Position numbers and translations under genes: made by a program. Below, piece by piece: positions 1-64,000 of a stretch of DNA of 64,000 nt. Source of the DNA: Sphingorhabdus profundilacus (GTDB lineage: Bacteria > Pseudomonadota > Alphaproteobacteria > Sphingomonadales > Sphingomonadaceae); the NCBI RefSeq assembly GCF_009769755.1, contig NZ_SDWJ01000001.1:1178001-1242000 (forward strand), in the 5' to 3' direction. Under the pieces are notes generated by a model, which was not told where the DNA came from, did not search any database, and worked only from the letters and a program-made list of their open reading frames with translations. Within the stretch, counting starts at the first letter, position 1; every line of letters starts with the position of its first letter.

Positions 1-984
1 AGCGATGACAAGACGGCGCTGGGCTCGCTCGAAGCGGATCTGAAACGGGTCGTATTTGGACAGGACAAAGCCATTGAAATATTGGCAAGCGCGATCAAAT
101 TGTCGCGCGCCGGTTTGCGTGATGGCGACAAGCCGATTGGCAATTATCTGTTTTCCGGCCCCACCGGCGTCGGCAAAACCGAAGTTGCGCGGCAACTTGC
201 CTCAATCATGGGAATCCCGCTCAAGCGTTTCGACATGAGCGAATATATGGAACGCCATTCGGTCTCGCGCCTGATCGGTGCGCCTCCGGGCTATGTCGGG
301 TTCGATCAGGGCGGCCTGCTGACCGATGCGGTCGACCAGAACCCGCATTGCGTGCTGTTGCTCGATGAAATTGAAAAGGCCCATCCGGACCTGTTCAACA
401 TATTGCTGCAGGTGATGGATAATGGTCGCCTGACCGATCATCATGGCAAGACGGTCGATTTCCGCAATGTCATCCTGATCATGACGACAAATGCCGGTGC
501 CAGCGATATGGCGAAGGAAGGCATCGGTTTCGGCAATAATATCAGCAAGGAAGATGCCGGCGACGAGGCGGTGAAGAAATTGTTCGCCCCTGAATTCCGC
601 AACCGTCTGGATGCTCAGGTACCATTTGCTTATTTGCCGACCGAGGTTGTGGCACGCGTGGTCGACAAGTTCATTCTGCAACTTGAACTGCAACTGGCCG
701 ACCAGAATGTCCATATCAAGCTCGACGACGAGGCACGTGCCTGGTTGACCGAGCGCGGCTACGACAAGCTCTATGGCGCACGCCCGATGGGCCGCCTGAT
801 CCAGGAAAAGATCAAGCAGCCGTTGGCCGAGGAGCTATTGTTCGGCAAACTGGTGCATGGCGGCGAAGTGGCGGTCCATATGAAAGACGGCGCCCCAGTC
901 TTCGAAATAACCCCCGCCCCGCCCAAAGCCGCCAAGCCCAAGGCACCCAAAAAGGCAACGGGTAAGGCCAGCAAGGCGGAGTGA
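1..984 (+). CDS. clpA: ATP-dependent Clp protease ATP-binding subunit ClpA, 3' part (cut by window start)
   Basis: Carboxy-terminal part of the AAA+ unfoldase that feeds substrates to the ClpP peptidase in the cytoplasm. The reading frame is open from base 1, so the amino half, with the N-domain and first AAA module, lies outside the window. The second AAA module is clear: Walker A GPTGVGKT at about 157-180, Walker B LLLLDEIEKAH at about 350-384, and an IGF tripeptide (EGIGFGNN) matching the ClpP-docking loop of ClpA/ClpX-type unfoldases. The D2 small domain follows (YGARPMGRLIQ). The end is a short Ala/Pro/Lys-rich tail of roughly 25 residues, likely disordered. ClpA rather than ClpB is favoured by the IGF loop. 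A clpS gene would be expected upstream but is not visible. Confidence 0.95.
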   Translation, partial: SDDKTALGSLEADLKRVVFGQDKAIEILASAIKLSRAGLRDGDKPIGNYLFSGPTGVGKTEVARQLASIMGIPLKRFDMSEYMERHSVSRLIGAPPGYVGFDQGGLLTDAVDQNPHCVLLLDEIEKAHPDLFNILLQVMDNGRLTDHHGKTVDFRNVILIMTTNAGASDMAKEGIGFGNNISKEDAGDEAVKKLFAPEFRNRLDAQVPFAYLPTEVVARVVDKFILQLELQLADQNVHIKLDDEARAWLTERGYDKLYGARPMGRLIQEKIKQPLAEELLFGKLVHGGEVAVHMKDGAPVFEITPAPPKAAKPKAPKKATGKASKAE

Positions 985-999
985 TGTGAGGAACAGGGA

Positions 1000-1021
1000 T
1001 GGCCACTTCTTCCGGTGGCCA
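1000..1021. terminator. stem-loop between convergent genes
   Basis: TGGCCAC (1000-1006) pairs with GTGGCCA (1015-1021) around an 8-base loop. It lies between the clpA stop and the end of the convergent Ser/Gly-rich gene. There is no strong T-run on either side, so function as an intrinsic terminator is only possible. Confidence 0.4.
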
Positions 1022-1046
1022 CTCCTTAAAAACGTAGTTTCAGACC

Positions 1047-2201
1047 CTAAGCCGCTATAACATCCTTAGATTTCCTCGCCGCGCGGCGGCGGGCGAGCAG
1101 GCCGGCTGCGGCTGCGCCGAAGAGCAGGACCATGGGCGGGGCCGGAACATCGGTGCCTCCGGTGGAGCCGCCCGTCGATCCACCGCTCGACGAAGATGAC
1201 GAACTGGAGGATGAAGAAGAGCTGCTTGACGAGGAGGATGATCCACCAAAGGATGAAGACGTGCTGCCGCCAAAGCTTGACGAGCCGCCGGATGACGAAC
1301 TGGACGATGATCCGCTAGATCCGCTGCTGCCGCCCGAACCACCGGGATGGTCTGAGCCGCCGCCCGAGGACGAACTGCTGCTCGACGACGAACTCGACGA
1401 TGACGACGAGCTGGATGAAGAGGAGGAACCGGAACTGGTCACCGCACCACTTGATGTGCTGACATTGCCCGATGATGTCGAAACACCGCCTGTTGACGTC
1501 GATACACCACCGGTCGAAGTTGAAACGCCGCCAGTGGAGGTGCTGACGCCACCTGTTGATGTGGAAACGCCGCCCGATGTGCTTGAAGTGCTCGACCCAC
1601 CGGTGGATGTGCTGCTTGAACCGCCGGTGCTGGTGTTGCTGTTATTGTTGTTGATGATAATCGATGTGCCGTTGGATGACCCACTGCTGCTCGATGCGCC
1701 GGAAGATCCGATCGGCGTTCCGCTCGAAGCGCCCGCCGCGCCGCCATCGCTGCTCGTTCCGCCCGTGCTGCTGGAGGTCGACGAAATCACAATGCTTCCA
1801 CCGCCGCCACCGCCGCCGGAGAAACCGCCAAAAAATCCACCGCCAAAGCCGCCGCCAAAGCCGCCCGAACCGCCGATCAATACAGGAACGCCGCCGCCGC
1901 CGCCGCCTTCATAAGGCTGAGAGGGAAGGAACGGGACCGGAATGGGCGGCATGCCCTGGCTCGCGACTGTGACAACGCTGGGTGTGCAGGTGCTGGTCGT
2001 GGTGGTGCGGACGACTTTGCGGACGCGCTTGACTTTGCGGACCGGTACATGGTGCGCGATCTTGCGGACCTTGTCCTTCTTTTTGACAACCTTGTGCACT
2101 TGCGCGGGTGGGGTATCGGCGACTTGCATCGCGCCGCCACCAATCAATGCGCCGCCACAGGTGCAGGCACATAATTTCGCTAAAGCCATGCGTACTGACA
2201 T
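1047..2201 (-). CDS. Ser/Gly-rich exported protein with PEP-CTERM-like C-terminus
   Basis: A 384-residue low-complexity protein of unknown function. From the chosen ATG (2201, preceded by an AAGAAGG-type ribosome site; an in-frame ATG at 2222 is the alternative) it starts with a hydrophobic stretch holding two Cys (LCACTCGGALIGGGA). A Lys/Arg/Val-rich segment follows, then poly-Gly blocks, tandem GGVSTST heptads and long Ser runs. The last 36 residues read VPAPPMVLLFGAAAAGLLARRRAARK. This is the layout of a PEP-CTERM sorting tail: a short VPxP motif, one hydrophobic helix and an Arg cluster. In the family such tails are processed by an exosortase, often on biofilm-matrix proteins. That role is inference here, since no exosortase gene is in the window. 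The Ser/Gly composition leaves a long open frame on the other strand, which is not a gene. Confidence 0.75.
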   Translation of the reverse strand: MSVRMALAKLCACTCGGALIGGGAMQVADTPPAQVHKVVKKKDKVRKIAHHVPVRKVKRVRKVVRTTTTSTCTPSVVTVASQGMPPIPVPFLPSQPYEGGGGGGVPVLIGGSGGFGGGFGGGFFGGFSGGGGGGGSIVISSTSSSTGGTSSDGGAAGASSGTPIGSSGASSSSGSSNGTSIIINNNNSNTSTGGSSSTSTGGSSTSSTSGGVSTSTGGVSTSTGGVSTSTGGVSTSTGGVSTSSGNVSTSSGAVTSSGSSSSSSSSSSSSSSSSSSSSSGGGSDHPGGSGGSSGSSGSSSSSSSGGSSSFGGSTSSSFGGSSSSSSSSSSSSSSSSSSSGGSTGGSTGGTDVPAPPMVLLFGAAAAGLLARRRAARKSKDVIAA

Positions 2202-2222
2202 AATCTCGACCTTCTTCAGCAT

Positions 2223-2571
2223 TGGGGCAGAATCGAAGTCGCAGAGACGGACCCCATTTCGCGTCTTCTGATTTATGGAGAAAGGCAGATCTATTGGTGA
2301 AGCTCAATTCTATTAACCCTGTTTGGACAGGCTACGCTTCGAAAATTGCCGAATTTCAGTGGGAAAAAGACAAATCGTCCCGAACTGGAACTGTTTACAT
2401 GGCGACAATTTACCCGCGGACATGATTTCCACTGCTTTTCGCGTCGCAATTGGCCGTCGCGCAAATTGCCGCTTGTGCGCCTATGGACCCGAGTCTATAT
2501 CGCCGCCCGAGAGTTGAATTTAAGCGGGATTCCGTGGTTCCCCCCGGGCCGCAAGAGGTGGAGAATTCATA
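2223..2571. other. intergenic region upstream of dksA
   Basis: About 350 bases between the divergent Ser/Gly-rich gene and dksA. No convincing gene, repeat or RNA structure was seen. It presumably holds both promoters and a dksA leader. GGTGGAG about 8 bases before the dksA ATG is its ribosome site. Confidence 0.5.
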
Positions 2572-3036
2572 ATGGGCGCCAGCGCCAAGCCTCACGAAAA
2601 TTCCAGTGAAATCAAAAATTTAAATATTGATTTGGATCCTTCTTATGTTCCGGCGGATGACGAGCCGTTCATGAATGACCGTCAATTGAAATTTTTTGAA
2701 AAGCAACTGGTCGATTGGAAAAACAGCATTCTTGCCGAAGCGCAAGGCACGCTGAACCAGTTGCAGGACGGCCCGATCCGCGAGCCCGACCTCAACGACC
2801 GTGCTTCAAGCGAGACGGACTGGAGCATTGAACTGCGGACCCGTGACCGGCAGCGCAAGCTTATTTCCAAGATTGACGCGGCTTTGCGCCGTATCACCGA
2901 GGGTGAATATGGCTATTGCCAGGTCACTGGCGAACCCATTTCGCTCGCCCGCCTGCGCGCCCGCCCCATCGCGACCATGACCTTGGAAGCGCAGGAACGC
3001 CACGAACGGCAGGAACGCGTATCTCGCGACGACTGA
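2572..3036 (+). CDS. dksA: RNA polymerase-binding transcription factor DksA (single-Cys type)
   Basis: A 154-residue member of the DksA/TraR family, which inserts into the RNA polymerase secondary channel and acts with ppGpp on stable-RNA and stringent-response promoters. The coiled-coil tip motif DxxDxA, essential in E. coli DksA, is present as DLNDRA at about residues 73-78. The C-terminal zinc-finger region (GEYGYCQVTGEPISLARLRA) keeps only one of the four canonical cysteines, Cys116, and the protein has no other Cys. Single-Cys DksA paralogues are known in alphaproteobacteria and can work without zinc. The ATG follows GGTGGAG. The region before the coiled coil is about 30 residues of poorly conserved extension. 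Confidence 0.93.
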   Translation: MGASAKPHENSSEIKNLNIDLDPSYVPADDEPFMNDRQLKFFEKQLVDWKNSILAEAQGTLNQLQDGPIREPDLNDRASSETDWSIELRTRDRQRKLISKIDAALRRITEGEYGYCQVTGEPISLARLRARPIATMTLEAQERHERQERVSRDD

Positions 3037-3205
3037 CAATCTGGCTGTGAACGCATGCAATTCATCGTTACGGACCAGTTCCTGCTTTGGTTAATCAACC
3101 AAGGGAGAAATCCTTCGGGATCGGGTGGCTATTAACCTTTTGGCTACATTTCGCTGCCACACTTATCGCATAACATGAAGACGAATTCTTCCTTGGTAGC
3201 GCGAT

Positions 3206-3592
3206 ATGAACGATCTGTTGAAAATTGATAATCCGGCAACTGCCAAGCGCGGCAATAATCGCGACAGCCTTTTGCTAAAAGCCGTTCTGCGGTTCAACGG
3301 CGTCGTCGATGATCGCGAAGTGCGAATTCGCAACCTGTCAGCAGGGGGCTTGATGGCCGAAGCCCCGATGCGCGTGGCGCGCGGCGAACCGGTGGAAATC
3401 CATTTACGCAGTATTGGCTGGATCAGCGGACATGTCGCATGGGTCACCGATGGCCGGATCGGCATCGCCTTTGATCACCCGATCAACCCGAAAGACGCCC
3501 GCAAACCTGTGGGTAATGGCGATCTGGAAATGCCCGATTATCTGAAGAAGCTCAATAATCCCGCCGCGCCCGGCAAAATGCGCCGGGTATAA
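3206..3592 (+). CDS. PilZ domain protein
   Basis: A small (128-residue) cytoplasmic protein dominated by one PilZ-like beta-barrel domain, the usual receptor fold for cyclic di-GMP. The pattern RNLSAGGLMAEAP at about residues 42-54 matches the PilZ signature (D/N)xSxxG. The upstream Arg-rich motif expected in c-di-GMP binders (RxxxR) is not clear, so ligand binding is uncertain. It stands alone between dksA and a cluster of GGGGAC palindromes, with no neighbouring cyclase or flagellar gene to suggest its target. Confidence 0.8.
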   Translation: MNDLLKIDNPATAKRGNNRDSLLLKAVLRFNGVVDDREVRIRNLSAGGLMAEAPMRVARGEPVEIHLRSIGWISGHVAWVTDGRIGIAFDHPINPKDARKPVGNGDLEMPDYLKKLNNPAAPGKMRRV

Positions 3593-3607
3593 TTGCGCGG
3601 GTTTATT

Positions 3608-3663
3608 GGGGACAGTCCCTAAAGGGACAGTCCCCAAGGTTGCGCTATACGGGGACGGTCCCC
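3608..3663. repeat. three GGGGACnGTCCC palindromes (REP-like)
   Basis: GGGGACAGTCCC (3608-3619), GGGACAGTCCCC (3624-3635) and GGGGACGGTCCCC (3651-3663) sit between the converging ends of the PilZ gene and pgl. The first two can also pair with each other across TAAA. AAGGTT and AACCTT flank the third unit in inverted order. The array resembles REP elements mobilised by Y1/RAYT transposases in other bacteria. No such transposase is in the window. Confidence 0.65.
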
Positions 3664-3682
3664 AACCTTCACCGCGCCAGCA

Positions 3683-4390
3683 TTACGCATCAAGGCAATA
3701 GATATCGACCGGAATGGTAATCCGTTCCAAAACCTGCCCGACCGGGCTGGTCGAATTTGCGCCGTCTTCAATTGCCTTTTCCAAGACTTCACGCTTCTTT
3801 GCACCTGATATGACGATGATGGTCGTCCGTGCAGAGGCAATGGCGGCGGCGGTCAGGGTCACGCGGTTGACGGGCGCTTCTTCTGGCAAAGGATCTGGCG
3901 CAACGCCCACGGCACGCACATCTTTGCCGCCGTTCAGCGCATCGTTAAGATCAGGTCCGGGGAAGATCGAGGCGGTATGCCCGTCCGCGCCCATGCCCAG
4001 CCAGACAAGGTCAGGCGGCCAATGCAGGTCGGCAAGCCTAGCATTTGCGGCATTTCCGGCGAGTTTATGATCGGCGGCGTCGCTGGTAATCGGCAAGACC
4101 CGCGCACCTTTTGGAATGAATATCTTCGCGATCATCGCGACGTTGGACAAGGGGTTGTCCACCGCGACCAGCCGGTCGTCGGTCGGGATGATCGTGACGC
4201 TTTTCCAACGGATGTTCGCTTGCGCCAGCTTTTCAAGGATCGGCTTGGGCGTCGAGCCGCCGGGAAAAGCGACCAGCGCCTGCCCCCGCGCGTCGAGCGC
4301 GCTTTCAATGATGAAGCTGACATCGCCGACAACCGCGTCGATCAGATCTTCGGCAGCATCAAAATCCCACCACTCAACTTCTTCGGCCAT
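3683..4390 (-). CDS. pgl: 6-phosphogluconolactonase
   Basis: Hydrolyses 6-phosphogluconolactone to 6-phosphogluconate, the step between Zwf and Edd. The 235-residue length and the features match DevB/SOL-type Pgl: FPGGSTPKPILEKLA near residue 44, the TDDRLV segment, and GMGADGHTASIFPG in the middle, a hallmark of the family. It is the last gene of the zwf-edd-glk-eda-pgl operon, 15 bases after eda. No other lactonase type is present. The assignment is firm on sequence and on operon logic. Confidence 0.95.
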   Translation of the reverse strand: MAEEVEWWDFDAAEDLIDAVVGDVSFIIESALDARGQALVAFPGGSTPKPILEKLAQANIRWKSVTIIPTDDRLVAVDNPLSNVAMIAKIFIPKGARVLPITSDAADHKLAGNAANARLADLHWPPDLVWLGMGADGHTASIFPGPDLNDALNGGKDVRAVGVAPDPLPEEAPVNRVTLTAAAIASARTTIIVISGAKKREVLEKAIEDGANSTSPVGQVLERITIPVDIYCLDA

Positions 4391-4405
4391 GCGCTTGTTA
4401 CTCCA

Positions 4406-5020
4406 TCAAATGCGTAGCGCCGCGGCGGCGCGCGCTGCGGCCTCTATCGCCACAACATCGGGTGTCCCTTTACCAACAAGCCAGCTACCGCCAACACATA
4501 AAATTTCAGGAACGGCCAACCAATTGGCGGCGGTTTCCTGTTTGATGCCTCCTGTGGGGCAAAATTTGCACTGGCCAAAGGGACCGATCAGCGATTTCAA
4601 CGCCGGAAGCCCGCCATTCGCCTCAGCTGGGAAAAACTTGAAATGGTTGAGGCCCAGATCCAGCCCGCGCATGATATCGCCTGCATTGGCGATACCCGGC
4701 AGGAACGGAATGCCCTTGGCCACCGCAGCCTTGCCCAGATTTTCGGTCAAGCCGGGCGAGACAATAAACTCAGCCCCCGCTGCTATGGCGCTTTCCAGAC
4801 CGGCAATATCGACAATAGTCCCCGCCCCGACGATCGCCCCGGGCACTTTTTTCATCTCGGCAATGACATCCAGTGCCGCCGCCGTCCGCAAAGTAACCTC
4901 CAAAACGGGCAGGCCGCCTGCGACCAGCGCTTCGGCGATAGGCCGCGCATGGGCAGCGTCCTCAATGACCAGCACGGGAATGACCGGCGCGGTCCGCATA
5001 ACGGTTTCGACGGGTTTCAC
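4406..5020 (-). CDS. eda: 2-dehydro-3-deoxy-phosphogluconate (KDPG) aldolase
   Basis: Cleaves KDPG to pyruvate and glyceraldehyde 3-phosphate, the last dedicated step of the Entner-Doudoroff pathway. At 204 residues it is a standard class I (beta/alpha)8 aldolase. GAGTIVD and the Schiff-base lysine in HFKFFPAE are visible, and the C-terminal GGSWLV segment binds phosphate. The start is a GTG at 5020, supported by AGGAG eight bases upstream and by a GTGA overlap with the glk stop codon, which implies translational coupling. Confidence 0.95.
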   Translation of the reverse strand: MKPVETVMRTAPVIPVLVIEDAAHARPIAEALVAGGLPVLEVTLRTAAALDVIAEMKKVPGAIVGAGTIVDIAGLESAIAAGAEFIVSPGLTENLGKAAVAKGIPFLPGIANAGDIMRGLDLGLNHFKFFPAEANGGLPALKSLIGPFGQCKFCPTGGIKQETAANWLAVPEILCVGGSWLVGKGTPDVVAIEAAARAAAALRI

Positions 5021-5988
5021 TCTATATTCTCCTGCGCGAAAGCCGCTGCTGCCCCGAACAGGCCGGGTTGCGGATGGGTAATGAGTTTGACCGGAATTCC
5101 GGCCATCAACGATTCGAAGCGCCCCTTGGCGCGGAAACGCTCGGCAAAGCCGGAGCGGACGAGGATATCCTTGATCCGCAGCCCGAGGCCACCGGCGATG
5201 ACGACACCGGCAAATCCGCCCTGCGCGAGGGTAATGTCGCCCGCGACGCTGCCCAGCGACAGACAGAAGCGGTCAACCGCCGCAGCAGCTAGGCTATCCT
5301 CACCCGACATGCCCAATTGCCAAAGCTGCTTGTCGTCCAGTTGCTGGACGGCTTTGCCTTCCAGAGCGGCCAAGGCTTCGTAAATTTCCACCAGCCCCGG
5401 CCCAGACACGACGCGCTCTGCCGAAACCCGGCGATACCGTTTCCGCAGCCGGTCGAGCAGCGCGTCTTCTATACTATCGAGCGGCGCAAAATCGATATGC
5501 CCGCCTTCGGTCGCCTGCACATGATAGCCATCACCCTTGCGCCATACATGCGCCACGCCCAGTCCGGTTCCGGGGCCAATGATGCTGATCGTGCCACTAT
5601 CGGCCAAGGGCTGTTCCGGCCCGGTCAGGTGCAGAAAATGCTCCGCCCCTGCCTGCGCGACGGCATGGCCCACGGCGCCAAAGTCGTTGACGATGACAAA
5701 GCGTTCCACATTCAGTTTTTCGCAGACCAGTGACCGCCGGATGATCCAGGGATTATTGGTCAGCTTGATCACATCGGCATCGACAGGCCCGGCAATCGCA
5801 ATTGCGGCCGCGCGCGGCAAAGGCTTTCCGGTGATCCGGCCAAAATCTTCCCATGCGGTTTGAAAGCTCGCATGCTCGGCTGTCTTGAGCGTTACCGCCT
5901 CACCCAACGAGACAACACGCCCACCGGACACCTCGGCAATGGCGAAGCGGGCATGGGTGCCGCCGATATCGACCGAAACAATCTCCAT
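5017..5988 (-). CDS. glk: glucokinase
   Basis: ATP-dependent phosphorylation of glucose to glucose 6-phosphate, feeding Zwf. The 323-residue protein belongs to the proteobacterial Glk family (not ROK). It shows the phosphate-binding DIGGTHARFA at the N-terminus, FVIVNDFGAVG with the catalytic Asp, GPGTGLG, and EGGHIDFAP. The ATG at 5988 overlaps the edd stop as TGATG. A GTG one codon further upstream is possible. Its place inside the operon makes the locus self-sufficient for converting intracellular glucose to pyruvate and triose phosphate. Confidence 0.95.
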   Translation of the reverse strand: MEIVSVDIGGTHARFAIAEVSGGRVVSLGEAVTLKTAEHASFQTAWEDFGRITGKPLPRAAAIAIAGPVDADVIKLTNNPWIIRRSLVCEKLNVERFVIVNDFGAVGHAVAQAGAEHFLHLTGPEQPLADSGTISIIGPGTGLGVAHVWRKGDGYHVQATEGGHIDFAPLDSIEDALLDRLRKRYRRVSAERVVSGPGLVEIYEALAALEGKAVQQLDDKQLWQLGMSGEDSLAAAAVDRFCLSLGSVAGDITLAQGGFAGVVIAGGLGLRIKDILVRSGFAERFRAKGRFESLMAGIPVKLITHPQPGLFGAAAAFAQENIE

Positions 5989-7811
5989 CACAGACCTGCC
6001 GCCGCCAGCATCGCCGAACCGCCCTTTTCTGCCTCATCCGACCCGTTCCGCATCATTGCGAACAGCTCACGTCCCGTGCCGACATGATCCGACGGCATAG
6101 GCACGGCCATCCGGCCCGCCCATTCGGCCTCGTCGACAAGAACATTCAGCGCCCCGTCATTGGCGCACAGCCGGACCACATCCCCATCCTGCAATTTCGC
6201 AATGGCACCGCCGCGTGCAGCTTCAGGACTGAGGTGGATCGCTGCAGGAACCTTGCCCGACGCACCCGACATACGCCCATCGGTGACCAGCGCGACCTTG
6301 AAGCCCTTGTCCTGCAACACACCCAGTGGCGGGGTCAGCTTGTGCAATTCGGGCATGCCATTGGCGGCGGGTCCCTGGAACCGAATCACGACAATCACAT
6401 CGCGGTCGAGTTCACCCGCCTTGAACGCAGCGAGCGCGTCATTCTGGTCGTGGAAGACCCGCACCGGCGCTTCGATGGTCCACCGCGCGGGGTCCACTGC
6501 GCTGGTTTTGAAAGTAGCGCGGCCCAGATTGCCGGTGACCAGACGCATCCCGCCATCAGGACTGAACGGGTTGGAGGGCGGGCGGAGCATCGATTCATCG
6601 GCGGTAACAGCCGGTGCCTCGCGCCAGCTCAGTTGCTCATCCTGCAAAACCGGTTCCTGCCCGTAAGCGGTCAGATCATCCGCCGCGACGGTCATGATGT
6701 CGCGGTGCAACAGCCCAGCATCCAGCAACTCACGGATCACATAGCCCATGCCGCCTGCCGCGTGGAAATGGTTCACATCGCCCGAACCATTGGGGTAAAC
6801 ACGCGCAATCAACGGCACAACCGACGACAACTGGTCGAGATCTTCCCAATCGATCATGATGCCTGCTGCGCGCGCGATTGCTGGAATATGCAGCGCATGG
6901 TTGGTTGATCCGCCCGTGGCCAGCAATCCCGCACAGGCGTTTATGATGGCCTTTTCATCGACACAAAGACCGAGCGGACGGTAATCGTCACCTTCCCAGC
7001 CAATTTCGGCGAGACGGTGCACCGCCGCGCGCGTCAATTCCGTTCGCAATTTGGTACCCGGATTGATGAAGGCCGCGCCGGGGATGTGCAGCCCCATGAC
7101 TTCCATCATCATCTGGTTGGAATTGGCTGTTCCGTAAAAGGTGCAGGTCCCTGCCCCATGATAGGAAGCCGCTTCCGCATCCAGCAATTCTGCGCGGCCG
7201 ACTTTGCCTTCTGCATAAAGCTGGCGAACCCGCTGCTTTTCCTTATTGGCGAGGCCGGACGGCATGGGGCCTGCCGGAATCAATATCGTTGGCAAATGGC
7301 CGAAGCGGAGTGCACCGATCAGCAAACCGGGCACGATCTTGTCGCAAATGCCTAGCATCGCGATGCTTTCGAACATACCGTGGCTCAACCCGACTGCGGT
7401 CGACATCGCAATCACATCGCGGCTGAACAGCGACAATTCCATCGAATCCTGCCCTTGCGTCACCCCGTCGCACATGGCCGGGGTGGAGCCTGCGACCTGC
7501 GCCGTGGCACCGACTTCGCGGGCGAATATCTTCATCTGTTCAGGGTAACGGCCATAGGGCTGATGCGCGGACAGCATGTCATTATAGGCGCTGATAATGC
7601 CGATATTCATCGCCTTGCCGCCTCGTATCGCGGCCTTGTCTTCACCGCTGGCGGCGAAGCCATGGGCGAGATTACCGCAGCTCAAGATGGGCCGGTTGAC
7701 GCCCGCATCACGTTGCCGCGCAATCAGGTCCAGATAGGCGGCGCGTCCGGGCTTTGACCGTTCGATAACGCGAGCGGTCACCGCTTCCATGGTGGCGTTC
7801 AGCTTACTCAT
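5988..7811 (-). CDS. edd: phosphogluconate dehydratase
   Basis: Dehydrates 6-phosphogluconate to KDPG. It is a 607-residue member of the IlvD/Edd family of iron-sulfur dehydratases. Family blocks include [20 protein letters not shown], the cysteine-bearing [14 protein letters not shown] and [29 protein letters not shown], and [13 protein letters not shown] near the C-terminus. The labile cluster is expected to be oxygen-sensitive. Its start overlaps the end of zwf by 8 bases. Confidence 0.97.
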
Positions 7812-9249
7812 GCCAGCTTACTCCATCCCGTTCGGCAAGTGCGATGGCGGCATTGGGCCCCCAGCTGCCTGCGCCGTAATTTTTGGGTTTTAATCCGGTC
7901 GATTTCCAAAGTTCGCGGATGGCATCGACCCATTTCCATTGTGCCTCCACTTCGTCACGGCGCACGAACAGGGTCTGGTCGCCCTCGATCAGATCGAGCA
8001 GCAGCCGTTCATAGGCGATCCGGCGGCGCGACCCTGCAAAAGCGGTGGTAAGCGACAGGTCGAGTGGCACCTCGCGCAGCGTAACTCCGCCACGATCCAG
8101 ACCGGGCTCTTTCGCCATCACCAGCAGGCGCACATATTCCTCCGGCTGCAACCGGATGATGAGCGTGTTGGCCTCCAACCGTCCGCCGCGCGCACCGAAT
8201 ACATTGTGCGGCACTGGTTTGAACTGGATGACAATCTCGCTCCGCCGTTCGGGCAGGCGCTTTCCGGTACGCAAGAAAAAGGGCACGCCCTGCCAGCGCC
8301 AATTATCGACATAGGCCTTGATCGCGACAAAGGTTTCGGTGTCGGATGGCTTGCCCAGATCGGAATCATAGCTCTTCACCGCCTCGCCCTTGACCGCGCC
8401 ATCGCCATATTGGCCAGTCACGACATCACCCTCGGCAACGGGCCGCAGGGCGCGAAGCACCTTGACCTTCTCATCACGGATCGCCGTGGCGTCCAGATTG
8501 GCGGGTGGCTCCATTGCAGTCAGCGCCACAAGTTGCAGCATATGGTTCTGGACCATGTCGCGCAGCGCGCCGGTATCGTCATAAAAGCCGGCTCGTCCCT
8601 CCAGACCGACCGTTTCGCTGACAGTGATCTGCACATGCTCGATGGCGTTGGCGTTCCACAAGGGTTCGAACAGCATATTGGCAAAGCGCAGCGCCATCAG
8701 GTTTTGGACCGTTTCCTTGCCAAGATAATGGTCGATCCGGAATGTACGCTTTTCCGGGAAGACGGCGTTGACCGCATCGTTGATCTGGCAACTGCTGGCC
8801 AGATCATTGCCGAGCGGTTTTTCTAGACCGATACGCACATTGTCGCCGGCGAGGCCAGCGCTGTGCAGCCCCCTTATGGTGGGTTCGAACAACGAAGGGG
8901 CGGTCGACAGGAAGATGGACAAGCCGCCCGAAATGTCACCGATCTTCTCGGCCAGCGCGGCAAAGCCGTCCGGCTGTGACGCATCCAGCGCCTGATAATG
9001 GAGACGCTGCAAAAAGGCATCGATCATGCCTTCCGCCTTGCGGTCTTCCGGCAGAAATTCGCAAAGCGCGGTGCGGGCAAATTCACGGAACTCGGCATCG
9101 CTATAGGCGCTGCGTGCCGTGCCGAATATCCGCAAGGCGGGGTCGATCAATTCATCGGCGTGCAGCGCATAAAGTGAGGGCAGCAACATCCGCCGCGAAA
9201 GATCGCCGGTCGCGCCGAATAACAAGAGGGTCGAACTATGCTCGCTCAT
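7804..9249 (-). CDS. zwf: glucose-6-phosphate 1-dehydrogenase
   Basis: NAD(P)-dependent oxidation of glucose 6-phosphate to the lactone, first enzyme of the operon. At 481 residues it has the Rossmann motif GATGDLSRR near the N-terminus and the substrate/catalytic stretch [18 protein letters not shown] and a C-terminal [12 protein letters not shown] block also fit the family. The ATG at 9249 is chosen because GGAG lies about 9 bases upstream. An in-frame ATG at 9276 would add nine residues without family support. The operon promoter probably lies in the 100 bases between this gene and the acyltransferase gene. Confidence 0.96.
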
Positions 9250-9350
9250 GCAGCCAATCTCCAACAATCGACGCATTGCGCGCGCCGATTACGTGCCATC
9301 CCTTAGCTTGCCGACCCCTCGCGTCTAGCGCTTATTCGTATGCACCGCGT

Positions 9351-10385
9351 TTAGCGGACCACCTGCGCCCTCTGCTCGGCTATTCCCATCGATAATATCA
9401 CCGGATTTTCGGATTGCCGCACCTGAAAATCAGCCTTCCCGGACAGGCCGCGCCAACCGGATGCGATCAGCGATTGCGCCGTGGGCGCTCCCAATGTGGT
9501 TCCGGGACCGAGGACTATGATTTTGTCCGGTGCAAACTCCGCCGCCGCGACCTGAACCGCGCGGGTGAAATCATAGGTCCGGTTCAATTGCGCGCCCAAA
9601 GTATAGTCATAGATCGCCGCCGGATCGAACGCCTTGGGCGACCAGAGCCTCCCCTGCCCATCCACCGCTGACAGCGCACCGCACCCGAAATCCGCCGGCG
9701 GATTGGCGGCCCGCGCCATGTTCGGGATATGGTCGAGCAGCGGGCTGTGGAAAGCCGCATGATTCATCAGGCGCATGGGGAAGCGGTCGTCCTTAGGCAG
9801 ACGCTCCGACACCCATTTCAGGCCCTTATCATCCGCCGCGAAAACGACCATGCCGCCCAGATGGATGGAAATATGGACTTCTATATCAGATAGTGATGCA
9901 GCTTCTTCGCATATCTCACTGACTAACTTAATTTTTTCAGGATCGGTGCGCCAGTCGGCATCGACAATCGACCAGACAATCTGCCCGCCGAAGCCGTGCT
10001 TATGCATCATCCCGCCCATATTGTTGACTAGCCGCGCACCACCTTCGAAATCGAGTATTCCGGCGCAGGCCAGAGCCAGATACCAGCCCATCGAATTGCC
10101 GGTGACTGCAACGATGTCATAGCGTCCCCGGTCAATCGCCGCGAAATCGGCCAAGGCGCAGGCGTAGATCAGCAGGGATGCATTATCGCCGGTCATGTGC
10201 ACCGATGGCGCATATTTCTCTGCACCGTCCAGCTCGGAAATCGGCACCTGCCCCAGCGAACGGCGGAGCGCGTCCAGTTGTTCGACCATCGCCCAGCGGT
10301 CGGCATGATGGGTTTTCAGATACCCCAGTTCCGGTGCATTATAGGTGCCACGTCCGGGGCAGACGACTAGCGCAGTCTCTTTCAT
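9351..10385 (-). CDS. FabD-like acyltransferase lacking the malonyl-binding arginine
   Basis: A 344-residue protein with the fold signature of ACP S-malonyltransferases. The nucleophile elbow is GNSMGWY (Ser98) instead of the usual GHSLGE. The catalytic histidine is in AFHSPLL (His213). The late GPGTTLG motif is present. At the place where FabD has the arginine that holds the malonyl carboxylate (RGxxMQ), this protein reads NNMGGMM (119-127), so the arginine is replaced by Met. A non-carboxylated acyl group is therefore a reasonable guess for its substrate. The ATG overlaps the stop of the fused E1 gene (ATGA), indicating coupled translation and a joint task. No acyl carrier protein gene is adjacent. 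Confidence 0.75.
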   Translation of the reverse strand: MKETALVVCPGRGTYNAPELGYLKTHHADRWAMVEQLDALRRSLGQVPISELDGAEKYAPSVHMTGDNASLLIYACALADFAAIDRGRYDIVAVTGNSMGWYLALACAGILDFEGGARLVNNMGGMMHKHGFGGQIVWSIVDADWRTDPEKIKLVSEICEEAASLSDIEVHISIHLGGMVVFAADDKGLKWVSERLPKDDRFPMRLMNHAAFHSPLLDHIPNMARAANPPADFGCGALSAVDGQGRLWSPKAFDPAAIYDYTLGAQLNRTYDFTRAVQVAAAEFAPDKIIVLGPGTTLGAPTAQSLIASGWRGLSGKADFQVRQSENPVILSMGIAEQRAQVVR

Positions 10386-12574
10386 GCCACGGCCGCCTTT
10401 GCTGCTGCGATGATCGACTCGCGGCTGGGCAACACCAGCTCCGCGGCGGGACCCAAAGGTATGAAGCAATCCTCGGCGGTGATCCGGTGCGTCACATCGC
10501 CGCGTCCGGCCTCGGCCAGGATCGTCATCAGCTTCTCGCTCAAACTGCCTGTCCGGCGGCTTTCATCGACGATCAGGATATTCCGGCAATCGGCGACAGC
10601 CGCAACGATGGCGGCATCGTTCAACGGGTGCAGCCAGCGCAAGTCGATGATCCGCAGATCAATGCCCGATGCGCGCAATTCAGCCTCTGCTTGCTGCGAA
10701 AGATAATAACCATTTCCGTAGGTTATGATCGCAAGTTCTGATCCATTCCCATGTTGATGAAGTTCACCGAAGTTTATGCTCTGCGATTCTGCGGGCGCAA
10801 CATAAGGCGCCGTCCACTCCCCATCGTTCGCTTCCACCAAATCGGTGGTATGGTAAAGCGCGATGGGTTCAACAAATACAACCACCTTGCCATCTTCATG
10901 CGCCATCCGGACACATTCGCGCAGCATGGCCGGGGCGTCGGCGGCATTTGAGGGACAGGCGACGACGATGCCCGGAATATCGGTCAGTACCGCAAGGCTA
11001 TTGTCGTTATGGAAATGCCCGCCAAAGCCCTTTTGGTAGGGAAGTCCGGCGATGCGAAGCACCATGGGATTGCGGTATTGGCGGTTGGAGAAGAAGGACA
11101 GAGTCGCCGCCTCGCCGCGAATCTGATCCTCGGCATTGTGTAAATAGGCCAGAAACTGGATTTCCGGGATCGGCACAAAGCCATTATGCCCCATGCCGAT
11201 GGCGAGGCCTAATATGGTCTGTTCGTCGAGCAATGTATCAAATACCCGCGCCGCGCCAAATTTATCCTGCAAGCCTTGGGTAACCCCATACACCCCGCCC
11301 TTGCGCGCCACATCTTCGCCGAACAGTGCGACATTGGGGTAACGCTGCATGAGGTCAGCAAGCGCAAAGTTGATGGATTTCGCCAGCGTGACAGGCTTGG
11401 CCAAATTGCGCTGATCCTTGGCAAACAGCGCGTCCCTCGCCGATGCATCGGGTAAAGGCGGCGATGCTTTGAAGCCCTGTATGGGTTCAATCGACGTCAT
11501 GACGTCAGCGGCGGTCTCGATCCGTGGTTTCGCCAGTGCGTCCTGCGCCACGCGATCGACGCGGGCGCGCATATCCTGATAGCGGCCGACGATTTCTTCC
11601 CCCGAAAACCCCGCCTGTTCATGCAAAATGCGGGCGCTGTGTAGTAACGGGTCCTGCGCCTCTGCGGCCTCAATATTGGCGAGCGCGGAATAGCTCGCTT
11701 CCACATCTGCACCGGCATGGCCCATCAATCGCACCGTCCGCATATGCAGGAAGACAGGCCGCCGCCGAGACCGGGCAAATCGCACCGCTTCCCGGCATCC
11801 GCGCACCGCGTCATTCAGGTCAGCCCCGTCGCATTGGATGTAATGCAGCGCAGGCCGGTGCGCGAAATTCGCTTCGATCCAGCCGCCCGGTGTGCGGACC
11901 GATATCCCGATGCCATTATCTTCACACAGGAAGATGATCGGCATCGGCAAATGCTGATACGCCGCCCAACAGGCCGAGTTGAACGCCCCTTGCGATGTCG
12001 AATGGTTCGCCGATGCATCACCGAAGGAGCACAGGATCACCGCATCATGCGGCAGCACGGCGTCCGCAAGTTTCAACCGCTGTGCCATCCCCAAAGAGTG
12101 CGCCGCACCCACGGCCTTGGGCAGATGCGAGGCAATGGTGCTGGTTTGCGGAGGTACGAACGTATTGGCGCAACCCAATACCTTGTGCCTTCCGCCTGAT
12201 ATCGGATCATCGGCAGCGGCAGCAAAAGACAGAGCCATGTCGTATAACGGGGTCAGACCGCCGAACTGCTTCTTACGCTGGATGAGAAACGCGGCATCCC
12301 GATAATGCAGGAACGCCATATCGGTATGCCGCGTCGCCGCCGCCATCGCTGCGGTGCCTTCATGGCCGGAACTGCCGATCGAATAAAATGTCTTCCCCTT
12401 GGACCGGCGCGCCCACAAATCGAGATGGCGGCTCATGATCTGGGTGTCGAACAGGTCGACCAGTTGGGGAGCCGAAATTGAAAATGGTGCAATATTGCTG
12501 CGCGGTGCAGGAAAATCCTGGGCTGCAACACGACGCACAAACGCGTCATCGATGATGGTGGGTCGATCAAACAT
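10382..12574 (-). CDS. fused alpha+beta E1 component of a 2-oxoacid dehydrogenase-type enzyme
   Basis: A 730-residue thiamine-diphosphate enzyme. The first ~350 residues match E1 alpha of branched-chain/pyruvate dehydrogenases: GSSGHEGTAAM, HYRDAAFL, and a TPP/Mg motif beginning FGDASANHS and ending EDNGIGIS. A linker of about 50 residues leads to an E1 beta half with SINFALADLM, GEDVARKGGVYGVTQGL, PEIQFLAYLHNAEDQI and the C-terminal transketolase-type IDLRWLHPLND. Typical E1 alpha and beta are separate genes. The partners E2 (lipoyl acyltransferase) and E3 are absent here, while a FabD-like acyltransferase is coupled downstream. Substrate unknown; 2-oxoisovalerate-type acids are closest by similarity. 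The ATG at 12574 has no obvious ribosome site and could be wrong by a few codons. Confidence 0.85.
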   Translation of the reverse strand: MFDRPTIIDDAFVRRVAAQDFPAPRSNIAPFSISAPQLVDLFDTQIMSRHLDLWARRSKGKTFYSIGSSGHEGTAAMAAATRHTDMAFLHYRDAAFLIQRKKQFGGLTPLYDMALSFAAAADDPISGGRHKVLGCANTFVPPQTSTIASHLPKAVGAAHSLGMAQRLKLADAVLPHDAVILCSFGDASANHSTSQGAFNSACWAAYQHLPMPIIFLCEDNGIGISVRTPGGWIEANFAHRPALHYIQCDGADLNDAVRGCREAVRFARSRRRPVFLHMRTVRLMGHAGADVEASYSALANIEAAEAQDPLLHSARILHEQAGFSGEEIVGRYQDMRARVDRVAQDALAKPRIETAADVMTSIEPIQGFKASPPLPDASARDALFAKDQRNLAKPVTLAKSINFALADLMQRYPNVALFGEDVARKGGVYGVTQGLQDKFGAARVFDTLLDEQTILGLAIGMGHNGFVPIPEIQFLAYLHNAEDQIRGEAATLSFFSNRQYRNPMVLRIAGLPYQKGFGGHFHNDNSLAVLTDIPGIVVACPSNAADAPAMLRECVRMAHEDGKVVVFVEPIALYHTTDLVEANDGEWTAPYVAPAESQSINFGELHQHGNGSELAIITYGNGYYLSQQAEAELRASGIDLRIIDLRWLHPLNDAAIVAAVADCRNILIVDESRRTGSLSEKLMTILAEAGRGDVTHRITAEDCFIPLGPAAELVLPSRESIIAAAKAAVA

Positions 12575-12794
12575 AATGTCGAAGTGAATAACGAACCGAC
12601 ACGCAAAAGCCACACCAAATCGCAATATTCAATCGCCTGATTAAATTGCTGGATTTGTAAAAATTCTTCGATAGGATGTTGATTGAGAGAGAGCTTATTC
12701 CCCGGGAAAACCCAGTGAATTGGTAAGTGACTGCTGGATCGAGACGAACAGAAAATGTCGCAAAATCCACAGTCAATATGGAGGAGAGAGAGAA

Positions 12795-15392
12795 ATGCGT
12801 CGTTTTAACCGTATCATGACGGCTGCGCTTTGCAGCACGATTTGCAGCACTTTAGTCGCACCCGCCGCGTTCGCACAGCAGCCGGCGGCGGAAGAAGATG
12901 GTGATGAACCGATCATCGTGACCGCAACCTTACGCGCCATGGACGTTCAGGACATTCCCCTTGCCGTGACCGCTGTCGCGCCGGAAGCCCTTGAGCGCGA
13001 AGGTGTTTCGGACATTAAAACCCTGTCCTCAATCTCACCGAGCTTCAACATCCAGTCGTCACAAACCGAAACCCAAGGTACCTCGATCAAAATTCGCGGC
13101 GTCGGCACAACCGGTAATAACACCGGTTTGGAAAGCTCAGTCGGCGTATTCATCGACGGCGTCTACCAATCACGCCCCGGCGTTGCCCTCGGTGACCTTG
13201 TCGATCTCGAACGGCTCGAAATTTTGCGTGGTCCGCAAGGCACATTGTTTGGGCGCAATACATCGGCGGGTGCGCTCAACATCACGACAAAGCGGGCCAA
13301 CCTTTCCGAATTTGAAGGTTTTGCCAACGCATCTTATGGCAATTTCAACTTCATCAATGTGCAAGGCGGCATCAGCGTCCCACTCGCACAGGATGTTGCC
13401 GCATTCCGTCTATCGGGAACCTATCGCAAACGTGACGGCTTTTTGAAAAGCTCCACGGGCGCGGAAAGCAACAATCGTGACCGGTACATGCTGCGCGGCC
13501 AACTCTATGTTGAACCCAATGCCGATGTCAGCATCCGGTTACTCGCCGATTATTCCAAGGTAGACGAAAATTGCTGCGATGCGGTGATTGTTCGCGAAAC
13601 CGAATTGGCACCGTTCTTTGCTTTCCACGGATTGGCCTCGGACGGGGTCGATCAATCGGGTCCGTCCGCGCTTAAAAATCTGGCTACCAATGCCCAGCAA
13701 TTCATAAATGGTGCCGAACAATGGGGCGTTTCGGGTGAGTTGAAATGGGACCTTGGTGGCGCCAAAATGACCTATATCGGTTCGTATCGGAACTTTGAAT
13801 CCAATTCGACACAGGAATCCGATTTCGTCTCACTCGCCATTTTCACGACCGGCGCTGGTGGCCAAAATTCCCGTCCCGGCATTTTGCCATCGGGTAACCG
13901 GATCAAGACGATGACCCACGAACTGCGGTTTCAGGGAACGGCGTTTAACGATCATCTCGACTGGTTGATCGGTGGTTTCTATTCGACGGAAGATATTGTC
14001 GAAGACCAGACCATGACATTCGGGACCGATTACCAACGGGCCAATAGTGCGTTTAACTTTGCCAACACCCTTGGGGTTAATCCGCTCTTTGCCCTTACAG
14101 CTTTGGGCAATGGCGGAATTCCGGTAAACTCGGCGGGTGCCTTTGCGGAAAACCGTTTCAGTCAGGACGCCAAAAGCTTCTCGATCTTCACCCATAATGT
14201 GATCAATTTTACCGACAAATTGAGCCTGACCCTGGGCGCACGTTATGTGGACGAGAAAAAGACCGCATCTTTCGACCAGTTGAATTCTGTAAATGGGGCC
14301 TGTCAGGCAAGTGTGAACGCAGTCTTTAACGGCGGCTTTAACGCAGCTTTCGCGGCGCTTCCGGCGGCGACGAGAAATGGGATCATCAATGGCGTTGTCG
14401 GTCTCAACTGCTTCCCATTTGCAGCGCCCGTCACCCTGGCTGGTCCTGGCGGCGGCCTTGCCAGCAACTTCCTGCCATTGCCCCGTGAATGGTCGAATGT
14501 CTTCAAAGACGATGAAATTACCTACACGGCGCAAGTCGGATATAAAGCCAACCCCGACCTGTTGTTTTATGCCGGGTACAGCCACGGCTTCAAATCGGGC
14601 GGTTTCAACCTTGATCCCACCGCTGCAAACCTGACCAATTCCGGCGCTGTATTGGCCGGTGCCGGAACGGTTGCACCGATCTTTGCCGATCCACGGTTCA
14701 AATCTGAAAAAGTGAACCAGATCGAAATCGGGGTGAAAGGCACCTTCGGTCCGATCAAGGCGAACCTTGCCTTGTTCGATATGAAGATGAGCGATTTCCA
14801 GGTTCTGGAATTCACCGGCGTCCAGTTCCTGACGTTCAACGTCAATTCCGCCCGTTCAACGGGGGCGGAGCTGGAATTGTTCGGTGACTTCGGCAATTAT
14901 GTGAAGGGCAATCTGGCCCTGACCTATGCCGATGCACGCTATCCGAGCAATTGCGCCGACGGTGTTGCGCCCGCTGCGCTGGGTTCAGTCACCCGGCTAT
15001 GCGGTCAAGACCTGACCAATGCGCCGAAATTCACCGGGGTCATCGGGCTGACCTATGATGGTCCGCTCAACAGCTCGGGTTGGGGATTACTGGTCAATGG
15101 CAGCATGAACTACTCGGACAGCCGCACCACGCGGACTATTGATCTCGACACCAATGGTCTTCCGGTTCCGCTCGCGCGGCAGGAAAATTATTTCAAGATG
15201 AATGCGCGCATCGGCCTCACCACGCCCGATGGACGTTTTACCTTTGAACTGTGGGGCACCAACCTGTCGAACGAGATTACCCGTGGCATCACCGCCAACA
15301 CGCCTCTGCGTGGTGGTGCAGGTACAAGGTCCTTGATCGGCTTTATCGAAGAACCCCGCATGTACGGCGTAACAGTCCGCGCCAAGTTCTAA
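12795..15392 (+). CDS. TonB-dependent outer-membrane receptor
   Basis: An 865-residue energised outer-membrane transporter. A signal peptide (about residues 1-27, ending AAFAQ) is followed by a TonB box-like EPIIVTA. The plug domain follows, with IPLAVTAV, IKIRGVGT, GVFIDGVYQSR and the LRGPQGTLFGRNTSAGALNI block. The long beta-barrel ends in VRAKF with the terminal aromatic residue expected for BAM recognition. The strong site GGAGGAGAGAG just before ATG 12795 fixes the start. Sphingomonads use many such receptors for aromatic compounds, oligosaccharides or metal chelates. The substrate cannot be told from sequence. It is divergent from the E1/acyltransferase pair, so a shared substrate is possible but unproven. 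Confidence 0.93.
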   Translation: MRRFNRIMTAALCSTICSTLVAPAAFAQQPAAEEDGDEPIIVTATLRAMDVQDIPLAVTAVAPEALEREGVSDIKTLSSISPSFNIQSSQTETQGTSIKIRGVGTTGNNTGLESSVGVFIDGVYQSRPGVALGDLVDLERLEILRGPQGTLFGRNTSAGALNITTKRANLSEFEGFANASYGNFNFINVQGGISVPLAQDVAAFRLSGTYRKRDGFLKSSTGAESNNRDRYMLRGQLYVEPNADVSIRLLADYSKVDENCCDAVIVRETELAPFFAFHGLASDGVDQSGPSALKNLATNAQQFINGAEQWGVSGELKWDLGGAKMTYIGSYRNFESNSTQESDFVSLAIFTTGAGGQNSRPGILPSGNRIKTMTHELRFQGTAFNDHLDWLIGGFYSTEDIVEDQTMTFGTDYQRANSAFNFANTLGVNPLFALTALGNGGIPVNSAGAFAENRFSQDAKSFSIFTHNVINFTDKLSLTLGARYVDEKKTASFDQLNSVNGACQASVNAVFNGGFNAAFAALPAATRNGIINGVVGLNCFPFAAPVTLAGPGGGLASNFLPLPREWSNVFKDDEITYTAQVGYKANPDLLFYAGYSHGFKSGGFNLDPTAANLTNSGAVLAGAGTVAPIFADPRFKSEKVNQIEIGVKGTFGPIKANLALFDMKMSDFQVLEFTGVQFLTFNVNSARSTGAELELFGDFGNYVKGNLALTYADARYPSNCADGVAPAALGSVTRLCGQDLTNAPKFTGVIGLTYDGPLNSSGWGLLVNGSMNYSDSRTTRTIDLDTNGLPVPLARQENYFKMNARIGLTTPDGRFTFELWGTNLSNEITRGITANTPLRGGAGTRSLIGFIEEPRMYGVTVRAKF

Positions 15393-15403
15393 GAAACAAA
15401 AGC

Positions 15404-15443
15404 AAAAGGGGCGGCCTTCCCAAGCGGAGGCCGCCCCTTTTTT
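15404..15443 (+). terminator. rho-independent terminator of the TonB receptor gene
   Basis: AAAAGGGGCGGCCT (15404-15417) pairs perfectly with AGGCCGCCCCTTTT (15428-15441) around a 10-base loop and is followed by more T. It begins 11 bases after the receptor stop codon. Confidence 0.93.
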
Positions 15444-15479
15444 GTTGGTCGTGCGGAACAGAACCAAAGTCGAAGGACC

Positions 15480-15621
15480 GTCACCCTGAACTTGTTTCAG
15501 GGTCTATCGTGCAGCGGCAACCCAAGTGTTAAGGTAACAATGGCAGGGCGTCGCCAATTGGCTTGCCACGACAGAGCAGAAATTGACTGACGAATGGACC
15601 CTGAAACAAGTTCAGGGTGAC
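15480..15621. repeat. perfect 25-bp inverted repeat pair flanking ~92 bp
   Basis: The 25-base unit at 15480-15504 (core ACCCTGAACTTGTTTCAG) recurs exactly in reverse complement at 15597-15621. Each arm is itself a near palindrome, CCCTGAA...TTCAGGG. The pair encloses about 92 bases with no gene. This is a miniature, non-coding repeat of the dispersed type I associate with sphingomonad intergenic regions. The remaining bases to 15818 hold another repeat-like stretch (GTCTCGACTTCGCTCGGCAC at 15768-15787) and no gene. Confidence 0.75.
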
Positions 15622-15818
15622 GGGTAGGGTATAATAAGAGCGACTTCACGTCCTAACCGCTGTGACTTGGTCACGAATCAGGCTGTCCCCCTCAACTTAC
15701 TCCCATACCCAATCCGTTCGCATCGAGCGCATTCGAGATGCCATGCGTAAGCGCGCTACCGATAGGTGTCTCGACTTCGCTCGGCACGAACGGGAGGGTT
15801 TAACAGGTTTTGGCGTCC

Positions 15819-18014
15819 CTATGCCGCCGCTTTATACAGCGTCGCCCCCGTGTCGGCCATTTCGCGGAAGCTTTTGGGCGGGGCGAAGCGGTTGCCGAAA
15901 CGCTGGGCAAGGCTGTCGGCGGTTCGCACGAAGTTTTCTAACCCAACGGTGTCGATATAGCTCATCGGACCGCCAGTATAAGGCGCAAAGCCCCAGCCGA
16001 AAATCGCACCCAGATCCGCGCTTTGCGGATCGCGCACGACGTCCTCTTCAAAGCATTGGGCCGTAGCGATCAACTGAATGTAGAGAAGCCGTTGTTTGAC
16101 CTCTTCAACGCTCGGCTGGTTTTCCGCCAGCGGATAATGATCGGCCATACCCTTCCAAAGGCTCAGGCGCTCGCCCTTTTCATCATAGTCATAAAAGCCC
16201 GAACCGAAGCGACGGCCTTTACGGCCCAGCTTCACTACCATCAGTTCCATGAAATCTTCGGTCCCGCTTGGCTGGTAAGCATCGCCCAATTCCTTCTTGG
16301 TCGATTGCATCACGTCATAGCCCAGCTGCAACGTGGTCTCGTCGAGCAACGCCAGCGGACCGATGGGCATGCCCAGCAACTTAGCCGCATTTTCGATCAG
16401 GGCAGGCTTCACGCCCTCGGTCACCAGCTTCATCGCCTCGCCCATATAGGGCGGGAAGACGCGGTTGGTGAAGAAACCGCGTACGTCCTTGACGACGATC
16501 GGGGTCTTCTTGATCTTTGCATTATAGTCAAATGCTGCTGCCAAAGCGCGGTCGCCCGACAGTTCGCCCGGAATGATTTCCAGCAACGGCATCTTTTCGA
16601 CCGGCGAAAAGAAATGCAGTCCGATGAACAGTTCCGGACGGACCGAATTTTTCGCAAGGCCGGTGATGGGCAAGGTTGACGTGTTGGAGGCGAATACGAC
16701 GTCGGGGCGAATGACCGCCTCTGCCTTTTTGATGACGTCCGCTTTTACGTCGGGGCGTTCGAACACGGCCTCGATAATCAGGTCGACATCTTTCAGATCG
16801 TCATAATTATCCGTCGGCGTGATGCGAGCCATAAATGCCTCGCCCGCTTCCTTCGACATTTTGCCACGGCCCACGGCCTTGTCGATAATCTTGCGGCTGT
16901 AATCGACCGCCTTGTTGGCGTCTTCAAGGCTGCGGTCGAGAACGACGACATCCATGCCGCCTTTGACCGTCACATGGGTGATGCCCGATCCCATCAGGCC
17001 GCCGCCCAATACGCCGACTTTCTTGATTTCGACAGGCGGCACATCCTTGGGGCGACCAGCGCCCTTTTCCGCAGCCTGTTTGTTGATGAACAGCGTGCGG
17101 ATCATATTCTTCGCCTGGCTGCCCGAAAGCAGCTTGGTGAAATATTTCGATTCCACGCGAAGCGCCGTGTCGAACGGCAGGATAGAGCCTTCATACAGGC
17201 AGGACAAGATCGCCTTGACGGCATCGAAATTGCCCTTGCTTTCCTTGTGCGCCATGGCGTTCAGGCCGACGAAAAGCTGAACCGAGCGTGGGTCCATTGC
17301 GCCTGCACCGCCGGGGAATTTGAAATCTTTCTTATCCCAAGGTGCAGTGACCTTTGGATTGGCCCTTACCCAAGCCTTGGCATTGGCGATCAGGTCGGCA
17401 GCCGGAACTACCTCATGGACCAGACCCTGCGCCTTTGACGTTGCGGGATCGAGCGACTTGCCCTGAATGATCATCATGGCTGCATTTTGAAGGCCAATCA
17501 GGCGAGGTGTACGCTGGGTGCCGCCGCCGCCAGGCAACAGGCCAACCATCACTTCGGGCATGCCGAGCTGGATTTTCGGATTGTCGGCAACAACGCGATA
17601 ATGGCACGCGAGCGCGAGTTCCAAGCCACCGCCCAGTGCAAGACCGTTGAGCGCGCAGGCGACCGGCTTTGCCGAGGCCTGACCGCTGGTCAATGCCTTG
17701 GCGGTCTGTCCACCGGCTTCCATTTTACGCAGCAAGGCGTTCAAGGCAAACGCCTGATCAAAGGCTTCTTTCGTGCTATTCGCCTTTGCCCCGCCAAGCA
17801 TGGTGAGGTCTGCGCCCGCGAGGAATCCGGTAGCTTTGCCGGATGTGATGACGGCACCCTTGACCGCGTCGTTGGTTGTGAAATCTTCGACCCACGCGCC
17901 GAATTCGGCAATCAGGTCGCCATTCCAGACATTCATGGTCGCGCCGGGAAGGTCGATGGTGACAAGCGCGATGCCGTCGCTGTCGATGTCGACGGAAAAA
18001 GTTTTGTAAGTCAT
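15819..18014 (-). CDS. fadJ: bifunctional enoyl-CoA hydratase / 3-hydroxyacyl-CoA dehydrogenase
   Basis: Catalyses two successive beta-oxidation steps. Residues 1 to ~190 are a crotonase domain with the oxyanion-hole segments [13 protein letters not shown] and [18 protein letters not shown], and the downstream [17 protein letters not shown]. From about 315 a Rossmann-fold 3-hydroxyacyl-CoA dehydrogenase begins ([16 protein letters not shown]), with [11 protein letters not shown] and [16 protein letters not shown] carrying the catalytic His/Glu region. Length (731) fits FadJ/FadB alpha subunits. The gene is 14 bases downstream of a thiolase gene, the standard multienzyme pairing. FadB versus FadJ cannot be settled from this alone. 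Confidence 0.93.
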
Positions 18015-18028
18015 GTTCTAAATCCCGA

Positions 18029-19243
18029 TCAATTCACGCGTTCGATGATAGTCGCAGTGCCCATGCCGGCGCCGATGCACAGGGTGGTGAGTGCGGTCGA
18101 TTTTCCGGACCGTTCCAGTTCGTCCAGTACGGTGCCCAAGATCATCGCGCCGGTTGCACCTAGTGGATGCCCCATCGCAATCGCGCCGCCATTCACGTTG
18201 ATATCGCCATGGTCGATGTTCAGCGCTTCCATGAAACGCAGGACGACGGCAGCAAATGCTTCGTTCAATTCCCACACATCAATGTCGCCCTTGTCCATTC
18301 CGGCGCGCGACAAAGCCTTTTGCGCGGCGAATTCGGGGCCGGTCAGCATGATCGAGGGTTCCGATCCGATGGAGGCCATTGAAACAATGCGTGCGCGCGG
18401 TTTCAAGCCAATCCGTTCGCCTGCTTGCCTGTTACCAATCAACACCGCAGCCGCGCCGTCGACAATGCCTGAACTGTTTCCGGCATGATGGACATGGTTG
18501 ATCTTCTCCACCTCTGGATAGCGCATCATGGCAATATCGTCGAAGCCGGGCATCATTGTTCCCATCATCTGGAATGCGGGTGCCAAAGCGCCAAGCGATT
18601 GCATATCCGTTTCGGGACGCATCAGCTCATCATGATCAAGGATCACCTCGCCAATCACATCGCGGATCGGCAGGATGGATTTGGCGAAACGCTTTTCACC
18701 CCATGCTGTTGCCGCGCGTTTTTGGCTCTCGACTGAATAGGCATCAACATCATCGCGGCTATATCCATAGATCGTCGCGATCAGGTCGGCGGATATACCC
18801 TGCGGAATGAAATAATTGGCGATGGCGGAACGAGGGTCGATAGGCCATGCGCCACCGTCCGATCCCATGGGCACGCGGCTCATCGATTCAATACCGCCGC
18901 CAATGGCGAGATCGCATTCGCCCGATTTGACCTTGGCCGCCGCGATATTCGACGCCTCAAGCCCTGAACCGCAGAACCGGTTTACCTGAATACCTGAAGT
19001 GGTGTGCGCGTAGCCCGCCTGAAGCGCGGCTGTGCGGGTGATAACCGCACCCTGTTCGCCGACCGGCGAGACGCAACCAAAGGCGATATCTTCCACTGCA
19101 TCGGGCGCCAGACCGTTACGGTCGCGCACGCTAGCCAGCACTTGGGCGGCCAGATCAAGCGGCGTTATCTCGTGCAATGCGCCGTCTGAGCGGCCTTTAC
19201 CGCGCGGGCTTCGTACCGTGTCATAGATATAGGCTTCGGTCAT
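18029..19243 (-). CDS. acetyl-CoA C-acyltransferase (thiolase)
   Basis: A 404-residue thiolase, the last beta-oxidation step releasing acetyl-CoA, or its reverse. The nucleophilic cysteine lies in NRFCGSGLEA. GGGIESMSRVPMG, GGAIAMGHPLGATGAM with the catalytic His, and the second active cysteine in CIGAGMGTATI are all present. It lies 14 bases upstream of the FadJ-like gene and 2 bases downstream of the CoA-transferase gene, so the three are probably one transcript. The likely partner is the FadJ-like protein (FadI/FadA role). Confidence 0.94.
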   Translation of the reverse strand: MTEAYIYDTVRSPRGKGRSDGALHEITPLDLAAQVLASVRDRNGLAPDAVEDIAFGCVSPVGEQGAVITRTAALQAGYAHTTSGIQVNRFCGSGLEASNIAAAKVKSGECDLAIGGGIESMSRVPMGSDGGAWPIDPRSAIANYFIPQGISADLIATIYGYSRDDVDAYSVESQKRAATAWGEKRFAKSILPIRDVIGEVILDHDELMRPETDMQSLGALAPAFQMMGTMMPGFDDIAMMRYPEVEKINHVHHAGNSSGIVDGAAAVLIGNRQAGERIGLKPRARIVSMASIGSEPSIMLTGPEFAAQKALSRAGMDKGDIDVWELNEAFAAVVLRFMEALNIDHGDINVNGGAIAMGHPLGATGAMILGTVLDELERSGKSTALTTLCIGAGMGTATIIERVN

Positions 19244-19245
19244 AA

Positions 19246-20400
19246 TCAGTCCTTGTTTGCGACCACGGCACCCGCCGCGATCAATTGGGTTATTTCAGGG
19301 TCAGTCATTCCTGCTTCGCCGAGAATCGACGCATAGTTACCGCCTTTTGTTGCAATTTCGAAATGGGTAGCCAGCGGCTGCGTTGCAAGGCGCGGCGCGA
19401 TTTGCGGGTGCAGCCAGCGGCCATCCTGCAGGACTGCCTGCCGTTCCGCATTGGCGGGGTGTGCTGCGGCTTCGACATAGTCCAGCACCGGCGTGACGCA
19501 GGCATCGGTCCCGGCAAAAATCGCCTCCCACTCATCACGGGTTTTGGTCGCGAACACATCTTCCAGCATTTCGTGCTGCTTGGCCCGGGCGGCCATGTCA
19601 TGCTGATGCCCGAACGCTTCCCGATCAATGGGCAGACGCTCCATCATCGCGGCGAAGAATTGCGATTCTATACAGCCTACCGCCATATATTTGCCGTCCG
19701 CCGTCATGTAACAACGATAGAAAGGCGCAGCGCCGTCGAGCATATTGGCCTCGCGCTTGGTCTGCCATTGCCCGAGACCCGCCATGCCGTGGACAAAGCT
19801 CATCAGGCTGTGTGTGCCGTCGATGATCGCGGCGTCTACGATATTGCCCTTGCCGGTCCGCCCTCGCTCAACCAGTGCCGCCAATATGCCGGTCAGCAAG
19901 AACATCGAACCGCCGCCAAAGTCGCCGACCATGTTGAGCGGCGGGAAGGGCGGTTGTCCGTCCTTGCCAATGGCGTTCAGGACGCCGGTCATGCTGATAT
20001 AGTTGATGTCGTGCCCGGCCATATGGCTCCACGGACCGCTTTGGCCCCAGCCGGTCATGCGCCCATAAATGAGGCCGGGATTGACCGCGTGGCACGCTTC
20101 TGGCCCGACACCCATGCGCTCGGTCACGCCGGGACGCAGTCCTTCGATCAGCACATCGGCCTTCGCCACAAGCTTAAGCAAGGCATCCACCGCTTCGGCT
20201 TTTTTGAGGTCGAGAACGATCGACCGCTTGCCGCGACCATCAACCGCCTTGGGCATGCCGCCGCCCGGCCGGTCGATCACAACCACATCCGCGCCCATAT
20301 CTGCCAGCAATTGTCCGGCATAGGGACCGGGACCAATACCGGCCAGTTCAATGACCATGATACCAGCTAGCGGGCCGGTCTTGGCAGAGGAATCAGTCAT
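19246..20400 (-). CDS. CaiB/BaiF family CoA-transferase, alpha-methylacyl-CoA racemase type
   Basis: A 384-residue class III CoA-transferase-fold protein. The N-terminal block PLAGIMVIELAGIGPGPYAGQLLADMGADVV and the segment GRMTGWGQSGPW...GHDINYISMTG are those of alpha-methylacyl-CoA racemases, where the His and Asp of this region do the proton exchange. In the beta-oxidation context it would epimerise 2-methyl-branched acyl-CoAs so they can be oxidised. CoA transfer is the alternative. The start ATG is preceded by GGAAGG-like bases. Confidence 0.88.
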   Translation of the reverse strand: MTDSSAKTGPLAGIMVIELAGIGPGPYAGQLLADMGADVVVIDRPGGGMPKAVDGRGKRSIVLDLKKAEAVDALLKLVAKADVLIEGLRPGVTERMGVGPEACHAVNPGLIYGRMTGWGQSGPWSHMAGHDINYISMTGVLNAIGKDGQPPFPPLNMVGDFGGGSMFLLTGILAALVERGRTGKGNIVDAAIIDGTHSLMSFVHGMAGLGQWQTKREANMLDGAAPFYRCYMTADGKYMAVGCIESQFFAAMMERLPIDREAFGHQHDMAARAKQHEMLEDVFATKTRDEWEAIFAGTDACVTPVLDYVEAAAHPANAERQAVLQDGRWLHPQIAPRLATQPLATHFEIATKGGNYASILGEAGMTDPEITQLIAAGAVVANKD

Positions 20401-20495
20401 GGCATCCTTCCGTTACGGAACAGGCGGCACAGATATTTAACCGCACGATTAACCGCGGTTCCTTACCCCGTCCTTCAGGTTGACGCAAGCGTCAA

Positions 20496-22448
<1,953 letters not shown>

Positions 22449-22577
22449 TTGCTCTCTCCTGCGCTGGGTGTGAAACACCATAGCGCATAGGTGCAGTCGG
22501 CAAGCATATTCAAGACTAAAGAACAGCGCTGCTAATATTCAACCCAAAACTGGTAATTACTAGCTCTGCCTGCATTC

Positions 22578-23843
22578 TCAGGCATATTCGATAGATTGCA
22601 CAAAAGTTCGACTTTGTTCGCTTATTCCCTTTGCCGAAACCAGTAGCATAGCGGAAACACGCGCCAATTCACCCGCGCTTGAATTCACCTGACTGGCACG
22701 CGCACCGATATCTTTTGCCCGAGCGCTGATTTCTGAAGTTGCATCGGCGGCCTGCTCGACAAATCCCGCGATCACCAGACTGGTCGCACTTTGTTCGTCG
22801 ACGGCCGTTTCGATTTGCTCGGAAATCGTGCTGATCTGTTCCATGGCATCTACAATTTCCCGATGTCCCACCAGAACATCATCCACAGTCCGGCCAATTT
22901 TGCCCACTTTCTTGGAAACTTCCTCTGCCGAAACTTTCGTTTGATTTGCCAATTGCTTGATTTCGCTCGCCACCGCGACAAAACCATGATTATCAGCATC
23001 TTGCCGAACTGCCTCGATTTGTGCGTTTAGCGCCAGAAAATTGGTCTGTTTCCCGACTTTGTGGATGACGTCAATTATACCGCCAATTTCGACCCCGCCA
23101 TCAGCCAATGCTTTCATTTGTGGGTCAGCAGAATCAATAACGCTTTTGGTTCGGGTGCGAACCATTTTCGCTTCACTCGCTGCAACCGCAAGCTGTTCAA
23201 GCGCGTAGGCCAGCTTATGCCCTCTTTCATTGACATCTTGAAGCCCCATTGAGGACTGGGCCGCGCCAGATGCGACGTCTTGTGCCGCATTGGTCATCTC
23301 CCGCGCCTGATTTCCTAAGGATTCGGACAGGCTATTCACTTGATTGGCCGTTTCGGAAATTTGACCTGACAACGCCAAAATATGTTGCGTAAAATCCTGC
23401 CCATATTTTGCGATTTTTTCCGCCCGTTTTATTCTGCCTTGGGCAAGAAGCTCCAATAAACGGTCACCGCTTAACGTTTCCCGAAATTGTCCTTGTGTGA
23501 CTAAAACCAATCCCGGACTGTCCGAATAGCGGGAAAAAGCCCCCATCAACGCCGCGCTATCCTGACCATATTCGGCCACCGCGCAATCCCTTATCAGGCC
23601 GGTAATGTCACTCCCAAAACCTGGATTGGACATTAAGGCGTGCCCAAATGGATTAAACAACAAATCGCGAATATCAATTTCACGGATTACACCAACTGGG
23701 ATTCCAGTATCATCGACAACGGCCAAAAGCCGCATTGCCCGATTAACCCGAAATTTTTCGAGCGTGTCACGAAGTGTGTCGGTAGGAAGAACGGAGAGGA
23801 ACGAACAGTCGTCGCTTTTCTCAAATCGCGATATATGCTGCAT
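22578..23843 (-). CDS. soluble methyl-accepting chemotaxis-like protein with N-terminal CBS-like domain
   Basis: A 421-residue protein with no membrane helix. Residues ~15-130 resemble a CBS-pair-like sensor module (VDDTGIPVGVIREIDIRDLLFNPFG). The rest is a long helical coiled-coil MCP signalling region. The hairpin tip is recognisable but divergent: KQTNFLALNAQIEAVRQDADNHGFVAVASEI, with QTNFLALNA and a Phe-Val-Ala-Val-Ala core. No C-terminal CheR/CheB docking pentapeptide is seen. It is far from the che operon at 59-64 kb but could signal to it. The layout suggests a cytoplasmic energy or nucleotide sensor rather than a ligand receptor. Confidence 0.8.
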   Translation of the reverse strand: MQHISRFEKSDDCSFLSVLPTDTLRDTLEKFRVNRAMRLLAVVDDTGIPVGVIREIDIRDLLFNPFGHALMSNPGFGSDITGLIRDCAVAEYGQDSAALMGAFSRYSDSPGLVLVTQGQFRETLSGDRLLELLAQGRIKRAEKIAKYGQDFTQHILALSGQISETANQVNSLSESLGNQAREMTNAAQDVASGAAQSSMGLQDVNERGHKLAYALEQLAVAASEAKMVRTRTKSVIDSADPQMKALADGGVEIGGIIDVIHKVGKQTNFLALNAQIEAVRQDADNHGFVAVASEIKQLANQTKVSAEEVSKKVGKIGRTVDDVLVGHREIVDAMEQISTISEQIETAVDEQSATSLVIAGFVEQAADATSEISARAKDIGARASQVNSSAGELARVSAMLLVSAKGISEQSRTFVQSIEYA

Positions 23844-24180
23844 TTGTTCGCCCTGAATGCGTGTTTTACACCTGCGAAGTACAGCGCCTATGGTTAATGA
23901 CAGGTTATGATTTTCGGAAAGATTTTACAATTTCGCACATCGTCATGGATTAGATCCTCCAATTGCCACGCCCTATTCCCATATTGTCATTCCCGCGAAG
24001 GCGGGTATCCACCGAAGGACCTTGCAGCCCAAAATTCGCTTTTAGTTCACGCAGAGACTCAACAGATGCGAAGAAACCCCTTGGTGTCTTCGTGCCCGCT
24101 TTTTTTCGATAGGCCAGACCATGGATTCCCGCCTTCGCGGGAATGACAGTATTTTAGATAGTCATTTACAGGACCACAAA
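23844..24180. other. intergenic region carrying an inverted pair of dispersed repeats
   Basis: About 337 bases without a gene. Two copies of a common bacterial repeat (TTCCCGCGAAGGCGGG core) lie at 23985-24011 and, inverted, at 24122-24148. The second copy overlaps an in-frame ATG upstream of the SDR gene and argues against using that ATG as the start. Confidence 0.6.
23985..24148. repeat. inverted pair of TTCCCGCGAAGGCGGG-type repeats
   Basis: Each unit (~27 bases: TGTCATTCCCGCGAAGGC at 23985-24002 and onward; reverse complement at 24122-24148) is itself a hairpin with arms CCCGC and GCGGG. The two units face each other over 110 bases with one mismatch (GGTATCC versus GGAATCC). This is a widespread bacterial intergenic repeat. 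Confidence 0.8.
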
Positions 24181-24963
24181 ATGCCCAAATTACAGAATAA
24201 ATCCGCCCTCGTCACAGGCGGCGCGCGCGGAATTGGCGCGGCCATCGCCCGCCGCTTTGCTCAGGAAGGCGCCCATGTCATAATCGGCGACATCGACGCC
24301 GAAGCTGGATCGGCACTGGCCGCAGAAATCGGTGGCCGCTTTTTCCCGCTGGACGTGGCATCCGAGGCAGATTGGCAGAATCTGGCCCGCGCAATTCCCG
24401 AAATCGACATTGTCGTCAATAATGCCGGGATCACAGGGTTCGAAGACAGCCCCGGCCCGCACGACCCCGAACACGCCAGTTTAGCCGAATGGCACCGTGT
24501 ACATGCCGTGAACCTGGACGGCACCTTTTTGGGATGCCGCTATGCGATTGGCGCGATGCGGGCGAAGGGGGCTGGCGCGATCATCAATATGTCGTCCCGC
24601 TCCGGCCTTGTCGGCATACCGGGCGCGGCCGCCTATGCCTCGTCCAAGGCCGCCATTCGCAACCACAGCAAATCCGTCGCGCTTTACTGCGCGCAACAGG
24701 GGCTCAACATCCGCTGCAACTCGATCCATCCAGCGGCCATTTTAACGCCCATGTGGGAGGCATTGATCGGCGATGGTCCGGACCGCGAGGACCGCAAGGC
24801 GGCTATGGTCGCTGATACGCCGCTAAAGCGGTTTGGCACAGTCGAAGAAGTGGCCGCCATCGCCCTGATGCTCGCGTCGGATGACGCCACCTATATGACC
24901 GGCAGCGAGGTCCATCTGGATGGCGGACTATTGGCCGGATCAGCGGCGTCGCCGGGGGGATAG
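24181..24963 (+). CDS. short-chain dehydrogenase/reductase
   Basis: A 260-residue classical SDR. The cofactor motif [12 protein letters not shown] is near the N-terminus. GDIDAE after beta-2, with an acidic residue, suggests NAD rather than NADP. NNAG, the catalytic Ser in INMSSRSG and the YASSK pair are present. The ending [10 protein letters not shown] is typical of glucose/3-oxoacyl/alcohol dehydrogenase SDRs. Substrate unknown. It stands alone between a repeat region and an AT-rich hairpin. The ATG at 24181 is the first codon after the repeat and starts the conserved fold. Confidence 0.9.
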
Positions 24964-25005
24964 GCGGCAATTTGGTATGGTATCTGTAATGTAAAAATCC
25001 AAACA

Positions 25006-25044
25006 ATGTAAAGAATAAATAGTGCTGCTACTTATTCTTTACAT
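25006..25044. repeat. AT-rich perfect hairpin
   Basis: ATGTAAAGAATAA (25006-25018) and its exact reverse complement TTATTCTTTACAT (25032-25044) flank a 13-base spacer. The surrounding ~150 bases are clearly more AT-rich than the neighbouring genes. It could be a protein-binding palindrome or a transcription end of the SDR gene. No T-run follows directly. Confidence 0.6.
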
Positions 25045-25168
25045 TTCAGATTTATTACTTCATCATCTTTGATATTTTGATAAAATAACAAATATAGATT
25101 TATAAATTTACTTGCCTTGAATGCAGAGGATGCTTAGCTGCCTTCACCTAAATGGGGAGGGCACATCT

Positions 25169-25816
25169 ATGAAAAAAATGATTCTTATCGGCTTGCTTGC
25201 AACGGCAATGCCATTCAATGCCAACGCACAAACTGCACCAGCGCCCGCAAATACAACGATCAGCGTCAAGCCTTTAGTATCCGAACCTGGCCCCGATGCA
25301 TCGACGCGTGTGGTCCGAGGCGGTGCCCAGGTGCGCGTGCAATTTCTTCACGAAATCACAACCGAAGACAAGGCATCCAAAGTCGGTGATCGCCCTCGCT
25401 TGGAAGTTGCCGAAAATGTTGTCGTTGACGGCGTTACGGTCATTCCTAAAGGCACACCTGTTGTCGGTGAATTGACGGCGGTTCGTAATAAAGGAATGTG
25501 GGGCAAATCCGGCAAGTTGGAAGGTCGGGTTTTGAACATGACCCTGAATGGCCGTACCGTGCGAATGTCGGGTGCGTTTGATGACAAGGGAGTCACGGGG
25601 ACCGCAGGCGTAGTCGCTGCGGTCGCATTTGTTCCGGTTGTCGGTTTTTTTGTGACTGGCACCAGCGCACGCATCCCGGCCGGCGGACAGGTCAGCGCGT
25701 TTATCGATGAGGACATCGTCTTCACCGTAACGCCTGCCTCTGCCCCTGCCCCGATGGAAGTAGCAGCTCCTACCGCCGCAGATACCACGACTGCAGTTTC
25801 TCCAGCAAATAATTGA
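25169..25816 (+). CDS. exported protein of unknown function
   Basis: A 215-residue protein with a clear signal peptide (MKKMILIGLLATAMPFNANA, likely cleaved after AQ-type site at residue 20-21). The mature part has a beta-rich segment around residues 45-165 with the pattern VIPKGTPVVGELTAVRNKGMWGKSGKLEGRVLNM. This pattern recurs in several periplasmic proteins of unknown role. A Gly/Ala/Val hydrophobic stretch (GVVAAVAFVPVVGFFVTG) follows, then an Ala/Thr/Pro-rich tail. GGAGG lies 9 bases before the ATG. No function can be assigned. Confidence 0.8.
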   Translation: MKKMILIGLLATAMPFNANAQTAPAPANTTISVKPLVSEPGPDASTRVVRGGAQVRVQFLHEITTEDKASKVGDRPRLEVAENVVVDGVTVIPKGTPVVGELTAVRNKGMWGKSGKLEGRVLNMTLNGRTVRMSGAFDDKGVTGTAGVVAAVAFVPVVGFFVTGTSARIPAGGQVSAFIDEDIVFTVTPASAPAPMEVAAPTAADTTTAVSPANN

Positions 25817-25839
25817 TATTTATTAGAATTTTGTAATAT

Positions 25840-25871
25840 GGGCAGCTTCTCAAAAGGGGGCTGCCCGTTTT
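25840..25871 (+). terminator. rho-independent terminator
   Basis: GGGCAGC (25840-25846) pairs with GCTGCCC (25860-25866), followed by GTTTTAGTT. It lies 24 bases after the exported-protein gene and between it and the convergent prfB. Confidence 0.85.
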
Positions 25872-25919
25872 AGTTGGAGCCTGCAAAGTAGTTTTTAAAA
25901 TCGCAGTTACCCACTATCG

Positions 25920-27047
25920 TCAATCCACATCCTCAACCGCGACCGCCTCACCCGTCACACGCTGCGCCAATGCGGCGGCGATGAAGCTGTCGAGGTCGCC
26001 GTCCAGAACGTCTGATGGCGTCGGTGACGTGACTCCGGTGCGTAGATCTTTTACCATCTGATAGGGTTGCAGAACATAGGAACGGATCTGATGGCCCCAG
26101 CCGATTTCGGTTTTGGCCGCATATTCGCCCGAAGCAACCTCTTCCCGCTTGCGTAATTCGGCCTCATACAGGCGGGCCTTCAACATACCCATCGCGGTGG
26201 CGCGGTTCTTGTGCTGGCTTCGGTCGTTCTGGCTCGCGACCACAATGCCTGAAGGCTTGTGGGTTATACGGACTGCGGAATCGGTGGTGTTAACGTGCTG
26301 TCCACCTGCACCCGACGCGCGGTAGGTGTCGATTTTCAGGTCACCTTCGTTGATTTCGATATCGATATTGTCGTCGATGACGGGATAGACCCAGACGCTG
26401 GAAAAGCTGGTGTGCCGCTTGGCCGCACTGTCATAGGGCGAAATGCGGACGAGACGGTGCACGCCGCTTTCGGTCTTGGCATAGCCATAGGCGTTTTCGC
26501 CCTTCACCAGCATGGTGGCGGATTTGATGCCTGCCTGATCGCCCGCCTGATAATCCACCATTTCGACTCTGTATCCGCGCTGCTCCGCCCAGCGATAGTA
26601 CATCCGCTGCAACATTTCGGCCCAATCCTGGCTTTCGGTACCACCTGCGCCTGCGTGGATTTCGATGAAGGTGTCGTTGCCGTCGGCCTCACCCGACAAC
26701 AGGGCCGAAACCTTGTCGCGGTCAGCACGGTCCGCCAAAGCCTTGAGCGAAGCGGCACCTTCGTCGGCGAGGGCGGCGTCGCCCTCCATTTCTGCAAGCT
26801 CGATCAATTCGACAGTACCGCCTTTGTCGGCGTCGATTTCGCGCACAGTAGCGATGGCCGCATCCAGACGGCGGCGTTCGCGCATCACTTCTTCGGCCGC
26901 CTTGGGATTGTCCCACAGCGTCGGATCTTCGACCTTGGCGTTCAATTCGTCCAGGCGACGCAGCGCGCGATCCCAATCAAGCGACATCTTGACGAGATTA
27001 AGGGCAGCATCAATGCGGGCAACATAGCCTTCTGCGTCGGCGCGCAT
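25920..27047 (-). CDS. prfB: peptide chain release factor 2
   Basis: Recognises UGA/UAA stop codons and triggers peptide release. The 375-residue protein has the universal GGQ at residues 248-250 ([18 protein letters not shown]). The codon-recognition tripeptide reads SPY (203-205, [14 protein letters not shown]) where E. coli RF2 has SPF; an aromatic Tyr is a conservative change. There is no in-frame UGA near codon 25, so the autoregulatory +1 frameshift of many RF2 genes is absent. The ATG at 27047 opens directly into the conserved helical domain. Confidence 0.96.
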
Positions 27048-27117
27048 GGGGAAACTCCAAAGGGAATGAAATCAGGTTGGCGGCCTTTAGCCGATTAGCG
27101 GCCCAAGTCAAAGGGAG

Positions 27118-28047
27118 CTAATGCCGCGGCCTCTCGTTCAGTAATTTGACCAATTTCGTGATCGAACCGAATTGCGCGATTGTCTTGCCGAGCAATTCAC
27201 GGTCGCGCTTGGGGCTGAGCGTTGCGCTTTCAAACATATTGCCGGTGTGCAAGGTGACAATCAGGTCACCGCCATGGAAAAGCGCGGCCAGTTTATCGCC
27301 CTCAAACTCCTGCTCCATTTCGATCAGCCGTTCGCAATAAGCAGGGTGGACAAGGTAACGGGCCTCGACCTGATCGGTGCCGTAAACGTCAAACGCATCT
27401 TCAAAACCCGGGTCGACCATTTTGATCCGTTCCAACATTTGGCCGCCGTAGCTTTTGCTATCGCCAAACAAAGTGATTTTGAAGCCGTCGCGGCGGACCA
27501 GCGTTGTGCCCAGAAACGGCCGCGTAAACTGGAACCGCAGCACGACGCCCTCGAATTTGGTCACGGTTCGCCGGTTCTTGCCCGAACCCTGCTCTTCGGT
27601 CAGCTTGGCTTCGTACAAGAGGAAATCCGTGCCGTCGATTGACCCATGCCATTGGTCTTGCAGATATTTATCATCAAAGGTTGGCAACAGACCATATGTG
27701 TGCGCCACTTCAAATTCTTGCCCTGAAAACGCCGAAACCGAATAGTCCACCTGCAAGCTGCGGGCGAGCGCGCCGTTCATTTCACGCTTCAGGGAATCAA
27801 TCATCTTTTGCCGGATATTGCTGGCCCAGGCCAACGCCCCGCCGCCGACAACGCTGGCCGCGAAATAGCCGATCTCCTCCAAACCGAAGGTATAAAAAAT
27901 GAAGCCAACCAATATCGCCGACACAATGCCGCCTGCGCCGGTCCAGATCATTTTCTCCTTGGCCTTGGCCCGATCCGCGATCAAGGAATCCAGCCGGTCC
28001 TGCAAGCCACCCGCCATAAGCGTGTCGACATCAGGCAATGCTATCAT
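27118..28047 (-). CDS. DUF3137 membrane-associated protein
   Basis: A 309-residue protein of a conserved family without known function. Two hydrophobic helices lie near residues 35-75 (MIWTGAGGIVSAILVGFIFYT and IGYFAASVVGGGALAWA), followed by a cytosolic region with FEVAHTYGLLPTFDDKYLQDQWHGSIDGTDFLLYEA, typical of DUF3137. Such proteins are commonly encoded beside LemA. Here the two are divergent with 62 bases between start codons, so they probably share a control region. Confidence 0.85.
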   Translation of the reverse strand: MIALPDVDTLMAGGLQDRLDSLIADRAKAKEKMIWTGAGGIVSAILVGFIFYTFGLEEIGYFAASVVGGGALAWASNIRQKMIDSLKREMNGALARSLQVDYSVSAFSGQEFEVAHTYGLLPTFDDKYLQDQWHGSIDGTDFLLYEAKLTEEQGSGKNRRTVTKFEGVVLRFQFTRPFLGTTLVRRDGFKITLFGDSKSYGGQMLERIKMVDPGFEDAFDVYGTDQVEARYLVHPAYCERLIEMEQEFEGDKLAALFHGGDLIVTLHTGNMFESATLSPKRDRELLGKTIAQFGSITKLVKLLNERPRH

Positions 28048-28109
28048 CTTTGCTTTCCCCTTCCCCCATGATAACCAATGCTATCGACCGTTACAGGGGG
28101 AGTAAAGCG

Positions 28110-28667
28110 ATGGGTTTGGTCATCATTGGTATCGTTGTTTTTTTAGGCCTGATTGCGATCCTGATTTACAATAGGCTCGTCGGGTTGCGGCAAAATGTCC
28201 GGCAGGGTTGGGCCGATATCGATGCCCAGTTGCGCCAGCGGCATGACCTGATCCCCAATCTGGTAAACACAGTACAGGGCTATGCTACGCATGAAAAATC
28301 GACTCTGGATGCGGTAATTTCCGCGCGCAATTCAGCCCTGGGCGCATCCAACCCCGCCGCAGCGGCGGCCGCAGAAAATGGACTTTCCGGCGCGTTGAAA
28401 AGCCTATTTGCGCTGGCGGAAAACTATCCCGACCTGAAAGCCAACCAGAATTTCCAGACGTTGCAACATGAACTTGCCGATGTGGAAGACAAGCTGGCGG
28501 CGTCGCGCCGCGCCTATAATGCGGTCACGGCAGACTATAACGGCGCGCGGCAGGCATTTCCTGCAGTACTGTTCGCAGGCGCTTTCGGTTTTGGCGAAGA
28601 GAAATTCTGGGAATTGGGCGCAGAAGAACGTCCGACGATCAGCGCGGCGCCGGAGGTGAAGTTCTAG
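28110..28667 (+). CDS. lemA: LemA family protein
   Basis: A 185-residue protein anchored by one N-terminal helix (MGLVIIGIVVFLGLIAILIYN) with a helical-bundle domain. LemA hallmarks are RQGWADIDAQLRQRHDLIPNLV, AENYPDLKANQNF and RRAYNAVTADYN. Family members are widespread, and their role is unresolved. The ATG at 28110 follows GGGGGAG and begins exactly at the membrane helix, so longer in-frame starts are rejected. Confidence 0.93.
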   Translation: MGLVIIGIVVFLGLIAILIYNRLVGLRQNVRQGWADIDAQLRQRHDLIPNLVNTVQGYATHEKSTLDAVISARNSALGASNPAAAAAAENGLSGALKSLFALAENYPDLKANQNFQTLQHELADVEDKLAASRRAYNAVTADYNGARQAFPAVLFAGAFGFGEEKFWELGAEERPTISAAPEVKF

Positions 28668-28702
28668 GCAAGGGGGCGCGCCCTGGCGAAATGTCCATAT
28701 CC

Positions 28703-31222
28703 CTAATAAATCCCGCCTTCTTGCTGGATAAACTCCTGATCGCGTTTTGTGCCTGCGCTTGGGCCTTGGGGTGTTCCGCCGCTGTTGGAACCCGTGTCGG
28801 ACGAAGCCGTTGTCTTTTTCTTTGGCTTGTCGCCGCGTGCTTCGATATCTTCGCGCCGGATCGAGCGTTTGGGTTCCGTTTCGGCCTTGAACGCCTCCCA
28901 GATTACGGCGCTTTTGGGGTCGTCGCCGGGCCATGATCCATAGACGCGCTTGCCACTCTTGCGGTCGATGCGGACCAACCTTGTGCCATAGGGCGCGACA
29001 AAAGGTGTTTTGGGCATGCCGGCCATCGCGGTGCGGGCAAATTGCTTGAACACCGGGGCGGCGAGTGATCCGCCCTGGGCATAGCCGCCCATATTGCGTG
29101 GCTGGTCAAAGCCCAGGTAAAGCCCCGCGACCAAATGGGGTGATCCGCCGATAAACCAGACATTGGTCGGTCCGGTCGTTGTTCCTGTTTTGCCGAAAAG
29201 CGGGCGGTCAAGATCACGCAGGATCGTCGCGGTTCCGCGCTGGATCACACCTTCCAGCATGTGGACGGTTTGATAGGCGGTGATAGGGTCCATCACCTGT
29301 TTACCGGTTGCGATAAAGCGTGGCATGGGCTTCCCATCCCAATCTTTCGCGCGGCAGCGTTGGCATGGCTTCCATTTGTCCGGAAAGATGACTTTCCCTT
29401 TCCGGTTTTGGACAAAGTCGATCAATGTAGGCTTCAATTCGCGGCCATGGTTGACCAGCATCGAATAGGCATTCACCATCTTTAACACCGTCGTATCCCC
29501 TGCCCCCAAAGCATAGGCCAGATAATCGGGATAATCGCCAATGCCCATGGCCCGGAATGTATCGGTGACATTGTCCATGCCCGAATCCGCGGCCGCACGC
29601 ACGGTCATCAGGTTTCGCGACTGTTCCAGACCCCAACGCATCGTTTGCGGCCCTGCCCCGCTACCGCTAAAGTTCCGGAAACATTTCTGGCCTAGCGAGG
29701 CACCTTGCCACACACAATAGGGACCATCGACAATGATGGACGTGGGCGTCATGCCATTGTCGAGCGCAGTTGCATAAACAAAGGGCTTGATGGTCGAACC
29801 GGGCTGACGCTGCGCCTGTGTGGCGCGGTTGAAACTGGATATGCGGTTGTCAAACCCGCCCTGTATGGCAAGCACCCGGCCATTTAAGGGGTTTTGTACC
29901 ACCATCCCGCCGCCGACTTCGGGGACGGTTCGTACCGAATAACTGCCACCGCCATTGGGAACGACCGCGATAACATCGCCTGCCTTCATCGCCGCGGGAC
30001 CGCCGTTCAGAAGCCCAATGGTACCATCGGCAAAACCAACACGGTTTTTGCCCAACGCGACCCCTGCCCGCCAATTGGAATAATCGATACTGATGTTGGT
30101 GGATGCAAAGCGTGACGACCATTTGTCATCGGATACATCAATTGTACCCATATTGGCCTTCCACGCCTTGCCAGCATTGTACCGCAAAAGGCCGTCGCGC
30201 AACGCCTGCGTCGTCAGCTTTTGATATTCCGGATTCATCGATGTGCGAACCCACAGCCCGCCTGCATAGACGCTATAAGGCCCATCCTTATCAGTTTCGC
30301 CAAATTTCTCGATCAATTGGCGGCGCACCTCTTCGGTGAAATAGCCGCCGATATTCTTATACCCCGTCCCGCGCTGGACGATCAGGCCGAGCGGCTGGGC
30401 GCGTGCCTGCGTCAACTGTGCCCTAGTGATCCAGCCATTGGCGAACATTTCGCCCAATACCCAGTTGCGCCGACTGATTGCAGCATCCTTGTTTTTGGCC
30501 CGGCCATAGCGTTCAGGTGCCTTGGGAAGGATCGCCAGAAACGCCATTTCGTGCAGGACAAGCTGGTCCACACTTTTGCCAAAATAGGCTTGCGCCGCCG
30601 CCTCTACACCAAATGACTGACGCCCAAGCGCAATTTCATTGAGATAAAGCGACAAGATTTGCGGCTTGGTCAGCGCGCCTTCGATACGCTTGGCAAGGAT
30701 CGCCTCTTTCACCTTGCGGGTATAGCTATATTCATTGGTCAGCAGCAGGTTTTTGGCCACTTGCTGGGTAATCGTCGAAGCCCCGCGTGATCGGCCGCTG
30801 CTAAATATATTGGCAAATACCGCCGATGCTATTCCGGGATAATCGATGCCGCCATGGCTGAAAAATGTCTTGTCTTCAGCCGCCAGATAGGCGCGGATCA
30901 GGAGGCGCGGGAAATCCGCATATTCCAATTGCACCCGGCGTTCGCGCGCATAGCTTTGAAATGGCTCACCATTCACATCGCGGACAACAGTGGGCAGTGG
31001 CGATTCATATTCGATAAGCGCGTCTGCATCGGGCAGATTTCGAGCAAAAACGACCCAAAACAGGGCCAGGAACAGGAACAGGGCGCCCACCGCATAGATG
31101 GCCCAACGAAAGCGTTTTCGTTGCCACCAAATTTGCCAACGGCCAACAAATCCATCAACATCACGTTTCAACTTATAGCTGATGCTCGCGGATTCTTCAG
31201 GTGGGGTCACTGCGCCTGTCAT
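28703..31222 (-). CDS. mrcA: penicillin-binding protein 1A (bifunctional transglycosylase/transpeptidase)
   Basis: Class A PBP that polymerises and cross-links peptidoglycan in the periplasm (839 residues). A short cytoplasmic N-terminus and one membrane helix (~residues 40-62) precede a GT51 glycosyltransferase domain with EDKTFFSHGGIDYPGI and GASTITQQVAKNLL. The transpeptidase domain has the SxxK nucleophile motif in QPGSTIKPF, SRN in EQSRNLM and KTGTT. The C-terminus is a Lys/Ser/Gly-rich tail of ~70 residues, probably disordered. It lies 69 bases downstream of the amidase gene and may share its transcript. Confidence 0.95.
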   Translation of the reverse strand: MTGAVTPPEESASISYKLKRDVDGFVGRWQIWWQRKRFRWAIYAVGALFLFLALFWVVFARNLPDADALIEYESPLPTVVRDVNGEPFQSYARERRVQLEYADFPRLLIRAYLAAEDKTFFSHGGIDYPGIASAVFANIFSSGRSRGASTITQQVAKNLLLTNEYSYTRKVKEAILAKRIEGALTKPQILSLYLNEIALGRQSFGVEAAAQAYFGKSVDQLVLHEMAFLAILPKAPERYGRAKNKDAAISRRNWVLGEMFANGWITRAQLTQARAQPLGLIVQRGTGYKNIGGYFTEEVRRQLIEKFGETDKDGPYSVYAGGLWVRTSMNPEYQKLTTQALRDGLLRYNAGKAWKANMGTIDVSDDKWSSRFASTNISIDYSNWRAGVALGKNRVGFADGTIGLLNGGPAAMKAGDVIAVVPNGGGSYSVRTVPEVGGGMVVQNPLNGRVLAIQGGFDNRISSFNRATQAQRQPGSTIKPFVYATALDNGMTPTSIIVDGPYCVWQGASLGQKCFRNFSGSGAGPQTMRWGLEQSRNLMTVRAAADSGMDNVTDTFRAMGIGDYPDYLAYALGAGDTTVLKMVNAYSMLVNHGRELKPTLIDFVQNRKGKVIFPDKWKPCQRCRAKDWDGKPMPRFIATGKQVMDPITAYQTVHMLEGVIQRGTATILRDLDRPLFGKTGTTTGPTNVWFIGGSPHLVAGLYLGFDQPRNMGGYAQGGSLAAPVFKQFARTAMAGMPKTPFVAPYGTRLVRIDRKSGKRVYGSWPGDDPKSAVIWEAFKAETEPKRSIRREDIEARGDKPKKKTTASSDTGSNSGGTPQGPSAGTKRDQEFIQQEGGIY

Positions 31223-31291
31223 TATCGCGTCTCTCTAACCGATTTGCCGCCAAGGTCCAGATTGTTCCTGCCCTGGATCGCGAATTTACCT

Positions 31292-32218
31292 CTATTTTGT
31301 CGCAAGCCGGCGGGCAAAATGGATCTGCACCGCACGCGCCACACTTTGCGCGACCTTCTTTTGTCCCGCATCAGAGCCCAGAAAATCGACATCATCCTTA
31401 TTGCTCAGATACCCCGTTTCAAAAAGCACCGACGGCATGTCCGGCGCTTTTAAAACAATGAAGGAGGCAAAGCGGTGCGAATTTGTCCGCATCCGCATAT
31501 TGGGCCGCGATTCGCGTAACAGCAATTTGGCAAAATCCGCAGACACATTCATCGTTTCGCGCTGGGTCAGATCGATCAGGATGGAAGACACATTGGCATC
31601 CGCCGTCCCCAGATTGATGCCATTGATGATGTCGGACTTGTTTTCACGCGCCGCCATTCGCTGCGCCTCCCTGTCGGATGCGACTTCCGACAATGTATAT
31701 ACGGTTCCACCGCTGGCCTCAGGATTTTCGGCGCTATCGGCGTGAATGGAAATAAACAGATCCGCCTTCATTTTTCGCGCGATGCCATAACGATCCTGCA
31801 ATATCAGAAATTTGTCCGAATCCCGGGTCAACGCCACCCTGATCCGTCCGGTTTTCAGCAATTCCGTGCGGATCGACCTGGCTATTGCGAGTGTCACGTC
31901 TTTTTCAAATTTCCCCCCATGCGGACTGATCGCACCGGGGTCATGTCCGCCATGCCCGGCATCAAGCACGACCAAAGGAAGCGTCCGGTCGGCAGGGCCG
32001 CTGATTTTGGGAAGGTTTCGGGTGATTGCCGGTTTTATCGGCGCAGTTACTTCATAACGCCGTCTGGTTGTTTTCGTTCGATAACTGGCCAAATTTGGTG
32101 TTGTCGCGCCCGCCGCCAATATGACTGCCTCGCCAGAACCAGCATGAGGCATCGCCCCTGCGATCGTGGGCAATATGGTCCATGAAAAGGCAGCGATGAT
32201 CGCCGGTAACAACATCAT
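31292..32218 (-). CDS. amiC: N-acetylmuramoyl-L-alanine amidase (AmiC type)
   Basis: Zinc amidase that cuts stem peptides from peptidoglycan during cell separation. The 308-residue protein has a signal sequence (first ~25 residues) and a basic linker. The Amidase_3 domain has its zinc ligands in VLDAGHGGHDPGA (His), the Glu of GKFEKDVTL, and SIHADSAENP (His). SVLFETGYLSN near the end carries the catalytic Glu. No AMIN domain is evident, so septal targeting may differ from E. coli AmiC. A second ATG three bases inside is equally possible as the start. Confidence 0.92.
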   Translation of the reverse strand: MMLLPAIIAAFSWTILPTIAGAMPHAGSGEAVILAAGATTPNLASYRTKTTRRRYEVTAPIKPAITRNLPKISGPADRTLPLVVLDAGHGGHDPGAISPHGGKFEKDVTLAIARSIRTELLKTGRIRVALTRDSDKFLILQDRYGIARKMKADLFISIHADSAENPEASGGTVYTLSEVASDREAQRMAARENKSDIINGINLGTADANVSSILIDLTQRETMNVSADFAKLLLRESRPNMRMRTNSHRFASFIVLKAPDMPSVLFETGYLSNKDDVDFLGSDAGQKKVAQSVARAVQIHFARRLATK

Positions 32219-32658
32219 CGCCTTATGCGTTTTTGATTGCCAATCGGTCCAGAAATTTCTTCAATCGGGCCGTTTCAGGTAAATAGGTGGTCAGTGACAC
32301 AGCTTTTTACGCATTCCCTTGCCCATATTGCAAACGGGTGCTAGCTAGCCCTTATGGGGCTCATATATCTTTGTCCCTCTTATCGGGTGCAGATAATTTA
32401 CTGCCCATTTAACAGGTTGACGCTGCATGAAGCATGATATTTCCGCCACCGCCGCCCTTCAAGGGTATGGCGTATGGGCTGGAAATCAAGCGCGCGCGAT
32501 ATTCGCCCGCCATGCACAAGCAGCAGACGCAATTTTTTCTTACCAACCATATCGCCATGCCGCCGCCGACGCACTGCGTCCCATGCGGCAGGGCTTCAAC
32601 AATAGAGCAGGCGGCCAAGGGCTGACAACCGGAACGGTCACCTGCTGGAGTAATTTCA
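32219..32658 (+). other. long leader/promoter region of rne
   Basis: About 440 bases between the divergent amiC and rne with no supported gene. Long 5' leaders are a known feature of RNase E genes, where the enzyme degrades its own message through leader hairpins. GC-rich inverted segments are visible (for example GCTAGC-rich sequence near 32340-32352), but no specific fold is claimed. GGAG lies ten bases before the rne ATG. Confidence 0.5.
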
Positions 32659-35283
32659 ATGACCACGCGTATGCTAATCGACGCGCGTCACCGGGAAGAA
32701 ACCCGGGTCGCAGTCGTCACAGGAAACCGGATTGAGGAGTTCGATTTTGAATCAGCCGAGCACAAGCAGCTCAAAGGCAATATCTATCTCGCAAAAGTAA
32801 CCCGCGTCGAACCGTCGCTTCAGGCGGCCTTTGTCGACTATGGCGGCAACCGCCACGGATTCCTGGCTTTTGCAGAAATCCATCCTGACTATTACCAGAT
32901 TCCCAAGGAAGACCGCGAACGTCTTTTGGCTGAAGAGGCCGAAGCTGCTGCCGAAGAAGCCGCGCTTCGCGAACAGGAAGAAGAGGAAAGCGAAGAGCCT
33001 TCCGATATTATGCAAGGCTCGGAAGAGCGTGAAGATGAAGTGTCCGATTTCATCGAAATCGACAGCGATGATAGCGTCGACACTATCGACATGAGCGAAG
33101 GCGAAGAGCCTGACCTTAGCGAAAATGGCGGCGATTCTAACGACGAAAATGGCCGGGATGAAACCAACGCCCGCAACAATCGCCGTCGTCGTGGCCGTGG
33201 TGGCCGCAATGGTGGTGAAGGCCGTGCGCCCAAGGCCAGCGACGAAGTCCGCGCCAAGCGCATGAACCTGCGCCGCCGCTACAAAATTCAGGACGTCATC
33301 CACCGCCGTCAGGTGTTGTTGGTGCAAGTCGTCAAGGAAGAGCGTGGCAATAAAGGTGCGGCGCTTACCACCTATCTCAGCCTTGCCGGCCGGTATTGCG
33401 TATTGATGCCCAACACCTCGCATGGCGGCGGCATCAGCCGCAAGATCCACAGCGCGGCGGATCGCAAGCGCCTGAAGTCGATCATTTCCGACCTCACCCT
33501 GCCCGCGACCATGGGTTGCATCATACGCACCGCAGGACTTGCCCGCACAAAGCCTGAAATCAAGCGCGACTTCGATTATCTTGCGCGTTTGTGGGATGAA
33601 ATCCGCGAGCGGACGCTGCGCGGCGCTGCGCCGATGCTGATCCATACCGACAGTGACCTGATCAAGCGTGCCATCCGCGATATATATAACAAGGATATCG
33701 AGGAAGTTTTCGTCGAAGGTCCGGAAGGGTATAAAGCCGCCAAGGATTTCATGAAGCTGCTGATGCCAAGCCATGCCAAGCGTGTGCAGCATTATGCCGA
33801 CCCTGTGCCTTTGTTCCAGCGCTACCATGTCGAAGACCAGTTGAACGCGATGTACCAACCGATCGTACAGCTGAAATCGGGCGGCTATATCGTGATCAAC
33901 CCGACCGAAGCACTGGTGTCGATCGACATCAACTCCGGCCGGTCGACCAAGGAACATGGCATCGAAGCCACCGCGCTTTCGACCAACCTCGAAGCCGCGC
34001 GCGAAATTGCCCGTCAATTGCGCTTGCGCGACATGGCTGGTCTGGTCGTCATCGACTTCATCGATATGGAGCATCATGGCAACGCGCGCAAAGTAGAGCG
34101 CGCCATGAAAGAGGCGCTCAAGCACGACCGGGCCCGCATTCAGGTCGGACGGATATCCGGCTTTGGCCTGATGGAAATGAGCCGCCAGCGTTTGCGTACC
34201 GGTGTCTTGGAAGCATCGACCCGCCAATGCCCGCATTGCGAAGGAACGGGCCTTGTCCGCACTGCATCTTCGGCGGCGCTGTCTGCCCTGCGCCTGATTG
34301 AAGAGGAAGCGGCGAAGGGCAATGGCAACCAGATCGTGCTACAGGCGAGCCAGGAAGCCACCATCTATTGCCTGAACAACAAACGCGGCGAGTTGGCAGA
34401 TATCGAAGAACGCTATCATGTCCGCGTGCTGATTGTTCCTAATGGAGAGACCGAAGGTGCCAAGCTGGCCGTAAGCAGCTCAGGCCCGCGCCCCGAGGCG
34501 CCGATTGCCTTGCCCCCGATCATCGACATTGAAGAGGATGATTTCGACGAAGAAATCGACGATTTCGACGCCGAAGAAGAAGAGGCAAATGAACCGCGCC
34601 GCGCTCGTGAGGATCGTCCACGGGACGATAGCGAGGGTGGCGAAGGACGTCGGCGCAAACGGCGTCGTGGTCGCCGTGGCGGTAAATCACGTGAGCGGGA
34701 TGAACGGGGCGAAAATGCCGATGGACAAACCGATCAGGCGGACGAACCCCGCGAAGACAATGCCGAAACACCGGCAGACGCGACGGTCGCATCTTCTGAT
34801 GACGCAAAACCCAAGGCCCGCCGGGGACGTCGGGGTGGACGCGGACGCGGCCGGACCGACGCGGATATGTCGGACGCTGGTGTGGAAACGGTATCAGCGA
34901 CCGATAACAAAGCGGAAGAACAGCCCGCCCCTGCGCCGGTTGCCGATGAACCAGCCGCAGAAAAGCCCAAACGCCGCAGCCGTGCAAAGCCAAAAGCCGA
35001 AGCCGAGATCGTGGCTGTGACGGATACAGCCGAAACCGCTGCACCCTCGGAAGAAAAGCCGGCGCCCAAAAAGCGCAGCAGGGCCAAAGCAGCCAATACC
35101 GATGCCAAAGCGGCACCTGCGCCTGCGCCTGAACCGGTGGCTGAAGAAGCGCCTGTGGCAAAGCCCAAGCCGGGCCGCAAAAAAGCCCCGGCAAAGGCGG
35201 TCAAGGATGAAGCCGTTACAGAACAGCCAGCCGAAAATGACGGCCCTGCGCGCACCGGTTGGTGGCAACGCACTTTCGGTTGA
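32659..35283 (+). CDS. rne: ribonuclease E
   Basis: Endonuclease and degradosome scaffold for rRNA/tRNA processing and mRNA decay (874 residues). The N-terminus MLIDARHREETRVAVV and the S1 domain (IYLAKVTRVEPSLQAAFVDYG) are split by an acidic then Arg/Gly-rich insertion of roughly 100 residues (about 95-200), as in other alphaproteobacterial RNase E. The catalytic DNase-I-like part has EALVSIDINSG. The Zn-link CPHCEG is at about residue 523-528. Beyond ~600 the protein is a disordered scaffold of acidic patches, RRGRRGG arginine motifs and Ala/Lys/Pro/Glu repeats. An intrinsic terminator follows. Confidence 0.96.
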   Translation: MTTRMLIDARHREETRVAVVTGNRIEEFDFESAEHKQLKGNIYLAKVTRVEPSLQAAFVDYGGNRHGFLAFAEIHPDYYQIPKEDRERLLAEEAEAAAEEAALREQEEEESEEPSDIMQGSEEREDEVSDFIEIDSDDSVDTIDMSEGEEPDLSENGGDSNDENGRDETNARNNRRRRGRGGRNGGEGRAPKASDEVRAKRMNLRRRYKIQDVIHRRQVLLVQVVKEERGNKGAALTTYLSLAGRYCVLMPNTSHGGGISRKIHSAADRKRLKSIISDLTLPATMGCIIRTAGLARTKPEIKRDFDYLARLWDEIRERTLRGAAPMLIHTDSDLIKRAIRDIYNKDIEEVFVEGPEGYKAAKDFMKLLMPSHAKRVQHYADPVPLFQRYHVEDQLNAMYQPIVQLKSGGYIVINPTEALVSIDINSGRSTKEHGIEATALSTNLEAAREIARQLRLRDMAGLVVIDFIDMEHHGNARKVERAMKEALKHDRARIQVGRISGFGLMEMSRQRLRTGVLEASTRQCPHCEGTGLVRTASSAALSALRLIEEEAAKGNGNQIVLQASQEATIYCLNNKRGELADIEERYHVRVLIVPNGETEGAKLAVSSSGPRPEAPIALPPIIDIEEDDFDEEIDDFDAEEEEANEPRRAREDRPRDDSEGGEGRRRKRRRGRRGGKSRERDERGENADGQTDQADEPREDNAETPADATVASSDDAKPKARRGRRGGRGRGRTDADMSDAGVETVSATDNKAEEQPAPAPVADEPAAEKPKRRSRAKPKAEAEIVAVTDTAETAAPSEEKPAPKKRSRAKAANTDAKAAPAPAPEPVAEEAPVAKPKPGRKKAPAKAVKDEAVTEQPAENDGPARTGWWQRTFG

Positions 35284-35318
35284 CGCCTTGATACGCTAGG
35301 CCGTCAAGGCATGTTTAG

Positions 35319-35355
35319 AAAACCCCGCCCGTTCCGACTGGCGGGGTTTTCTTTT
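35319..35355 (+). terminator. rho-independent terminator of rne
   Basis: AAAACCCCGCC (35319-35329) pairs with GGCGGGGTTTT (35340-35350) around ten bases, then CTTTTC. It sits 36 bases past the rne stop codon. Confidence 0.93.
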
Positions 35356-35425
35356 CACGTGCATGGCGGGATCACCTACCGTTTCTTCATTGCCTGTTCA
35401 CTTAGTTAGCGGCACAACCCTGATC

Positions 35426-36793
35426 ATGGCTCTATCTTCCTCCAAATGTCTTCGGATGCTTATTGCATATGTGCTGGCGTTATCGTTGACTGTGCAACCT
35501 GCAATGGCGCAATCGATTTTGAGGGACGCAGAAACCGAGGCCTTTTTCGAAGAAATTTCCGCACCCTTGATAAGGGCAGCCGGACTTGAACCCGCCAATG
35601 TCGATATTGTTTTGATAAATGATTCGTCGATCAATGCTTTTGTCGCCGGTGGCCAGATCGTTTACGTGCATAGCGGCCTGATCGAAGCAGCGAAGTCCGC
35701 AAATGAAGTACAGGGCGTCATCGCCCACGAACTGGGCCATATCGAAGGCGGCCACGTCATCCGCTTTTCCGAGGGCGTTGGGGCCGCCAACGGGATCAGT
35801 ATTGCAACACTGATATTGGCGGCGGCGGCGATCGCTGCGGGTGCAGGTGAAGCGGGCATGGGCATTATGGCCGCCGGTCAGCAAGCCGCATTGGGCAAAT
35901 TCCTCGCGTTCAGCCGCGCTCAGGAAGGTACAGCCGATGCGTCTGGCGCACGATATCTCTCCGCGGCAGGTATCACCGGGAGGGGATCGATCAACTTTTT
36001 CAAAACCTTGCAAAATTACGAATTTCGCCTCGGGATTCCGCAAGAGGACAGCTATGGCCGAACGCACCCCTTGTCGGGCGAACGCATATCGGTTCTTGAA
36101 GATACCTATTCTGCCGATCCGGCTTGGGACAAACCCTTGAACCAGAAATGGGAAACGGATTTCAAACGCATCAAGGCGAAATTAACGGGTTTTCTGGCGG
36201 ACCCTACCGAAACAATGCGGGATTACCCCGAAACGGACAAAAGCATCCCTGCCCGTTATGCACGCGCCTATGCCTGGCATAAAGGGGCCTATCCACAAAA
36301 AGCGCTGGAAGAATCCTCCGCATTGGTGGCGGCTGCGCCTGACGACCCGTATTTCCTTGAACTTCATGGCCAGATATTGCTTGAATCGGGCAAGCCGGTG
36401 GATGCTGTCCAACCTTTACGCAAAGCTGTCGAACTGACCGGCAGCCAGCCGCTGATTGCGGCAATATTTGGCCACGCGCTTGTCGCCACAGAAGACAAGG
36501 CAAATCTCGATGAAGCCGCCACAGTTTTGAAAGCGGCGGTGGCAAAAGATAATCAGAACCCGTTCGCCTGGTATCAGCTGGGCGTTGTCTACGCCCAAAA
36601 AGGCGACACATCCCGCGCAGCGCTGGCCAGTGCGGAACGCTATCTCATGGAGGGTGCCCCGCAATTCGCCCTGCCCAACGCCCAAACCGCAATGGCCGGC
36701 CTGACTGAATATACCCCCGACTGGATCAGAGCGCAGGATATTAGCATGGTGGCAGAGGCACAATTGGCGCAGTTGAAAAAACGACGGCGTTAG
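35426..36793 (+). CDS. exported M48 metalloprotease with TPR-like tail (BepA/YfgC-like)
   Basis: A 455-residue periplasmic protein. A signal peptide of ~29 residues ends at AMAQ. The zinc-protease motif HELGH is at residues 101-105, with the third ligand region in AQEGTADASGARYL. A hydrophobic segment (IATLILAAAAIAAGAGEAGMG) follows HELGH, as in BepA. Residues ~270-455 are helical and TPR-like (ESSALVAAAPDDPYFLELHGQILLESG). BepA-type proteins help assemble or degrade outer-membrane proteins and LptD. The ATG at 35426 gives a proper signal peptide, while the longer frame does not. Confidence 0.9.
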   Translation: MALSSSKCLRMLIAYVLALSLTVQPAMAQSILRDAETEAFFEEISAPLIRAAGLEPANVDIVLINDSSINAFVAGGQIVYVHSGLIEAAKSANEVQGVIAHELGHIEGGHVIRFSEGVGAANGISIATLILAAAAIAAGAGEAGMGIMAAGQQAALGKFLAFSRAQEGTADASGARYLSAAGITGRGSINFFKTLQNYEFRLGIPQEDSYGRTHPLSGERISVLEDTYSADPAWDKPLNQKWETDFKRIKAKLTGFLADPTETMRDYPETDKSIPARYARAYAWHKGAYPQKALEESSALVAAAPDDPYFLELHGQILLESGKPVDAVQPLRKAVELTGSQPLIAAIFGHALVATEDKANLDEAATVLKAAVAKDNQNPFAWYQLGVVYAQKGDTSRAALASAERYLMEGAPQFALPNAQTAMAGLTEYTPDWIRAQDISMVAEAQLAQLKKRRR

Positions 36794-36890
36794 GGGGCTT
36801 CACTCCGGGATAGAAACCCGGGGTCAGGACCTAAAGCGCCACTATCCAAATGACTGGCATCTCCCCGATTTACCTTATAAGCGCAAAGCC

Positions 36891-37715
36891 ATGAACGATA
36901 TCGCCCAAAATAGCCGAATTCCAATTTACCTCACTGCCTTGGCGTTGGCTGCGCTTGCATTGGCCGGTGCCTATATATTCTGGCAGCATTCGCCGGAGGC
37001 CGATAATGGTCAGGTCGGCCAAAATGCCCGGCAGGCATCGACCGCCGCCGATGCAGCAGTCGCCGCCGCCGGTATGTCGGACGCACAGCGCAAGGCAACC
37101 GAGGCGCTGGTTCGCGCCTATATATTGGATAATCCGGAAATCATCACCGAAGCTGTAGAAATCTTGCAACAGCGTGAAACGGCAAAGCGGCTGACATCGG
37201 TCCAAAAGGAAATCGCCACCCCCTTCCCCGGTGCAGAGTCAGGAAACCCGAAAGGCGATATCACCATCGTCGAATTCACTGATTATAGCTGCGGATTTTG
37301 CCGAGCCAGTGTTGCCGATGTAAAGCGCCTGCTGACCGACGACCCGCAAATCCGTCTTATATATCGCGAGCTTCCGATCCTTTCACCTGCAAGCCGTGAG
37401 GCCGCAGCCTGGGCCCTTGCCGCCGCACGTCAGGGGAAGCATCAGGCATTTCATGACGCCATGTTTGCAGCAGGGCCACCAAACGCGCAACGTATCCGTG
37501 CCGCCGCGTCCAAGGCGGGGCTGAACCTGTCGGCGGCCGAAAATTTCGTCGCATCCGCGCAGGCCAAAAGAGAGATTGAGAGCAATCTGTCGATCATGCA
37601 GCAGGTCGGATTTAACGGGACCCCCACCTTTATAATCGGCGACCAGATTTTGGAGGGCGCATTGGGGTACGAAGCCTTGAAAGCAGCGGTAAAAAAGGCG
37701 CGTGACCAAGGTTGA
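36891..37715 (+). CDS. DsbA-family thiol:disulfide oxidoreductase (Com1-like)
   Basis: A 274-residue periplasmic thioredoxin-fold protein with an uncleaved-looking N-terminal helix (residues ~10-31). A short N-terminal helical domain is followed by the redox motif CGFC at residues 134-137. The cis-Pro loop is GTPTF near residue 244. The resemblance is to the Com1/BdbD-like group used for outer-membrane protein folding. It follows the M48 protease gene on the same strand by 97 bases, which suggests related envelope quality-control roles. Confidence 0.88.
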   Translation: MNDIAQNSRIPIYLTALALAALALAGAYIFWQHSPEADNGQVGQNARQASTAADAAVAAAGMSDAQRKATEALVRAYILDNPEIITEAVEILQQRETAKRLTSVQKEIATPFPGAESGNPKGDITIVEFTDYSCGFCRASVADVKRLLTDDPQIRLIYRELPILSPASREAAAWALAAARQGKHQAFHDAMFAAGPPNAQRIRAAASKAGLNLSAAENFVASAQAKREIESNLSIMQQVGFNGTPTFIIGDQILEGALGYEALKAAVKKARDQG

Positions 37716-37737
37716 GCACCTCGATCAGGGTCAGGGC

Positions 37738-38424
37738 CTAACCCTTTTTGCCTTGCGCGATGACATACCATTCAACCGACCCCTTCCGGCTGGCCGGAGG
37801 TTTTGCGTGTTTAACGGTGGTAAAACTGCTTTTCAATATGGATAGCAACGCAGGGTCGGTTCCGCCCGCAAATACTTTTGCAACGAAATCTCCACCGGGT
37901 TTCAAGACATTGACCGCAAAATCCACCGCTGCTTCGACAAGGCCCATTGTGCGTAAATGATCGGTTTGCTTATGGCCAACGGTGTTGGCGGCCATATCCG
38001 ACAGGATCAGATCCGGGGCGTCGCCCAACGCTTCAATCAACCGGCCGGGCGCGGCGTCATCCATGAAATCCATTTCGAACAGGATAACGCCCTCGAGCGG
38101 CTCTACAGGCAATAGATCAATGCCGACGACGCTTGCTTTGGGGTTTTGCCGCCGGACAACCTGCGCCCACCCGCCCGGCGCAACGCCAAGATCGAGTACG
38201 GACTTTTTACCGCGCAATATATGAAATTTCTCATCCAGCTCGACCAGCTTATATGCCGCCCGGCTCCGATATCCTTCGGAATGCGCGCGGCGGACATAGG
38301 GATCGTTCAATTGCCGCTCAAGCCAACGCGTGGATTGCATAGAACGACGCTTGGCGGTTTTTACCTTTTGCCGCCCGGCAAGGCTGCGCCCCGAATTTTT
38401 CCCGCCAAAAAGATTATCTGCCAT
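37738..38424 (-). CDS. rlmE: 23S rRNA 2'-O-ribose U2552 methyltransferase
   Basis: SAM-dependent methyltransferase (FtsJ/RrmJ) modifying the A-loop of 23S rRNA in the large subunit. At 228 residues it shows [15 protein letters not shown], the SAM motif [28 protein letters not shown], and the C-terminal catalytic Lys region [11 protein letters not shown] with [16 protein letters not shown]. The N-terminal Lys/Arg-rich extension of ~30 residues is usual in alphaproteobacteria. It starts 2 bases after the ppx stop, so it is co-transcribed. Confidence 0.95.
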
Positions 38425-38426
38425 AT

Positions 38427-39650
38427 TCAGTTCCGCCGGTTGCGACGTTTTGCGTCGCTTGCCATAAGGGCGCGTAAAATACCTTCACGAATGCCCCGGT
38501 CAGCAACGCCCAAACGTTCGCCCGGCCAGATATCAAATATAGATTCCAGAATGGCGCATCCGGCGACGACAAGATCGGCGCGTTCATGGCCAATCGTCGG
38601 GAATTCCGCCCTGCCCTTGATTGATCGGCGGGCAAGCTCGCGGCTGATTTCGCGCATTTTCTCCGTGGGCAAATGCAGCCCGTCGACGGCACGGCGATCA
38701 TAGCTGGGCAGTTTCAGGTAAACGCTGGCCAAGGTTGTAACTGTCCCCGATGTGCCAAGCAACCGATGATCGCCGCCATCCTTTGGCAGGCGTGCCGCAA
38801 ATTCGGTAAAGCTTGCCGAAACCTTGTCGCGCATGGCTTTATAGGTGTCGGCAAGGCTTTCCGCATCTTCGGCGTCCTGGCGTTCGCTCTCGGTCAGGGA
38901 CACTACGCCCCAGGGTACGCTCACCCAATCAATTATTTCGGGAACCACGCCATTGGTCGACACCAAAACCAGTTCGGTCGAACCGCCGCCGATATCAAAT
39001 ATCAACGCAGGCCCCTCGCCCGCCTCTAACAAGGCATGGCAGCCCATTACCGCAAGCCGCGCTTCTTCTTTCGGGCTGATGATATCGAGATGGATGCCCG
39101 TCTCACGCTTTACCCGTTCGATAAATTGGGCACCGTTGACGGCTTGGCGGCACGCCTCGGTCGCGACCGACCGCGCGAGAACAACATTGCGCTTTTTCAG
39201 CTTGTCGGCGCAGACAGACAGGGCTTCCACCGCACGGTCCATCGCCTCGTCGCTCATGCGCCCGGTTGATGTGAGCCCCTCACCCAACCGCACGACGCGG
39301 GAAAAAGCGTCCACCACAGTGAAATCATCCCCGCCGGCCTTGGCAATGAGTAACCGGCAATTATTGGTGCCAAGATCAAGCGCGGCATAGGCTGTGCGCT
39401 CAAACCAGCTCCGCCGGGCGGATTGCGCGTTGGGCCGCGCCGCGTTTGCGGAATTTTCAGCTTTGGATTCGCCGCCACGTTCCTGTCTGGAATCGCCATT
39501 AGGCGCTAACCGGACAGCAGAACGCGACGCGCCATTGGCCGAAGCCGGCTGCCCGTTAGCAGCCATTGGTGCCGCTTTTTTGCGACGGGGCGTCTTCTTG
39601 TTTTTACGCCCACGTCCCTTTTGCGGCGATGGTGCGATATGTTCGCCCAT
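38427..39650 (-). CDS. ppx: Ppx/GppA exopolyphosphatase/pppGpp phosphohydrolase
   Basis: A 407-residue member of the ASKHA phosphatase family that hydrolyses polyphosphate and/or pppGpp. The first ~80 residues are a basic, low-complexity extension ([16 protein letters not shown]). The catalytic fold begins at [16 protein letters not shown], followed by [26 protein letters not shown] with the phosphate loop, and [12 protein letters not shown]. It is shorter than E. coli Ppx and lacks its C-terminal domains, which is common in alphaproteobacteria. It is the upstream partner of rlmE. Ppx versus GppA is not resolved. Confidence 0.92.
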
Positions 39651-39779
39651 GGCCGTAACTCTCTTCTTATATTCTATCCGGATCGGATATGCCGCCGGTA
39701 CCTGACGCCAGTGCTACGACGAACAGGTTAAAATATCAAGATTTTTGCAAACCCGCCGCAATACCACCGATTCAGCGAC

Positions 39780-39808
39780 TTGACCGCCCCCCGACACAGG
39801 CATATAGG
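39780..39808 (+). promoter_or_regulatory. sigma-70 promoter of tRNA-Gln
   Basis: TTGACC (39780-39785) and TATAGG (39803-39808) are separated by 17 bases, a near-consensus pair. The predicted start lies a few bases before the tRNA 5' end at 39821. Confidence 0.7.
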
Positions 39809-39820
39809 CCCGCCCACTGC

Positions 39821-39894
39821 TCCCCGGTCGTCTAACGGTAAGACTACGGACTCTGACTCCGTCTATTGAGGTTCGAATCCTTACCGGGGAACCA
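39821..39894 (+). tRNA. tRNA-Gln (anticodon CTG)
   Basis: A complete 74-base cloverleaf. The acceptor stem TCCCCGG (39821-39827) pairs with CCGGGGA (39884-39890), with discriminator A and an encoded CCA end (39892-39894). The anticodon stem ACGGA/TCCGT encloses loop CTCTGAC, giving anticodon CTG, which reads CAG. GGTTCGAATCC forms the T arm. Its 3' portion is repeated at 59041-59089, marking it as the probable integration site of the following island. Confidence 0.97.
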
Positions 39895-39895
39895 G
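39847..39895 (+). repeat. left attachment repeat (within tRNA-Gln)
   Basis: Bases 39847-39895 match 59041-59089 at 47 of 49 positions. The two differences are T/C at 39854/59048 (anticodon) and C/T at 39892/59086 (first C of CCA). A short further match, ACTGATTTAT, occurs about seven bases beyond both copies. Confidence 0.8.
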
Positions 39896-40181
39896 AATAA
39901 ATTACTGATTTATTTCAATTATTATTGTCAGAATAGCTGCCAAATCGCGGTGGCTGCTTTACGTGAAAGTATCACGCATTTCCGTGGGTTTCCCTCCTTT
40001 TACGCTGGGTTCCGGCAGCTCCATGCAACATGGGCCAATGCCCGTCGAGACTAAAACGACCACGCAAATGACTGGGTATTCCTGCCGACTACGGGCCGTG
40101 TTCGTCATCACACAAGTGTATTCGGTATCCATGCGTTGTTGAAATACCGTTTTGAAGATTCACATTAGAGTGGAGACAAAC

Positions 40182-40733
40182 GTGATACCCGCGGTCAAAG
40201 ATAACCCATTCCCTCATGCGGACACAGACGCCGCCCTTGCTCTACAGTTGGCGATAAACACAGCCAAAGTAAAAAACAAAACTAGCCTTCGAACAATCGC
40301 AAAGCAGTTAAACTATAAACAGGCTGCGGTATTGAGTCATATGGCAAATGGTCGAATACCAATCCCGGTTAAGCGTATAAAAGACATCGCGATTGTGCTG
40401 GATTTAAACCCTGAGGCGTTCTTTAAATTGGTGCTGAAGCAGCGGTGTCCTGAGATTTCGTCATCGGTTGAAGATGACGGGACCAATCATTATGCTTTAT
40501 TAAGCGATCTTCGCCATCCGGACATGCCTCTCGGCCTTGCCAATGCGACGCCATCCCAGATGCGTATTATTCGAGAAGTCCCCCATGATGATCATGCCGC
40601 TGAACGATGGCTATCACCGCACGAAATTCGATATGTAAATGAGATACGGAAGCTCAAACCGGAGGTCGTAACAGACCGATTGTCGCCCCGTGATTTGCAA
40701 CTGTTATCCCTTGCGTTGGGGCCGCTGCCTTAG
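40182..40733 (+). CDS. putative XRE-like helix-turn-helix protein
   Basis: A 183-residue protein. Residues ~35-75 look like a lambda-repressor-type HTH: LRTIAKQLNYKQAAVLSHMANGRIPIPVKRIKDIAIVLDLNPEAFFKLVL. The remainder is not recognised. It is the first gene after the left att repeat, where islands often keep a regulator of excision or immunity. The start is uncertain. A GTG at 40182 with GGAG eight bases upstream is preferred. A TTG at 40152 in the same frame is the alternative. Confidence 0.65.
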   Translation: MIPAVKDNPFPHADTDAALALQLAINTAKVKNKTSLRTIAKQLNYKQAAVLSHMANGRIPIPVKRIKDIAIVLDLNPEAFFKLVLKQRCPEISSSVEDDGTNHYALLSDLRHPDMPLGLANATPSQMRIIREVPHDDHAAERWLSPHEIRYVNEIRKLKPEVVTDRLSPRDLQLLSLALGPLP

Positions 40734-41053
40734 CAGGAGAAGTGGGGTACCTGACCCTTCCCATATTTGCAATGCTGGAGTCATCGACTCTAATTCTTAA
40801 ATTATATTATATTTTTCAATAATTTAAATCTTATATTTGGGAACGATGCGGGCGTGATTTTTCTTCAGGCAAGCACTGGGCTAGCACCTTAAGTGTTGTA
40901 CAGGCCGCAGTGATGCGGTCTATTGCAGGAGCTTAAGCCTTATAGCGTGCTGCGGAATGGCCTCTTTGCGTCCACCACCGGTCATTCAAAACATTTTCCG
41001 ATGACCCAATTCGGCCGGCCGTTAACCTCTGCATTCGATAGCCATTCGAATGA
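40734..41053. other. island intergenic region, low-GC in part, no gene seen
   Basis: About 320 bases after the HTH gene. The first 120 are AT-rich (for example 40790-40845). Short open frames exist but none has a ribosome site or recognisable product. It may include decayed sequence from the truncated reductase gene that follows. Confidence 0.45.
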
Positions 41054-41242
41054 AAGCCATGGTTTCCTGGTCAAAGAGCTTCGGTGCAATCCATTGACCT
41101 GCCAAATGCACCTCCACCTGAAGAGAAAGAACCAATATTCGGAAGCGGCGGTCCTATTTGTCTGCAATGTGGTTGTGTCGGCATGATCCGCGAGGAAGGG
41201 TGTAATAAATGCTTAAGCTGCGGCTATTCAAAATGCGGTTGA
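41054..41242 (+). pseudogene. nrdJ: C-terminal zinc-ribbon remnant of a B12-dependent (class II) ribonucleotide reductase
   Basis: The frame opened after a TGA at 41051 and closed by TGA at 41240-41242 encodes a tail reading PPPEEKEPIFGSGGP, then ICLQCGCVGMIREEGCNKC and LSCGYSKCG. The paired CxxC motifs and the ending CGYSKCG are those of the C-terminal metal-ribbon of adenosylcobalamin-dependent ribonucleotide reductases. No start codon or catalytic part is present within 60 codons, and upstream frames give no reductase sequence, so more than 90 percent of the gene is missing. A functional NrdJ would suit oxygen-free growth, the same setting as nitrate respiration. Confidence 0.65.
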
Positions 41243-41334
41243 ACAAGCCCAGCAGGTCAATGTACCTTATAGGAATCGACGGAAGATCAAGACACTGATG
41301 ATGATTTAAACGTCCGTCAAAATTCCAAAATCAA

Positions 41335-41871
41335 TCATGAACAAATGTCACGCAACCGCGGCAGAGCGCCGGCTATCGAGCAAGGTTTATGTCTGCTGTC
41401 GAGTTCAAGTTCCAACAGCCCATCCCATGCATCACGACAAGCTCCGGTCGATCCCGGCACGCAAAAAATGAAACTGTCGCCTGCCTGCCCAGCAAAAGCG
41501 CGTGATTGCATTGCGGCGACGCCAACAGTTCCTAGGCTCTTTTGCTGGAAGGCGATAGCAAAGCCGTCCATTTCGCGGCGCAGTAACGGCTTCACAGCCT
41601 CGGGCGTGTTATCGCGCGGAGAAAACCCTGTGCCTCCGGTTGTCAGAATGATCTCGATTTTCTCATCGGTTATCCACTGCCGTAAACTCTTTTGAATCGC
41701 CTCGATATCGTCGCGAACAATCGCTCGCTCGATCAATATATGTCCGGCGCTTGTCAGTCGCTCGACGAGCAACGCGCCGGACGTATCTGTCTCCTCGTCA
41801 CGCGTGTCCGAGATCGTCAGTACCGCAATACCGAGCGGGTAAAAAGTCAGATTTTCGTCAATTCCGGCCAT
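41335..41871 (-). CDS. moaB: molybdenum cofactor biosynthesis protein B
   Basis: MoaB/MogA-type protein (178 residues) that adenylylates molybdopterin before molybdenum insertion. Family motifs are present: VLTISDTRDEETDTSG at the start, the substrate loop LTTGGTGFSPRDNTPEAV, and FCVPGSTGACRDAW. It is the last gene of the nar operon, 2 bases after moaA, and supplies cofactor for the bis-MGD enzyme NarG encoded upstream. No other moa/moe genes are in the island, so the host must supply the rest. Confidence 0.95.
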   Translation of the reverse strand: MAGIDENLTFYPLGIAVLTISDTRDEETDTSGALLVERLTSAGHILIERAIVRDDIEAIQKSLRQWITDEKIEIILTTGGTGFSPRDNTPEAVKPLLRREMDGFAIAFQQKSLGTVGVAAMQSRAFAGQAGDSFIFCVPGSTGACRDAWDGLLELELDSRHKPCSIAGALPRLRDICS

Positions 41872-41873
41872 GA

Positions 41874-42887
41874 TTATCCCCCTATGGATGCAAGGTGCGG
41901 GGTGGCACCGCTATTGCCCTGATGCAGCAAATGCGCAGGTGCTTTTCCGGCTACCAGCTTTTGCAATCGGGCGATCAGTTCTTCCTTCTGCGCATCATCT
42001 TGCAACCACGGCTTCAAGTCGACGCCGCCATCGCCAAACAGGCAAAGGTGCAACTTACCCGTCGCGGACACTCTCAACCGATTACAACTGGCACAAAAGT
42101 CTTTGGAATAAGGGGCAATGATGCCTATCCGGCCGGGACCCGTTGGGTTTGCGTATTCAATCGCTGGCCCGGCACCGGCCTGTCGCGATTGACGCAGCCA
42201 GCCGGAAGATTTCAACCGGTCGCTGACAAAACTGCCGGGTAAGTGATGCTCGATAAAATATCCCGGATTATCGTTCGTCCGCATTACTTCAATGAATCGC
42301 AATGTAAGGTCGTGCTCCACCACAAACGCGATGAAATCGTCCAGTTCGTCATCGTTCAATCCTTTGAGCAGCACTGAATTCAGTTTGATTGATGCTATTC
42401 CAGCCGCTTTGCATGCATCGATTCCACTCAAAATTTCAGCGAGTCGGTCATGACCAGTGATGGCGTGAAATTTCTCAGGCTTCAGCGAATCCATGCTGAT
42501 ATTGATCGCGCTGATACCATGATCGGCATAATGCTGCGCACGCGCCTCAAGCCGGTAACCGTTGGTCGTGATTGCGATCTGCCGAATACCTTCGATGCCA
42601 GAGACGGCTTTAGCAATTTCAAGAAACTCCGTCCGCAGCGTCGGCTCGCCGCCCGTTAGACGAATTTTCCAAAGTCCAAGCGTGGCAAAACCGCCAACCA
42701 GCCTGCGGATTTCGTCGACTGAAAGATGGGTTGGTGCACCCTTTGTTTTACGATATCCATCAGGCAGACAATAGCTGCACCGGAAGTTGCAAACATCGGT
42801 GAGCGACAACCTCAGATATTCAAACCGGCGGCCGTGGAGGTCGGTCAGTTCGGGTCCAGCTGGGTTGGACGTTAAAACCATCGTCAC
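41874..42887 (-). CDS. moaA: GTP 3',8-cyclase MoaA
   Basis: Radical-SAM enzyme starting molybdopterin synthesis (with MoaC) from GTP. The 337-residue protein has the SAM cluster motif CNFRCSYC near residue 33 and RLTGGEPTLR. The second cluster is FCASCNRLRVSATGKLHLCLF (CxxCx13C). The C-terminus ends in the Gly-Gly pair required for activity (SIGG). The GTG at 42887 overlaps the isomerase stop as GTGA; an ATG two codons later is possible. The position inside the nar operon follows the pattern known from Pseudomonas and Paracoccus-type nar clusters. Confidence 0.95.
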   Translation of the reverse strand: MTMVLTSNPAGPELTDLHGRRFEYLRLSLTDVCNFRCSYCLPDGYRKTKGAPTHLSVDEIRRLVGGFATLGLWKIRLTGGEPTLRTEFLEIAKAVSGIEGIRQIAITTNGYRLEARAQHYADHGISAINISMDSLKPEKFHAITGHDRLAEILSGIDACKAAGIASIKLNSVLLKGLNDDELDDFIAFVVEHDLTLRFIEVMRTNDNPGYFIEHHLPGSFVSDRLKSSGWLRQSRQAGAGPAIEYANPTGPGRIGIIAPYSKDFCASCNRLRVSATGKLHLCLFGDGGVDLKPWLQDDAQKEELIARLQKLVAGKAPAHLLHQGNSGATPHLASIGG

Positions 42888-43696
42888 TGGACCAGTGGCC
42901 CGTCCGCACCGCTGATTTCAACGCCTTCTATTTTGGCCGCCGATGCCAATATCGACAGATATTGGGAAACAGCGCGTCGGAAGCTCGCTTCCTCCAGATA
43001 TTGGGCAATCTTTTCGTGCACGAGATCGAACGGCAATTGCTGCCCCTCAACCCGCCGCCCGGCGCGGATCACATGGACACCGAAACGCGTCTTAACCGGT
43101 TCGGGGTGCAACGCACCTGCTGGTAACTTCAACAGCACGTCCTCGAATTCCTTAACAGTCTGGCCGGGACCAATTTGTCCAAGATTGCCGCCCTGCTCCT
43201 TTGAAGGACATGCCGAATGCTTTTGCGCCAGCACCGCAAAACTCTCTGGTGCGGCTTGCAACGCGCGGATGGTTGTCCGGGCATCACCAGTCGCAAGACC
43301 GTAAGCAAGGGCATCATCGGGCGATGCAGCAAACAGTATATGTTCTGCCTCAACCAAAGTTGGCGAGGTAAACCGATCCAAATGCTGATCATAGAACCGG
43401 CGTGTCACCGCTTCGTCGGCCGCCGGACATTGCACCTCCTGTTCAAGCAATGCCTCAATCCTCGCATCTTCTTCGGCAAGCGTTCGTCCCTCGGCATCGG
43501 TCAGCTCGTCGCTGACAATGTCGAGCCGGTCGGCCTCGTCAAGAAGGAGCTGCCGCAAAACGAGTGCCCGCGCAGCAGCTGCCCACGCTTCGACTGCATC
43601 GGTGGCAGGGTGGTTTTGCACCTCGGCAGCAATCATCGCTGCGCTGATTTCCCTGCCGTTTACGATTACGGGCGAGTGATCAAGAACGTCAACCAT
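42884..43696 (-). CDS. parvulin-type peptidyl-prolyl isomerase of the nar operon
   Basis: A 270-residue PpiC/NifM-like protein. The parvulin domain is in the C-terminal half: EAEHILFAASPDDALA, ACPSKEQGGNLGQIGPGQTVKEFEDVL, and TRFGVHVIRAGRR. The N-terminal half is helical. There is no signal peptide, so it probably acts in the cytoplasm. Equivalent isomerase genes accompany narGHJI in several proteobacteria, where they are thought to help mature the NarGH complex. Its start overlaps narI by 8 bases. Confidence 0.88.
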   Translation of the reverse strand: MVDVLDHSPVIVNGREISAAMIAAEVQNHPATDAVEAWAAAARALVLRQLLLDEADRLDIVSDELTDAEGRTLAEEDARIEALLEQEVQCPAADEAVTRRFYDQHLDRFTSPTLVEAEHILFAASPDDALAYGLATGDARTTIRALQAAPESFAVLAQKHSACPSKEQGGNLGQIGPGQTVKEFEDVLLKLPAGALHPEPVKTRFGVHVIRAGRRVEGQQLPFDLVHEKIAQYLEEASFRRAVSQYLSILASAAKIEGVEISGADGPLVQ

Positions 43697-44453
43697 GACC
43701 CGCTCCCAGCTTACGCGAACGCACGATCTGATATCCAGGCCGCCAGACGTAGCGGATGGGCACCGACAGCATGTGAACAAGACGAGTGAATGGGAAAATT
43801 AAGAATATCAGCATCCCAAGCACAAGATGGACCTGATATGGCCAATCTAGCCCTGCAACATAGTTTGCTATGCCCGGCTGAAACGTGAAGATGCCCTGCG
43901 CCCAAGCGGAAAGTCTTAGCATGACTTCTGCGTCGCCATGCGCCAGCGAAAATGGGACAGTGGCCAAACCAAGCATCAACTGCACAAACAATATGATCAG
44001 GACCGCATTATCGTTGATGGTAGATGTCTGCCTGATCCGCGCATCGAAGAAACGGCGATGCATTAGCAATATCAACCCTGTGAGGCATACTGCGCCTGCA
44101 AGTGAGCCAGCAATTATGGCCACCAGCTGTTTGTTCTCAGCTGAAATGACATGCTGATATATGCTGTGCGGTGTCAGCAAGCCGACAAAGTGACCCATCA
44201 ATAGGAACAAAACGCCGCCGTGGAATAGCACCGAGCCCCACATGAGCTGCCTGCGGCGGAGCAATTGGCTTGATCCAGTACGCCATGTATATGGCTCTCG
44301 ATCATAACGAATGATCGACCCGACGACCATTACTGCAAGTGCGATATATGGAAGAATGCCAAACAAAAAGGTGTTTATCCAAAGCTCGATTGGGATTGAC
44401 CCGAGGGCTTCATGCCCGGCCGGGGAGGCATTAGGGGTTACGGACATAATCAT
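43689..44453 (-). CDS. narI: respiratory nitrate reductase gamma subunit (cytochrome b)
   Basis: Membrane subunit (254 residues, five helices) that oxidises quinol and passes electrons through two haems b to NarH. Haem-ligand histidines are visible in SVLFHGGVLFLLMGHFVG and WPYQVHLVLGMLIF...RLVHMLSVP. The ATG at 44453 forms an ATGA overlap with the narJ stop; an ATG two codons later is the alternative. The order narG-H-J-I is canonical. Confidence 0.96.
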   Translation of the reverse strand: MIMSVTPNASPAGHEALGSIPIELWINTFLFGILPYIALAVMVVGSIIRYDREPYTWRTGSSQLLRRRQLMWGSVLFHGGVLFLLMGHFVGLLTPHSIYQHVISAENKQLVAIIAGSLAGAVCLTGLILLMHRRFFDARIRQTSTINDNAVLIILFVQLMLGLATVPFSLAHGDAEVMLRLSAWAQGIFTFQPGIANYVAGLDWPYQVHLVLGMLIFLIFPFTRLVHMLSVPIRYVWRPGYQIVRSRKLGAGHG

Positions 44454-45142
44454 GCTCCTTGTTCCAGCTGCATTGCCAAAATTTGCCGATTTGAAATCGG
44501 ACAGGCGGGTTCTGCTAAGGGGGCGGCAGGTGCCATTGCGCCAAAAGTTATTTCCTCTTCCTCCCATGCTGCATCCAACGCTTCTAAATCATTTGGGTCA
44601 TCGACAGGTGTCAAGGCTTCTGCCGGAACACTCTGGTCGCCGGACAGGTCACGCAATACCCCAAGCAGACCGGCATAGTCGGTCCCACGCGACTCCAACC
44701 GTTCCGCCAAAGTCGCAATAATCGTTCCCGCCTCCGCAAGCTCTGTCAAAGCCGTGCTGCGTGGCAGTGTCGAACAATATTCGAGAAACAATGGCAAATA
44801 GTCGGGCAGTTCATTTGTTGCCGGATCAAGCCCGGCTTCTATGTAACGCTCTCGAAGGTCAACCATCGCTTGGCCGCGGTCACGGCTTTCGCCGTGGACA
44901 TATTCAAACAGATGCAGGCTGTGTGTTCGGCCCCGATCGAAAAGCTCGACGTAATGCTCTTGAAGCGCGATTAGGTCACCGCCCGAGAGTCTGAACAATA
45001 GCGGATCCAAACGAAGCATCTGCTTTTCGCTGACGATACGTTCTACCAGCAAGGTCGCCCGAATGTCGGGAACCGCAGCGCGCAGATTTTCATCAGGATA
45101 GTGCAACAGCGCAGACAGCGCGCGCAAGGTTATCATGCTCAT
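44450..45142 (-). CDS. narJ: nitrate reductase molybdenum cofactor assembly chaperone
   Basis: A 230-residue all-helical redox-enzyme maturation protein of the NarJ/TorD family. It binds the NarG N-terminus and guides cofactor insertion. The signatures LSALLHYPDENL, LQEHYVELFDRGRTHSLHLFEYVHGESRDRG and LPDYLPLFLEYCS are standard. The Glu-rich C-terminal end is variable in the family. It overlaps narH by one base and narI by four. Confidence 0.96.
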   Translation of the reverse strand: MSMITLRALSALLHYPDENLRAAVPDIRATLLVERIVSEKQMLRLDPLLFRLSGGDLIALQEHYVELFDRGRTHSLHLFEYVHGESRDRGQAMVDLRERYIEAGLDPATNELPDYLPLFLEYCSTLPRSTALTELAEAGTIIATLAERLESRGTDYAGLLGVLRDLSGDQSVPAEALTPVDDPNDLEALDAAWEEEEITFGAMAPAAPLAEPACPISNRQILAMQLEQGA

Positions 45143-46680
45143 CAGAACATCTCCCCAGTTATATGTGACGTTGGAGTTTGCAGTTTCTTGCGGGTAGGGC
45201 CACCAAATATGTTGGTTTTCGTTTCGCCGCTCGAACAGCCATTGCCGAAGGAAAAGCCGCAGTCACCGCGCTCTTCGAACATATCTTCGGCATCTTCGCG
45301 GTGGCCCGTTGGGATGACGAAGCGGTCCTCGTAATTAGCAATTGCCATGACGTGATACATGTTTTCGATCTGCGAACCGGTAAGGCCGACGGCAGTGGCG
45401 ATGCTCTCATCAATCACGCCCTCGACAGTTTTGGATCGCATATAACCGCGCATGGCGAGCATGCGTTCAAGGCAAAGCGCAATTGGCTCCTCATCACCTG
45501 CCGTCAGCAGGTTCGCAAGATATTTGAGCGGAATGCGCAATGACCGAACATCGGGCATATTGTTGTTGACCGAAATTTGCCCGGCATTGGCGGCCGAACT
45601 TATCGGCGACAATGGCGGCACGTACCAGACCATTGGCAAGGTCCGATATTCGGGATGGAGCGGGAACGCAATTTTCCATTCCATCGCCATTTTCCATATC
45701 GGCGAGCGGCGCGCAGACTCCAGCCAATTTTCGGGAACACCATCTTTGCGTGCTTGTTCGATGACTGCCGGATCATTGGGGTCAAGGAAGATGTCGAGCT
45801 GTGCCTGATACAAATCCTCAACATTTTCCGCCGAAGCGGCCTCTTCGATCCGGTCGGCATCATAGAGCATGACTCCCAAATAACGGATGCGCCCGACACA
45901 GGTTTCCGAACAGACGGTCGGTTGCCCTGCCTCTATGCGCGGATAGCAGAAGATGCACTTTTCCGACTTGCCCGATTTCCAGTTATAATAGATTTTCTTG
46001 TAGGGGCAGCCCGACACGCACATCCGCCAGCCACGGCATTTTTCCTGATCGATCAAGACAATGCCGTCTTCCTCGCGCTTGTAGATCGACCCCGAAGGAC
46101 AAGCTGCGACGCAGGTGGGGTTGAGGCAATGTTCGCACAGCCTTGGCAGATACATCATGAAGGTGTTTTCGAACTGACCGTATATCTCCTTCTGTACGCC
46201 TTCGAAATTATAGTCTTTAGACCGTTTGGAAAACTCTCCGCCCAGGATTTCTTCCCAGTTGGGGCCCCAGTTGATTTTCTCCATCCGTTTGCCCGTAATT
46301 AGCGAGCGTGGACGTGCCGTCGGAAAAGCCTTGCTCTCCTTCGCTTCTTGAAGGTGGGAATAATCGAAGGTGAAGGGTTCGTAATAATCGTCGATTTCTG
46401 GCAGGTCGGGATTAGCGAAAATCTTTGACAACAGTCGCCATTTACCACCCATTCTGGGCTTTAATCGTCCACCTTTGACATCCCAGCCGCCATTCCAGCG
46501 CTTCTGGTTCTCCCAATCCTTGGGATAGCCGATGCCCGGTTTGGTTTCGACATTATTGAACCACGCATATTCCATGCCTTCGCGGCTGGTCCATACATTC
46601 TTGCAAGTGACCGAGCAGGTGTGGCAGCCGATACATTTATCAAGGTTCAAGACCTTGCCGATTTGCGCGCGGACTTTCAT
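45142..46680 (-). CDS. narH: respiratory nitrate reductase beta subunit (iron-sulfur protein)
   Basis: A 512-residue electron-transfer subunit with four Fe-S clusters. Cys motifs in order: CIGCHTCSVTCKNVW near residue 16, CEHCLNPTCVAACPSG, CRGWRMCVSGCPYKK (Trp in place of one Cys gives the 3Fe-4S cluster), and KCIFCYPRIEAGQPTVCSETCVGR. The narG stop overlaps its ATG (ATGA). It works on the cytoplasmic face with NarG. Confidence 0.97.
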   Translation of the reverse strand: MKVRAQIGKVLNLDKCIGCHTCSVTCKNVWTSREGMEYAWFNNVETKPGIGYPKDWENQKRWNGGWDVKGGRLKPRMGGKWRLLSKIFANPDLPEIDDYYEPFTFDYSHLQEAKESKAFPTARPRSLITGKRMEKINWGPNWEEILGGEFSKRSKDYNFEGVQKEIYGQFENTFMMYLPRLCEHCLNPTCVAACPSGSIYKREEDGIVLIDQEKCRGWRMCVSGCPYKKIYYNWKSGKSEKCIFCYPRIEAGQPTVCSETCVGRIRYLGVMLYDADRIEEAASAENVEDLYQAQLDIFLDPNDPAVIEQARKDGVPENWLESARRSPIWKMAMEWKIAFPLHPEYRTLPMVWYVPPLSPISSAANAGQISVNNNMPDVRSLRIPLKYLANLLTAGDEEPIALCLERMLAMRGYMRSKTVEGVIDESIATAVGLTGSQIENMYHVMAIANYEDRFVIPTGHREDAEDMFEERGDCGFSFGNGCSSGETKTNIFGGPTRKKLQTPTSHITGEMF

Positions 46681-49600
46681 TGGGTTGCCTCCAGTGCGGT
46701 CATCGGCCCTTCGAGCCAGTCGACCTTTTCAAGCTTGCGGACGATGACATATTCGTCGCGGTTGGAACCGACTGTTCCGTAGTAATTGAAGCCGTAGCTC
46801 TGCTGGACGTAACCACCGATCATGTGCGTGGGTTTCAGTACCGCGCGTGTGACGCTGTTATGAATGCCGCCACGCTGGCCTGTGAGCGGGGACCCTGGGA
46901 CGTTCACGATCTTTTCCTGTGCGTGATACATGAAGAGCGTGCCGTCTTTCATGCGTTGCGAAACGACGACACGAGCGACTAATGCGCCGTTCGAATTGAA
47001 CGCCTCCACCCAGTCATTGTCGACCAGCCCTGCCTTGGCTGCGTCGGTCTCTGACATCCAAACAATCGGGCCACCGCGTGACAGCGTTAGCATCAGTTGA
47101 TTGTCGGTGTATGTGGAATGGATGCCCCATTTCTGGTGCGGCGTGATGAAGTTCAGGATCACATGCGGCGCGTCTTTCGCCCGGTCGAGCATCGGCTTTA
47201 CGGCCTTTGTGTCGATCGGTGGGCGGTAGACGCAGAAACCCTCGCCAAAGGCGCGCATCCATTTATGATCCTGATAGAGCTGTTGCCGTCCCGTCAGTGT
47301 CCGCCAAGGGATCAACTCGTGGACATTGGTGTGCCCCGCATTATAGCAAACATGCTCACTTTCGATGCCGGACCATGTGGGTGACGATATGATCTTGCGC
47401 GGTTGTGCCTGTACGTCACGGAAGCGAATTTTTTCTTCCTCCTTAGGACGGGCAAGATGCGTGTGGTCGCGGCCGGTATTCTTGGACAAGGCAGCCCATG
47501 CCTTTACCGCGACCTCACCATTGGTTTCAGGCGCCAAGCTCAGGATAACCTCACAGGCATCGATGGCGGTCTCGATTTTTGCCATGCCTTTTGAGGTTCC
47601 TTCTTCGCGCACCTCTCCGTTTAAACGGCGAAGCAGTTCGACCTCGGGTTCGGTATTCCAAGCGATACCTTTACCGCCATTGCCGATCATTTCCATGAGC
47701 GGACCAAGAGCGGTAAAACGTTTGTATACATTGGGGTAATCGCGGGTAACGACCGCAATATTCGCCATCGTCTTGCCTGGTAATGGCAACACTTCGCCCT
47801 TGCCCCAGTCGGCGACATCAAATGGCTGCGCGATTTCACCCGGCGTATCATGCAGGATTGGCGTCAGCACTACGTCCTCTTCGACACCCAGGACTTCCGG
47901 GGCGACCTCGGAGAATTTCTTCGCAATTTCTCTATAGATATCCCAATCGGACTTGGACTCCCAAACCGGATCAATCGCAGCCGATAGTGGGTGGATGAAC
48001 GGGTGCATATCCGATGTGTTCAAGTCATCCTTTTCGTACCAGCTTGCAGTCGGTAGAACGATGTCGGAATAGACACATGTTGTCGACATGCGGAAATCGA
48101 GAGTGACCAGCAGGTCGAGTTTGCCTTGCGGTGCATCTTCATGCCAGACGACTTCAACTGGCTTCTGCGCGCCGGTTTCACCAAGATCCTTGCCCTGAAC
48201 GCCATGCTGCGTACCCAGCAAATGTTTGAGGAAATATTCGTGGCCTTTACCCGAAGATCCGAGCAAATTTGAACGCCAGACAAACATGTTACGCGGCCAG
48301 TTCGCTGGGTCGTCGGGGTCATTGCATGACATTTCAAGGTCGCCCGATTGGAGCGCCGAAACGACATAATCCTTGGGCTCCATCCCAACGGCTTTCGCCG
48401 CCTTGGTAATATCCAGCGGGTTAGACTTCAGCTGAGGCGAGCTGGGTAACCAGCCCATGCGTTCGGCGCGGACATTGTAATCAATGAGCGAACCCGACCA
48501 ATCTCCGTCAGGCGCCGTCGGCGACAGGATTTCATCAACATCTAGCGTTTCGTACCGCCACTGGTCGCTATGCGCGTAGAAGAAACTGGTCGAGTTCATC
48601 TGACGCGGCGGGCGAACCCAGTCGAGTCCAAAGGCGAGCGGTGCCCAGCCGGTTTGCGGACGCAGCTTTTCCTGCCCTACATAATGTGACCAGCCACCGC
48701 CCGACTGGCCGACACACCCGCACATCACCAACATGTTGATAATGCCGCGGTAGTTCATGTCCATATGGTACCAATGGTTTAATCCAGCCCCCAAAATGAC
48801 CATCGACTTGCCTTTGGTTTTTTCAGCGTTGGTTGCAAATTCACGGGCAACGGTGATGATTTGTTCAGCGGGAACACCAGTAATTTTCTCCGCCCAAGCA
48901 GGTGTATAAGGCTCATTATCCGCATAGTTTTTGCTGACATGATCGCCGCCCAATCCGCGATCCAGACCGTAATTGGCGCAAAACAGATCAAACACCGTGG
49001 CTACAAACGCTTTGCCTTCCTTGGTATCAATCTGACGCACCGGCACACGGCGCTTCAAAACATCAGGATGGTCGGTTCCTTTGAAATGGTCATGTTCACG
49101 ATTGCCAAAATAGGGGAAGGCAACATCAACCACATCGTCGCGGTCTGCGTCCAGAATGGCGGTCATTCGCAGCTTTACATCTGCGCCTTGTCCGTCCTTC
49201 TCCTCGAGGTTCCACTTGCCTTCCTGACCCCAGCGAAAACCAGCTGAACCCAAAGGTGCCACGAGCTTCCCATTGGCATCATCAAAAGCGACGGTTTTCC
49301 ATTCGGGATTATTACGCTCGCCCAGATCGCCCTTTACGTCAGACGCGCGCAATAGTCGTTCGGGGATATAGGCCCCATCCTTTTCAACCAGCCGGACGAG
49401 CATCGGGAAATCGCTATAACGGCGGCAATAATTCTCAAAATATTCCACCTGCCGGTCAAGGTGATATTCACGAAGGATGACATGGCCAATCGCCATTGCG
49501 AGCGCGGCGTCAGTCCCTTGTTTGGGGTTGAGCCAAATATCCGCAAACTTCGTCGCCTCCGCATAATCAGGCGAAACGACCGCAACCTTTGCTCCGCGAT

Positions 49601-50414
49601 AGCGCGCTTCGGTCATGAAATGCGCGTCGGGCGTGCGTGTCTGCGGGACGTTCGATCCCCACATCATCAGGAAACCGGCATTATACCAGTCGGCGCTTTC
49701 GGGGACGTCAGTCTGTTCGCCCCATGTCATCGGGCTGGCCGGCGGCAAGTCGCAATACCAGTCGTAGAACGACATGCAGGTGCCGCCGATCAGCGATAAA
49801 TAGCGCGAGCCGGCAGCATAGCTGACCATCGACATAGCGGGGATAGGAGAGAATCCGATAATCCGGTCCGGTCCATATTTCCGAGCAGTGTACGCATTGG
49901 CGGCGGCGATTATTTCCGTGACCTCATCCCAGCGCGCGCGAACAAAGCCTCCATGGCCGCGGATCGACGTGTAGCTCTTCCGCTTGGCATCATCCTCAAC
50001 AATCGATGCCCAAGCTGCGACCGGAGTCATCGACTTACGTGCTTCGCGCCACAGACGGACGAGGCGCGAGCGGATCAGTGGATATTTCAGCCGCTGGGCC
50101 GAATAAATATACCAGCTGTAGCTTGCGCCGCGCGGGCAACCGCGCGGTTCATGGTTAGGCAGCTCAGGCCGCGTGCGGGGATAATCGGTTTGCTGCGTTT
50201 CCCAGGTGATGATCCCGCCCTTGACGTAAATCTTCCACGAACAGCTGCCGGTGCAGTTCACCCCGTGGGTCGAGCGCACGATCTTGTCATGCTGCCAGCG
50301 TTTGCGATAGCCATCCTCCCAATCGCGCGCCTCACTATTGGTGACGCCGTGGCCGTCGGAGAATGTCTCACGATTACGGTTGAAGAAGGTCAATCGGTCG
50401 AGAAGTTGGCTCAT
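46677..50414 (-). CDS. narG: respiratory nitrate reductase alpha subunit (molybdoenzyme)
   Basis: Catalytic subunit of membrane-bound NarGHI (1245 residues), reducing nitrate to nitrite on the cytoplasmic side. The FS0 cluster ligands are His50, Cys54 and Cys58 (THGVNCTGSCSW) and Cys93 (RGCPRGAS). The molybdenum ligand region SFYDWYCDLPP contains Asp222. There is no Tat signal, only the short NarG-type remnant (NSEARDWEDGYRKRW). Length and motifs are intact, so the enzyme should be active. It lies 13 bases downstream of narK and is first of the GHJI set. Confidence 0.98.
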   Translation of the reverse strand: MSQLLDRLTFFNRNRETFSDGHGVTNSEARDWEDGYRKRWQHDKIVRSTHGVNCTGSCSWKIYVKGGIITWETQQTDYPRTRPELPNHEPRGCPRGASYSWYIYSAQRLKYPLIRSRLVRLWREARKSMTPVAAWASIVEDDAKRKSYTSIRGHGGFVRARWDEVTEIIAAANAYTARKYGPDRIIGFSPIPAMSMVSYAAGSRYLSLIGGTCMSFYDWYCDLPPASPMTWGEQTDVPESADWYNAGFLMMWGSNVPQTRTPDAHFMTEARYRGAKVAVVSPDYAEATKFADIWLNPKQGTDAALAMAIGHVILREYHLDRQVEYFENYCRRYSDFPMLVRLVEKDGAYIPERLLRASDVKGDLGERNNPEWKTVAFDDANGKLVAPLGSAGFRWGQEGKWNLEEKDGQGADVKLRMTAILDADRDDVVDVAFPYFGNREHDHFKGTDHPDVLKRRVPVRQIDTKEGKAFVATVFDLFCANYGLDRGLGGDHVSKNYADNEPYTPAWAEKITGVPAEQIITVAREFATNAEKTKGKSMVILGAGLNHWYHMDMNYRGIINMLVMCGCVGQSGGGWSHYVGQEKLRPQTGWAPLAFGLDWVRPPRQMNSTSFFYAHSDQWRYETLDVDEILSPTAPDGDWSGSLIDYNVRAERMGWLPSSPQLKSNPLDITKAAKAVGMEPKDYVVSALQSGDLEMSCNDPDDPANWPRNMFVWRSNLLGSSGKGHEYFLKHLLGTQHGVQGKDLGETGAQKPVEVVWHEDAPQGKLDLLVTLDFRMSTTCVYSDIVLPTASWYEKDDLNTSDMHPFIHPLSAAIDPVWESKSDWDIYREIAKKFSEVAPEVLGVEEDVVLTPILHDTPGEIAQPFDVADWGKGEVLPLPGKTMANIAVVTRDYPNVYKRFTALGPLMEMIGNGGKGIAWNTEPEVELLRRLNGEVREEGTSKGMAKIETAIDACEVILSLAPETNGEVAVKAWAALSKNTGRDHTHLARPKEEEKIRFRDVQAQPRKIISSPTWSGIESEHVCYNAGHTNVHELIPWRTLTGRQQLYQDHKWMRAFGEGFCVYRPPIDTKAVKPMLDRAKDAPHVILNFITPHQKWGIHSTYTDNQLMLTLSRGGPIVWMSETDAAKAGLVDNDWVEAFNSNGALVARVVVSQRMKDGTLFMYHAQEKIVNVPGSPLTGQRGGIHNSVTRAVLKPTHMIGGYVQQSYGFNYYGTVGSNRDEYVIVRKLEKVDWLEGPMTALEATQ

Positions 50415-50427
50415 GGTCTTAACCCTT

Positions 50428-53142
50428 TCAAGCGGTGGCTAATGTGGATTTTGGCGTGCGTTCGATTGCGTGGAGGAGCCCGCCCGGCCGTGTGTATACA
50501 AACCATGTCAGCACGGCGCAGCTGGCGTAGAAGAGAGAGAACCCGATGAGCGCGGCCATAGGCGATCCGGTCGCGGCAATGGCGCTACCAAAGCTTTTCG
50601 GAATGAAGAAAGCGCCATACGCAGCAATGGCCGAGGTGAAGCCGACAATCGCCGCCGATTCCGTTTCCGCCTGCCGCACTTGTTCGGGCTTGCCAAGTTC
50701 GGGCATCAGACGCGGAATTTCGCTGCGCATGATGCTGGGGATCATCTGGAAGGTGGAGGCATTGCCGACGCCGGTGACAAAAAACATGAAAATGAACATG
50801 CCGAGGAAACCCCACCAACTGGCGGCTTGCAGGAAATACATCACGCCGACGACGCCGATCATCATGAAGATGAACACCCAAAAGGTTACGCGGCCACCGC
50901 CCCAGCGATCCGAAACCCATCCCGTGGCAGCGCGGCTAATCGCACCCACCAGAGGTCCGAGGAAAACGAACTTCAGCACATCGACATCGGGGAACTGGTG
51001 CTTGGCAAGCAACGGCAGGCCAGCGGAGAATCCGATGAACGAACCGAACGTTCCGGTGTAAAGCCAGCACATCAGCCAGTTATGCTTGCGCTGAAAGATG
51101 ACGGCCTGTTCGGCAAAGCTTGCCTTCGCATCGGCAATGTCGTTCATCCCGATCCACGCAAGCAGCGAAGAGGCAATGATAAACGGCACCCAGATGAAGC
51201 CTGCATTTTGTAGCCACAACTCGCCGCCTTCTTTGTTTGGAAGCGGATCGCCACCCAATGCACCAAAAACGCTCGCAGTAATCACCAGAGGAATGATGAA
51301 TTGCATCACTGACACGCCCAGATTGCCGAGCCCGGCATTTAGCGCCATCGCATTGCCTTTTTGCGCCTTTGGAAAGAAGAAGCTGATGTTCGACATCGAC
51401 GACGCGAAATTGCCGCCGCCAAAGCCGCAAAGCAGCGCAAGCACCAGGAAGATGATGTAGGGCGTTTCTGTATTCTGCACGGCGTAGCCAATTCCGAAAG
51501 CCGGAATGAGCAAGGATGCCGTGCTCAGAGTCGTCCATAGGCGTCCACCAAATATCGGCACCATGAAGCTGTAGAATATACGGAATGTCGCGCCGGAGAG
51601 ACCCGGCAAGGCTGCGAGCCAGAAGAGCTGGTCCGTGGTATATTCAAACCCGATCAGCGGTAGCTTGGCGACCACAATTGACCAGACCATCCAAACCGAA
51701 AAAGCCAGCAGTAAAGCGGGGATCGAGATGTACAGATTGCGCCGCGCGATCCTTTCGCCTGTTGTTTCCCAAAACGCGGTATCTTCGGGCTTCCACTCTT
51801 TGATCAGCATGCCATCGCTTGGCGCATGCTTGGCAGCATCGTGCAGTTCGGCCATTTCGGGGAATTGCGGTAAGCTGCGGGCGTCGATGCCGCTCGCTTT
51901 CTGTTCCATCTGACGGATCGCGGTGTGCATCCAGCCGAGCGCGACTACTACCAGTGCGAACAGCACCATGAAGCAGCTGGTCCAGATATTGGTCAGGTCG
52001 CTGACAACGCCGAAAATAATGGGGAGGATGAAGCCGCCCAGTCCGCCCACCATCCCCACCATGCCGCCTACAGCGCCAACATGATCGGGGTAGTAAACCG
52101 GAATATGCTTGTAGACCGCAGCTTTGCCGAGCGACATGAAAAAGCCGAGCACAAACACCGTCAGGACGAAAGGCACCAGCCCCATGGATGTGGAAAAGGC
52201 GATGTCTCCCTTCACCCCGTGAATAACATAGTCGGTTGATGGATAGCTGAGCATGAACAGGCAGATCATCGACATGCCAAAGGTCGCATACATGACCTTG
52301 CGCGCACCAAATTTGTCCGAAAGCATCCCGCCATAAGCGCGGAACAGGCTGGCCGAGAGCGAAAAAGTGGCGGCCAGCATGCCTGCGACCTTCACATCGA
52401 GATCATAGACCTCGATCAAATATTTGGGCAGCCATAAAGCGAGCGCAACAAAGGCGCCAAAGACAAAGAAATAATAGAGGGAAAAACGCCAGACCTGCTG
52501 GTGACGGAGCGGTTCGAGTTGCTCGGTGAGTGATTTTGGTTTCGTACCGCTCAGCTTACGCGCGGCAAAGTCAGGGTCGTCTTTTGCAAATATGAAGAAG
52601 ATCACAGCCATAACGGCGAGCACTGCAGCCCATATTTGTGCGACTGCAGTCCACCCCATAGCCACCATCACTATAGGCGCTGCAAATTTGGTAACCGCCG
52701 CGCCAACGTTCCCCATACCGAAAAAGCCAAGCGCTGTTCCCTGCTTTTCTTGCGGAAACCATTTGGAAACATAGGCGACACCAACCGCAAATCCGCCGCC
52801 TGCAAGCCCAAGCCCCAAAGCGGCGAACAGCATCATGACGTAGGTGTCAGCATAAGAAAGAAGTAAAGTCGACGCGGCCGAGGCCAGCATTGTCAGCGGA
52901 AAAACAAGCCGCCCGCCATATTGATCCGCCCATATCCCTAAGAAAACCCGAATCAGCGAGCCCGTCAGAATCGGTGTGCCGACGAGAAGGCCGAACTGGG
53001 TATCGCTGAGCCCCAACTCAGCCTTGATCTCGATCCCGATTATGGCGAAAATAGTCCAGACGGCAAAGCAAACCGTGAAAGCGGTTGTACTGAGCCAAAG
53101 GGCGCCTTGCTGTTGTTGCGGCGTGACCGTTGATGAAACCAT
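50428..53142 (-). CDS. narK: fused NarK1-NarK2 nitrate/nitrite transporter
   Basis: A 904-residue double major-facilitator protein with about 24 membrane helices. The first half (to ~430) has GSLIRVFLGIWADQYGGR, carrying the substrate-binding Arg, and the nitrate signature GLGLAGGGFAVGVAYVSKWFP. The second half (from ~475) repeats the design with SGATFRIFYSFMVPIFGGR and GFGGGNFASSMSNISFFFP. Fused NarK is known from Paracoccus, where one half imports nitrate with protons and the other exchanges nitrate for nitrite. It is first in the nar operon, with an FNR-type box 65 bases upstream of its ATG. Confidence 0.95.
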   Translation of the reverse strand: MVSSTVTPQQQQGALWLSTTAFTVCFAVWTIFAIIGIEIKAELGLSDTQFGLLVGTPILTGSLIRVFLGIWADQYGGRLVFPLTMLASAASTLLLSYADTYVMMLFAALGLGLAGGGFAVGVAYVSKWFPQEKQGTALGFFGMGNVGAAVTKFAAPIVMVAMGWTAVAQIWAAVLAVMAVIFFIFAKDDPDFAARKLSGTKPKSLTEQLEPLRHQQVWRFSLYYFFVFGAFVALALWLPKYLIEVYDLDVKVAGMLAATFSLSASLFRAYGGMLSDKFGARKVMYATFGMSMICLFMLSYPSTDYVIHGVKGDIAFSTSMGLVPFVLTVFVLGFFMSLGKAAVYKHIPVYYPDHVGAVGGMVGMVGGLGGFILPIIFGVVSDLTNIWTSCFMVLFALVVVALGWMHTAIRQMEQKASGIDARSLPQFPEMAELHDAAKHAPSDGMLIKEWKPEDTAFWETTGERIARRNLYISIPALLLAFSVWMVWSIVVAKLPLIGFEYTTDQLFWLAALPGLSGATFRIFYSFMVPIFGGRLWTTLSTASLLIPAFGIGYAVQNTETPYIIFLVLALLCGFGGGNFASSMSNISFFFPKAQKGNAMALNAGLGNLGVSVMQFIIPLVITASVFGALGGDPLPNKEGGELWLQNAGFIWVPFIIASSLLAWIGMNDIADAKASFAEQAVIFQRKHNWLMCWLYTGTFGSFIGFSAGLPLLAKHQFPDVDVLKFVFLGPLVGAISRAATGWVSDRWGGGRVTFWVFIFMMIGVVGVMYFLQAASWWGFLGMFIFMFFVTGVGNASTFQMIPSIMRSEIPRLMPELGKPEQVRQAETESAAIVGFTSAIAAYGAFFIPKSFGSAIAATGSPMAALIGFSLFYASCAVLTWFVYTRPGGLLHAIERTPKSTLATA

Positions 53143-53206
53143 GACCTGCCCCTTGTGCGGAGAGAATAATCTGGTTCTTCGATGACGGTTCTAGCTGTGC
53201 CGTTTG

Positions 53207-53220
53207 TTGACATGGATCAA
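53207..53220 (-). promoter_or_regulatory. FNR/DNR-type box upstream of narK
   Basis: TTGACATGGATCAA differs from TTGATNNNNATCAA at one base. Its centre is 71 bases from the narK ATG, which places a class II start site about 30 bases before the gene. Confidence 0.8.
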
Positions 53221-53299
53221 TATGATTGGCGGAAAATGTTCAAACTCGGTTTGGGATAACGAGCGTCATGGCTCGCCGCATTATGCATCATTTGAATGA

Positions 53300-53313
53300 T
53301 TGATATTTATCAA
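53300..53313 (+). promoter_or_regulatory. perfect FNR/DNR-type box upstream of the Crp/Fnr gene
   Basis: TTGATATTTATCAA is an exact match to the palindrome. Its centre is about 50 bases before the regulator ATG (53357), so autoregulation is likely. If used as a class II activating site the leader would be very short and cut into the ribosome site, so repression or control of the divergent narK is also possible. Confidence 0.8.
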
Positions 53314-53356
53314 TTGGCCGCTAATACTTCCGGCTATCCAAGCGGAGGAACAATGC

Positions 53357-54058
53357 ATGCGCGCTGCAGAAAAGCCGGAAATTGCCGCATTGCCCTTTTT
53401 CGCCTCGATGGCTCCCGATGAGCGCGAGCGAATATTTTCCGCGTCATTCCTTCAGGTGTTTCCACCATCGCTGAAATTGTTCGATGCAGGGCAAAAGCCA
53501 GACTTCCTGCACATACTTATCGACGGCATGGTCGAGTTGTTCACCGGTAACGGGGACCGCACGACGACGATGGCCATCATACGTCCCGTGCGCAGCTTCA
53601 TTCTGGCAGCATCCTATACCGATCAGCCATATTTGATGTCGGCACGAACACTGACCGCTTCGCGCATCTTGATGATCCCTTCACCGCTTGTTCGCGAAAC
53701 CATCGACAATGACCGTGCCTTGATGCGCGGAGCAATGCAGGAACTGGCATTCGGTTTTCGCTATTTTGTGCGTGCACTCACCGACATGAAGCTAAGGCAG
53801 TCGGTCGAACGGTTGGGGAATTATCTATTGGTCGAAAGCGATGAGCGCGGCGGCGCGTTCCAGTTTGAAATTCCGATAGAAAAACGGACACTGGCATCGT
53901 TGCTGGGAATGACACCTGAAAATCTCTCCCGCGCTTTCGGCGCTCTGGCCGCGCACGGTGCCCTTGTTGAAGGATCGACGGTTCAGATTGTGGACCGGGA
54001 TAGGCTGGTCGCGTTTGTTCGGCCCGACCCCAATCCCGTCAGAGACGAAATCTGGTAA
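53357..54058 (+). CDS. Crp/Fnr family transcription regulator without cysteines
   Basis: A 233-residue regulator with an N-terminal cyclic-nucleotide-binding-like barrel (PDFLHILIDGMVELFTGNGDRTTTMAI) and a C-terminal winged HTH (RTLASLLGMTPENLSRAFGALAAHG) whose recognition helix fits TTGAT half-sites. There is no cysteine in the protein, so it cannot carry an FNR 4Fe-4S cluster. A haem-dependent NO sensor of the DNR/NNR kind is the likely alternative. GGAGGA about 8 bases upstream fixes ATG 53357. A longer frame from 53300 would overlap the FNR box and is rejected. It is divergent from narK and should control the nar and NO-response genes. Confidence 0.9.
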   Translation: MRAAEKPEIAALPFFASMAPDERERIFSASFLQVFPPSLKLFDAGQKPDFLHILIDGMVELFTGNGDRTTTMAIIRPVRSFILAASYTDQPYLMSARTLTASRILMIPSPLVRETIDNDRALMRGAMQELAFGFRYFVRALTDMKLRQSVERLGNYLLVESDERGGAFQFEIPIEKRTLASLLGMTPENLSRAFGALAAHGALVEGSTVQIVDRDRLVAFVRPDPNPVRDEIW

Positions 54059-54099
54059 CGAAGTTGAGTTCCAGAAGTTCGTGAAGGAGGGGCTTTCAA

Positions 54100-55320
54100 T
54101 CAAAACTTGGCATCAAGCGCAAACCAGAGTTTAGTCGTGTCAGTGGCAAAACGATCTGCATTAAAGTGCGCGAATTTCAGCGTGGCGGCGAGCCATTTAT
54201 TTATTGGTGCGACCACCAACCCGCCCCATTCAAGACCATAAGCAATGTCACCCCGCGTTGAGTGGTAATCGTGATATTGCAGCCGCAGAGTCGTCCCCTT
54301 AACACCGGCAATAAGGGGAAGCTTCACAGACATATCCGCATAGCCGTCGCGCAGGCCATCGGCTGGAGTCGACAGAAATTTGTCGGCCCAACCGTTAAAC
54401 GCATGCAGTGTCGCCAGTGGCGTTTGTAACGCAGTAACCCCATCGCCCTCCAATCGCTCCAGCCCTAATTTCATGGTTACAGCGCCGACGGTGATCCCAG
54501 GTTCGATAAGCAGATAGTCATGCGAAAAACTGCGCGGATTTGGGCTTAGGTCACGCTGATTGGCATACTCTAAATAGTATAGCAGTTTTGCTTTGCTTGA
54601 TAATTTCTGATCACCCGAAATGCGGATTCCGACAGTCTTTGAAGACAAAGCAACTGCATCAGGCAATTCGAGGAAATAGCCGTATGCAGTCAATGTGCCA
54701 ACCGGCTTAACCTCAAAGCTCGCACGAAGCAGATGAATGTCGCTGTCGCGCCAGATGCCCTGCATGGAGTTCGGACCGAATATCCGGTTGACCCGCCAAG
54801 CATAGCTGTATTCAGCCGTTACACCCGCAATTGGCTTAACCGCCACCCGGGCTGCATCTAAGGTTTGGTCATTCTGGCGCCAGCCAACCGAACCCACCCA
54901 GCGCTGATTGTCATAATTCAATGTTTGCCGACCCACAATGGCCTCGACTTCCTTGGAGGGCTTGAAACGCACCCAGGCTTGATTGAGCAATATATCAGAC
55001 GGATCGGCAACTACGGGATAGTCGGTCCTGCCATTCACGGTATCGTTATAATGCCTCCGGCCCAGGCGTGCGATCGCCTCACCTTCGATGAGCGCACTCA
55101 ACCCATGCCACTCGGTCGTTTTAAGTCCGGCTCTAAATCGGGCCGTCGATGCCGTCGCATTTTCCGGCACACCTTCTTGGTCGACGAGTTCAAGCCGGTA
55201 CCGGATTTCGGCATAGGGTTTCACAGTGATCGGTTCGCCAGCAGATTGCGCCAGCACGGGCGTTGGGGCAGATAGCTCGACGAGCGCGCACGAGATTGAT
55301 ACGAGAAGAAGCTTGTTCAT
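54100..55320 (-). CDS. alginate-export-type outer-membrane porin
   Basis: A 406-residue beta-barrel protein with signal peptide (MNKLLLVSISCALVELSAPTPVLAQ). The mature part resembles the AlgE/alginate-export domain: AEIRYRLELVDQ, AWVRFKPSKEVEAIVGRQTLNYDNQRWVGSVGWRQNDQTLDAAR. The C-terminal strand is FALDAKF with terminal Phe. In this setting it may be a channel for nitrate/nitrite or another anion rather than for alginate, but that is inference. The ATG at 55320 starts the signal peptide. A promoter with an FNR-type box lies just upstream. Confidence 0.82.
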   Translation of the reverse strand: MNKLLLVSISCALVELSAPTPVLAQSAGEPITVKPYAEIRYRLELVDQEGVPENATASTARFRAGLKTTEWHGLSALIEGEAIARLGRRHYNDTVNGRTDYPVVADPSDILLNQAWVRFKPSKEVEAIVGRQTLNYDNQRWVGSVGWRQNDQTLDAARVAVKPIAGVTAEYSYAWRVNRIFGPNSMQGIWRDSDIHLLRASFEVKPVGTLTAYGYFLELPDAVALSSKTVGIRISGDQKLSSKAKLLYYLEYANQRDLSPNPRSFSHDYLLIEPGITVGAVTMKLGLERLEGDGVTALQTPLATLHAFNGWADKFLSTPADGLRDGYADMSVKLPLIAGVKGTTLRLQYHDYHSTRGDIAYGLEWGGLVVAPINKWLAATLKFAHFNADRFATDTTKLWFALDAKF

Positions 55321-55354
55321 GCCCGCTGAATAGCGCAAACCGTAGCAACGATAT

Positions 55355-55368
55355 TTGATTTTAGTCAA
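55355..55368 (+). promoter_or_regulatory. FNR/DNR-type box, divergent porin/CopD-like promoter (first)
   Basis: TTGATTTTAGTCAA has one mismatch in the second half-site. Its centre is about 50 bases before the ATG of the CopD-like gene at 55411, fitting a class II site for the rightward operon. Confidence 0.75.
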
Positions 55369-55373
55369 TGAAC

Positions 55374-55387
55374 TTGATGATCATCAA
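55374..55387 (-). promoter_or_regulatory. FNR/DNR-type box, divergent porin/CopD-like promoter (second)
   Basis: TTGATGATCATCAA is an exact match to the palindrome. Its centre is about 60 bases upstream of the porin ATG (55320), fitting a class II site for the leftward gene. Together with the box at 55355 it gives each divergent promoter one site. Confidence 0.8.
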
Positions 55388-55410
55388 TCGTAATAAGGCC
55401 GAGGTGGAAA

Positions 55411-55875
55411 ATGGATGATTTGGCAATCGCTCGCGTGGTTCATGTCGTCGCTGTCCTGATGTGGATTGGCGGGGTAGCATTTGTGACGACTGTAGCGATG
55501 CCGGCAATCCGCCGACAATATGGCGCACCAGCTCGCCTGTCCGCCTTTCATGATCTCGAAAGTGGCTTTTCATGGCAGGCAAAGATTTGGGTGTTGCTTG
55601 CGGGTGCCAGCGGTTTCTGGATGACGTGGCGGGCCGACATGTGGAGCCGCTTCAAAGAGGCGCAATATTGGTGGATGTGGGCGATGCTGCTGATCTGGAC
55701 TATATTTTCAGTCATGCTCTTCGTTCTTGAGCCGCTATTCCTTCACAGGCGTATGGCAACATCGCCAAGTCCTGAGAAAGATTTCAGGCGCATGGAGATT
55801 GTACACCGCGTTTTGCTGGCCGCATCAATTGTTGCAACCATAGGTGCTGTCGGCGGCGTTCACGGGCTATGGTGA
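55411..55875 (+). CDS. CopD-like four-helix membrane protein
   Basis: A 154-residue protein with four predicted helices. The first helix carries VHVVAVLMWIGGVAF, the H-x6-W-x-GG pattern shared by CopD-like and related haem- or metal-binding membrane domains. Other His residues occur near the middle and the C-terminus (HRVLLAASI, GGVHGLW). It starts with a good GAGGTGGA site and overlaps nnrS by 7 bases, so the two are translated together. The tight coupling suggests a partner role in NO handling. No specific function is known to me. Confidence 0.75.
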   Translation: MDDLAIARVVHVVAVLMWIGGVAFVTTVAMPAIRRQYGAPARLSAFHDLESGFSWQAKIWVLLAGASGFWMTWRADMWSRFKEAQYWWMWAMLLIWTIFSVMLFVLEPLFLHRRMATSPSPEKDFRRMEIVHRVLLAASIVATIGAVGGVHGLW

Positions 55876-57068
55876 AATCGGCGATCCTGTTTGCCGCGCC
55901 GCATCGTTTGCTGTTTCTGACAGGCATCGTGCAACTGGCCGCGACGATGCTGTGGTGGACGGTCGCGCTTGCGGGCATCCACTTCGGCACGGTGGCACTA
56001 CCTACCGAGGACATTCCCGCGTCGCTGCTCCATGCTCCGATATTGATCTACCTCGTTTTGCCGCCTTTATTTTTCGGTTTCTTGCTAACAGTCTTTCCGC
56101 GGTGGATGGGATATCCTGACCTTGAGCGGCGTGCTTACGCTCCTGTGGCCATTGGCTATGCGTTATCGGCTGTGTTGTGCTGGGCCGGACTATTTGTGGG
56201 TAGAGATATATTGTTGACCGGAGCCTTCGGCACCGCATTTCTCGCCAGCCTTTGGGGTGCGTTTTTATTGGCTTCGATTGCGAACCGCGAGGTTCGCGAT
56301 AGCAAAAGCCCTACATGGCATGGATGGTCGATCCTCGCTGCTTTTGCTTGTGGCATCGTGGGGCAAATCGCCTTGCTAGCATTCATGGCTGATCTGGCGA
56401 CTGACACCCTGCCTTTTGCCAATAGGATCGGGCTGTGGGCGTTTGTACTTCCAGTCTTTTTCACCGTCTGTCACCGGATGGTTCCATTTTTCGCCGGTAA
56501 TGTTGTCGAAGGATATGTCCGGTGGCGGCCGTTCTGGCTTCTCACTGCATTTTGGGTTGGAACAGTGTTACTGATTGCCGCAGAGGTAACGGGCCGGATG
56601 ATGTTGCTAAGCCTCGGCAGCGCTTTTATAACCACGGTCACGGCGATGATGGTCTTAAAATGGTGGCCGCGTGCTAAGGCGCCAGCATTGCTGTGGGTTT
56701 TAATCATTGGCTTTGCTTGGGCACCTATAGGCTATGCATTAGCTTTTTTGGGTTCGATCGGAATCGAATTAGGTCGTGCGCCGGAGCATGCGCTGACGAT
56801 CGGATTTGCAAGCAGCATCCTCGTGGCCATGGTCACCCGAGTTACCCATGGCCATTCAGGCCGACCGTTATCCTTCCCCGCAGTCGCATGGATTGCTTTT
56901 GTCGGCATGCAGACCGCCGCGCTGGCCCGCATCGCCGCCGCCGTGCGTTATGACAATCCAGCGTGGCTGCTTGCTTCTGCGATAATTTTTGTCGCCTGTT
57001 TTGCGCCATGGATGCTGCGCAATGGTGCCATATACTTACAGGCGCGAATTGATGGCAAAGCAGGATAG
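55869..57068 (+). CDS. nnrS: NnrS family protein
   Basis: A 399-residue polytopic (about 12 helices) haem-copper membrane protein of the NnrS family, which protects against nitrosative stress in denitrifiers. Features include the N-terminal APHRLLFLTGIVQLAATMLWW, PPLFFGFLLTVFPRWMGYPDL, CHRMVPFFAGN, and VTRVTHGHSGRPLSFP with clustered His. Placement under an FNR/DNR box beside other NO-response genes agrees. Confidence 0.92.
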   Translation: MVKSAILFAAPHRLLFLTGIVQLAATMLWWTVALAGIHFGTVALPTEDIPASLLHAPILIYLVLPPLFFGFLLTVFPRWMGYPDLERRAYAPVAIGYALSAVLCWAGLFVGRDILLTGAFGTAFLASLWGAFLLASIANREVRDSKSPTWHGWSILAAFACGIVGQIALLAFMADLATDTLPFANRIGLWAFVLPVFFTVCHRMVPFFAGNVVEGYVRWRPFWLLTAFWVGTVLLIAAEVTGRMMLLSLGSAFITTVTAMMVLKWWPRAKAPALLWVLIIGFAWAPIGYALAFLGSIGIELGRAPEHALTIGFASSILVAMVTRVTHGHSGRPLSFPAVAWIAFVGMQTAALARIAAAVRYDNPAWLLASAIIFVACFAPWMLRNGAIYLQARIDGKAG

Positions 57069-57078
57069 GACGCGAATT

Positions 57079-57513
57079 TTACGGCGTTACACTCACCCAG
57101 ATTAGCGCAATCACAACGCCAAAAAATGCGACCATAATTGGCACAATTAGAATTTGTGCAAAGGCCGCCGCTTTGCCAAGTTGACCCGTGAAGGTATCGA
57201 TATCGCCATACACAGTTGCCGGTCTGCCCGGGGCGCCGACTGTGTTCATGGCTGCGGCAGTCCCGAAATACATCAGCGTATAGCACGCGCTGATCGCGAT
57301 CATGAACAGCGCGCTTTTGTCATGACCCGTTACCATGATGAGTGCGCCAAAGAATATGGCATAGGCAAGAAACATTGTCGCCCAGACTGATTTTGGCAGA
57401 GCGAATGTCCTGAGTTCCTGGGTGGGCTTGATCGGCATAACCAGATCAACATCGTGCTGCTGATATTCGACTGACCGAGTTTCGGCGGCTATCAGATTAA
57501 AATCCATCAACAT
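57079..57513 (-). CDS. small three-helix membrane protein next to truncated haemoglobin
   Basis: A 144-residue protein of unknown function. After ~45 polar residues come three predicted helices: SVWATMFLAYAIFFGALIMVTG, SALFMIAISACYTLMYFGTA, and a C-terminal ILIVPIMVAFFGVVIALIWVSV. GGAG precedes ATG 57513. The start lies inside the end of the haemoglobin gene (17-base overlap), so the two are coupled. A membrane partner for the globin is a plausible guess only. Confidence 0.72.
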   Translation of the reverse strand: MLMDFNLIAAETRSVEYQQHDVDLVMPIKPTQELRTFALPKSVWATMFLAYAIFFGALIMVTGHDKSALFMIAISACYTLMYFGTAAAMNTVGAPGRPATVYGDIDTFTGQLGKAAAFAQILIVPIMVAFFGVVIALIWVSVTP

Positions 57514-57964
57514 CGATTTTCTCCTTTGTGAGAGAGGCGAGACCGCCATGGTGCAAGGCGATCCCCGTTTGCAGGCTGGCCGCGATCCGATGTGCGCGGT
57601 CGCGGAAGAGGTCTTGGGCATCAGGATGAGCGACCACTTCAGTCACCGTCTCATCCCAAAGGCGAAGCCACATCACGAAATGTTCAGGCACAATACCGGA
57701 TATCGCGACATGCTTGAGCATCGGATTGCCGCGAAACCGGCCGGATTCCATTGAGATTGACGCCCAAAAATCCTTCATTCTTGCCAGATGGGGCTCCCAG
57801 TTCACGATCTTACCTGCAAACATCGGTCCGAGCACGACATGTCCCCGGATGTGCGCGTAAAATGTTTCGACTAGCCGAGAGATCAGAGCATCATTTATCC
57901 CGATTGCATCGGCTTCAGCAGCCTTTCGAAGCCTGGCTTGTTCTACATAAGAATGCGCGCTCAT
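57497..57964 (-). CDS. group III truncated haemoglobin
   Basis: A 155-residue globin of the TrHbIII (GlbC) type: LVETFYAHIRGHVVLGPMFAG in helix B/CD, Tyr36 at the B10 position, DFWASISMESGRFRGNP, and the proximal His85 in PMLKHVAISG, then PEHFVMWLRLWDET. Related proteins bind O2/NO and can act as NO dioxygenases or reductases. It is divergent from the nsrR-like gene across 81 bases carrying palindromic candidate operators. Confidence 0.9.
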   Translation of the reverse strand: MSAHSYVEQARLRKAAEADAIGINDALISRLVETFYAHIRGHVVLGPMFAGKIVNWEPHLARMKDFWASISMESGRFRGNPMLKHVAISGIVPEHFVMWLRLWDETVTEVVAHPDAQDLFRDRAHRIAASLQTGIALHHGGLASLTKEKIDVDGF

Positions 57965-57976
57965 CAGTTCGACTCT

Positions 57977-58040
57977 ATATCATATATTTGATATGCCTTT
58001 TATAAACTGATTGCCCCGATAAGCAATATATAATATGCAT
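57977..58040. promoter_or_regulatory. candidate NsrR/Rrf2 operator region
   Basis: The divergent spacer contains the perfect palindrome ATATCA-TATATT-TGATAT (57977-57994) and a second element AATATGCAT (58032-58040) close to the nsrR-like start. ATGCAT-containing elements are typical of NsrR half-sites. Assignment rests on position and resemblance only. Confidence 0.45.
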
Positions 58041-58045
58041 GTTTT

Positions 58046-58483
58046 ATGAGATTGACTGTCCAAACCGATTTCGCGCTCCGCACATTGATGTTTCTTGCCG
58101 CAAGCGAAGGACATCAAACCATTGAAATAATTGCAACCCATTATGGCATTTCCAAAAACCACTTGATGAAAGTGGCGCAGCGGCTTGTCGCCGAAGGATA
58201 TGTCGAAAGCGTTCGTGGGCGTGGCGGCGGATTAGCACTTGCCCGCGCACCTGGAGCGCTGAACGTTGGTGAGATCATCCGTAAGTTTGAAGATGTCGGG
58301 ACGTTCGTAGAGTGTTTTGACCCGGTAACAAACCAGTGCACAGCCACCCCCGCCTGCGGCCTGAAGCATATTCTGGCAGGCGGAGTAACAGCCTTCATGA
58401 CCCACTTAGACAGGTTTAGCGTTGCTGACCTGATCAAGAACCGGACTGATTTTAGATTAGCGCTGAATCTTGTTGGGGCGTAG
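58046..58483 (+). CDS. nsrR: NsrR-like Rrf2 family NO-sensing repressor
   Basis: A 145-residue Rrf2 protein. The N-terminal winged HTH begins MRLTVQTDFALRTLMFLA and contains ISKNHLMKVAQRL and GYVESVRGRGGGLALA. The Fe-S ligands are Cys90, Cys98 and Cys104 in ECFDPVTNQCTATPACGLK, the layout of NsrR (first spacing two or three residues longer than in E. coli NsrR). In the family NO destroys the cluster and relieves repression. Likely targets here are the divergent globin operon and its own gene. Confidence 0.9.
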   Translation: MRLTVQTDFALRTLMFLAASEGHQTIEIIATHYGISKNHLMKVAQRLVAEGYVESVRGRGGGLALARAPGALNVGEIIRKFEDVGTFVECFDPVTNQCTATPACGLKHILAGGVTAFMTHLDRFSVADLIKNRTDFRLALNLVGA

Positions 58484-59040
58484 GCAGAACATGCGAACGC
58501 CATATTTATAGAAAGCTGAATGAAGGGCAGTTCTGGTCGTTCCGGCGAACTTTTTGAATGTCCGCAGTGTTAGCGGGAGCATCCAGTCGTTTTGGGATGC
58601 CTCAACGGCAGCAACTGATCGATACCTACAAAGAACCGGACAGTCGGCTCCCTGCCCAATTCCAGTCGTCAAAGTTTAAAAACGCCGGTGGATGGGTCGG
58701 CGATATTTTGGACCGCCAAGTCGGCACGATCAGGGTGGCTATATTACTTTCATTTCTGGGACTTCTCAATTGCAATCCGCTCATCATGTGCGGAGTCTTG
58801 GGTCATAGGGCATCCAGTCGATGCACTTATGTCAGCATTGTCGTGTATCAATATGGTATACCCTCCCTGAGCAGCTTCACGAGACACCCAAACTGACTCA
58901 ATAGACTTAACTACGCAATTTTGGGCCAGCATAGCTCAATGGTCTAAACTCATTTGAGACATGGGATGGTATGCTGGTAGGTTATCGGCGGTGTTTGGGG
59001 GAAAAGCGATTGCGCCAATAAGATTCCCTAGGGTCAAAAT
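58484..59040. other. right end of the island, no gene supported
   Basis: About 560 bases between nsrR and the right att repeat. Short frames on both strands (up to ~110 codons) lack ribosome sites and recognisable products. Sequence composition is similar to coding DNA, so this could be eroded coding sequence, possibly of the missing recombinase, but nothing identifies it. Confidence 0.4.
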
Positions 59041-59089
59041 CGGACTCCGACTCCGTCTATTGAGGTTCGAATCCTTACCGGGGAATCAG
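59041..59089 (+). repeat. right attachment repeat (partial tRNA-Gln copy)
   Basis: Direct repeat of 39847-39895 with two mismatches, covering the anticodon arm, T arm and 3' acceptor strand. The D arm and most of the 5' half are missing, the anticodon would be CCG and the end reads TCA, so it is not a working tRNA. GATTCCC just upstream can pair with GGGAATC by chance. The bases from 59090 to cheR at 59174 hold nothing recognisable. Confidence 0.8.
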
Positions 59090-59174
59090 TTTAAACCACT
59101 GATTTATAACAATAATCATTGCCCCGACGGCTATATAAACTGGCGGAGCAATTGCCAGATCATAGCCTTACCGT

Positions 59175-60038
59175 TTACCCGAAAATGCGGTGTGCGGCAT
59201 TGAGATGAGAGGCGGCGCGGCTTACCGGTTCATAGAAACCGCGAAATTCCTGGCTGGCCCTGAAATCTTGCGTTTGGCCGATCACGGTTTCCGCCGCGCC
59301 CAGCATTAAAATCCCGTCATCCGCCATTCTGGTGCCGATGGCGTCCAGCACCTGCGTCCGCCTTTTTTCGCCAAGATACATCAGCATGTTGCGACATAAA
59401 ACAACGTCGAACTTACCAAAATGTGGCGCAGGATTTAGCATATTATGTTCGGTAAATGTCACCGCACGGCGCAGATTTTCCTTGGCAATCCAGTCTTCGC
59501 CACTTTGGTCGAAATAGCGCAGCATCTGCATGACCGGAAGCCCGCGCTGGATTTCAAACTGGGAATAGCGACCGGCACGCGCCTGTGCCAGTGCTGAGCT
59601 AGACACGTCCGTCGCAAAAATCTGGATGTTCCAACCACGCCATTTTTCGGCATTTTCATTGAATGCCATGGCGAGCGAATAAGGCTCCTGTCCGGTCGAG
59701 CAAGCCGCTGACCAGATACGCAGCTTTTTCGTGCCCATGCGCTGTTCGCGCAGCATATCGAGCACAGGGCCGGTCAATAGCGCAAAATTAGCTTGGTCCC
59801 TAAAGAAACAGGTTTCATTATTGACCATTGCTTCAACACAGGCGCTAGTCAGTTTTGGATCGGCGTCGATATCGATCAGCGAAATCAACGTATCGAGATC
59901 AGGTATCGAGTTTTCCCGCATCAACGGTTTCAACGCCATATCGATACGCCAGTGACGGTTGGCCATCAGAGTCTGGCCCGTATGTTTTTCCAGCAGGTTC
60001 GACAAGGATGTATAGGCTTGCGACTGGACCATGCTCAT
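59175..60038 (-). CDS. cheR: chemotaxis protein methyltransferase CheR
   Basis: SAM-dependent methylation of glutamates on chemoreceptors (287 residues). An N-terminal helical domain precedes ACVEAMVNNETCFFRD, the SAM-binding WSAACSTGQEPYSLAM, and DVVLCRNMLMYL. The ATG at 60038 overlaps the cheB stop as ATGA. It is the last gene of the che operon, adjoining the island edge. Confidence 0.95.
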   Translation of the reverse strand: MSMVQSQAYTSLSNLLEKHTGQTLMANRHWRIDMALKPLMRENSIPDLDTLISLIDIDADPKLTSACVEAMVNNETCFFRDQANFALLTGPVLDMLREQRMGTKKLRIWSAACSTGQEPYSLAMAFNENAEKWRGWNIQIFATDVSSSALAQARAGRYSQFEIQRGLPVMQMLRYFDQSGEDWIAKENLRRAVTFTEHNMLNPAPHFGKFDVVLCRNMLMYLGEKRRTQVLDAIGTRMADDGILMLGAAETVIGQTQDFRASQEFRGFYEPVSRAASHLNAAHRIFG

Positions 60039-61075
60039 CTCGACTTCGCAATCCGGCCAAGCAATTCCGTCATTTGCGCAGGCGATAAAATCGCACTCGC
60101 ACATCCGGCTTTGGCAACTGCCCCTGGCATTCCCCAGACGACCGAAGATTCGACATCCTGAACAAGCGTTGTTCCACCTGCTGCAAAAATGTCGGATGCC
60201 CCGGCCGCGCCGTCATTACCCATTCCGCTAAAAATCATTCCCATACAGCCCGCCCCGTAAATGCCGGCGAGCGACGCGAACATTGCGTCGACCGACGGAC
60301 AATAGCGGCTGTGTGAATATTGATCCAAACGATCAATGATGATGCGGTCTTTTCCCCGCCTGCACGTCAGATGCGCGTCGCCGGGTGCGATATAAATATG
60401 GTTCTTTTTGACGACCTCACCGGCCGTTGCCACCGAAACGGTCCGTTCGGTCAGCCCACCCAATTGCCGTGCGAAAAAGCTCATAAATGCGTCGGGCAGA
60501 TGCTGCGTAATGAAAATAGGACAATCAAGCGCTGGAACAAGATTGCGAATGATTTCATAAATTGGCGGAATGCCGCCGGTTGACGCACCAATGGCGATGC
60601 ATTCCGGTCGGGACAGGCTCTGATATTCGACCGCCAATTTTGCAACGGCTATGGCGTCACCATGCTTTGTATTGCGTCTGGATCGCCCCAGCCGAACCAC
60701 TTTATCGATCAGAATTTCAGAAAATTTTCCCGAAAACCCGGACTTTCCGGGTTTTGCCAATGTGTCACACGCACCTAGCGACAGGGCATTGAGCGCCGCT
60801 GAACCATTTTCTTCGGCAAAAGCCGAGACAACCAGAATGCGCGCACCATTTGACCTGACAAGAATATCCGGCAAGGCGTCCAAGCCGGATCTTTTGGGCA
60901 TTTCGATATCGAGCAAGATGATATCGACATCATTGCAATTAAGCTGCGCTAACGCAGCATCGCCGTCGGCGGCTTCACAGACAATCTCGATATCCCGATG
61001 CTGCCCAAGCACACGGGAGAATATCGACCGGGCAACAACGCTGTCATCCACAAGCATTACGCGGATCGGTGCCAT
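60035..61075 (-). CDS. cheB: chemotaxis response regulator protein-glutamate methylesterase CheB
   Basis: A two-domain protein (346 residues). The receiver domain has VMLVDDSVVARSIF and the phospho-acceptor Asp in IILLDIEMPKRSG. The methylesterase domain has the Ser nucleophile in AIGASTGGIPP, the His in TQHLPDAFM and the Asp in FSGMGNDGA. It demethylates receptors when phosphorylated by CheA. The ATG at 61075 begins the receiver fold. Upstream in-frame TTG/GTG codons would add an unsupported leader. Confidence 0.95.
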   Translation of the reverse strand: MAPIRVMLVDDSVVARSIFSRVLGQHRDIEIVCEAADGDAALAQLNCNDVDIILLDIEMPKRSGLDALPDILVRSNGARILVVSAFAEENGSAALNALSLGACDTLAKPGKSGFSGKFSEILIDKVVRLGRSRRNTKHGDAIAVAKLAVEYQSLSRPECIAIGASTGGIPPIYEIIRNLVPALDCPIFITQHLPDAFMSFFARQLGGLTERTVSVATAGEVVKKNHIYIAPGDAHLTCRRGKDRIIIDRLDQYSHSRYCPSVDAMFASLAGIYGAGCMGMIFSGMGNDGAAGASDIFAAGGTTLVQDVESSVVWGMPGAVAKAGCASAILSPAQMTELLGRIAKSR

Positions 61076-61132
61076 TTCCAATTCAGGCACCGCGCAAGTC
61101 GATAAGTGAGGGACAGTCACAATCAATGATTT

Positions 61133-61498
61133 CTATAAGCAACCGACGATTTGCAGCTTTGCCTCAAGCGTTTCGCGATCAAAGGGTTTCATGACATATT
61201 CGTCAGCCCCGGCATCAATCGCCGCTTTAATATGGCCAACCCCGTTTTCTGTGGTGCAAAAAATTACTTTGGCTTTCGGCAATTCCACCGTCGAGCGATA
61301 GGCGCGCAGAAAATCCATTCCGCTCATCACCGGCATATTCCAATCGAGCAAAATGACATCCGGCGTTGTTCCGGAACAATGGTCGAGCGCTTCCTTGCCA
61401 TCGGACGCTTCGGCCACGTCGAATTGCATCGTTTCAAGAATATGGCGGGCAACCTTTCGGATGACCTTGCTGTCGTCAACGATCAAACAGGTTCTCAT
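61133..61498 (-). CDS. cheY: chemotaxis response regulator CheY
   Basis: A single-domain receiver (121 residues) with the acidic pair Asp8-Asp9 (LIVDDSK), phospho-acceptor Asp52 (ILLDWNMPVMSG), the Thr of FCTTENG and the switch Lys of VMKPFDRE. It carries the CheA signal to the output, normally the flagellar motor. The next genes are cheB and cheR, 57 bases on. Confidence 0.95.
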   Translation of the reverse strand: MRTCLIVDDSKVIRKVARHILETMQFDVAEASDGKEALDHCSGTTPDVILLDWNMPVMSGMDFLRAYRSTVELPKAKVIFCTTENGVGHIKAAIDAGADEYVMKPFDRETLEAKLQIVGCL

Positions 61499-61584
61499 TA
61501 TATATTCACTTTCATTCTGGTCCTGAACGAAACCTATACTGCTGTTGTTATCGACACGTTAATATGCAGGTTTCACTTTTGAAT

Positions 61585-62019
61585 TCAGGCCGCCATCGAC
61601 AAATCGCCCTGCACCAGTTTTGCAGGATTAAGGATCATTACCAATTGATCCCCCACTAAAGCTGTTTCCGAAACGACGGATTTCCATTGCGCCGATGGCT
61701 GGATGGATTTCTGGATCTGTTCAGCGGCAATCGAAACAACATCTTCCACCTTGTCCACGGCCAAACCAAAATGATGTCCTGCAATTTCTGCCACGACCGC
61801 AAGGCATCCCTTTTCCAGCCGACGGCGAATTCCGGTGACGGCATATTGGCTATCGATCAAAGTCAGCACCCTGCTGCGTAAAGCGAACAATCCGGCTATG
61901 GACGGGTCCGCGCGGGGAACGAAGATGATATCGGGAATCTGTACGATGGATTCGATACGGTCGCTGTTGATGGCAACCCGGCAGCCGTTGATATGCGCGA
62001 TCAAAAATAAACTGGTCAT
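61585..62019 (-). CDS. cheW: chemotaxis coupling protein CheW
   Basis: A 144-residue SH3-like scaffold linking receptors to CheA. LFLIAHINGCRVAINSDRIESIVQIPDI and GLFALRSRVLTLIDSQYAVT match the CheW fold, with GHHFGLAVDKVEDVV later. The ATG at 62019 overlaps the cheA stop (TGATG). A GTG one codon upstream is the alternative. Confidence 0.93.
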   Translation of the reverse strand: MTSLFLIAHINGCRVAINSDRIESIVQIPDIIFVPRADPSIAGLFALRSRVLTLIDSQYAVTGIRRRLEKGCLAVVAEIAGHHFGLAVDKVEDVVSIAAEQIQKSIQPSAQWKSVVSETALVGDQLVMILNPAKLVQGDLSMAA

Positions 62020-64000
62020 CACGCTGCTCCTGCTAATTTCAGCTCAATCGCCGAGAGCAGGCCGATCCGGTCATATCGGTAAATACTGGAAGACGGCATT
62101 TGCGATGCGTGAACAGTGTCGCGCAAATGCAGCGTTCTGGTATCGTCTATGTCCTGCGTTCCGCTCCCCCGGCAAAGGACAATCGCCGCATTTTTCCGGT
62201 CGGCGTCGTCAAAGCTGACAGCATAGCCCGACGCGGTCAACAACGGGGCTAGAATGCGCTTTTCCCATTCGGCGTCTCCCACGGTCCCGATAAAGCAAAG
62301 GGCTTTGGTGTTCGATGCAAGGGCGACATCGGAACAGGTTTCGAAATAATGGTAAATGTTGACCAGTTCGACGCTTTCATCTTGCGCCATGACAACGCCT
62401 TCAAAAATTTCGGGCTGTGCGCTTGGATAGATTTCGCCATCAAGTGTGAAAATATCCAGCACGTCCTCAACAGCGAGAAATTTGATATTTTGACCATCGC
62501 TGAGGCGGAGCAATTTTATCTGGCCGGTATCAGCTATGCTGTCCAATTCGCATATGTCATACAGTCGATCGGCGATTTTTGCCCGCATTTTACCGCCGAC
62601 AAATGTGATGTCTGCGACATCGATATCCTCAATTCGGTCGACGACATTTAACCGGATCGCCCGCTTCACCCCATTGGTTGCAATGAACAGCAGGGCCGAT
62701 GGGCGCTTTATGGTCTGCTGCACAATTTCGTCGGATTTGCCGGCACCATCATCCTGGACCTGTTCGACACCTATGGCTGCCCCCAGTCCGCTGGTGTCGA
62801 GCAAAAGCATGGGACGTCCATTGTCAGGCAAGGTTGTTCCGGCATAAAGACCCGTGGCCATGATGATCGGCGCGCCGGGTTTTACGACAAGTTCTTCATT
62901 GTCGATCACGCTTTCGACATCAAGTACATAAGTCGCGCCAATAGCAGGCTTGATCACGATCAGTGTCCGGCTGACCGGAGATGAATCCACAACCTCCCCG
63001 ATGTCCAGCAATTCTTCCAGCCTTGCGTAAGGATAGCGTTGACCGCGTATGTGCGCCACGCTGATGCCGCCTAATTCTTCTATTTTCACATTCTTGTTTG
63101 TTGCCGACAGAATTTCCACGACAGAGCTGCGCGATACGCCAAAGAATTGATCGCCTGCCTTGATCGAAAGACCCGCTATGATGGACAGGGTTAGCGGCAA
63201 ACGCAGGGTCATTTTCAAACCCTGTCCTTCGAAATTTTCCAGATCGACGGTGCCGCCAATGACCTGAAGATTACTTCTGACGATATCCATTCCGACACCC
63301 CGACCGGAAATCGACGTAACCTGCTGTGCGGTCGATAAGCCCGGCACGAATATGGTGTTAAGCTTCGCCTTTTCGCTCCAGATTTGCCAGTCAGCCGCAG
63401 TGGCTATTTTCGCCGCAATTGCACGACTGCCGAGTTTCTCCAAATCTATGCCGCGGCCATCATCTATGATCTCAATCAGAATCTGGTTCCCCGACTGCCG
63501 CGCAACAATCTGGATTTGACCTTTTGGATTCTTTCCGGCGGCCATTCTTTCGTCGGCCGTTTCAATGCCGTGATCGACCGCATTTCGTAAGATATGCTTC
63601 AACGGATCACGCAGTGCCTCCACCATTTCGCGGTCGACTTCAACTTCGCTTCCCTCAATCCGCAATTCGACATCCTTGCCCAGTTCAATCGAAATGTCGC
63701 GCAACAGACGGGGCAAAGAGGAAAATAGCCGATCGATATTCTGCATCCGCATCAGGCCGACAGCATCGCGCATTTCCGCAACAGATGCCGACAGTCGGGC
63801 GAATGCATGATCGACCTCTGCGCCTGTTTGCGACTTTCGCAATTGCCGGGATACTTCATTTCGGGCCAGCACCATGTCCGAAACGCCGCTCATCAACCTG
63901 TCGAGCAAGTTCAAAGATACCCGGACAGTCCGCGATTTTGCAGGTCCTGCGGCGGCGAATATCCCGGCGTCGTCAGGCAATTCGGAATCAATGATGACGT
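62019..64000 (-). CDS. cheA: chemotaxis histidine kinase CheA, C-terminal part (cut by window end)
   Basis: The frame runs off the window end; the HPt domain with the phospho-accepting His is outside. Visible in order: dimerisation helices (VRVSLNLLDRLMSGVSDMVLARNE), the HATPase_c domain with N-box HILRNAVDHGIE, G1 IIDDGRGID and GRGVGMDIV, then a CheW-like regulatory domain (LPLTLSIIAGLSIKAGDQFFGVS). A second CheW-like domain follows (about 250-380 residues before the end). The last ~90 residues (KALCFIGTVGDAEWEKRILAPLLTASGYAVSF) resemble a receiver fold without an evident phospho-acceptor Asp. Confidence 0.93.
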   Translation of the reverse strand, partial: VIIDSELPDDAGIFAAAGPAKSRTVRVSLNLLDRLMSGVSDMVLARNEVSRQLRKSQTGAEVDHAFARLSASVAEMRDAVGLMRMQNIDRLFSSLPRLLRDISIELGKDVELRIEGSEVEVDREMVEALRDPLKHILRNAVDHGIETADERMAAGKNPKGQIQIVARQSGNQILIEIIDDGRGIDLEKLGSRAIAAKIATAADWQIWSEKAKLNTIFVPGLSTAQQVTSISGRGVGMDIVRSNLQVIGGTVDLENFEGQGLKMTLRLPLTLSIIAGLSIKAGDQFFGVSRSSVVEILSATNKNVKIEELGGISVAHIRGQRYPYARLEELLDIGEVVDSSPVSRTLIVIKPAIGATYVLDVESVIDNEELVVKPGAPIIMATGLYAGTTLPDNGRPMLLLDTSGLGAAIGVEQVQDDGAGKSDEIVQQTIKRPSALLFIATNGVKRAIRLNVVDRIEDIDVADITFVGGKMRAKIADRLYDICELDSIADTGQIKLLRLSDGQNIKFLAVEDVLDIFTLDGEIYPSAQPEIFEGVVMAQDESVELVNIYHYFETCSDVALASNTKALCFIGTVGDAEWEKRILAPLLTASGYAVSFDDADRKNAAIVLCRGSGTQDIDDTRTLHLRDTVHASQMPSSSIYRYDRIGLLSAIELKLAGAA

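Follow-up and report, generated by a model that had tools for sequence, protein, structure and literature searches.

A putative decayed tRNA-Gln(CTG) island carrying a nitrate respiration gene cassette in Sphingorhabdus profundilacus

Sphingomonads are usually described as aerobes (PMC6472365). Anaerobic growth on nitrate has been shown for Sphingopyxis granuli TFA, whose nar cluster was exclusive to this strain in the comparison of its genus; the excerpted accounts describe no tRNA location for these genes (PMC4741004, PMC6472365). In Thermus thermophilus, nitrate respiration is encoded together with its own regulators in mobile regions, the nitrate respiration conjugative element (NCE; PMC5748679, PMC6282519). 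Insertion into tRNA genes is exemplified by the asn-tDNA islands of Klebsiella pneumoniae, tRNA-associated islands situated at tDNA hotspots, in the description of which a direct repeat that extends to the 3′ end of the tRNA is listed as an integrase-type feature (PMC4891358).

The window analyzed here is a stretch of 64,000 nucleotides from Sphingorhabdus profundilacus (G000 among the 37 same-genus genomes compared). Its sole tRNA gene, as identified by ARAGORN, encodes tRNA-Gln(CTG) and is identical over 74/74 bases in 30 of these 37 genomes, G000 included. The 3′ 48 bases of the gene (39847–39894) recur ungapped at 59041–59088, at an offset of 19,194, with 46/48 identical positions; the next base (G) also matches, which gives a direct repeat of 49 bases with two mismatches (47/49). 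The 74-base gene is truncated in the right copy, where its first 26 bases are missing. A search of the genome with the tRNA-Gln sequence (E ≤ 0.001) found these two places only, and the match of the partial copy (E = 4.1e-16) is far beyond chance. A moaB-narGHJI-narK-dnr-nnrS-Rrf2 gene set lies between the repeats. The original prediction of a 49-base repeat with two mismatches, formed by an intact tRNA gene on one side and a truncated copy on the other and enclosing all nar and NO-response genes, thus agrees with the alignment and the gene map (Table 1). Repeats that end at the 3′ end of a tRNA gene are typical of integrases.

Table 1. Features of the tRNA-Gln(CTG) locus, in positions of the window.
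Feature	Position	Strand	Basis or remark
Intact tRNA-Gln(CTG)	39821..39894	+	ARAGORN; 3′ 48 bases = left attachment-site copy
Left copy of 49-base direct repeat (attL core)	39847..39895	+	repeat alignment
Putative element left end: AT-rich arm and HTH gene	39895..40700	+	aligns at 77% to post-tRNA-Gln sequence of G009
Weakly HTH-like regulator, 193 aa	40152..40733	+	HTH_3 E=0.035, under Pfam cut-off
moaB	41335..41871	-	Pfam MoCF_biosynth
moaA (presumed)	41874..42887	-	homologue in same order in G031, G032, G025, G002
PpiC/NifM-type peptidyl-prolyl isomerase	42884..43780	-	Pfam Rotamase
narI (presumed)	43689..44567	-	ORF list, match in relatives
narJ (presumed)	44450..45142	-	ORF list, match in relatives
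narH (presumed)	45142..46680	-	ORF list, match in relatives
narG	46677..50414	-	TIGR01580 over cut-off
narK (presumed), 904 aa	50428..53142	-	two halves, mutual match about 25%
Crp/Fnr-family regulator (Dnr-like)	53300..54058	+	Pfam
Alginate_exp outer-membrane porin-like protein	54100..55368	-	Pfam
154-aa ORF without family	55411..55875	+	Pfam scan
nnrS	55869..57068	+	Pfam NnrS E=3.3e-56
180-aa ORF without family	57079..57621	-	Pfam scan
Globin-like protein	57497..57964	-	Bac_globin E=0.0081, under cut-off
Rrf2-family regulator (NsrR-like)	58046..58483	+	Pfam Rrf2
Island right end	58484..59040		one 112-aa ORF (58558-58896) without family
Right copy of direct repeat, truncated tRNA-Gln 3′ part, 2 mismatches	59041..59089	+	repeat alignment, own-genome search
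Post-right-copy sequence, like left ends of G009 and left copy	59090..59120	+	shuffle tests
Rearrangement junction at cheR 3′ end	59175..59215		ampD next here in 5/5 relatives

We interpret the locus, with a probability of roughly 0.7, as a decayed tRNA-associated genomic island carrying a laterally acquired nitrate respiration cassette. This kind of mobile DNA is already familiar; the sphingomonad nar example at tRNA-Gln is new. As in the K. pneumoniae islands, insertion is at the 3′ end of a tDNA and repeats of the tRNA 3′ part flank the block, the repeat being 49 bases here compared to a 17-bp core, extended up to 148 bp in some groups, in that species (PMC4891358). As in TFA, the sphingomonad nar operon is accompanied by nifM and moa genes and by a divergent regulator (FtrB-like in TFA), whereas the nnrS and Rrf2 genes within the block and the tRNA-Gln repeats as its bounds distinguish the present locus (PMC4741004, PMC6472365). 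The narK product is presumably a NarK1-NarK2 type fusion, and the true start of narI probably lies further inside the ORF, as the relatives match from residue 56. No NirK was found in the genome; nitrite would therefore be expected to build up during nitrate respiration, unless some other nitrite reductase is encoded.

A search of the genome with PF00589 placed no integrase gene in the block. The matches were at C1:1547790, C1:1570420, C2:481522, C2:351786 and C2:958443, with a weak one below the cut-off at C1:745907. An integrase remnant in 58484–59040 was considered and rejected, since a local integrase model gave E values of 0.93 or worse in the frames of 57965–59100 and tblastn matches there had E values of 1 or worse; the best integrase tblastn match in the block (E=0.002) is inside narH and was judged to be due to chance. 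Inspection by eye and Pfam scanning revealed no type IV secretion or relaxase genes among the island ORFs scanned and no transposase among the block ORFs. The block thus lacks the integrase gene of an active tyrosine-integrase element, and its scanned ORFs include none of the type IV secretion and relaxase genes of an ICE; both results qualify the original prediction. With no integrase left, we propose that it is fixed, unless the integrase of another element acts on the repeats.

Base composition does not set the block apart either. The coding GC content is 0.541 in the island, 0.576 in the left flank and 0.526 in the right flank, and the codon-bias distance from the left flank is 0.251 for six island genes compared to 0.242 (sd 0.062) for 20 left-flank genes. 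Atypical composition is a common, non-essential island property; the suggested comparison of 40–59 kb with the flanks found host-like values, and foreign composition was discarded as evidence. The absence of an integrase, the host-like composition and a rearranged right flank distinguish this island from those described in the K. pneumoniae account (PMC4891358). Unlike the Thermus NCE (PMC5748679, PMC6282519), it shows no genes for transfer, and a search of the whole genome for TraU was negative.

The gene set is patchily distributed. TIGR01580 detected narG in 6 of the 37 genomes, five over the cut-off and G012 as fragments; the G025 gene has one TAG stop and the G032 gene is split across two contigs. 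In none of the five other narG-bearing genomes was nar seen at the tRNA-Gln locus, a position settled on one contig only in G031 (nar and tRNA-Gln are on different contigs in the other four). Vertical conservation of the cluster at this site, which would speak against the original prediction, was thus not encountered. The G031 cassette is 1.4 Mb away from tRNA-Gln and has the F-type conjugation genes TraU, TraN, TraH and TraG on one side; its other side holds an integrase-domain ORF, TraD and a relaxase of the TrwC/TraI type. In G032, TraU and moaB share a contig and are separated by about 8 kb. This arrangement is a closer analogue of the NCE (PMC5748679, PMC6282519). Within the genus, the same cassette occurs in settings of two kinds.

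The phylogeny of nar conflicts with that of the host marker (xpaC, 237 columns). G025, G032 and G002 form one clade by xpaC (94/91), and their grouping in the NarG tree was rejected (p-AU 2.9e-66). G031 and G025 share 96.4% identity in NarG, compared to 72.9% in Ppx and 76.5% in xpaC; they are also the sole pair for which four-fold divergence of nar (0.397) is clearly below that of flank genes (0.557), after exclusion of genes with less than 55% identity or less than 60% coverage. For G025 and G002 the nar value (0.499) is like that of flank genes (0.481, 183 sites), and between G031 and G032 nar diverges by 0.522. The patchiness of narG, the tree conflict and the conjugation-gene setting in G031 make lateral movement of this nar lineage well supported.

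This discordance concerns the nar lineage within the genus; G000 and G031 alone form a NarG clade that was not rejected (p-AU 0.144), so that these data provide no proof that their nar genes lack a shared host ancestor. The branch placing G000 outside G031/G025/G032 dropped to 80/97 in the NarG tree on inclusion of the partial G032 row, and received 92/88 in the narH tree. Four-fold divergence between G000 and G031 is 0.549 for nar, 0.396 for 24 pooled left-flank genes and 0.675 for the che genes, and does not indicate a recent transfer of nar into G000. Both results, like the host-like composition and the rearranged locus, would suit a nar cluster ancestral to the G000/G031 lineage and kept in few genomes, with a rearrangement that moved it beside tRNA-Gln and duplicated the tRNA end. 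We regard this as very improbable: G018, G021, G009 and G024 have no narG over the cut-off, the G031 cassette is placed among conjugation genes, G025 and G032 have G031-type nar against the host marker, the tRNA 3′-end repeat is of an integrase type (PMC4891358), and this tRNA end is also repeated, over a shorter length, in two relatives.

The tRNA-Gln 3′ end is supported as an insertion site elsewhere in the genus, just as different islands occupy one site in K. pneumoniae (PMC4891358). The insert that follows it in G025 encodes a P4-type integrase (Arm-DNA-bind_3, Phage_int_M, Phage_integrase) and has a tRNA-end repeat of 17 bp. The nar-less G030 has an insert of 754 bp there, with a repeat of 13 bp, and in G021 the interval measures 16.4 kb, compared to 27 bp in G031. 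Among 29 post-tRNA-Gln intervals (one per genome, own included; in 10 no xpaC was seen in the part that was read; G012 and G036 were omitted, as a search for the exact tRNA core string failed to locate it), three are at most 21 bp long, three have a tRNA-end repeat of at least 13 bp, and one has an integrase detectable in its first 40 kb with a local model seeded with four integrases. Part of the variability at this site may therefore not be integrase-made. A second copy of the tRNA-Gln 3′ half, the presence of which in nar-less relatives would count against an island, was found in none of them at E ≤ 0.001; the nar-less G018 has a second, whole-length tRNA-Gln match of 81%.

The left end of the island is shared with G009, at 77% DNA identity compared to 78% for the ppx-side DNA. 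A relative of the 193-aa HTH-like regulator was found in 2 of the 37 genomes, G000 and G009, in both just after tRNA-Gln. As G009 has no narG over the cut-off, and as the DNA similarity to the G031 nar locus starts and stops inside the island (41339–56911, moaB to nnrS, in three pieces) and does not reach its ends, the nar cassette could have entered an older decayed tRNA-Gln element secondarily, by homologous or IS-type recombination, the repeats marking the older element. The repeats argue otherwise: two differences in 48 bases, against a pooled four-fold divergence of 0.396 even from G031, make the pair look younger than the split from G009. No transposase was recognized by eye or by Pfam scanning either, and we consider secondary entry unlikely.

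The right flank departs from expectation. Strains lacking the island had been predicted to join ppx, tRNA-Gln and cheR, a contiguity seen in no relative where it could be judged. Gene neighbours in relatives rule out such a simple empty site: insert-free tRNA-Gln sites join other genes, the commonest right neighbour is a gene other than cheR, and ampD adjoins cheR in 5/5 relatives checked, so that the place of cheR to the right of tRNA-Gln is not ancestral. An empty-site test based on outer flanks fails where one side of the island has been rearranged. In G000 the ampD junction is at C1:591.2 kb, and we infer that a rearrangement, in its simplest form an inversion of ~646 kb, brought cheR beside the right repeat. 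The S41 gene that comes after tRNA-Gln in G031 maps to C1:1352.7 kb in G000, and xpaC maps to C1:462.6 kb; more than one rearrangement therefore took place, and the single-inversion model is incomplete.

Similarity of the two repeat flanks extends past the CCA end. The right-copy flank resembles the left-copy flank (a score this high arose in 1 of 2000 shuffle pairs) and, to a greater degree, the post-tRNA-Gln sequence of G009 (0 of 2000). Against the flanks of 25 relatives, the right flank scored best with G009 (0/300), followed by G026 (11/300). For the left flank, high scores were obtained with G016, G017, G034 and G024 as well (0 to 4 of 300), so the AT-rich arms may be alike in features without close kinship. 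Element-like sequence after the right repeat suggests stacked insertions, comparable to the composite islands formed by tandem accretion in K. pneumoniae (PMC4891358). Of the original claim of acquisition as one block, lateral acquisition of nar and insertion at the tRNA-Gln 3′ end thus stand, and the single clean insertion proves too simple. The region left of ampD (L148), across the rearrangement from the right repeat, was considered as the rest of the older element and rejected: it matched neither the G009 post-tRNA ORFs (E ≤ 1e-3) nor other tRNA-Gln intervals (tblastx E ≤ 1e-8). By eye, L148 contains a HicA/HicB-like pair and polysaccharide-type genes.

For the decayed island that we favour, the following history is proposed, in this presumed order. 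The cassette moaB-moaA-ppiC-narIJHG-narK-dnr-porin-nnrS, with the globin-like and Rrf2 genes, would have arrived on an integrative element that recombined, presumably through an integrase, with the 3′ half of the tRNA-Gln(CTG) gene. A replacement 3′ end brought by the element would have kept the gene intact, and the displaced end would be the right repeat. Judging from the sequence after that repeat, the element may have inserted ahead of an older one to which it is related. A later rearrangement, most simply the ~646-kb inversion with a breakpoint at the cheR stop codon, would then have set the che operon beside the right repeat. Such a history would offer sphingomonads a concrete route to gain nitrate respiration in a single step. 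More tentatively, and with some doubt on our part, a near-constant cassette (moaB to nnrS) may move between vehicles within one genus, carried among F-type conjugation genes in two genomes (G031, G032) and by a tRNA-Gln element in G000. In the latter, stacked att sites and the later inversion would have trapped it beside the chemotaxis operon, and attachment-site recombination may itself have contributed to that inversion.

No plasmid donor emerged: of the 173 plasmid records that NarG matched, not one fell in a band above 80% identity. Among named genomes, the highest identity was 86% within the best 80 of 593 confirmed places. Six of these 80 were mapped (L165–L170): L165 has the full order from nnrS to moaB, and the other five have parts of it in the same order.

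The tRNA-Gln(CTG) gene, the only tRNA gene called by ARAGORN in the window, has its last 48 bases repeated downstream with 2 mismatches, and the next base, G, is also identical. Within the 2.9-Mb genome (three contigs; window at C1:1178001-1242000), only these two copies of the tRNA 3' part were found at E <= 0.001. The original prediction described the DNA between them as a nitrate-respiration island integrated in tRNA-Gln, and in substance this holds: the island is real and laterally acquired, and probably immobile. The proposed right flank and a single simple event did not stand. The anatomy is that of tRNA-associated islands such as the Klebsiella asn-tDNA islands, as described in excerpts of PMC4891358; unlike these, the present island has no integrase and its composition is host-like. 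No integrase was found in the block, nor were transposase or transfer genes recognised there by eye or in Pfam scans. The genes taken here to be moaA, narI, narJ, narH and narK were named by sequence and synteny rather than by family match. Copper nitrite reductase (TIGR02376) was not found in the genome, and nitrate respiration may therefore end at nitrite.

Features of the island, its surroundings and related loci (G numbers, same-genus genomes, G000 being the present one; C, contigs; L, extracted loci)
Feature	Coordinates	Location
tRNA-Gln(CTG)	39821-39894	window
weakly HTH-like gene		between repeat copies
moaB, moaA, PpiC-type isomerase		between repeat copies
narI, narJ, narH, narG		between repeat copies
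narK, 904 aa		between repeat copies
Crp/Fnr regulator, porin-like gene, small ORF, nnrS		between repeat copies
two small genes, one weakly globin-like		between repeat copies
Rrf2 regulator, 112-aa ORF		between repeat copies
tRNA-like decayed stretch	58925-59000	immediately ahead of right repeat
right repeat	59041-59088	window
putative first bases of older sibling element	59090-59120	after right repeat
rlmE, ppx-type genes		outside island, left
cheR, cheB, cheY, cheW, cheA		outside island, right
two short pieces	15478-15623	window
their recurrence	L108:18567-18657	near G000:C1:1260.6 kb
ampD	C1:591253	G000
HicA/HicB-like pair	L148:8600-9000	G000:C1, about 590.6-591.0 kb
nar cassette between F-type Tra genes and an integrase-domain ORF, TraI-type relaxase and TraD	G031:C1:1932000-1971999	L087 and L088
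insert after tRNA-Gln	L091	G025:C74
insert after tRNA-Gln	L132	G030:C55
ribonucleotide reductase-like gene	L092:12269-14536	G025:C73

A tRNA-Gln match was present in 32 of the 37 same-genus genomes, identical over all 74 bases in 30, and Ppx adjoins it in 28 of 30 loci (own genome included in both counts). Directly past the CCA the sequences diverge. The gene here named xpaC (238 aa, no Pfam family) lies 17-21 bp past the tRNA in G001, G029 and G032, ~25 bp by coordinates in G012, and 754 bp to 94 kb past it in another 16 genomes; it was absent from the stretch read in the remaining 10 of 29 genomes compared, own included. According to the ORF lists, these varied intervals are partly gene content common to sub-clades, not fresh insertion, and G031 and G021 have a long collinear stretch in common. 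Between the tRNA and this stretch G021 carries 16.4 kb extra, where G031 has 27 bp. The insert of about 13 kb in G025 encodes a 415-aa P4-type integrase (Arm-DNA-bind_3, Phage_int_M, Phage_integrase), with a 17-bp tRNA-end copy ~90 bp from it. In G030, 754 bp between tRNA-Gln and xpaC hold an ORF of 149 aa that looks HTH-like by eye, together with a 13-bp tRNA-end copy near xpaC; this is perhaps an element relic. The inserts in G021, G025 and G030 identify the tRNA-Gln 3' end as a used integration site in the genus, with a tRNA-end repeat in only 3 of 29 intervals and a detectable integrase in 1.

At the right repeat there is more than a plain attR. Its downstream bases resemble those following tRNA-Gln in G009 (score 51.5, reached in 0 of 2000 shuffle pairs; repeat plus flank 88.6% identical over 79 bases, core included), and G009 alone stood out among 25 relatives' flanks tested. 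They also resemble the bases past the left copy (score 43, reached in 1 of 2000 shuffle pairs). The left flank is additionally similar to those of G016, G017, G034 and G024, and AT-rich arms may therefore be widespread at this site. The entire left end is common to G009 and the window (77% DNA identity), including the HTH-like gene, which occurs in 2 of 37 genomes and has one stop codon in G009. From these resemblances, the likeliest course is that the nar element integrated ahead of an older sibling element, whose first bases would persist beyond the right repeat. Immediately ahead of that repeat, a decayed tRNA-like stretch was seen by eye, without an ARAGORN call.

Island-free relatives had been expected to show the order ppx - tRNA-Gln - cheR. 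Instead, where both lie on one contig, cheR is distant from tRNA-Gln (610 kb in G031, 625 kb in G021, 169 kb in G008); it was detected in 20 of 37 genomes. In all five relatives inspected (G031, G021, G018, G009, G024) ampD directly follows cheR. In the present genome ampD lies on the strand opposite to cheR, the spacer upstream of ampD is still similar to the relatives' cheR-ampD spacer, and the similarity of the window cheR to relatives ends at its stop codon. The distance from ampD to tRNA-Gln is ~626 kb, versus 609 kb in G031. The separation, strand and distances would follow from an inversion of ~646 kb, spanning 591.2 to 1237.1 kb and with the cheR stop as one endpoint. The positions of an S41 gene and xpaC indicate that it was not the sole rearrangement. 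At its other side, a HicA/HicB-like pair (by eye) adjoins ampD. Elsewhere in the window, two pieces of 38 and 31 bases recur on the opposite strand (97 and 100%).

GC and codon usage, proposed as a further comparison with the flanks, did not set the block apart: its coding GC of 0.541 (GC3 0.599) lies between 0.576 on the left and 0.526 on the right, and its codon usage (0.251 from the left flank, 6 genes) is as close as that of left-flank genes themselves (0.242, sd 0.062, 20 genes). This host-like composition makes a donor among sphingomonads likely. Four-fold-site divergence between G000 and G031 was 0.549 for nar and 0.675 for che genes; 24 left-flank genes gave 0.396 when pooled and 0.236 to 0.626 individually. 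The values for nar versus flank genes were 0.397 and 0.557 for G031-G025, and 0.499 and 0.481 (few sites) for G025-G002; nar divergence for G031-G032 was 0.522. The only clear contrast is that of G031-G025, and no four-fold-site comparison gave a sign of very recent transfer. The 2 differences in 48 bases between the right repeat and the invariant tRNA suggest that the repeat pair is young relative to species splits.

The nar cassette itself (moaB to nnrS) moves between genomes. Of the 61 genomes searched for narG, 16 gave a match above the NCBIfam cut-off; 5 of these belong to the 37 same-genus genomes, and G012 carries fragments. In G031 the cassette is flanked to one side by TraU, TraN, TraH, TraG and a sub-threshold TraW-like protein; to the opposite side are an ORF with an integrase domain, a relaxase of the TrwC/TraI type and TraD. 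This locus is likely a conjugative nitrate-respiration element. In G032, TraU lies on the cassette's contig ~8 kb from moaB, and the intervening ORFs appear similar to those of G031 in overall look rather than by ORF-by-ORF scan. TraU occurs in 8 of 37 genomes and was not found in the present one; no Tra genes were seen by eye beside the cassette in G025 and G002.

NarG is 96.4 to 97.6% identical among G031, G025 and G032, while Ppx and xpaC of G031 and G025 are 72.9% and 76.5% identical. By xpaC, G002 is next to G025 (97.9%); its NarG is of another kind and clusters with those of sphingomonad MAGs from named records. Constraining the NarG tree to keep G025, G032 and G002 together was rejected (p-AU 2.9e-66). 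The G000 NarG, 92.5 to 93.1% identical to those of G031, G025 and G032, falls outside them with support of 99/97 without G032 and 80/97 with it; forcing G000 and G031 together was not rejected (p-AU 0.144).

In the excerpts of PMC4741004 and PMC6472365, Sphingopyxis granuli TFA respires nitrate, as tested by growth, via a nar cluster that also carries nifM and moa genes, and the nar genes are exclusive to TFA in its strain comparison. Mobile nitrate-respiration blocks are known from Thermus, according to parts of PMC5748679 and PMC6282519. None of the titles and abstract openings searched described a tRNA-Gln island carrying nar genes in a sphingomonad, and one may exist elsewhere. Following the G025 nar cassette is a gene resembling, by eye, a vitamin-B12-type ribonucleotide reductase, which would fit anaerobic life.
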